Positions 1 through 25,823 of a stretch of DNA of 25,823 bases are shown in pieces. Each line of letters starts with the position of its first letter. The first letter of the stretch is position 1. Position numbers and translations under genes: made by a program. The notes beneath the pieces were generated by a model. It saw only the letters and a program-made list of their open reading frames with translations. It did no database searches and was not told the DNA's origin. The DNA comes from Candidatus Tayloriibacteriota bacterium. GTDB lineage: Bacteria; Patescibacteriota; Minisyncoccia; Phycocordibacterales; PALSA-1337. Where the stretch lies: positions 1 to 25,823 of the forward strand of contig JAHFMB010000006.1 in NCBI GenBank assembly GCA_023269245.1, in the 5' to 3' direction.

Positions 1-29
1 ACAGTGATGGCGATGGTGAGTTTTTTCAT
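1..29 (-). CDS. Start of a leftward gene, truncated by the window edge
   Basis: Nine codons of a leftward gene are visible, beginning with ATG at 27-29 and reading MKKLTIAIT. A basic start followed by hydrophobic residues would suit a signal peptide or membrane anchor, but nothing more can be said. The call rests on the start codon and on a TATTAT box six nucleotides upstream, the arrangement shared by many genes in this window. Confidence 0.45.
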
Positions 30-35
30 GAGTGT

Positions 36-41
36 ATAATA
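36..41 (-). promoter_or_regulatory. -10 box (TATTAT) of the truncated leftward gene
   Basis: TATTAT on the minus strand lies 6 nt before the ATG at 29. Transcription would then start at or next to the A of the ATG, giving a leaderless mRNA. No convincing -35 is seen. Confidence 0.4.
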
Positions 42-85
42 CTCTTTTTATTGGTGAAGGGAAATGGCGTTGGGGAAATAAAATC

Positions 86-120
86 GCCCGCCGGAGTTCC
101 TTGCAGACACTCAAGCGGGC
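86..120 (-). terminator. Probable intrinsic terminator of the EamA-like gene
   Basis: On the minus strand GCCCGC (115-120) pairs with GCGGGC (86-91), followed by GATTTTATTT. The loop of about 23 nt is long, so strength is uncertain. It lies 15 nt beyond the stop codon of the membrane-protein gene. Confidence 0.5.
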
Positions 121-134
121 AGCGAACAGGCGGT

Positions 135-557
135 TCATTTGCTGTTGATCAGGTAAATGGCAATGAGACCCAAAGCAATGCCGGCAAACTGTTTTGCTGA
201 TGGCATGGTGGCATTGAGCAGGCCATCCACTAGTGGTGCTAATGTCGTCAACAGAATGCTGATAAGGACGATGAATACGCCTGTATTAATCTGTGGGTCG
301 GTCGTTTTCAGACTGTACACATAGACCGCGGCTCCATTGAATATGCCGACGGCGACGAGAGCGAGAATCGCCTTGGTTGTCACCATGGGTCCATTGATGA
401 GTTGTCGCGATGATAGTGCCAACATGCAGACCAGGCCGCAGAAGTTGATGATGGTTCCCATCCAAACTCCAGGTGCACCGACGCGTTTACCGACGATGGG
501 CCAACAGACGTAGCCAAGGGCGATGAAAACCGCCCAGGCAAGTGTTTTTGCGTTCAT
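135..557 (-). CDS. Small EamA/SMR-like multi-spanning membrane protein
   Basis: This 140-aa, very hydrophobic protein has four or five predicted membrane helices, for example around residues 4-20, 29-46, 60-80, 90-110 and 120-137. Polar loops include VGKRVGAPG and KTTDPQINTG. Its size and pattern resemble the half-size EamA/drug-metabolite-transporter and SMR families, which often dimerise to export small molecules; the substrate is unknown. I chose the ATG at 555-557 (MNAKTLAW) because helix 1 begins there. An in-frame start 15 codons earlier would add a polar stretch. The gene appears monocistronic: tRNA-Ser lies upstream on the same strand beyond a hairpin-rich gap, and a hairpin follows the stop. 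No -10 box is seen directly before the start, unlike most neighbours. Family assignment is moderate and function is inferred. Confidence 0.65.
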   Translation of the reverse strand: MNAKTLAWAVFIALGYVCWPIVGKRVGAPGVWMGTIINFCGLVCMLALSSRQLINGPMVTTKAILALVAVGIFNGAAVYVYSLKTTDPQINTGVFIVLISILLTTLAPLVDGLLNATMPSAKQFAGIALGLIAIYLINSK

Positions 558-649
558 AGTTCGAGGTCTTTCTGTAAAAGGGTTCGTTGCAGACAATACC
601 ACTGATTCGCGGCTAAGTCTAGGTCTCCATACACTGTCACGTACTCGTT

Positions 650-666
650 GCGGAGAGGGGGAGATT
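650..666 (-). repeat. Partial copy of the tRNA-Ser 3' end
   Basis: GCGGAGAGGGGGAGATT at 650-666 is identical to 814-830, which is the acceptor and T-arm end of tRNA-Ser(CGA). The sequence upstream of the copy does not fold into a tRNA. It could be a decayed tRNA duplicate or a recombination scar. Confidence 0.6.
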
Positions 667-696
667 TGAGTCTTACAGACTCTGTACAGGCTTCAC

Positions 697-725
697 ATTT
701 TCTCGGAGCAGAGCTCCTCGAAAAT
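697..725. repeat. Inverted repeat (hairpin)
   Basis: Arms of 13 nt (697-709 and 713-725) are complementary except for two adjacent positions, around a 3-nt loop (AGA). With A/T-rich ends on both sides it could work as a weak bidirectional terminator. Confidence 0.45.
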
Positions 726-811
726 AGGTTCAGCCTTTTCGAATCTCCCACGTGACGCGCGCAGGCGCGTCACTCCTCTCACGCAAAGCATATTCGCTTT
801 GCTCAGTGCTT

Positions 812-901
812 TGGCGGAGAGGGGGAGATTCGAACTCCCGAGGAGCTTGCGCCCCTGCCGCTTTTCGAAAGCGGTGCATTCGACCACTCTGCCACCTCTC
901 C
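812..901 (-). tRNA. tRNA-Ser(CGA)
   Basis: This 90-nt cloverleaf has acceptor GGAGAGG pairing with CCTCTCC, an anticodon stem CCGCT/AGCGG around loop TTCGAAA (anticodon CGA), a long variable arm (AGGGGCGCAAGCTCCT) typical of class II tRNA-Ser, and a T-arm with TTCGAAT. The CCA tail is encoded at 812-814 after discriminator G. It decodes UCG. It is transcribed leftward from a promoter overlapping that of tRNA-Glu. Confidence 0.95.
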
Positions 902-910
902 AAGGTAATT

Positions 911-956
911 GCGGTGATGAACCGCTATACCTTAGCATTTTTTGCCATTTTTTCAA
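911..956 (-). promoter_or_regulatory. Probable promoter and leader hairpin of tRNA-Ser
   Basis: On the minus strand TTGAAA (951-956) and TAAGGT (929-934, preceded by TGC) are 16 bp apart. A perfect hairpin GCGGT/ACCGC (911-925) lies in the leader before the tRNA. The -10 is poor, so this is tentative. Confidence 0.35.
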
Positions 957-969
957 AAAATGTTAATAT
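942..969 (+). promoter_or_regulatory. Probable promoter of tRNA-Glu (and the nuclease gene)
   Basis: TTGCCA (942-947), a 16-bp spacer and TAATAT (964-969) point rightward to tRNA-Glu. It overlaps the opposing tRNA-Ser promoter, so the two may compete for polymerase. Confidence 0.45.
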
Positions 970-982
970 GCCTCTCATACGG

Positions 983-1025
983 CCTGCCCGCCGTAGCTCG
1001 AGCACATGCGAGAGCGAAGGAGGGC
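983..1025. repeat. Imperfect palindromic repeat of a type recalled from CPR genomes
   Basis: GCCCGCCGTAGCTC (986-999) pairs with GAGCGAAGGAGGGC (1012-1025) at 11 of 14 positions around a 12-nt loop. From memory, elements of the form GCCCGCCGTAG...CGAAGG(A/C)GGGC are dispersed in many Parcubacteria contigs; I cannot verify copy number here. The right arm runs into the first bases of tRNA-Glu. Confidence 0.55.
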
Positions 1026-1094
1026 CCTATCGTCTAACGGTTAGGACATCGCCTTTTCAAGGCGGTAATCGGGGTTCGATTCCCCGTAGGGCTA
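1023..1094 (+). tRNA. tRNA-Glu(UUC)
   Basis: This cloverleaf has acceptor GGCCCTA/TAGGGCT, anticodon loop TTTTCAA (anticodon TTC) on stem TCGCC/GGCGG, and T-arm GGGGTTCGATTCCCC. CCA is not encoded: CTG follows discriminator A, so the tail must be added by CCA-adding enzyme, unlike the neighbouring tRNA-Ser. The nuclease gene follows after 36 nt with no promoter of its own visible. Confidence 0.95.
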
Positions 1095-1130
1095 CTGGGA
1101 AGACGCCTGCAACGTCATCATTTACGAAAA

Positions 1131-1655
1131 ATGGAATACAAAAAAATCACGACGTTTCTCGTCGTCGTTACTGTGCTTATTGTGTGCACGTGTGTGTTTA
1201 CTGGGTATGTCATTGTCCGCGCATTCTCCGGTCCGTCCATAGATGAAAGTGAGTCTTATCAAGTCACTGAGGTAAAAGACGGTGATACATTCAACGTAAA
1301 AATAGGTCGTCATATAGAAACTATTCGCATGTTGGGTATAGACACACCGGAGACCGTCGATCCACGAAAATCAGTGCAGTGTTACGGAAAAGAAGCATCT
1401 GATGAGACAAAAAGTTTATTACAGGGAAAAACAGTCCGATTGAAGCTCAATCCCGACAGGGAAGAAAAAGATAAATATGGGCGTTATTTGGCGTACGTGT
1501 TCCTTGATGATGTGTTCGTGAACAGGTTCTTACTCCAAGAAGGGTATGCGCGTGAATATACATTCGGGACACCCTATATGTATCAGAAGGAGTTTAGGGG
1601 AATTGAGAAGCAGGCCAAAGACTTGCAGAAAGGATTGTGGGCCGCATGCCGCTAG
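1131..1655 (+). CDS. Thermonuclease-like (SNase domain) protein, membrane-anchored or secreted
   Basis: This 174-aa protein has one N-terminal hydrophobic segment (about residues 7-31) and then a staphylococcal-nuclease domain (about 43-172). The conserved core is visible: VKDGDTF (48-54), IRMLGIDTPE (65-74) with the equivalents of nuclease Arg35, Asp40 and Glu43 at R66, D71 and E74, and GRYLAYV (117-123) with R118 matching Arg87. The domain cleaves DNA and RNA with Ca2+, outside the membrane here, and could help a nucleotide-scavenging cell degrade external nucleic acids (inference). The ATG 1131 start puts the anchor at the N-terminus. The gene follows tRNA-Glu and probably shares its transcript. 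Its stop (1653-1655) abuts the stop of the convergent reductase gene with no spacer. Confidence 0.88.
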   Translation: MEYKKITTFLVVVTVLIVCTCVFTGYVIVRAFSGPSIDESESYQVTEVKDGDTFNVKIGRHIETIRMLGIDTPETVDPRKSVQCYGKEASDETKSLLQGKTVRLKLNPDREEKDKYGRYLAYVFLDDVFVNRFLLQEGYAREYTFGTPYMYQKEFRGIEKQAKDLQKGLWAACR

Positions 1656-2576
1656 CTATTTTGCGTGCACATACAAATAAATATCCTCAACTGCCTTCAC
1701 TGCATCTCCCGCGGCAATGTTGTTCTGCTGATAGAGTCCGTCAGTACAATCACCGGCAGCCCAAATGCCCTCGACTGAAGATCGCTGGTTTTTTGGATCA
1801 GTGACAACACGATTGACCTTGTCGAGCTTGATAAGGTCTTTGGCAAAATTCGTATTTGGCACAGATCCAACTTCTGCAAAGATGCCAGTGACTGGAACCT
1901 CGGTATCTTTTCCTGACTTGGTTTCTGTATAGACCAGAGACGTTACGAATTGGCCACCCTTTATTTCCTTTGGCGAAGCAAATTCGACGGCCTTCATCTT
2001 TGGGTTTTTGAGTACTTTTTCAACAGTGCTTGGGTCGGCCTTGAAACCACTGCGAGATAGAAGGGTAACACTCTTACAATATGCGAGAAGTTGTGCGGCA
2101 CTCTCAAATCCCGCATTGCCTCCGCCGACAACAACGACGTCTTGGTCGGCATACATAGGGCCATCACATGAAGCACAATAGGTGAGACCTTTGTGCTCAT
2201 ACTTTTCAGCACCTGGAACTGTCAATTTCCTACGACTGCTGCCTGAAACAATCAAAACAGTCTTTGCCTCATAGGTTCCTTTGGTTGTAGTAATGGAAAA
2301 GTGCCCGCCAGCCTTTTCAAGCTTTGTGGCAAGTTCACCTTCTTTGAAATCAATCACACCGTCCGCGTAGGCTTTGGCATGTTTTTTAAGATTCTCTGAG
2401 AGTTCGAGTCCCGATATAGCGACCGTGCCAACCCAGTTTTCAACTTTCTCCGACACATTACTCTGGCCGAGCCAATCCTTGGTGATGAATACTGAACGTA
2501 ATCGTTTGCGGGCCGCATAGACAGCAGCAGCCGCTCCGGCCGGTCCGCCACCAATGATTGCGAGGTCGTAGGTCAT
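1656..2576 (-). CDS. trxB: Thioredoxin reductase-like FAD/NAD(P) flavoprotein
   Basis: This 306-aa protein has the layout of bacterial thioredoxin reductase: an FAD-binding GGGPAG (9-14), a redox motif CASC (Cys134, Cys137), a second Rossmann motif GGGNAG (151-156) for NAD(P)H, and a C-terminal FAD-contact motif WAAGDC (272-277). Such enzymes use NADPH to reduce thioredoxin through FAD and the Cys pair. The motif is CASC rather than the usual CATC, and I cannot tell whether the partner is thioredoxin or a glutaredoxin-like protein; no trx gene is in the window, although a DsbA-like protein is. The ATG at 2574-2576 lies 9 nt after a TGCTACAAT box, giving an almost leaderless message. The convergent nuclease gene touches its 3' end. 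Confidence 0.9.
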   Translation of the reverse strand: MTYDLAIIGGGPAGAAAAVYAARKRLRSVFITKDWLGQSNVSEKVENWVGTVAISGLELSENLKKHAKAYADGVIDFKEGELATKLEKAGGHFSITTTKGTYEAKTVLIVSGSSRRKLTVPGAEKYEHKGLTYCASCDGPMYADQDVVVVGGGNAGFESAAQLLAYCKSVTLLSRSGFKADPSTVEKVLKNPKMKAVEFASPKEIKGGQFVTSLVYTETKSGKDTEVPVTGIFAEVGSVPNTNFAKDLIKLDKVNRVVTDPKNQRSSVEGIWAAGDCTDGLYQQNNIAAGDAVKAVEDIYLYVHAK

Positions 2577-2585
2577 AGTTGGATT

Positions 2586-2594
2586 ATTGTAGCA
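2586..2594 (-). promoter_or_regulatory. Extended -10 box of trxB
   Basis: TGCTACAAT on the minus strand ends 9 nt before the ATG. The -35 region (TACCGC, 17 bp upstream) is weak, as expected for an extended -10 promoter. The start point would fall within about 3 nt of the ATG. Confidence 0.6.
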
Positions 2595-2624
2595 TGAAGG
2601 AAAAGAGAGCGGTATATCTTGCGC

Positions 2625-2647
2625 AAAAAAAGTGCCCTTGCGGGCCC
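2625..2647 (-). terminator. Probable intrinsic terminator of ftsZ
   Basis: On the minus strand GCCC-GCAA-GGGC (2634-2645) is followed by AC and seven Ts (2625-2631). The stem is short but has a GNRA-type loop and a good U-tract, 7 nt past the ftsZ stop. Confidence 0.5.
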
Positions 2648-2651
2648 TTTT

Positions 2652-3845
2652 CTATTTCAATTTACTTCTCCTCAAGAATGCCGGTATCGCACCCCAGTCA
2701 TCATCATCGTCCTTTTTATCCTCCTTTTCAGCCTTTTTATCGGAAACGGCGTCACGCTTTACGTCAGACATGGAATTGAAAATCTTGCCGCGTTCCGGTC
2801 GCTCTGCTTTGTCTGCGGCGCTCTTCATAATAGACGCGATGGTTGGCTCAGCTGAGACGGGGGAAGAAGAGCGAGGGGCAGCCGTATTGGACTCAGGGAA
2901 CCCTGTTGCGATGACGGTAATCTTGATCTCATTTTTCTTGAGCTTGTCATCACGGACAGTACCGAAGATAATCTTGGCCTCAGGATCAATAGACTCGGTA
3001 ATAACCTTGGCGGCATCCTGGATCTCGAACATGGTAAGGTCTTCGCCGCCGGCAATAGAGAAGAGAACACCCTTGGAGCCGGTGATGGAAACGTCGAGAA
3101 GTGGTGAATTGATAGCAGCCTTGGCGGCTTCGATGGCGCGGTTTTCGCCAGATGCAGAACCAATACCCATGAGTGCAGAGCCGGCATTTTCCATAACGGT
3201 GCGAATATCGGCAAAGTCGATGTTGATGAGTCCTGGTGTGGTGATGAGGTCAGAAATACCTTCGACAGCTTGGCGCAAAATTTCATCACACATAGCAAAG
3301 GCATTCTTGACGCTGGTTTCCTTTGTTATAGCTGAAAGAAGGCGATCATTCGGAATGACAATAATAGCATCTACTTCTTTGCGAAGATCTTCGAGAGAAG
3401 CTTCGGCAATACGGGAACGCTGACGTCCCTCAAAAAAGAATGGTTTGGTAACTACGCCAACAGTGAGACAGCCGAGCTCCTTTGCGACACGGGCAACCAT
3501 CGGGCTGGCACCGCTACCAGTGCCGCCGCCGAGTCCGCAGGTGACGAAAACCATGTCTGCGCCTTTGACGACCTCCTGGATCTCGTCGCGGGTTTCTTCG
3601 ACTGCGCGTCGACCGAGATCAGGGTTCATGCCGGTGCCGAGCCCCCGGGTGATATTTTTGCCGATGTGGACACGCTTTTTTGCGAGTGATCGATGGAGGT
3701 CCTGTGAATCGGTATTGATGGCAATAAAATCAACCCCACGAACCTTCGAGGAGATCATGTGGTTGACTGCATTGCCGCCGGAACCGCCGACGCCAAGAAC
3801 TTTGATACGCGCGAATGCTTCGATGTCCGGAGTGATATTAGGCAT
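2652..3845 (-). CDS. ftsZ: Cell division protein FtsZ
   Basis: This tubulin-like GTPase polymerises into the Z-ring. From the ATG at 3843-3845 it is 397 aa, the usual size. Visible features are GVGGSGGNAVNHM (18-30), the GTP-binding signature GGGTGSG (106-112), the catalytic-loop region NIDFADIRTVMENAGSALMGIG, and a C-terminal linker rich in K, E and D. It ends in DWGAIPAFLRRSKLK, the conserved peptide that binds FtsA and other tethers. The frame stays open for 15 codons upstream but only to a TTG, and homologues begin near MPNITPDIE. ftsA lies on the same strand but is separated by an oppositely oriented gene, so the usual ftsA-ftsZ pair is interrupted. No Shine-Dalgarno sequence precedes the ATG. 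Confidence 0.97.
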   Translation of the reverse strand: MPNITPDIEAFARIKVLGVGGSGGNAVNHMISSKVRGVDFIAINTDSQDLHRSLAKKRVHIGKNITRGLGTGMNPDLGRRAVEETRDEIQEVVKGADMVFVTCGLGGGTGSGASPMVARVAKELGCLTVGVVTKPFFFEGRQRSRIAEASLEDLRKEVDAIIVIPNDRLLSAITKETSVKNAFAMCDEILRQAVEGISDLITTPGLINIDFADIRTVMENAGSALMGIGSASGENRAIEAAKAAINSPLLDVSITGSKGVLFSIAGGEDLTMFEIQDAAKVITESIDPEAKIIFGTVRDDKLKKNEIKITVIATGFPESNTAAPRSSSPVSAEPTIASIMKSAADKAERPERGKIFNSMSDVKRDAVSDKKAEKEDKKDDDDDWGAIPAFLRRSKLK

Positions 3846-4154
3846 GGTGGGTGAATTAAATAAGTATCGGGGGAAAACAAAAGCGACCAACGGATGATTG
3901 CGTGCGGACAGGGTATTCAGGGTGCAAACTCCGAGGTCGTTGATGACGTCGTGGTAGATATTACGCTCTCTATCATATCAAGTTATGAAAAGGGTGCAAG
4001 GAGGCTGGGGGAAGGGGATTTTATTAGGACACAAAAATTGATTTTGTAAATTTTCTGTGGCTATTGTCATACGCTATAACCCGTGGTAGTTTTTTGCGTA
4101 GATGTGTCGGACCCTCAATTCCGAGGTTCCTAAATTGAAAGGGATATTTGACCC
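3846..4154. other. 309-bp divergent intergenic region between ftsZ and the DnaA-IV-like gene
   Basis: No coding sequence is supported. It holds a plausible leftward ftsZ promoter (3972-3999). On the right strand there is only a weak candidate -10 (TATAAC, 4075-4080) and an AAAGGGA purine stretch (4137-4143) about 11 nt before the ATG at 4155. That is one of the few Shine-Dalgarno-like sequences in the window. Confidence 0.5.
3972..3999 (-). promoter_or_regulatory. Probable ftsZ promoter
   Basis: On the minus strand TTGCAC (3994-3999), a 16-bp spacer and TATGAT (3972-3977) would start transcription near 3965. That gives ftsZ a leader of about 120 nt, in contrast to the leaderless genes nearby. 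Confidence 0.5.
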
Positions 4155-5540
4155 ATGAGCACAGAAACCGATTCTGCATTGGTGCCGACTAGTCCGATCG
4201 TTCTAACGGTTGATACGGCCCGACTGGTGTCTGATGACGCCGTTCCTGACCGTCGCGACCTGCACGCATTCGATTTTCTCAAGCATGAATGTGGCATCAC
4301 AAGCGGTGTTAGCTTTTTTACCGGGAAGTTGGGTGCAGTAGCTTCGTTCTCGGAGTACGAGTTTTTTCTTGAGCTGGGTGACTGGTCCAAAGGGAAGATT
4401 CGTAAGTTCACGTTCTCTAGGCGTGTCGAAGGGCGCACCCCGGACGAGCTTGATACCGGCGTAGTACTTCGCCAACCGGATCAACTTGATGATGACGAAA
4501 AGTTGTTGTTCGAGTGCAGGAGCACAAAGCACAACTTTACCTGGTTTTTCCAGTGTTTGACGCGGGAAGATGCACAGAAGAAGTCCGCGTCACGATCACC
4601 GTCCCCATCCTCAGCAAAACCTCCGATGGTTGTTGAACCTGAGGAGGAGACTCCAGCGGAGATTGAGATTCCCCGGGAACATACACTGGATGAGGGAAAA
4701 AAATTTGAAGCCAGAACGCCTAGACCGGCACCGTTAGCAGCTCGACCACCGTCCGTGGCTACAGCAGCGACTACGACGCCATCTGCGCCAACAGTTCCAG
4801 CTTCAAGGAAAGTTGTATCAACAATCGCCGGAGGTCCGAATGGGGGCGTGCCGGCACAACCAGCAGAGAAGGATGGTGAACAAGTCATGAATGCGAATGG
4901 AAAAGACGAAAAGCTCGTGAAGCACATTGTCAAAGCGGTCTGCAAGGCCGTCGGCGACAAGAATGTTACGCCGCTCAAACTCAAACGGGGTAAGGCGGAA
5001 GGCGAAAACGCCACCCTTGCACGCAAGGCAATTGCCCACCTGGCTTGCGCATTGAACGAGATTAGTCCCAGCACGGTGTTTCCCGTGTTCGGGAACAAAA
5101 ACTCCGGTGGCGTCTATACGCTCAAGGATGGCGCGGCCAAGCAGTATGCCGAGGGCGGACCCTTGAAGGAACTTGTGGACAAGGTTCAGGCCGATATTCC
5201 GGCAGGACTGCTTAACGGCAAAGCTGGTGCGACGACCGCTGAGCCTGTCACATCTGTGCGGCGGAAACGCACACCGCGGACTGAAAAGCCGCCACGGCAA
5301 GATCGTCCCGAAGGACCGATCAGCGAGCAGAATGGCAAGGCTGACAAGGACCTGCTCATCTTCTTGACCGCTCGTTGCAAGGACAAGACGCCGAGTGAGG
5401 TGGCTGACACGTTCGCCGTGAGCCTCGCGGAAGTCCACCGCGCATGCGGCCGGTTCTATCTGGCGGACCTGCATGGCGATCCGGAGGTCGAACAGCTCGT
5501 GGCCTTGTTCGAGAAAGTTCAGTCGCGCGTCGGTTCCTGA
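4155..5540 (+). CDS. Protein with two DnaA domain-IV-like helix-turn-helix regions; function unknown
   Basis: This 461-aa protein belongs to no family I recognise as a whole. Residues 1-140 form an uncharacterised domain rich in aromatic residues. Residues 141-250 are a Pro/Ala/Thr-rich linker. Residues 252-347 resemble the DnaA C-terminal DNA-binding domain: a helix LVKHIVKAVCKAVG, then LARKAIAHLACALNEIS and VFGNKNSGGVYTLKDGA, at the place of the DnaA 'GGRDHTTVLHA' signature. Residues 395-456 (KDLLIFLTARCKDKTPSEVADTFAVS...) look like a second, shorter copy. No Walker A/B or AAA+ domain is present, so it is not DnaA. It probably binds DNA, perhaps DnaA-box-like sites (inference). It sits oppositely oriented between ftsZ and ftsA, its second half is visibly G+C-rich, and it has its own strong terminator. 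The ATG at 4155 follows a purine-rich stretch. Confidence 0.8.
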   Translation: MSTETDSALVPTSPIVLTVDTARLVSDDAVPDRRDLHAFDFLKHECGITSGVSFFTGKLGAVASFSEYEFFLELGDWSKGKIRKFTFSRRVEGRTPDELDTGVVLRQPDQLDDDEKLLFECRSTKHNFTWFFQCLTREDAQKKSASRSPSPSSAKPPMVVEPEEETPAEIEIPREHTLDEGKKFEARTPRPAPLAARPPSVATAATTTPSAPTVPASRKVVSTIAGGPNGGVPAQPAEKDGEQVMNANGKDEKLVKHIVKAVCKAVGDKNVTPLKLKRGKAEGENATLARKAIAHLACALNEISPSTVFPVFGNKNSGGVYTLKDGAAKQYAEGGPLKELVDKVQADIPAGLLNGKAGATTAEPVTSVRRKRTPRTEKPPRQDRPEGPISEQNGKADKDLLIFLTARCKDKTPSEVADTFAVSLAEVHRACGRFYLADLHGDPEVEQLVALFEKVQSRVGS

Positions 5541-5557
5541 TGACCGCCAGTCGCAAT

Positions 5558-5592
5558 CGCCCCGAGGAGGATCCCTCGGGGCGCATTTATTT
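5558..5592 (+). terminator. Intrinsic terminator of the DnaA-IV-like gene
   Basis: A perfect 10-bp stem, CGCCCCGAGG (5558-5567) with CCTCGGGGCG (5574-5583) and a 6-nt loop, is followed by CATTTATTTTTAT. It starts 17 nt after the stop and ends just before the convergent ftsA stop. Confidence 0.85.
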
Positions 5593-5597
5593 TTATA

Positions 5598-6779
5598 CTA
5601 GGGCAAAAATTGCCTCACCATCCTTTGCACTTGCTTCCACAGATTTCTAAAGAAAATACCCGAGGTGTCTATCTCTGAACTATCATCAGCATGCGCGCCC
5701 CAGATGCACAAACCATATGCAACCGAGAGTGGGTTGTCTTTGAATGAAGATTTGCCGTCGATGAGACCCATTGAGCCGATGCGTGATGGCAGTTTCAATG
5801 CAGCCTTGGCTAGATCGTCGATGGAGTTGAGTGCCGAACCCCCACCAGTAATAATAATGCCAGCCGGTAGCAAACCATTGCGGCCCATCTTTTTGAGATG
5901 TGCCTCAATCAGTTCGAAAATGTCATAGAGACGTGCGCTGATAATTTCCTCCAGTTTTTTGCGCGGATACGATGAACCGGTGATTGCGCCGATCTTGATC
6001 TGTTCAGCCTCTTCAAGGGGCACCTTGAGTCCAAGAGCAATATCATTGGTGATATCAGTCGAACCGATCGGAAATACCTCCAGTGATGCGGGGATGCTGT
6101 TTTCGAACACGGCAATCGAGACAGTCTCGGCGCCGATGTTGGCGAGTACGCAACCGGCAATCTTTTGGGCCTTGGTGAGCGTGACAAAGCCGGCGGCGAT
6201 CGGCGACGCCATGATGTCCTCGACTTCGATACCAGCTTCGTTGACAGCGGCGATCAGGTCAGCTACATGATGCTCGAGGCAAGTGATGTAGAGTGTCTTG
6301 AGTTCGATCTTGTTGGCAGTCATGCCGAGTGGCGCGCCGAGAGAAGGAAAATTGTCTACTTTATATTGTACCGGTATTTCATAAATAATGCGGCGGTTAG
6401 CTTTCGCATTTGTTGGCAGATCTTTTTCGCACTGTTCGCGCAGTTTGGCGAGATCAAGCTCGGTAATTTCTGCATCTGCACGTGAAGTAATGATCGAACT
6501 GGCAACAGGCGTGGCGCTGAGCCCGATACCTCCCACGCCGACAAAAGCTTTTCGAATCTTTGTACCAGCTTTTTCCTCGGCAATCGAAACAGCCGCACGG
6601 ATACTCTCGGAAACATCGCGGACATTGGTGACATACCCATGGCGCACGCCGCGGGTATCGGCAATGCCAACACCGATGATTCGTGGCTGACCACGCTCTG
6701 TTTTTTCTTTGGTGCTCGCAATAACCACTTTCACGTGGTAGGTGCCGACGTCGATTCCGGTAATGATGTTTCGAGCCAT
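5598..6779 (-). CDS. ftsA: Cell division protein FtsA
   Basis: This 393-aa actin-fold ATPase tethers FtsZ filaments to the membrane. Recognisable parts are the N-terminal phosphate-1 motif GIDVGTYHVKVV, the SHS2/1C region with IIYEIPVQYKVDN, the middle GCVLANIGAETVSIAVFE (phosphate 2), the adenosine motif IIITGGGSAL, and a C-terminal amphipathic helix (FFRNLWKQVQRMVRQFLP) that should insert into the inner leaflet. The ATG at 6777-6779 gives the standard MARNIITGIDVG start. It lies 59 nt downstream of ybeY on the same strand with no -10 box in the gap, so I infer an rpsU-ybeY-ftsA transcript. ftsZ lies further downstream beyond the inserted opposite-strand gene. Confidence 0.96.
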   Translation of the reverse strand: MARNIITGIDVGTYHVKVVIASTKEKTERGQPRIIGVGIADTRGVRHGYVTNVRDVSESIRAAVSIAEEKAGTKIRKAFVGVGGIGLSATPVASSIITSRADAEITELDLAKLREQCEKDLPTNAKANRRIIYEIPVQYKVDNFPSLGAPLGMTANKIELKTLYITCLEHHVADLIAAVNEAGIEVEDIMASPIAAGFVTLTKAQKIAGCVLANIGAETVSIAVFENSIPASLEVFPIGSTDITNDIALGLKVPLEEAEQIKIGAITGSSYPRKKLEEIISARLYDIFELIEAHLKKMGRNGLLPAGIIITGGGSALNSIDDLAKAALKLPSRIGSMGLIDGKSSFKDNPLSVAYGLCIWGAHADDSSEIDTSGIFFRNLWKQVQRMVRQFLP

Positions 6780-6838
6780 GAGTAGGTAAATTCAAAACTG
6801 CAAACTACAAATTTCAAAATCACTTTGTAATTTTGCAA
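6780..6838. repeat. AT-rich word-repeat hairpin between ybeY and ftsA
   Basis: The gap consists of repeated words such as TTTTGAAATTT and TTTTGAATTT. On the minus strand CAAAATTACAAA can pair with TTTGTAGTTTG with two irregularities. It resembles AT-rich intergenic hairpins I recall from Parcubacteria contigs. Confidence 0.45.
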
Positions 6839-7252
6839 CTATACGCCAAACTGTTTTCTGAGCTTGGCTTCTATACCTTCCATTATATCCCCATGGTCAT
6901 ATCCTTTCAAATGGGTACAACCGTGTATGAAAAGAAATGCAATGAAATTATCGTAGGAACGATCGAATTTCTTTGCCTCACTGCGCGCTTCTTTTTCCGA
7001 GATATACATTTCACCTTCGGTTTCCGAAAGAGGGAAGCTCAAGATATCCGTAGCGCATTCTTTGTTTCGGTAAATGGTGTTGAGCTTCTTGATCTTGGCT
7101 GAATCAGTGAAAATAAGATTGAGCGTATATGTTGTGCCGAGTGCAGCGTCTTTGATGGCAAGAAAATCGACAGCCGGAATATGACTGTCGGTTTCGTTGA
7201 TGAGAGAGAATGTTGCAGAACCCTTCTTCACCGTTTTATTTCTTGCCACCAC
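6839..7252 (-). CDS. ybeY: Endoribonuclease YbeY (rRNA maturation factor)
   Basis: This 137-aa protein has the zinc-site signature HGCTHLKGYDH (His110, His114, His120) and the upstream CATDILSFPLSE strand typical of YbeY/UPF0054. YbeY is a single-strand endoribonuclease needed for 16S rRNA 3'-end maturation and ribosome quality control. The likely start is a GTG at 7250-7252 (or the next codon, also GTG), overlapping the rpsU 3' end by 17 bp, so translation is probably coupled to that of bS21. No ATG is available before the conserved core. Pairing a ribosomal-protein gene with a ribosome-maturation nuclease and ftsA suggests one growth-linked operon. Confidence 0.93.
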   Translation of the reverse strand: MVARNKTVKKGSATFSLINETDSHIPAVDFLAIKDAALGTTYTLNLIFTDSAKIKKLNTIYRNKECATDILSFPLSETEGEMYISEKEARSEAKKFDRSYDNFIAFLFIHGCTHLKGYDHGDIMEGIEAKLRKQFGV

Positions 7253-7484
7253 GCTCTGGCTTGACTGGAGCTTTGCCGAGCTTTACCAGCTCTGCGAGAT
7301 CGCTGCGGCGCTTCATGAGCTTGAGTGCGCGCTGCTTGACCTTGTATGAAGATTGGACACGGGTAGCGAAACGGATGCTGCGCTTGCGCTGGATGATGCC
7401 AGATCCTTGGACTTTTCTAGTAAAACGTCGAATAACGCCTAGGGCGTTTTCGTTCGGATTGCGGGTTACTTCTGCATTTATCAT
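7236..7484 (-). CDS. rpsU: 30S ribosomal protein bS21
   Basis: This 82-aa highly basic protein has the bS21 pattern: NENALGVIRRFTRKVQGSGII near the N-terminus, then RSIRFATRVQSSYKVKQRALKLMKRR. bS21 sits on the 30S platform near the anti-Shine-Dalgarno region and influences initiation. The C-terminal extension (LVKLGKAPVKPERGGKK) is longer than in E. coli bS21 (71 aa). The ATG is at 7482-7484, 9 nt after an extended -10 box. It is the first gene of the probable rpsU-ybeY-ftsA operon and overlaps ybeY. Confidence 0.95.
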   Translation of the reverse strand: MINAEVTRNPNENALGVIRRFTRKVQGSGIIQRKRSIRFATRVQSSYKVKQRALKLMKRRSDLAELVKLGKAPVKPERGGKK

Positions 7485-7493
7485 AGGTAAAAG

Positions 7494-7522
7494 ATTGTAA
7501 CATAGGTATGAATCCGAGGCAA
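7494..7522 (-). promoter_or_regulatory. Promoter of the rpsU-ybeY-ftsA operon
   Basis: On the minus strand TTGCCT (7517-7522), a 17-bp spacer and TGT-TACAAT (7494-7502) are present. The box ends 9 nt before the rpsU ATG. It overlaps the opposing promoter of the methyltransferase gene. Confidence 0.7.
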
Positions 7523-7526
7523 TATG

Positions 7527-7535
7527 TGCTATTTT
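7527..7535 (+). promoter_or_regulatory. Extended -10 box of the methyltransferase gene
   Basis: TGCTATTTT ends 6 nt before the ATG at 7542. It lies within 5 bp of the opposing rpsU -35, so the two promoters are likely mutually exclusive. Confidence 0.55.
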
Positions 7536-7541
7536 ATGCCC

Positions 7542-8315
7542 ATGAAACCTACTTCAACCTCTTGGGGCGGCGTGGCCGAATGGTACGACGATCTCTTGGA
7601 ACAAAGCTCAGATTCATACCAAAAGAATGTGGTCATGCCGAACATTCTTCGTCTTATTGAACCAAAGAAGGGGATGACTATTCTCGATATTGCCTGTGGC
7701 CAAGGCTATTTTTCTCGTGCCTATGCTGCAGCAGGAGCAAAGGTGATTGGGTGTGACATTTCTATTGAACTCATAGAAAAAGCACAGGCCCAAAAAGTTG
7801 CCGGTGGTGACGTCGAATATTATGTTGCGCCTGCTGACAGTCTTTCATTTATTGAGAATGGTTCAGTTGATGTGGCGACCATAACCTTGGCGTTGCAGAA
7901 CATAGAGAACCTTGCCGGCGCTATTGCTGAAGCATCGCGCGCGCTCAAATCCGGCGGACGACTTGTTTTTGTTATCAATCATCCGGCATTCCGCATTCCT
8001 GGTGGTTCAGAATGGTCGTGGGATGATAAAAAGTCGGTGCAGTTTCGCCGTCTCGATTCGTACATGTCAGATGCTCGCTCAAAGATTGATATGACACCAG
8101 GCGAGAAAGATCCAAAAAAGAAAAAGTTTACCGTTTCATTCCATCGTCCGCTTCAATCATATTTCAAAGCGCTCAATAAGGCAGGATTTTCGGTAGTTCG
8201 TCTTGAAGAATGGATTTCTCATAAAAAAAGTCAGCCAGGGCCGCGTGCAGAGGAAGAGGATCGCACTCGGAAGGAAATCCCACTGTTTTTGTGTGTAGAG
8301 GCGAGGAAGATTTAA
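7542..8315 (+). CDS. Class I SAM-dependent methyltransferase
   Basis: This 257-aa protein has a Rossmann methyltransferase fold of the Methyltransf_11 type. Motif I is ILDIACGQGYFSRAYAAAGAKVIGCDIS (from residue 47), followed by VEYYVAPADSLSF, the motif IV region SVDVATITLALQNIENL, and ALKSGGRLVFVINHPAF. The substrate is unknown. The C-terminal half (about 170-257), with KKFTVSFHRPLQSYF and a charged HKKSQPGPRAEEEDRTRKE stretch, probably shapes the acceptor site. Three ATGs are possible (7524, 7536, 7542). I prefer 7542 because the -10 box TGCTATTTT ends 6 nt before it and overlaps or precedes the others. It is monocistronic and diverges from the rpsU operon. Confidence 0.85.
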   Translation: MKPTSTSWGGVAEWYDDLLEQSSDSYQKNVVMPNILRLIEPKKGMTILDIACGQGYFSRAYAAAGAKVIGCDISIELIEKAQAQKVAGGDVEYYVAPADSLSFIENGSVDVATITLALQNIENLAGAIAEASRALKSGGRLVFVINHPAFRIPGGSEWSWDDKKSVQFRRLDSYMSDARSKIDMTPGEKDPKKKKFTVSFHRPLQSYFKALNKAGFSVVRLEEWISHKKSQPGPRAEEEDRTRKEIPLFLCVEARKI

Positions 8316-8316
8316 A

Positions 8317-8345
8317 TTGACATCGCATTAATCACGAAGTAGTAT
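8317..8345 (+). promoter_or_regulatory. Promoter of the OPRT-OMPDC gene
   Basis: A consensus TTGACA (8317-8322), a 17-bp spacer and TAGTAT (8340-8345) begin 2 bp after the methyltransferase stop codon. The leader would be about 65 nt and contains an ATG at 8410 opening a 31-codon frame that overlaps the enzyme start. Confidence 0.65.
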
Positions 8346-8416
8346 GGTGTCTAGAAGTGTGTCGTCGCTACAATGGCTTCGGATAACACTTTCACAACCA
8401 AAGGCAAACATGAAAA

Positions 8417-9727
8417 GTGTTGGAAATTCCCACTGGCTTGCTCCGTGGGAAAAACGCGAAACTATCCGCGCTGCTTCAATCGGATGGCGATGTCATCAAG
8501 GTTGATAACACGCGCAGTCTTCCGCTCAAGAGCGGCGGCAAAACGGACATTTACATCAATCTGCGCAATGCACGGAATGATCCGGCTGTGTTGAAACTTC
8601 TGACTCGGCTGTATGGCATTCCGCTGACTCGGCTTGGCGTCCAACGTTTCGGGGAAGTTCCCGACGCCGTGAGCTGTTTTGCGGGCCCGCTCTCGATGCT
8701 TCTCAACATGCCGTATGCGACCCTTCGTGACCAACCAAAGGAAGGCCGCGTCAGCAAGGCCAGCGTAATCGGACGTTTGGTCAAAGACGAGCCGTTCGTG
8801 ATTCTGGACGACGTTGTCACTGATGGGGCATCAAAGATCGCCCCGGTGCGAACTTGCTTGGACGCAGGCGTAGATCTCGGTCCGCTCGTCGTTCTGGTTG
8901 ATCGCCAGCAAGGCTGGAAGTCAAAATTCGTCGAGGCGGGACTCGCGAATCAGGAAGTTTGGGCCGGTATGACGCTCCACGACGTTCGTCGGGAACTTAT
9001 TACCAGCGGTGTCATGCCGCGCTGCAAGCTTGAAGTCGAGGCCGCAAATCCGATCATTGTCGCGCTCGATGGGAAGCCGTGGGAGGAAATCCTTCCAATC
9101 GTGGATCAGCTCCGTACTACCGGTTGCATCCTCAAAGTCAACGATCTGTTGTTTTGGGAAGGGTACCGGGATCTGATTCCCGATCTTCATGTGTATGGCC
9201 GTGTCATGGTTGATCTCAAGGGCCATGACATTCCCAACACCATTGCAAACGTCTGCAAGCGCTTTGCTGGTAACCCGCCCTGGGCGGTGACTGTCCACGC
9301 GAGTGGAAGTGAGGTGATGCTCAAAGCTGCTGTTAAGGCGTTTGAGGGCACGCCGACAAAAGTTCTGGCAATCACGGTGCTCACTTCCATGGATGCCGCA
9401 AACTGCGAAGAAGTCTATGGTCGTCAACCAATCGAGCAGGTGAGGAAGCTCACGGCTATCGCCAGTCGTGCTGGTGTGCATGGTGTCGTCTGTTCATTTG
9501 AGGAAGTTCCAATGCTCAAAAGTGAATTCCCCAAGCTCGAACTGGTGGTACCGGGGGCACGCTCTCCTGGCGTAGATGCCGGAGACCAGAAACGAACGGG
9601 AACGCCGCAGGAAATCCTTGCAGCGGGCGGCGACTATCTGGTCATGGGCCGGCAGATTTTCGGCGCGAAGGATGGGCCCGTCGCTGAAGTTCAGCGGTTG
9701 CTCAAGGAGGAAATCAAGAAACCGTAG
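8417..9727 (+). CDS. Bifunctional orotate phosphoribosyltransferase / OMP decarboxylase (UMP synthase-like fusion)
   Basis: This 436-aa protein carries out the last two steps of UMP synthesis: orotate + PRPP to OMP, then OMP to UMP + CO2. Residues about 10-200 form the OPRT domain, with LPLKSGGKTDIYINLR (35-50) and the PRPP-binding loop FVILDDVVTDGAS (127-139). Residues about 210-434 form the OMPDC barrel, with PIIVALD (212-218), Lys240, the catalytic DLKGHDIPNT (D266, K268, D271), VTVHASG (291-297), and the phosphate-site segments VVPGARSPGVDAGDQKR and GGDYLVMGRQIF. The order matches eukaryotic UMP synthase. GTG at 8417 is the only start soon after an in-frame stop at 8411-8413, so the N-terminus is slightly uncertain. 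The gene stands alone with its own promoter and terminator; no other pyrimidine gene is nearby. Confidence 0.92.
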   Translation: MLEIPTGLLRGKNAKLSALLQSDGDVIKVDNTRSLPLKSGGKTDIYINLRNARNDPAVLKLLTRLYGIPLTRLGVQRFGEVPDAVSCFAGPLSMLLNMPYATLRDQPKEGRVSKASVIGRLVKDEPFVILDDVVTDGASKIAPVRTCLDAGVDLGPLVVLVDRQQGWKSKFVEAGLANQEVWAGMTLHDVRRELITSGVMPRCKLEVEAANPIIVALDGKPWEEILPIVDQLRTTGCILKVNDLLFWEGYRDLIPDLHVYGRVMVDLKGHDIPNTIANVCKRFAGNPPWAVTVHASGSEVMLKAAVKAFEGTPTKVLAITVLTSMDAANCEEVYGRQPIEQVRKLTAIASRAGVHGVVCSFEEVPMLKSEFPKLELVVPGARSPGVDAGDQKRTGTPQEILAAGGDYLVMGRQIFGAKDGPVAEVQRLLKEEIKKP

Positions 9728-9745
9728 TCAATCCGAATATTCGGG

Positions 9746-9775
9746 ACGGCAGTCGAAATCGGCTGCCGTTTTTTT
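9746..9775 (+). terminator. Intrinsic terminator of the OPRT-OMPDC gene
   Basis: A 10-bp stem, ACGGCAGTCG (9746-9755) with CGGCTGCCGT (9760-9769), has one G-U pair and loop AAAT and is followed by a run of Ts to 9775. The T-run overlaps the stop codon of the convergent MFS gene (9774-9776). Confidence 0.9.
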
Positions 9776-10940
9776 ACTTCGTATCCTTTATCATCATCGC
9801 CGGAATAATTCCTACCAAAGAAATTATCCCAATCAGGATAAACAAAAAGTTGTGTGACATGAAGATCAGTCCAAAGCCGGTCACGAGAGGGGCGATGAAG
9901 TTTGAGAGTGGTCGGGTGATGCGGAAGAGGCCGAGTACGGCCGAGTCACGTGAGGAGACCGTTTTGAAGAAATAGGTTTCCATCATGATTTCTGCTGCAG
10001 CCGCTCCGACGCGCGTTAGGAAGAGCGCGATACCCCAAATCGCTACATTGTGAGAGGTGATGAATGGTAGGACCATGGTCGCAACACCCATAATGATAAA
10101 CCCGATAACCATAATTTCCTTTTCTCCATATTTGCGGTCAGCGAGTTTGCCTAAAGGATACTGCACGACGACGAATGGTATGAGCATGATGGTCAGAATA
10201 ATGGCAATATCGCTCCAGCCGAAGCCGATGACTGTGTTCAAGTAAATTGGGCTATAAATGACCATCCAGGCGTAAAATGTCTGCAAAATAATGTTGGCAA
10301 AAAAGAGACAGCTCCAGTTTTTGTTTGATGAAATATGTTTGACCAGCTGCCATGGGGAAAGATGAATATAATTCGGGTCTTTGAACCGCGGAAAATTTTT
10401 GTGAATAAGATAGAGCAGAGGAAAGAGCATGGCCAAGGCCGCGATGTAGGTATTGCGGTAATTATCCATGCCATTGATCAGCATGCTACCGATCATGGGA
10501 CCGATGAGCCAGGATGCATTGAGCGTGGTCGTATAGAGTCCGCGGATGGTACCTGCGTGGCCGCCGTCAGTATATTTTTCAAGGAAAATATCAAGCGTCA
10601 GGCTGATGAGTGAGACCACTGCTGATTGCAGGATAAAAAGGATGGCGATAGTTGTTGAGGATTGTGCTGTAACCAAACCATAGAACAGAACTATCTGTAT
10701 GCAGACGAGGGTAATCGAAGTGGCATAATTGCCGAAGCGGCGAATAATAGATGAGGCAAATAAAAAGAAAAAAATAGAGACAGCGGCGCTGGCCATGTAT
10801 ATGAAGCCGACTGTTTTTTCGTCTGCAAATAACGAGAGAAAGCTGGAGTTCGAATACATCGGCAATACCATGTGCAGGGTATAGATAAAACCGATGACGG
10901 CGATGGTATAGATAGTGTGTGAACGAGGAACGCTGTTCAT
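9774..10940 (-). CDS. Major facilitator superfamily permease
   Basis: This 388-aa polytopic protein has about 12 hydrophobic segments and an MFS-type cytoplasmic loop between helices 2 and 3 ([13 protein letters not shown]) and again in the second half ([15 protein letters not shown]). The central loop is short ([24 protein letters not shown]). It is probably a proton-coupled exporter or sugar/drug porter; the substrate cannot be inferred. I chose the ATG at 10938-10940 ([12 protein letters not shown]). It lies 9 nt after a perfect extended -10 box that would fall inside the coding sequence if the in-frame ATG at 10980-10982 were used. It diverges from rpmE. Confidence 0.85.
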
Positions 10941-10949
10941 GTCGGCATC

Positions 10950-10958
10950 ATTATAGCA
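10950..10958 (-). promoter_or_regulatory. Extended -10 box of the MFS permease gene
   Basis: TGCTATAAT on the minus strand is a perfect match to the extended consensus and ends 9 nt before the chosen ATG. No good -35 is seen on this strand. Confidence 0.65.
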
Positions 10959-10972
10959 TGGGTCGGTCGTGC

Positions 10973-11001
10973 TTGCGCTCATGTCCTGAACGTGTTACAT
11001 T
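10973..11001 (+). promoter_or_regulatory. rpmE promoter
   Basis: TTGCGC (10973-10978), a 17-bp spacer and TACATT (10996-11001, preceded by TGT) end 7 nt before the rpmE ATG, giving a leaderless message. The same -35 word, TTGCGC, recurs at the rpoD promoter. Confidence 0.65.
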
Positions 11002-11008
11002 ATCACCC

Positions 11009-11269
11009 ATGAAAAAAGACATTCATCCAGCCAACTATCGCCCGGTTATTTTCGCCGACAACTCAAGCGGCGCCAAGTTTTTGATTGCCTCAACTATCGC
11101 TACCAAGGAGACCGCAAAGTGGACTGACGGCAAGGAATATCCGATCCACCATGTTGAAATTTCGAGCGCTTCTCATCCTTTCTACACAAATCAGGAAAAG
11201 ACCATCGACACCGCAGGACGCGTCGAAAAGTTCAAGAACCGCCAGGCAAAAGCAGCAGTTAAGAAATAA
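11009..11269 (+). CDS. rpmE: 50S ribosomal protein bL31, zinc-free type
   Basis: This 86-aa protein begins [15 protein letters not shown], the hallmark of bL31, and contains HPFYT and [15 protein letters not shown] near the C-terminus. bL31 bridges the large and small subunits near the central protuberance. The Cys residues that bind zinc in C+ forms are absent: DNSSGAKF and [11 protein letters not shown] occupy the usual CxC and CxxC positions. It is therefore a C- form that should be independent of zinc. The start at 11009 is set by homology and by the -10 box 7 nt upstream. prfA follows, as is common in bacteria, across a hairpin-forming spacer. Confidence 0.93.
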
Positions 11270-11366
11270 GAATTAGGATTTAGGATTTAAGAATAAGCGC
11301 ATGTATAGCTTATGCTTTTGTGTTATTCTTAATTCGTAAATCTTAATTCCTAAATCCGCGTTTTTT
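11270..11366 (+). repeat. AT-rich nested inverted repeat ending in T6 between rpmE and prfA
   Basis: Two nested 10-bp stems can form: GGATTTAGGA-type at 11276-11285 with 11348-11357, and TTAAGAATAA at 11287-11296 with TTATTCTTAA at 11323-11332. GCG and six Ts (11361-11366) follow, directly against the prfA ATG. It could be an attenuator or partial terminator that sets the rpmE:prfA ratio. No separate prfA promoter is visible. Confidence 0.5.
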
Positions 11367-12344
11367 ATGAATCTCGACACCTACAAATCAAACCCCAAGA
11401 CGGTGTTCATGGCAGGACTCTATGAGAAGCTTGCAAAAGATGAAGCTGAGGTCCGTGGCATGATTGAGGCTGATCCTTCTATGAAAGATATGGCCGAACA
11501 CGAACTTGCGTCTATTGTGGAACAAAAGAAGTCGCTGGAAACAGAGATGGCGGCTATTATTACAGCTGATGTGGTTGAAGAGGAAAAGCCAAAGGAAATG
11601 ATCTTGGAAATTCGTGCCGGAGCAGGTGGCGATGAAGCCGCGCTCTTTGCCGCCGAGCTCATGGATATGTACAAGAGGTACGGCGAAAGCAAGGGTTGGG
11701 CCATGAAGATTATTGATGAATCAAAAAACGATCTCGGTGGATACAAGGAAGCATCACTCGAATTCCGTGGAAAGGATGCCTTCGAAACATTGCGCTGGGA
11801 AACTGGCGTTCATCGTGTCCAGCGTGTTCCTGAGACAGAGAAAATGGGCCGCGTGCATACATCCACCGTGACTGTCGCCATTATGCCTATACGAAAGAAA
11901 TCAAAGTTTGTGATCAATCCAGCTGATCTCGAGATGGAATTTTCTCGTGCTGGTGGAAAGGGAGGACAGAACGTCAACAAAGTTGAGTCTGCTGTCCGTC
12001 TCATCCACAAGCCGACAGGCATTGATGTACGCTCGACCGCCGAACGTTCACAGGGTGCCAATAAAGAATTGGCCATGCAAATTCTTACTGCCAAACTTGA
12101 GGCACTCGAGGAAGAAAAAGCTGCTCAAAAATTTGCTGCAGACCGCAAGGGCCAGATTGGTACCGGTAGTCGTTCCGAAAAGATTCGTACCTACAATTTT
12201 CCACAGGATCGCGTGACCGATCACCGTATCAAAGAGTCATGGCACAATTTGCCGGCAATTCTCGCGGGAAAGTTTGATCCGATCACGGATGCGCTCAAGG
12301 AGTTTGAGAAGACGGGGAAAGTAGGGAATGATGACAGCGAGTAA
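11367..12344 (+). CDS. prfA: Peptide chain release factor 1
   Basis: This 325-aa class I release factor has the GGQ peptidyl-tRNA hydrolysis motif (199-201, in [16 protein letters not shown]) and the PxT codon-recognition tripeptide, here PET (155-157 in [13 protein letters not shown]), which marks RF1 (UAA/UAG) rather than RF2 (SPF). It is about 35 residues shorter than E. coli RF1, the loss being in N-terminal domain 1. A shortened domain 1 is the kind of trimming expected in reduced genomes. The ATG at 11367 follows a T6 tract with no Shine-Dalgarno sequence and no -10 box. I infer expression by readthrough from the rpmE promoter. The convergent MFS gene ends 24 bp away. Confidence 0.95.
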
Positions 12345-12368
12345 TTGGTAGAAAATTATGAAACTAAA

Positions 12369-13619
12369 TTAGGAAGTAGCCGACATATGATCCTGTGGTG
12401 TATCGCTCCGCACTTTCTTTAATACGAACAGTCCAATAATAATAAATCCCGTAACTGCCAAGGTTGCGTATCTGTATTTATCTGTACCACCGTGTGCAGT
12501 TGTGGCAACCACAAGACTCCAAATCATTGGCCCTACAAATGAAGATGCCCGTTCAACTAGGCCAAAATATGCAAAGGCCAAATTGTGCGCATGGTGCGGA
12601 GCCAGATAGGCCATGACCGAACGAGAGACTGTCCAGTTGGCGCCAAACCACAAACCCATTATTACGGTGACAATGACGAAGAGAGTGAAATTGGTCAGAA
12701 ATCCAATGAGCGGAAGGATTAATACCCAGCCGGTAAGGACCCACAGCAGGGTTCTCTTGTGTCCCAGTTTGTCAGCAACAATGCCGGAAATGAGGCCGCC
12801 GATTGCGGAGGTAATTACAATTCCCATAAGCAAATAGGTTTTGATCGTATCTGATACACCCCAGACTTGTTGGAGAAAGATGGAAAAATTGTTAGATGAA
12901 GTCAGGATCGCATCATTAAAGAGAAAATACGCCAGAATAAAGAGTGCCACGCCTGGATATAAAAAGACTTCCTTACTTTTGCTGAATAGTTCTCTGAAGT
13001 CGTGTTTGATGTGCATTGTGCGAACTTCTCGTTTGGGCTCCTTAAAGAAAATAAGCATCGGCAACATTAAAATAGTAAACAGAATACTTGCAGGGAGAAG
13101 TGTTTCTGCGCGGGGAGACGCATGAAAAAGGGTTAATGCGCCAGTAGAAAATGGTAGAACAAAGAGGAGACCGGCGAATTGGCCAAGATAGTTCGCGGCG
13201 ATGCCCCAACCGGAGACGCGACCACGACGCTCGGGTGTGGCTATGTCATTTAAAAGCGGAGTGTAAAAAGTGAAGGTCAGCAGGTAAAAATAAGTGCCAA
13301 TAATGAAAAGCACAAGAGCAAGTATTTCTTTGTCAGCAATGGCCGACAGTGCGCAGGAGCAATAGAGTAGAGTAGTTATCACGCTGGTATAGCGCAACCC
13401 GGTAATTCTCCTAAAATACTTGTCCAAGAGAAAGCCGCTTATGGGAACAGTTATAAGAAGAAGAAAAGAAGAAAGCGGAAAGGTCAGGTTGTACCAAAAA
13501 TCGGAAAGACCCTTTTCTACTACGAGCCACTGAGCGAAGTAGAGAAAAAACACGATCGATACGATAGAGTTCGCAAAGTCGTAGAGAGCCCACAAAAAGA
13601 CATTTCTTTTGGTGTTCAT
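12369..13619 (-). CDS. UMF1/Atg22-like MFS transporter
   Basis: This 416-aa protein has about 12 membrane segments and the N-terminal signature VFLWALYDFANSIVS, typical of the UMF1 branch of MFS proteins related to yeast Atg22. Further support comes from the loop TPERRGRVSGWGIAANYLGQ and the second-half loop SGIVADKLGHKRTLLW. Family members are poorly characterised and some are amino-acid effluxers, so no substrate is assigned. The ATG at 13617-13619 shares its A with the last base of the CCA of tRNA-Arg. The two must be made as one transcript, and cutting the tRNA off would leave an almost leaderless mRNA. No alternative start lies before the conserved WALYDFANS motif. Confidence 0.88.
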   Translation of the reverse strand: MNTKRNVFLWALYDFANSIVSIVFFLYFAQWLVVEKGLSDFWYNLTFPLSSFLLLITVPISGFLLDKYFRRITGLRYTSVITTLLYCSCALSAIADKEILALVLFIIGTYFYLLTFTFYTPLLNDIATPERRGRVSGWGIAANYLGQFAGLLFVLPFSTGALTLFHASPRAETLLPASILFTILMLPMLIFFKEPKREVRTMHIKHDFRELFSKSKEVFLYPGVALFILAYFLFNDAILTSSNNFSIFLQQVWGVSDTIKTYLLMGIVITSAIGGLISGIVADKLGHKRTLLWVLTGWVLILPLIGFLTNFTLFVIVTVIMGLWFGANWTVSRSVMAYLAPHHAHNLAFAYFGLVERASSFVGPMIWSLVVATTAHGGTDKYRYATLAVTGFIIIGLFVLKKVRSDTPQDHMSATS

Positions 13620-13693
13620 GGTGCCCTCGGTAGGAATCGAACCTACATCTATTCCTTAGGACGGAACTGTTCTATCCATTGAACTACGGGGGC
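13619..13693 (-). tRNA. tRNA-Arg(CCU)
   Basis: This 75-nt cloverleaf has acceptor GCCCCCG with CGAGGGC (one C-A mismatch), anticodon loop GTCCTAA (anticodon CCT) on stem GTTCC/GGAAT, T-arm GTAGG-TTCGATT-CCTAC, and an encoded CCA (13621-13619). The final A is also the first base of the ATG of the downstream transporter gene. Confidence 0.95.
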
Positions 13694-13720
13694 AGGGCTC
13701 GTTATTTGTTGAACGAGAAA

Positions 13721-13729
13721 ACTATAGCA
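13721..13729 (-). promoter_or_regulatory. Extended -10 box for tRNA-Arg and the UMF1-like gene
   Basis: TGCTATAGT on the minus strand lies about 28 nt upstream of the tRNA. A small hairpin, CTCGTT/AACGAG (13698-13717), sits in between. It diverges from the promoter at 13734-13762. Confidence 0.55.
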
Positions 13730-13733
13730 TATT

Positions 13734-13762
13734 TTGCGGACAATGATATTTTCTGTTATAGT
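13734..13762 (+). promoter_or_regulatory. Promoter of the 95-aa membrane protein gene
   Basis: TTGCGG (13734-13739), a 17-bp spacer and TATAGT (13757-13762, preceded by TGT) end 6 nt before the ATG at 13769. The message should be leaderless. Confidence 0.7.
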
Positions 13763-13768
13763 GTTTTT

Positions 13769-14056
13769 ATGACCGATGAAGAGCGCTCCTTGCTCGAGCG
13801 AACATACAAGCTCGCTGAGGAGAACAACGAGATATTGCGTGCCATGCGCCGAGCCAATAGGTTCTCGACGATTATGCGCGTACTCTATTGGGTTGCGATC
13901 ATTGGTTTGAGTTTTGGTGCCTACTATCTCATTCAGCCATATCTTAACGCGACAATGGATGCCTATAGCAAGCTTTCAGGCAACATCCAGGGGGTTGAGA
14001 ATAATATAAATAGCGCACAAAGCACGTTGGATACCCTGAAAGGATATCTGAAATAA
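13769..14056 (+). CDS. Small single-span membrane protein with flanking helices, function unknown
   Basis: This 95-aa protein begins MTDEERSLLERTYKLAEENNEILRAMRRANR, a charged helix likely to form a coiled coil. One membrane span follows (about residues 35-56, IMRVLYWVAIIGLSFGAYYLI), then a polar C-terminal helix rich in N, S and Q. From memory, short proteins of this design are frequent in Parcubacteria genomes and have no known role. The ATG at 13769 is supported by the promoter box 6 nt upstream. A longer in-frame ORF from 13679 would run through the tRNA-Arg and the promoter and is rejected. tRNA-Phe follows after 5 nt, so the two are probably co-transcribed. Confidence 0.8.
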   Translation: MTDEERSLLERTYKLAEENNEILRAMRRANRFSTIMRVLYWVAIIGLSFGAYYLIQPYLNATMDAYSKLSGNIQGVENNINSAQSTLDTLKGYLK

Positions 14057-14061
14057 GATTT

Positions 14062-14134
14062 GCCAAGGTAGCTCAGTTGGTAGAGCATTCCCCTGAAGAG
14101 GGAAGGGTCACCAGTTCGATCCTGGTCCTTGGCA
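14062..14134 (+). tRNA. tRNA-Phe(GAA)
   Basis: This 73-nt cloverleaf has acceptor GCCAAGG/CCTTGGC, D-arm GCTCAGTTGGTAGAGC, anticodon loop CTGAAGA (anticodon GAA) on stem TTCCC/GGGAA, and T-arm CCAGTTCGATCCTGG. CC but not the final A is encoded after the discriminator, so the tail is completed by the CCA-adding enzyme. Confidence 0.95.
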
Positions 14135-14188
14135 CCGTATAGGAACATATTTGTCCCCATTTTGTTTGATTGATATGGTGGGGTTCTT

Positions 14189-14197
14189 TGCTATGCT
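14189..14197 (+). promoter_or_regulatory. Possible extended -10 for the frameshifted ORF
   Basis: TGCTATGCT fits the extended -10 pattern and would start transcription near 14204, about 17 nt before the ATG at 14221. No clear -35 is seen. Confidence 0.35.
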
Positions 14198-14220
14198 TAT
14201 ATGTGGCACCCAGCACACCT

Positions 14221-14697
14221 ATGAACAAACCAATTCTTGGCGCGTTAATGACGCTTTTCGCAATTTGGAACAGTCCCGCGGCACCGGATGGAGGCGCTTC
14301 GTCTGACGCAAAGATGGAGCGAAAATCAGCACCAAAAACAATTCTGACGAAGGAGCAACGACACTACCTTGCTAACTACTGCAAGTATCGAGTCATTGCA
14401 GTCAAGCCTTCAAGCTCAAAGAGGGAGCGACTCTTGAAGAGATTCGGCCGCACGTTGCTGTTTTTCTTGATTTGAAGAAGGATGCAAAATGGACGACGTT
14501 TACCTCGTCAACAACTTTCTTGATGCAGACGTTCATTTTGCCAGCCATGACCGAAGAGAGGCGGGAGAAGTTCGCGACTATTCTCTGTGGCAGGAAAGAT
14601 GCCACGTGGAGCGATCTTCTGTTCAAGCTTGAAGAGTTGCGACTGAAGCGAGATGCCGGAGAAGTGGCTTGGGTAACATCCTGCAAACGGCAGGGTG
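14221..14697 (+). pseudogene. Frameshifted ORF upstream of dnaG, function unknown
   Basis: Protein-like sequence starts at ATG 14221 (MNKPILGALMTLFAIW..., a possible signal peptide, then KTILTKEQRHYLANYCKYRVIAV). From about 14400 it is better continued in another frame (FKLKEGATLEEIRPHVAVFLDLKK ... MTEERREKFATILCGRKDATWSDLLFKLEELRLKRD). One extra base near 14408 would join the two into one product of about 160 aa. The second frame has no stop before dnaG and runs into it in phase, although a terminator-like hairpin starts at 14698 and a TGA in the third frame lies at 14696-14698. The likeliest reading is a decayed gene or one with sequencing indels. An authentic fusion to DnaG is unlikely. 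No family is recognised. Confidence 0.4.
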
Positions 14698-14728
14698 AAG
14701 GCAGCCAAGTGGTTGCCTTTTTCTTTTG
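14698..14728 (+). terminator. Probable intrinsic terminator before dnaG
   Basis: AAGGCAGCC (14698-14706) pairs with GGTTGCCTT (14711-14719) with one G-U pair and loop AAGT, followed by TTTCTTTT. It ends just upstream of the dnaG -10 box and argues that the preceding frame is a separate gene. Confidence 0.7.
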
Positions 14729-14739
14729 GGGAAATCGGC

Positions 14740-14745
14740 TATACT
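14740..14745 (+). promoter_or_regulatory. Possible dnaG -10 box
   Basis: TATACT lies 11 nt before the dnaG ATG at 14757, which would leave a leader of only about 4 nt. The -35 is not clear (TTGCCT at 14713 is 21 bp away, too far). Confidence 0.4.
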
Positions 14746-14756
14746 GTAAATACGCT

Positions 14757-16631
14757 ATGAATCGGACTATTGTTGAACAGATCAAGGAACGCCTGCCGGT
14801 CAATGAGGTTATTGGCCAGTATGTGAAATTGGAAAAATCAGGCAATGCCTATAAGACCAAGTGTCCATTTCACAATGAGAAAACCCCGTCTTTTTTTGTA
14901 TCACCAGATCGTGGCGGGTACTACTGTTTTGGATGCAATGCCAAAGGGGACATTTTCACATTCGTTGAGCAGTTTGAAGGGCTCGATTTTCGTGGTGCGC
15001 TCAAAGTGCTGGCAGAGCGTGCGGGGGTGCAGCTTACGATGGACAACAAAGCCGATGGCGAACGAGACCGTTTTTATCAGATTATGGAAGCGGCAACGTT
15101 GTATTTTGGAGATCAGTATACACGCACCAAAGATGCTCAGACATATATCAAAAACCGCGGCGTGGCCGACAAGACTCGGGAGGAGTTTCGCATTGGGTGG
15201 GCACCGGAGGGCTGGAGCAACTTGACGACATTTCTCAAGAAAAAAGGGTGGACAGAGAACATGATTGAAAAGGCAGGACTAGCGAAAAAAGGCGACAAAG
15301 GTGATGTATACGACCGTTTTCGTGGACGTGTGATGTTTCCAATATCCGATTCGAGTGGACGGGTGATTGCATTCTCTGGACGCATTCTCAAAGATGATGG
15401 GAAATCAGCCAAGTATCTCAACAGCCCTGATACGCCATTATTTGATAAGTCACGGGTGCTCTATGGTCTCGACAAGGCCAAGAGTGATATTCGTCGCATG
15501 GGATATTCCATACTTGTTGAAGGTCAGATGGACCTGGTCATGTCTCACCAGGTTGGTATAAAAAACACAGTTGCCTCTTCAGGTACCGCTCTGACAGACG
15601 AAGCGATAAGTGAAACCGGTGCTATCAGCAATCTTGGTCTTGTGCGCCGTCTGTCGCCGAACATTATCATTGCCTTTGATTCTGACTCAGCCGGTAGGAC
15701 AGCGGCGATGCGTGCGGCCGGTATTGCACTGTCGATGGGTATGGATGTGAAAATCGCCGATCTCGTTGGCGGCCTGCCTGCCGGACAGGCAGGCAAGGAT
15801 CCGGCAGATCTAGTGCAACACAATCCGGAAGATTGGAAAAATATCTTACGCGGGGCAAAACCTATCATTGAATTTGAACTCGGTAATGTGATGCGTGATG
15901 TTCCAGATCCTCGAAAAATTGGGCGCGCGCTTCGTGACCGAGTTTTTCCATTTCTTGCGCGCATCGAGAGTCGTATGGATCAGGCGCATTTTGTGAAAAT
16001 GATTTCTGACAAGACAAACATCTCAGAAGCTGCGGTGTGGGACGACTTGAAAAAAGTTAAGGTTGAAACGGCTCCAGTAGTGGGGGCGACGCAGGCGGGC
16101 ACTGCCTCAACCGGACGCTTCGGAGGCCGCGAAGGCGAATTAGCAGATTCGAGAATGCTCGGCCGAGGACCAGCCGCAACCTCAGTTGAGGTCGACGGCG
16201 TGTCCGGGAGAGGTAGTGCCGCCGGAGGAGCCCCCATCCAATTGGACCTTATTTCCCGTCGCCTCTTTGGCCTCCTATTCCATATTGAAAAATCATCGCC
16301 AGATCAAGGAAAAATCTATCGGACAAAAATTCAAAAAATTGCTGGAGATTTGTACTCCGCTCTTATTGCTCAAGTCGAGTCGATGATAAACGATCTCGCA
16401 TTTGAGGCAGAAGCTGTCTTTGGAAGCGACACAAAAGAGTGGGACAGGCACATGAAGGAACTCATTGTTAATTTTGAAGAGGACATGATTGGCACCGAAC
16501 TCATCAGCACTATGAATGAGCTGAAACAGGCTGAAAAAGCAGGGAATGTGACTCGCGTTACCGAATTAGCCAAGAAGTGTCAGGCGCTCTCAATCCGTAA
16601 GGCTGAAGTTGGCAAGAAAAAGAGGCTTTAA
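14757..16631 (+). CDS. dnaG: DNA primase
   Basis: This 624-aa primase makes RNA primers at the replication fork. The zinc finger is visible as CPFH (C36, H39) and CFGC (C57, C60), followed by the catalytic N-terminal half with FPISDSSGRVIAFSGRIL, the TOPRIM motif VEGQMD (about 253-258) and the metal-binding AFDSDSAG (about 304-311). A Gly-rich, low-complexity linker (about 445-495) precedes the C-terminal region that would contact the replicative helicase. Two things are odd. The segment GGLPAGQAGKDPADL carries an in-frame palindromic insertion. The frame is also open for 95 codons upstream of the start. MNRTIVEQIKERL is the conserved beginning of DnaG, so the ATG at 14757 is preferred. rpoD follows, the classic macromolecular-synthesis order. 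Confidence 0.96.
   Translation: MNRTIVEQIKERLPVNEVIGQYVKLEKSGNAYKTKCPFHNEKTPSFFVSPDRGGYYCFGCNAKGDIFTFVEQFEGLDFRGALKVLAERAGVQLTMDNKADGERDRFYQIMEAATLYFGDQYTRTKDAQTYIKNRGVADKTREEFRIGWAPEGWSNLTTFLKKKGWTENMIEKAGLAKKGDKGDVYDRFRGRVMFPISDSSGRVIAFSGRILKDDGKSAKYLNSPDTPLFDKSRVLYGLDKAKSDIRRMGYSILVEGQMDLVMSHQVGIKNTVASSGTALTDEAISETGAISNLGLVRRLSPNIIIAFDSDSAGRTAAMRAAGIALSMGMDVKIADLVGGLPAGQAGKDPADLVQHNPEDWKNILRGAKPIIEFELGNVMRDVPDPRKIGRALRDRVFPFLARIESRMDQAHFVKMISDKTNISEAAVWDDLKKVKVETAPVVGATQAGTASTGRFGGREGELADSRMLGRGPAATSVEVDGVSGRGSAAGGAPIQLDLISRRLFGLLFHIEKSSPDQGKIYRTKIQKIAGDLYSALIAQVESMINDLAFEAEAVFGSDTKEWDRHMKELIVNFEEDMIGTELISTMNELKQAEKAGNVTRVTELAKKCQALSIRKAEVGKKKRL
15772..15794. repeat. Palindromic element inserted in-frame in dnaG
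   Basis: GCCTGCCTG (15772-15780) and CAGGCAGGC (15786-15794) form a perfect 9-bp stem with centre CCGGA. It encodes LPAGQAG within a region where primases normally read straight into G/E-KDPADL. I recall similar CCTGCCTGCCGG...CAGGCAGG palindromes scattered through Parcubacteria coding sequences. Confidence 0.65.
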
Positions 16632-16639
16632 TCGCGTAC

Positions 16640-16668
16640 TTGCGCCATTTACAAAAATCCCGTACAAT
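16640..16668 (+). promoter_or_regulatory. rpoD promoter
   Basis: TTGCGC (16640-16645), a 17-bp spacer and TACAAT (16663-16668) start 8 bp after the dnaG stop. The leader is about 29 nt and has no Shine-Dalgarno sequence before the ATG at 16704. Confidence 0.65.
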
Positions 16669-16703
16669 CATCAGGTTATTAATAGTCTCCCATCTCTCAC
16701 CCT

Positions 16704-17948
16704 ATGAGAAAAACCAAAAAAGGGGCCTCAAAAGCTCGTTCAAAAGTCCGACGTCCAGTAAAGCGTTCGTCGTTCAAAGCAAAGAGGACTTCATCAAAGA
16801 AGGGTTCTTCACGCACCGTAAAGCAGACCGGCAAGTCCGGCAAGCCGCTGTCAAAAGTGGACAAAGCCAAGGATTTTGAGGTACGCGCCAATAAGCTCAT
16901 CAACAAGGGCCGCGACCGTGGTTTCATTACGTATGATGAGATCATGAAGGAGTTCCCGCAGATTGAGAACGACATCATGTTCCTCGATGAATTGTACAGC
17001 AAATTCAGTGCAGCAAATGTGGACGTTCTTGAAGGCGGGGGCTTGCTCGAGATCGAGGATCTCGCTCCAAAGAAGCCTGCCACTCACTACTCGCGTACCA
17101 GCTCATCTGACTCCGCGTATGACTCTATTCAGATGTATCTCAAAGAGATCGGTCAGTACCCGCTCATTACCGCGTCTGACGAAAAAGATTTGGCAAAGCG
17201 CATCCAAGCAGGCGATATTGAAGCAAAAAATCTTCTTGCGAAAGCAAACCTCCGTCTCGTGGTTTCTATTGCAAAAAAATATGTTGGCCGCAGCCCAGAT
17301 CTAACCCTGCTCGATCTTATTCAAGAAGGAAATCTTGGTTTGTTCCGTGCAGTAGATAAGTTTGATTGGACTAAAGGATACAAATTCTCCACGTATGCTA
17401 CCTGGTGGATTCGTCAGGCTATCACCCGCGCACTTGCCGACCAGTCACGCACGATTCGTGTGCCAGTTCACATGGTTGAAACCATTGCAAAGTACAAGCA
17501 GGTAGTTCGCCGTCTTTCACATGATCTTGGACGCGAACCATTGCCAGATGAAATTGCCACAGAGATGGGTATGGACGTCGACAAGATCTACCAGATTGAA
17601 AAGATTGAGCAAGATGTCGTGTCTCTCGAAAATCCAGTTGGCGATGATAGTGATGATGGTAAGTCGACGCTCCAGGACTTTATTCCAGATGACAAGATAC
17701 TCCCACCAGATCAAGAGTCTTCGCGCCGTATTCTGCGTGATCAGGTCAATATGATTCTCAATGATCTCTCTGAAAAGGAGCGCAAGATTCTCGAGATGCG
17801 CCATGGTCTCATGGATGGTATCACCCACACCCTCGAAGAAGTAGGAAAGGAGTTCGGTGTTACCCGCGAGCGCATTCGTCAGATTGAGGCAAAAGCGCAT
17901 GAAAAGATTCGCCAGCATGAGAAGATCAATCGCCTCAAGAACTACTAA
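16704..17948 (+). CDS. rpoD: Primary sigma-70 factor (RpoD/SigA)
   Basis: This 414-aa protein starts with a Lys/Arg-rich tail (1-50). A region 1.1-like domain follows (about 55-120), then region 1.2 ([17 protein letters not shown]), region 2 with [59 protein letters not shown] (core binding and -10 recognition), region 3 ([17 protein letters not shown]), and region 4 ending in [19 protein letters not shown] (-35 recognition). The large non-conserved insert of E. coli RpoD is absent, as in SigA proteins. This factor should recognise the many extended -10 promoters seen in the window. The helicase gene begins 15 nt after its stop, but its -10 box lies between them. Confidence 0.97.
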
Positions 17949-17957
17949 TGCTATAAT
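17949..17957 (+). promoter_or_regulatory. Extended -10 box of the helicase-nuclease gene
   Basis: TGCTATAAT, a perfect extended -10, starts 1 nt after the rpoD stop and ends 6 nt before the ATG at 17964. It gives a leaderless message squeezed into a 15-bp gap. Confidence 0.7.
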
Positions 17958-17963
17958 CTCTGC

Positions 17964-20906
17964 ATGACAGAGGAAGCATTCAACCTCCGATACAAACGCC
18001 TGAACAAGCCCCAAAAGGAGGCAGTAGATGCCATCGAAGGCCCTGTCATGGTTATAGCTGGCCCCGGAACGGGCAAAACCACGATTCTGACACTTCGTAT
18101 TGCCAACATTCTCAAGCGTACTGACACTCCTGCAAATGGCATTTTAGCTATTACCTATACTGATGCGGGTGTTAAAGCCATGCGTCAGAAATTACAGGGT
18201 ATCATTGGAGATCGTGCACACGATGTCCGCATACATACATTTCACGGATTTGCTTCATCGGTCATCGCTGAATACCCTGATCATTTCTTACATTTAAGTG
18301 ATTTGAAACAGATGACGGACATCGAGCAGGAGTCCTTGATTCGCGCAATTATTTCTGACCCAAAGTTTTCCGATATTAGACCAGCAGGAAAACCTGATGC
18401 TTACGTTTCAGGCATTATTCGCAGCATTGATGATGCAAAAAGGGAGGCGCTTACTCCTGGAATGGTCCGACAGTTTGCCCAAGATGAAATCGAGCGTATC
18501 AAGAATGACGAAGAATCCATTTCGACCCGCGGTGCTACCAAGGGGCAACTTAAAGCGGACGCCAAAGAAATGATCGAAAAATATGGCCGCACTATTTTAT
18601 TTGGCGATGTCTATGAACTGTATGAGATGAAAAAATTGGAGGCGAAAAAGATGGACTTTAATGATTTAATCATTGAGTTGTTACTTGCATTGCGAAAAGA
18701 CGAATTACTTTTACGATTAATTCAGGAACGCTACTTGTATCTACATATCGACGAACATCAGGACACCAACGACGCGCAGAACTTTATAGTCGGTCTGATC
18801 GCAGAATTTTTTGATACGCCGAATATCTTTATTGTTGGTGATGAAAAACAGGCCATCTATCGTTTTCAGGGCGCATCCGTGGAGAACTTTCTATTATTGC
18901 AAAAGAAGTGGCCGTCTATGAAGCTTATTTCTTTGGATACCAACTACCGTTCTCATCAAAGTATCCTTGATGCAAGTTTTGGCATGATTGAGAAAAATTA
19001 TGAAGAGGGCGAGCATGCGGATTTACGAATTAAGTTGAAATCGGGAAGTGATGACGAGGCGCGCCCGATTGACGTTGTTATTGGGGAAAATGTATCGGCC
19101 ATCGAATTACACATGGTCAATGAACTGCGCACTCTTACAGAAAAAGAACCCAAAACTACAGCCGCTATCATTGTTAGACGCAATCGAGATTTGGACAGGG
19201 TGATTCGTCTTCTTGAATCACATCACATTCCTGTATCGTCAGAAAGAAGCGTCGACATTTTCAGTCACCCGGTTGGTCGGCTCTTTTTTGATTTGATTGA
19301 ATATTTGGCAGATTCATCAAAAACAGATGCTTTAGCCAGAACGGTAATCGCTGGCATGTGGAATATACCATTTGAAAAAGGTACTGAAGTGGTCAAGTTA
19401 CTACGAAGTGGTCAGCCGGTAGAGATTGGTAATCTGCTCAAAATACAGCGATCTATGCTCAATGATGGAGCCATCGGGTTTCTTATTCATGCCGCAGAGG
19501 AGTCTAGTTTTACCACTTTGGTTGCGCGAAATCCCTCGTATATTCATGTGTGGCGGGGCATTATTTCATTGGCTGAATCACTGACACGCGAAGGCGATCT
19601 GCGCGACCCTGCTGAGCTCATCCGCAACATGCTGGCATATCGTACTTCAGCTGAGACACGGACAGTGAAAGTCTCAGTTGGTGCCCCTGACGTCCCAATT
19701 CAAGCCATGACGGCGCATGGCAGCAAGGGGCTTGAATTCGATTACGTTTTTATCCCATACGCCACGGAGGAATCATGGATTGGCAAACCCCGAGGCGCCT
19801 CATTCGTGTTGCCGAAGAAGAGAACCACTGAAAGCGATATTCGCGACGTGCGCCGTCTGTTTTATGTCGCACTAACTCGCGCACGAAAACAGGTAACTGT
19901 ATTGACTGCACAAGAAGAATCGGATGGAAAAATGTTGGAGCCAGTTCGATTTATTGACGAGCTTGATGAGAAGCATGTGGCAAGTGTTGAATTGCCGCGG
20001 GTAGGAGTAGATGAGGTTCATGTGCACGGAGAAAGGAGTACGAAGCAGGAAGCAGGGAGTTCGGAAACTGACGGGATTTCCCAGAAACTTATCGACATTA
20101 CCAAGCACACGCTTCTAACTAACGGCTTGTCGGTTACGGCACTCAATCATTTTCTCGAATGCCCGAATACATTTTTGTATCAAAGTATTCTGAAATTGCC
20201 GCAAGCTCCGTCAGTTGCCGCTGAAAAGGGCACGGCCATGCACTCGGCCTTTGATGCGATTTGGAATGCAAAAGTAAAAACTGCGTTGGAAATTGAAGTA
20301 CTTTTAATAGAAAGGATTAACGAATACTTTAAGACATCATTCTTGCCAAGTACCGAAAAGACCTCTGCTCTTAAAGAATTGCTTGCTGATGCGCCGGCTG
20401 TGGCACGGGCGCTTGAATCACATTTTACTCAAGGAGAAAAAGCCCAGGTATTCACCGAGACTTGGGTGGAGACGGAATTCGTTGCAGCATACAAAGGGCA
20501 GACCGTCCGAATACCGCTACATGGAAAATTAGATGCAATCATTGATGTGGGTAATTCTGTCAACGTTTTTGACTACAAAACAAAGCAGGCTATGTCAGTC
20601 AATGCCATCAAGGGCGAGACCAAGAGTGATTCCAGCGGCAAGTATTTTCGTCAACTCATTTTTTATAAAATGCTTCTGCAGCATGATCCACGATGGCGTT
20701 CTCGATCCATTATTCCAGCGCTCGTATTCGTTTCTCCTGATGAAAAGGGAAGGTGTCCGACGGTGACATTGCCGATTGAGCAGGCAGATATTGAACGAGT
20801 CAAAAAGGAAATCCAGACTCTCGTTGATGCGGTGTGGAATGGTGATATTGCCCGAACAAAATGCGATGATATGAAATGCAAATGGTGCGGAGTGAGAGGG
20901 GTGTAG
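17964..20906 (+). CDS. UvrD/Rep-type helicase fused to a PD-(D/E)XK (RecB/AddB-like) nuclease with a probable Fe-S cluster
   Basis: This 980-aa protein has superfamily 1A helicase motifs: Walker A AGPGTGKTT (32-40), motif II DEHQDT (263-268; the usual form is DEYQDT), GDEKQAIYRFQGA, LDTNYRSHQSI, TAHGSKGLEFDYVFIP, and RRLFYVALTRARK. From about residue 715 a RecB-family nuclease domain follows, with SVTALNHFLECPNTFLYQ, EKGTAMHSAFD, GKLDAIID...VFDYKTK and a C-terminal CDDMKCKWC. Cys733 with Cys967, Cys972 and Cys975 matches the split four-cysteine iron-sulfur arrangement of AddB and Cas4-like nucleases. A single-chain helicase-nuclease of this kind probably processes double-strand DNA ends, perhaps in place of RecBCD or AddAB (inference). 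A leaderless start is set by the -10 box 6 nt upstream. It converges on the DsbA gene with 5 bp between stops. Confidence 0.93.
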   Translation: MTEEAFNLRYKRLNKPQKEAVDAIEGPVMVIAGPGTGKTTILTLRIANILKRTDTPANGILAITYTDAGVKAMRQKLQGIIGDRAHDVRIHTFHGFASSVIAEYPDHFLHLSDLKQMTDIEQESLIRAIISDPKFSDIRPAGKPDAYVSGIIRSIDDAKREALTPGMVRQFAQDEIERIKNDEESISTRGATKGQLKADAKEMIEKYGRTILFGDVYELYEMKKLEAKKMDFNDLIIELLLALRKDELLLRLIQERYLYLHIDEHQDTNDAQNFIVGLIAEFFDTPNIFIVGDEKQAIYRFQGASVENFLLLQKKWPSMKLISLDTNYRSHQSILDASFGMIEKNYEEGEHADLRIKLKSGSDDEARPIDVVIGENVSAIELHMVNELRTLTEKEPKTTAAIIVRRNRDLDRVIRLLESHHIPVSSERSVDIFSHPVGRLFFDLIEYLADSSKTDALARTVIAGMWNIPFEKGTEVVKLLRSGQPVEIGNLLKIQRSMLNDGAIGFLIHAAEESSFTTLVARNPSYIHVWRGIISLAESLTREGDLRDPAELIRNMLAYRTSAETRTVKVSVGAPDVPIQAMTAHGSKGLEFDYVFIPYATEESWIGKPRGASFVLPKKRTTESDIRDVRRLFYVALTRARKQVTVLTAQEESDGKMLEPVRFIDELDEKHVASVELPRVGVDEVHVHGERSTKQEAGSSETDGISQKLIDITKHTLLTNGLSVTALNHFLECPNTFLYQSILKLPQAPSVAAEKGTAMHSAFDAIWNAKVKTALEIEVLLIERINEYFKTSFLPSTEKTSALKELLADAPAVARALESHFTQGEKAQVFTETWVETEFVAAYKGQTVRIPLHGKLDAIIDVGNSVNVFDYKTKQAMSVNAIKGETKSDSSGKYFRQLIFYKMLLQHDPRWRSRSIIPALVFVSPDEKGRCPTVTLPIEQADIERVKKEIQTLVDAVWNGDIARTKCDDMKCKWCGVRGV

Positions 20907-20911
20907 ATTGC

Positions 20912-21733
20912 TTATTTCACCTCCATTAGCAATGGCTCAAGGATCGCCTTTAGTGCACTCTCAGGAACTGCGCCACTCATGACTATGCGAAGCCTATCAG
21001 TCGACATGATAACCGGTACGCCCATCTGTACCTGCAGATCAGCGATTATGACATCTAGGCTTTTTGGTGCCGGCTTTGAAAGGACAAAAATACTTGTTGG
21101 AGTGCCGGAGACGCCTGCATTTATACCATCAAGATACTGCTTCTCGATTTTTTCCTTGAACCTTCCACTGGTTAGGCACTCATTGAATGAAACTGCATCT
21201 AGGCCAGCAAACTGCGCAATGTCCGGGAGAAGTTTTTGGTCAAGACTTTTACCTTGGTCTGATGGAGTGATTTCGTATAGGCGATGGACATATTTCCAGA
21301 ATGCACCATTGCCGCCAAGTGCGGCTGCACACTCAAATGCCTGGGATTCACGTCCGGCATTCGGGTGGAGAATGCGACCTTGTGCATCAGGTTTATCGAG
21401 CGGGAATGCACGGTATACCCAGGCTACATTGCCGGTCGGGCCATATTCTTCGATGAGTTTTTTCATCGTCGGATGAAATGTTTTGCAGAATGGGCATGAT
21501 GGGTCCGAAAATTCGACAATTCGCACTGCGGCGTTCGGATTACCGAGAATGTGGTCTGAGGCAGTAATTGGGGTCAGCGTGATTTCGATGCGCTGAGGCT
21601 GCTGTACATTCTGTGTTGTCAGCGCAGGAGCTTGTGCTGGTTTGAAGACATAGATAAGCGCTACTGCGATGATTGCTGCTGCGATGATAATCGCACCGGG
21701 GATAGTTAGGGCACTGCCTTGTCGTTGGTCCAT
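20912..21733 (-). CDS. DsbA-family thiol-disulfide oxidoreductase, membrane-anchored
   Basis: This 273-aa protein has an N-terminal anchor (about residues 11-30) and then a thioredoxin-fold domain with an inserted helical region. The redox motif is CPFC (Cys80, Cys83, in EFSDPSCPFCKTFHPTM) and the cis-proline loop is GVSGTPTSIFVL. It matches the Thioredoxin_4/DsbA-like group that forms or shuffles disulfides in exported proteins. The PKD surface protein in this window has paired cysteines that could be clients (inference). The C-terminal 40 residues (about 235-273) form an extra segment that may be a small helical cap. The exonuclease gene lies 37 nt upstream on the same strand. A TACAAT box at the exonuclease stop could give it its own promoter. 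Confidence 0.87.
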   Translation of the reverse strand: MDQRQGSALTIPGAIIIAAAIIAVALIYVFKPAQAPALTTQNVQQPQRIEITLTPITASDHILGNPNAAVRIVEFSDPSCPFCKTFHPTMKKLIEEYGPTGNVAWVYRAFPLDKPDAQGRILHPNAGRESQAFECAAALGGNGAFWKYVHRLYEITPSDQGKSLDQKLLPDIAQFAGLDAVSFNECLTSGRFKEKIEKQYLDGINAGVSGTPTSIFVLSKPAPKSLDVIIADLQVQMGVPVIMSTDRLRIVMSGAVPESALKAILEPLLMEVK

Positions 21734-21770
21734 AGTGTGAAGTTAGTAGATAATGTGCTCCAATTGTACC

Positions 21771-22346
21771 CTAAAACGGTAGCGTATACGTCATGGCATG
21801 GGGAATACTGTTTTCCCATTCCGCCGTGTTGAGTTTGACCTCTTTGACCGCGCCAAGCTCCTTGTATTTCAGATGTTTGTTCTCTAGGGCATAGTCGTAT
21901 AAATCGCGCGTCAGCCGCACATCCTCGATACAGTACTTGATCACCTTGTCGATCTCGCCATTTCGCCACCACTCGATAGCGTCGAGGCCGTGACCCGATT
22001 TATTTCGTTGTAATGTTGCTTCTCCGACAGTGTCCAATTTGAGGCGACGTCCCAACACAAGTTGTACTTCGCGCATCAAGTCAATGCTTTTAATTTTAGT
22101 TAGATCACCTGGATAGTATTTGTTGAGCAGGGGAATATCAAAGTGATCACCGTTCCAGGTCACGAGAGCATCGGCTTGCTCGAGAGTCTGCCAGAGTTTA
22201 CCGAAGTCCTTTTCTAGAAAGCTGGAGAATTCGTTTGTGAATGAATCGTGGATGCCTACGACTGAAATATCGAGAGCAGCCGGATCATTGGATCCCACAT
22301 CCTGAAAGATGTTTTTTGTTTCTATATCGAATGTGATGACACGCAT
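21771..22346 (-). CDS. DEDDy-type 3'-5' exonuclease (RNase H-like fold)
   Basis: This 191-aa protein shows the three DEDD exonuclease motifs: FDIET (Asp7, Glu9), WNGDHFDIPLL (Asp70) and YCIEDVRLTRDLY (Tyr138, Asp142; the Tyr marks the DEDDy subgroup, as in polymerase proofreading domains and YprB-like proteins). There is no polymerase domain, so it is a stand-alone nuclease acting on DNA or RNA 3' ends. The ATG at 22344-22346 (MRVITFDIET) is preferred. The upstream ATG (MSPMRV) overlaps the -10 box TACAAT, which ends 7 nt before the chosen start. The promoter is wedged against the terminator of the preceding 137-aa gene. DsbA follows downstream. Confidence 0.85.
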   Translation of the reverse strand: MRVITFDIETKNIFQDVGSNDPAALDISVVGIHDSFTNEFSSFLEKDFGKLWQTLEQADALVTWNGDHFDIPLLNKYYPGDLTKIKSIDLMREVQLVLGRRLKLDTVGEATLQRNKSGHGLDAIEWWRNGEIDKVIKYCIEDVRLTRDLYDYALENKHLKYKELGAVKEVKLNTAEWENSIPHAMTYTLPF

Positions 22347-22353
22347 AGGGGAC

Positions 22354-22359
22354 ATTGTA
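22354..22359 (-). promoter_or_regulatory. -10 box of the exonuclease gene
   Basis: TACAAT on the minus strand ends 7 nt before the ATG at 22346. A TG directly precedes it, without the usual one-base gap. It is next to the U-tract of the preceding terminator. Confidence 0.55.
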
Positions 22360-22363
22360 CAGG

Positions 22364-22400
22364 AAAAATAAAAAACCCGCACTCACTGGAGCGAGTGGGG
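22364..22400 (-). terminator. Intrinsic terminator of the 137-aa gene
   Basis: On the minus strand CCCCACTC (22400-22393) pairs with GAGTGCGGG (22384-22376) with one bulged base, followed by TTTTTTATTTTT. It begins about 20 nt after the stop codon. Confidence 0.8.
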
Positions 22401-22420
22401 CTGGCGAACCGCCTGCGACA

Positions 22421-22834
22421 TCAAGCCGCGACGGGTAAGAGGTGCAGATGATGCTCAACAATTGTCTGCAATGACCCAAGTTTCCAAAAGTCCGGGGCCT
22501 GGACAAAGAGTACTTGATCGTGGCTGATCAGGCGTTCCTGCTCAGGGCTGGCATTGAGGAGAATGAAAGTGGTTTCAGGGCGCAGTTGCCGAAGGTCGTG
22601 GATGAGCAATGGTCCTGCACTTATGCCGTTGTCTGATACGGCGGGGTCTATACCGCTATGCAGAGGGTGAAACGGCTCGGTCACCACGAGTGCAATGGGA
22701 CTCCCGAGAGTCTTTGCGAGTCGCAAGGCTTCGTCCCCATACACATGGTACACATCATGGTCAGGAATGTGGCGCAATTTGCCAAAAACGTAGGCCATGT
22801 TTGCACAGCCAACAACAAGGATCGTGGGTCTCAT
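22421..22834 (-). CDS. Hypothetical 137-aa alpha/beta protein (receiver-like?)
   Basis: I do not recognise this protein. It opens with a hydrophobic strand (MRPTILVVGCANMAYVF) and alternates likely strands and helices (IALVVTEPFHP, PLLIHDLRQLRPETTFILLNASPEQ, VLFVQAPDFWKLGSLQTIVEHHLHLL). The layout recalls a response-regulator receiver or other flavodoxin-like fold: the helix LRQLRPETTFILLNA resembles the receiver helix-4/strand-4 segment. However, the usual acidic pocket and phospho-Asp are not obvious, so a degenerate receiver is only one option. It is monocistronic, with its own TTGACA promoter, a leader of about 24 nt and a terminator. It is enriched in His and Pro near the C-terminus. Confidence 0.7.
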   Translation of the reverse strand: MRPTILVVGCANMAYVFGKLRHIPDHDVYHVYGDEALRLAKTLGSPIALVVTEPFHPLHSGIDPAVSDNGISAGPLLIHDLRQLRPETTFILLNASPEQERLISHDQVLFVQAPDFWKLGSLQTIVEHHLHLLPVAA

Positions 22835-22864
22835 AAATACATGATTTCAAACTGTTCGACACCA

Positions 22865-22893
22865 ATGATGCCGTACCTGAGTATATATGTCAA
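22865..22893 (-). promoter_or_regulatory. Promoter of the 137-aa gene
   Basis: On the minus strand a consensus TTGACA (22888-22893), a 17-bp spacer and CATCAT (22865-22870) are seen. It begins only 5 bp after the hisS stop codon. Confidence 0.55.
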
Positions 22894-22897
22894 ACCC

Positions 22898-24205
22898 CTA
22901 TGTGCGGATAGTTCTAGCCAATTCTTCGTCACTACCAGAGAGCTCTTCACCCGTAGCCAGTATTTTCATACGAAGTTTGCCGTTTTTGACTTCTTCGTCG
23001 CCGATGCAGATAACTCGGGGAACCCCTCTCTTGTCAGCATTTTTAATCTGATCGCCGACTTTCTTGTTGGATACATCAACAAGTACTCGGATATTTTTGG
23101 CCCTGAATGATTGGGCGATTTCAAGGGCGTAGGGAGTACTCTGATCGCCAACCACACAAAGCGCGACATCGGCAGGCGCGGAATTTTTTTGAATCGCGTT
23201 GTACGTTTCCATGAGATCTCGAGCGACGACGTCTCCCGCGCCAAAACCAAAAGCAGGAACTTTTTCATTGCCGAACAGGGAAAGCAGGTCATCATATCGT
23301 CCGCCGCCGAATACGGAACGGCGATTGAGTGGATTGAGGTCATAGACTTCGAACACGATGCCGGTGTAATAGTCGAATCCACGCATCAACGTCTGGTCAA
23401 AACGAGCGTTAGTAATGCCGAGACGCTCCAAGCCGGCTAAACATTCGCGAATTTCCTTGAGTCCGACATGTTCTTCGGTTGTCTGCGGCAGGCTTGAAGC
23501 AAATTCCTCAAAGTTTTTTGAATTGAGTAATATTAAAAATTGTTTTGTTTTATCGCCGAGCACGTCCGTAGCGGCCGCCTCAAACCATTCAGGCTTTACT
23601 TTGTCCTTCTTATCAATAAGCTTCGAGATTTTCTGTGCAGCAGCTTCGTCCAAGCCGAACACGTCGCGAGTCACGTAATTCATGATCTTGCGATTGTTGA
23701 TGCGGATTTCAAAGTCGGTGTCTGTGAGACCGAAAGATCGGGTAATGTCATAGGCAATGTTTATCACCTCAATCTCTGCGGCAATTGATTCAACGCCAAA
23801 TATATCCACGTTGAGCTGCCAATGTTCGCGGACCCGGCCTCGCTGCGGCTGTTCATATCGAAAAAGGTTCGGGATTGAATACCAACGAAGAGGAAAGACG
23901 AGCTCACGTTTGCGTGCGGCAACCATGCGTGCAAGACTCGGGGTCATTTCAGGGCGAAGTGTCACTTCTCGATCTCCACGGTCGGTAAACGTATACGTCT
24001 GTTCGTTCACGATTTCATCACCTGACTTTGCCTTGTACAGTTCGGCTGGTTCGAGTACAGAAGCGCCGTATTCCTCATACCCGTACATTTCAACCGTTTT
24101 TCTCCAAATATCAAAAATCTGCTTCTCCACTGCCATCTCGGAAGGGAAGAAGTCTCGGACGCCTTTGTAGGCATCAGTTGATAGCTTTTTCATGTCTTTT
24201 GACAT
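22898..24205 (-). CDS. hisS: Histidyl-tRNA synthetase
   Basis: This 435-aa class II aminoacyl-tRNA synthetase has motif 1 around GVRDFFPSEMAVEKQIFDIWRKT, TLRPEMTPSLARM, motif 2 WYSIPNLFRYEQPQRGRVREHWQLNVDIFG, the HisRS-specific RGFDYYTGIVFEVY, and motif 3 FGGGRYDDLLSLFG...PAFGFGAGDV. A C-terminal anticodon-binding domain begins near ADVALCVVGDQ. It charges tRNA-His. The start MSKDMKKLSTDAYKGVRDF (ATG 24203-24205) is chosen because a perfect-spacing TGCTACAAT box ends 6 nt upstream. The frame is open further upstream, but that extension passes through the promoter and a long inverted repeat. No terminator is visible downstream. Confidence 0.95.
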   Translation of the reverse strand: MSKDMKKLSTDAYKGVRDFFPSEMAVEKQIFDIWRKTVEMYGYEEYGASVLEPAELYKAKSGDEIVNEQTYTFTDRGDREVTLRPEMTPSLARMVAARKRELVFPLRWYSIPNLFRYEQPQRGRVREHWQLNVDIFGVESIAAEIEVINIAYDITRSFGLTDTDFEIRINNRKIMNYVTRDVFGLDEAAAQKISKLIDKKDKVKPEWFEAAATDVLGDKTKQFLILLNSKNFEEFASSLPQTTEEHVGLKEIRECLAGLERLGITNARFDQTLMRGFDYYTGIVFEVYDLNPLNRRSVFGGGRYDDLLSLFGNEKVPAFGFGAGDVVARDLMETYNAIQKNSAPADVALCVVGDQSTPYALEIAQSFRAKNIRVLVDVSNKKVGDQIKNADKRGVPRVICIGDEEVKNGKLRMKILATGEELSGSDEELARTIRT

Positions 24206-24211
24206 GCGACT

Positions 24212-24240
24212 ATTGTAGCAAATTATTACTAAAGTGTAAG
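24212..24240 (-). promoter_or_regulatory. hisS promoter
   Basis: On the minus strand CTTACA (24235-24240), a 17-bp spacer and TACAAT (24212-24217, preceded by TGC) end 6 nt before the ATG. The -35 directly abuts the long inverted repeat at 24241, which could affect it if extruded or bound by protein. Confidence 0.65.
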
Positions 24241-24365
24241 CACCGAGGCGCAGCATATGTGCTCTGTGGCGCAAATAGTAGCTACCACTTTCTCCGTCTA
24301 CATCATCGTTTATTGGAGCCAGAGAGCACATATGCTGCGCCTCGGTGTCCTATCGTTTATTGGAG
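24241..24365. repeat. Long inverted repeat with flanking direct repeats between hisS and the PKD gene
   Basis: A 25-bp arm at 24241-24265 (starting CACCGAGGCG) is perfectly inverted at 24323-24347, with three further matches inward after one mismatch and a spacer of about 57 nt. The right arm is bracketed by 14-bp direct copies of ATCGTTTATTGGAG (24305-24318 and 24352-24365). Each arm contains a near-palindrome around CATATG. No ORF is supported inside. It could be a small non-autonomous mobile element, a dispersed repeat or a cruciform-forming insulator. Confidence 0.8.
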
Positions 24366-24403
24366 TGACAAGGCACCTGTCATGCGAAACTGTGTCTAGC
24401 TAC

Positions 24404-24432
24404 TTGACTTTTTCTATATTTTGGTATACAAT
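24404..24432 (+). promoter_or_regulatory. Promoter of the PKD surface-protein gene
   Basis: TTGACT (24404-24409), a 17-bp spacer and TACAAT (24427-24432) make one of the best sigma-70 promoters in the window. It implies a 5' leader of about 70 nt. Confidence 0.75.
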
Positions 24433-24469
24433 ACTGACCATTACTACATATAAGAGCCGTATGATTACT

Positions 24470-24491
24470 ATATGGCTTAATATAGCCATAT
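24470..24491 (+). promoter_or_regulatory. Hairpin in the 5' leader of the PKD gene
   Basis: ATATGGCT (24470-24477) pairs with AGCCATAT (24484-24491) around loop TAATAT, with further ACTA/TAGT pairing outside. It lies 20 nt before the ATG. It may stabilise the mRNA of an abundant surface protein or mask the start; no riboswitch class is recognised. Confidence 0.5.
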
Positions 24492-24511
24492 TGTAGTGAT
24501 ATATAACATTT

Positions 24512-25798
24512 ATGAAAAACATTACCCGCACAATTTCATACCTTGGCGTCATGTCACTCATGCTCGCTTTTGGCGTGATTGTATTCAATCCGAGTCAGGC
24601 TCGTGCCGACTACTATAGCTATGATCGTGGATACTACGGTACACCATCGTACACCTACGACTATACCGGCTATCGTCAGCCTCCGCGCAACGACCAGGGA
24701 CCGCTTCAGGCCTCATGCTATCCGATGCCGCTTTCTGCGCGCACCGGTGATTCAGTGACCTGGGTTGCTTCCGCATACGGTGGCAACGGTTCATACAACT
24801 ATTCATGGACCGGTACTGACAACCTCAACGGTTACGGCTCTTCTGTGATCAAAGCTTACTATTCTGCTGGCTCAAAAAGCGCCAGTGTGAACGTCATTTC
24901 GGGCGGCCAGTCGATCACCAAGATCTGTGATGGCGCTGCCACTATCTATGGTGACACAAGTTACAATTACAATTCATATCCGAATTATTACTACAATACG
25001 TATCCGAACTACAATTACAACACCTACCCGAATTACAACTATTACTCGCCGTTGTATGTGACCTGTAATGTAAATTCAACCTACGCCAATACGGGCACAC
25101 AGGTTGTATGGAATGCCTATCCGTCAGGCGGCAATGGTTCGTACACATATAGCTGGTCTGGTACCGACAATTTGTACGGTTCGAGCCAGTCAGTGTATTA
25201 CTCATATGCCAATCCTGGCCCGAAGACTGCGACTGTTACTGTCTACTCGACAAACGGTCAGTCTGTCACACAGACCTGTGGTACTACCAACGTTGGTGGT
25301 TACTACAATGGTTCAGTTATTACTGGTTCAAATAATAGCGGCCTTGATGTCGCATGCTACGCAGACCCTACAAGTGTCCGCGTCAATCAGCCCGTCACCT
25401 GGAGAGCAGAAGTTACCGGTGGCGCAGCCCCATATACCTATACGTGGACCGGTTCTGATGGTGTGAGCGGTACAGACAGTACAGTGCTCAAGTATTACGC
25501 CTCAACGGGCGACAAGAGCGCCATCGTCTCAGTCAAATCGGCAGATGGAAAGACTGCGACCCGCGCATGTACCACCAGCGTCACTGTTCGCGGTGCTACA
25601 AATACAACCGTTCAGCCAGTTCGTGAGCCAGTCCGTACGCCTGAAGTTCAGCCGACGCAAAATCAGACCAATGAAGGTCTCTCGGCTTCAGCACTCTTCT
25701 CTTTGAAGAACGTTCCATGGGGCTGGGTCGCAATCCTGATTATCTTCGTCCTCTTTGCGACGGTTGTGTATCTTATATTCAATCGCCCGAAGATTTAA
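24512..25798 (+). CDS. Secreted PKD/Ig-like repeat protein with C-terminal membrane anchor
   Basis: This 428-aa protein has a signal peptide (residues 1-32, with likely cleavage after ARA at 30-32) and a Tyr-rich start. Three PKD/Ig-like domains follow at about 65-150, 185-265 and 278-365, each with the pattern C...VTWxA...GG..PYxYxWTG.D......YY..G.K.A.V.V.S..G....(K/R/Q)xC. A Thr/Pro/Gln-rich stalk and a C-terminal span (about 402-423, WGWVAILIIFVLFATVVYLIF) end in NRPKI. Each domain carries two cysteines that could form a disulfide. A Tyr/Asn-rich tandem repeat lies between domains 1 and 2. Such proteins typically stand on the cell surface and bind proteins or glycans, which suits a host-attached lifestyle (inference). 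The start is the first Met of the signal peptide. It is monocistronic with a strong promoter and structured leader. Confidence 0.9.
   Translation: MKNITRTISYLGVMSLMLAFGVIVFNPSQARADYYSYDRGYYGTPSYTYDYTGYRQPPRNDQGPLQASCYPMPLSARTGDSVTWVASAYGGNGSYNYSWTGTDNLNGYGSSVIKAYYSAGSKSASVNVISGGQSITKICDGAATIYGDTSYNYNSYPNYYYNTYPNYNYNTYPNYNYYSPLYVTCNVNSTYANTGTQVVWNAYPSGGNGSYTYSWSGTDNLYGSSQSVYYSYANPGPKTATVTVYSTNGQSVTQTCGTTNVGGYYNGSVITGSNNSGLDVACYADPTSVRVNQPVTWRAEVTGGAAPYTYTWTGSDGVSGTDSTVLKYYASTGDKSAIVSVKSADGKTATRACTTSVTVRGATNTTVQPVREPVRTPEVQPTQNQTNEGLSASALFSLKNVPWGWVAILIIFVLFATVVYLIFNRPKI
24971..25042 (+). repeat. Three 24-bp tandem repeats encoding a Tyr/Asn-rich linker
   Basis: Units at 24971-24994, 24995-25018 and 25019-25042 encode NSYPNYYY, NTYPNYNY and NTYPNYNY. 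They diverge mainly at synonymous sites, suggesting old duplication under selection for the peptide. They form the spacer between PKD domains 1 and 2. Confidence 0.75.
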
Positions 25799-25823
25799 TA
25801 GTTTGCGACGGGTGCGACTCCAA

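Follow-up and report, generated by a model that had tools for sequence, protein, structure and literature searches.

Many genes of this bacterium, essential ones included, seem to be transcribed into leaderless or nearly leaderless mRNAs. RNA synthesis is predicted to start at or within a few nucleotides of the AUG in roughly one in six to one in four genes, while Shine–Dalgarno (SD) pairing would be unusable, a reading to which we assign a probability of roughly 85%. It is built on an observed -10 motif with a defined spacing to the start codon, promoter elements in register with that motif, conservation in relatives, SD motifs at background frequency and loss of the anti-SD sequence. Sigma-70-type promoters with an extended -10, a weak TTG -35 and a 16–17-bp spacing would lie very near the gene, and transcription would begin on the A of the AUG or within a few nucleotides of it. 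The resulting leaderless or nearly leaderless mRNAs, more frequent among divergently transcribed genes, would present a 5'-terminal AUG that the ribosome may recognise directly, and the remaining genes would use another SD-free route, such as coupling, unstructured starts or an S1-like protein.

The window, i.e., the whole analysed stretch of 25,823 nt, contains eleven -10 boxes that an earlier note had placed at given distances before gene starts. All eleven hexamers occur at those gaps, and each precedes an ATG. The gap is 6 nt in five cases, for which RNA is predicted to start on the A of the ATG: TATTAT (36–41, reverse strand) before a truncated gene, the ATG of which has its end at position 29, TATTTT (7530–7535, forward) before a methyltransferase gene (7542–8315), TATAGT (13757–13762, forward) before a gene for a 95-aa protein without a Pfam family above cut-off (13769–14056), TATAAT (17952–17957, forward) before a helicase-nuclease gene (17964–20906) and TACAAT (24212–24217, reverse) before hisS (22898–24205). 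Two boxes have a gap of 7 nt, namely TACATT (10996–11001, forward) before rpmE (11009–11269) and TACAAT (22354–22359, reverse) before an exonuclease-like gene (21771–22346). Three lie at 9 nt: TACAAT (2586–2591, reverse) before trxB (1656–2576), TACAAT (7494–7499, reverse) before the S21-like gene (rpsU, 7236–7484), whose product scores 17.3 bits for S21, below the Pfam cut-off of 27, and TATAAT (10950–10955, reverse) before an MFS permease gene, provided that its start is at 10940. The box of dnaG (14757–16631), TATACT (14740–14745, forward), has a gap of 11 nt. For trxB, rpsU, the permease and dnaG, gaps of 9–11 nt predict leaders of about 2–5 nt, which are not strictly leaderless. A TG one base 5' of the box is present in 8/11 cases, the exceptions being the truncated gene, dnaG and the exonuclease-like gene, and none of the eleven boxed genes carries GGAG, GAGG or AGGA at positions -16 to -5.

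When starts were called without upstream information and at least four of six matches to TATAAT were demanded, TAnnnT was found at gaps 6–11 in 9 of 23 window genes, compared with 2.3 ± 1.4 (maximum 7) in 1000 dinucleotide shuffles. Of the 10 complete genes, 9 received the box-implied start from a gene caller that used codon usage only. The exception is the MFS permease, for which it favours 10982 over 10940; this disputed start speaks for the view that the motif reflects chance, or a selection of fitting starts in A/T-rich DNA. The start corrections proposed earlier are thus consistent overall and backed by orthologues for hisS, while that of the permease is unsettled. Gene finders that rely on SD signals may put starts in the wrong place.

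The genome-wide scan against shuffled sequence that the earlier note had called for was run on 556 genes (730,618 of 813,792 bases), with starts again chosen without upstream information, and the motif rose well above the shuffled level. Boxes at gaps 6–9 precede 130 genes, as against 37.5 ± 5.4 in 200 shuffles (maximum 53) and 33–40 at five control offsets in the same genes; at gaps 6–7 there are 99, compared with 19.1 ± 4.4 (maximum 31). The maximum lies at a gap of 6 nt, where TANAAT occurs 28 times, against 0–6 times at every gap from 12 to 45, and other A/T-rich hexamers show no peak at gap 6. In the E. coli negative control, only 1 of 120 genes scored. Codon-only starts, shuffles, gap controls (gap 14 included), motif controls and E. 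coli together refute chance or start-picking on the genome scale, making it the least credible of the alternatives. The boxed share is about 17% net by simple counting and, by matrix at the most favourable threshold, 26% of all genes and 42% of divergent genes. The two genome-wide estimates fall on either side of the share of about 20% that a genome of the ORF-adjacent -10, leaderless type should exceed. Genes at most 15 nt behind a same-strand neighbour have a net share of 22% by matrix, which counts against transcription from gene-adjacent promoters.

The boxes carry further promoter elements. A TG extension is found in 51 of the 130 boxes (8.7 expected), and TTG occurs at spacers of 17 and 16 bp in 15 and 10 boxes, compared with 2.5 per offset. 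The -35 element is weak, with TTG at spacers 16–18 in 26/130 boxes against 7.6. In named relatives (145 boxes), TG is present in 81 (9.7 expected), and 25 boxes have TTG at a 17-bp and 11 at a 16-bp spacer, against 3.6. The TG extensions and the TTG at 16–17-bp spacing argue that the boxes are promoters. Both a -35 and an extended -10 in register, as expected of sigma-70 promoters, are accompanied by a sigma factor that includes regions 2, 3 and 4: an RpoD-type gene in the window (16704–17948, forward) matches Pfam sigma-70 regions 1.1, 1.2, 2, 3 and 4 above cut-off, and its product is likely the reader of these promoters. Starts without SD motifs often lie in A/T-rich, unstructured DNA, and the motif could on that ground be an A/T-rich signal for translation, leaving the start free of structure. 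Such a signal is disfavoured by the promoter register of TG and TTG and by the lack of a gap-6 peak for other A/T-rich hexamers, and we regard it as highly improbable.

The start-site context agrees with a promoter set at the gene. All 87 genes of the gap 6–7 class start with ATG, compared with 356 of 385 genes without a box, and C stands at -1 in 53/87 of this class against 25/79 genes with gaps 8–12. A control motif, TANAAT-N5-CAT, also peaked (63 hits); the cause is the C that precedes ATG rather than a failure of the control. A pyrimidine at -1 had been considered as proof of an RNA start on the A of AUG, an argument weakened by its frequency in genes without a box (286/385) and in operon-like genes (71/85), so that it is merely supporting.

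The near boxes are kept in relatives. Of 78 relatives scored for hisS, 68 have a box at gaps 3–13, which lies at gap 6 in 35 of them; among named sequences, the best match to this hisS comes from Ca. Taylorbacteria. For trxB, 29 orthologues from the same genus were scored, own gene included, and 23 have a box at gaps 3–13. The S21-like gene has one in 27/30 orthologues and the helicase-nuclease gene in 14/14 scored orthologues (23/30 loci given), both counts again including the own gene. This conservation and the sharp peak at gap 6 speak against a third alternative, that the boxes are real while most boxed genes are chiefly transcribed from a promoter farther upstream, yielding leadered, SD-free mRNAs. 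Strict TGNTAHAAT sites lend it some weight: 260 intergenic upstream regions contain 34 of them, with 13 at gaps 6–11, 2 at 12–25, 10 at 26–50 and 9 beyond 50, and leadered promoters may therefore also exist; as the main source of these mRNAs they are unlikely, though less so than the two alternatives above. A widespread RNA start at or near the AUG is therefore well supported by the gap-6 peak, the -35 and extended -10 in register, orthologue conservation, the ATG-only gap 6–7 class and the E. coli control. The earlier claim of widespread leaderless transcription holds in this sense, but for a minority of genes and not strictly for gaps of 9–11 nt.

Most bacteria locate gene starts via the 16S rRNA tail. 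The near absence of SD sequences noted earlier was borne out, as SD tetramers precede 51/556 starts and occur in 48/556 control stretches, i.e., at background, although a small excess of SD-like 5-mers remains at gaps 5–9 (38 hits, against 0–6 per gap at gaps 10–36). The genome's own 16S tail reads ATATTTCAAGAG after TGGA and lacks the anti-SD CCUCC, so that SD pairing is unavailable. The contig with this tail, joined to the remaining 16S via an exact 112-nt overlap, lies outside the window; the missing anti-SD, the strongest supporting fact, was therefore out of sight of the earlier note. A hairpin over the 16S tail was rejected as a general feature, since it occurs in 12/25 tails with mostly weak z-scores and is absent from the own tail.

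Across 286 genomes of the phylum, 5068 hits at gap 6 compare with 1392 at gap 14; gap-6 hits exceed gap-14 hits in 254 genomes and fall below them in 28. Families f88, f122, f140 and f99 show no gap-6 excess in this survey. The -10 signature is common in the phylum, yet not universal. Among lineages outside the class, G263 combines the two signals (-10 in 20/66, SD in 23/66), G206 and G368 have little of either (boxes 9/50 and 9/42, against 1–8 and 5–12 at offsets), and the 7/14 boxes of G313 are too few to weigh against the missing excess of its family. Six 20-kb samples of class genomes give weak peaks (12/53 genes against 5–10 at offsets, and 9/51 against 3–5). The class holds genomes with intact and genomes with lost 16S tails. 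SD use was not seen to track the anti-SD within it, albeit in small samples (1/53 genes in three genomes with intact tails and 1/51 in three with lost tails).

Era binds GAUCA in the 16S tail. It is an evenly balanced proposition that much of one Patescibacteria class has dropped SD initiation, losing SD motifs first and then, lineage by lineage, the 16S tail with anti-SD and GAUCA, and that it translates via leaderless mRNAs and another SD-free route. If true, SD abandonment would characterise a large group and not just a single genome, and would be a bacterial counterpart of archaea without the core, such as Saccharolobus. Intact and lost tails within one class offer a natural series for the loss of SD initiation, and in a lineage without the anti-SD, one can test whether a 5'-terminal AUG is recognised directly in bacteria missing the usual route. 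To our knowledge, hardly any work has addressed how Patescibacteria express their genes.

In Bacteroidota, most mRNAs have leaders, and an anti-SD that has been retained is masked by bS21. The present genome resembles their non-SD initiation in showing no SD signal, and CCUCC is lost in some Bacteroidota (PMC10783764, in part). Single entries of Absconditabacteria, Campbellbacteria, Peregrinibacteria and Wolfebacteria likewise combine a missing CCUCC with scarce SD motifs; the portion of PMC10783764 consulted reports for them neither ORF-adjacent promoters nor the extent of loss within one class. As in Actinobacteria and other bacteria, putative leaderless genes are recognised here by a TA-like signal before starts, whereas anti-SD loss and Patescibacteria form no part of that account in the portion consulted (PMC3160421). 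A close parallel, set out in the consulted part of PMC12340547, is Deinococcus-Thermus, where an ORF-adjacent -10 motif marks leaderless genes, about 30% of ORFs, and TAnnnT a few bp before the ORF serves as promoter -10 with a spacing requirement. Set against that group, of which Deinococcus radiodurans reads promoters of this kind, the promoters described here, with their enriched TG extension and TTG -35, are read from sequence alone. In Deinococcus-Thermus, SD (RBS) motifs persist alongside (PMC12340547, in part), whereas here they do not rise above background and the 16S rRNA has lost the anti-SD.

All 11 -10 boxes that the earlier note had placed just before an ATG are present. The gap between hexamer and ATG is 6 nt for the truncated gene, the methyltransferase, the 95-aa protein, the helicase and hisS, 7 nt for rpmE and the exonuclease, 9 nt for trxB, rpsU and the MFS permease, and 11 nt for dnaG. 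Eight boxes carry the extended -10 TG, and Shine-Dalgarno (SD) sequences, described as almost absent, are indeed lacking at these genes, none of the 11 having an SD-like tetramer between -16 and -5. Genes were called by a codon-usage model blind to upstream DNA, so that no start choice was biased toward boxes; it returned the start implied by the box for nine of the ten complete genes, the MFS permease being the exception. Boxes (TAnnnT with at least four of six matches to TATAAT) at gaps 6-11 precede 9 of the 23 window genes, compared with 2.3 +/- 1.4 (maximum 7) in 1000 shuffles.

The enrichment predicted for the whole genome (813,792 bases in 108 contigs, the window being C43; 83% complete) is likewise found. 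A sample of 730,618 bases yielded 586 gene calls, of which the 556 preceded by 60 nt of sequence entered the counts; boxes at gaps 6-9 occur in 130 of them versus 37.5 +/- 5.4 in 200 shuffles, a net fraction, (130-37.5)/556, of about 17%, and boxes at gaps 6-7 in 99 versus 19.1 +/- 4.4. TANAAT is found 28 times at gap 6, nine times at gap 7 and 0-6 times per gap at 12-45. On raw DNA without gene calls, TGNTANAAT precedes ATG 19 times at gap 6, 11 times at gap 7 and 0-8 times at each remaining gap from 0 to 29, and a comparable gap 6-7 peak is absent for two rearranged A/T motifs. Gap 6-7 boxes are present in 32 of 120 divergent genes versus 8 of 85 genes at most 15 nt behind a same-strand neighbour. 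Net fractions from a two-fold cross-validated matrix, taken at the most favourable threshold and biased high, are 26% for all genes, 42% for divergent genes, 44%, 21% and 22% for genes 16-50, more than 50 and at most 15 nt behind a same-strand neighbour, and 15% at contig edges. Strong gap 6-7 boxes precede 61 genes, some of whose products look, on inspection by eye, like EF-Tu, arginyl-tRNA synthetase and DNA polymerase I.

A signal so close to the start codon might act in translation instead of transcription. With the 130 boxed genes aligned, TG occupies the extended position in 51 (mean 8.7 at other positions), and TTG lies at spacer 17 in 15 and spacer 16 in 10 (2.5 per other offset; one at spacer 18). 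A further set of 145 boxes, taken from 80 named contigs, has TG in 81 (9.7 elsewhere) and TTG in 25 and 11 at spacers 17 and 16 (3.6). The window itself encodes an RpoD-type sigma factor with regions 1.1, 1.2, 2, 3 and 4 over cut-off. In 150 kb of E. coli K-12, analysed with the same caller, a single gene of 120 has a box (4-9 at offsets) and 65 have an SD sequence (4-9 in control stretches). Judged by these sequence features, the boxes are to be read as promoters rather than translation signals. All 87 gap 6-7 genes start with ATG, versus 356 of 385 unboxed genes, and 53 of the 87 have C at -1, versus 25 of 79 at gaps 8-12; transcription starting at the A of ATG would be expected to give this pattern. 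Counting against this argument, a pyrimidine at -1 is also frequent in unboxed (286/385) and operon-like (71/85) genes.

The predicted sigma-70-type promoters at start codons are both position-specific and conserved. Relatives of hisS came from 80 genome contigs, with titles including Ca. Taylorbacteria, Zambryskibacteria, Nomurabacteria, Doudnabacteria and Dojkabacteria; 79 were given to the script (L131, matching from residue 44, was omitted) and 78 scored, locus L176 having no start. A box at gaps 3-13 precedes 68 of the 78 (gap 6 in 35, gap 7 in 14), where the chance expectation for 11 gaps, estimated from offset counts, is about 17-18%; the 10 lacking one include three of four Doudnabacteria-titled loci and the Dojkabacteria locus. 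Among 362 other genes on these contigs, boxes at gaps 6-9 occur in 89 versus 21-34 at offsets, and SD sequences in 25 versus 16-28. Within the genus, own copies counted, boxes precede trxB in 23 of 29 scored loci, the S21-like gene in 27 of 30 and the helicase in all 14 scored (23 of 30 loci given). The helicase (17964-20906, + strand) combines a UvrD-type helicase with a PD-(D/E)XK nuclease at the C-terminus and has near full-length matches (64-100% identity) in 12 of 30 same-genus genomes, its own included.

Across 286 phylum genomes, TGNTANAAT-N6-ATG has 5068 matches versus 1392 for the N14 version (medians 15 and 4); gap 6 is higher in 254, equal in 4 and lower in 28, exceeds gap 14 in 115 of 131 families, and is individually in excess at p<0.01 in 135 genomes. 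The pattern matches in all 20 close relatives and all 142 class genomes (own counted), with the reversed pattern as the sole control there. The signature is not universal: the excess is absent from families f88 (6 genomes, 46 vs 65), f122 (4, 26 vs 29), f140 (5, 36 vs 37) and f99 (3, 16 vs 16), and from some single-genome families. Family f116 is strongly positive (14 genomes, 400 vs 36) and has an intact anti-SD pattern in five of seven members whose tail was examined; ORF-adjacent promoters thus do not require anti-SD loss. The highest gap-6 counts (120, 106 and 101) belong to G263, G309 and G390 of family f89, in which TGGATCACCTCCTT matched none of six examined genomes; in G263 (L191-L196) SD sequences are enriched too (23/66 genes). 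In another phylum genome, a 2.7-kb stretch (G278:C2:2813-5503) holds the 18-mer TGCTACAATTTCACTATG in four identical copies plus a near copy, as might result from tandem duplication of a small gene family with a single promoter.

SD sequences are at background in the own genome, and the one 16S gene found lacks the anti-SD. It is split over contigs C51 and C6, joined by an identical 112-nt overlap, and at the end of C6 the match to the 16S model runs through the model's last position. Helix 45 is kept (-17.4 kcal/mol, z -4.5), and TGGA is followed by ATATTTCAAGAG, compared with TCACCTCCTT in intact relatives. Barring an overlooked second 16S copy, this genome cannot use ordinary SD pairing. 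Of 35 class genomes searched, 32 had a 16S match; the 24 readable tails of 29 further class loci contain CCTCC in 8, CTCC in 2 and neither in 14, so that the anti-SD is lost in 15 of 25 tails, own counted. TGGATCACCTCCTT occurs in 101 of 192 phylum genomes; where it is absent, the 16S itself may be missing or may end differently. In the class, even genomes with an intact tail have SD tetramers only at background level, in small samples: 1 of 53 genes in three intact-tail and 1 of 51 in three lost-tail genomes, which have boxes in 12 (5-10 at offsets) and 9 (3-5), respectively. In class relatives (L297-L324), about 12 of 25 tails may fold, by our reading, into a small hairpin that covers the anti-SD position just past helix 45; its stems differ (for example CTCC...GGAG, TTCC...GGAA, CTCTT...AAGAG) and mostly have weak z-scores. 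Several 16S matches of G034, G041, G025, G045 and G046 span 1.8-2.6 kb, as if insertions were present. The product called rpsU (7236-7484, - strand) matches Ribosomal_S21 over its N-terminal half only (17.3 vs a cut-off of 27 bits) and none of the NCBIfam models searched; it is read as a divergent bS21 with an altered C-terminal part, of interest beside the missing anti-SD.

Transcription starts about 7 nt downstream of a -10 box. Genes with gap 6-7 would be transcribed from the A of AUG and those with gap 8-11 from a few nucleotides upstream, and ribosomes would engage the 5'-terminal AUG. IF3 was found in 19 of 20 relatives. In 18 of the 20, a protein aligns with about 330 of the 516 positions in the ribosomal S1 model; of the remaining two, one has a partial match and the other a weak one. 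The model cut-off is passed by none of the 20, and among 14 control genomes by just 2. Most CPR are said in PMC10582724 to lack Era, a protein that recognises GAUCA and CCUCC.

Among the open-access matches listed, no paper joins leaderless transcription with Patescibacteria, and priority is not claimed. Where both words occur, PMC12641178 notes that translation of leaderless mRNAs is promoted by YchF, a conserved factor, PMC6851277 has 'leaderless' in the title of a reference on protein secretion only, as far as its matching text goes, and PMC10434106 contains the two as words. Anti-SD loss is in print for single Absconditabacteria, Campbellbacteria, Peregrinibacteria and Wolfebacteria entries (PMC10783764). 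Deinococcus-Thermus (PMC12340547) and Actinobacteria (PMC3160421) are already known for ORF-adjacent -10 boxes and leaderless genes.
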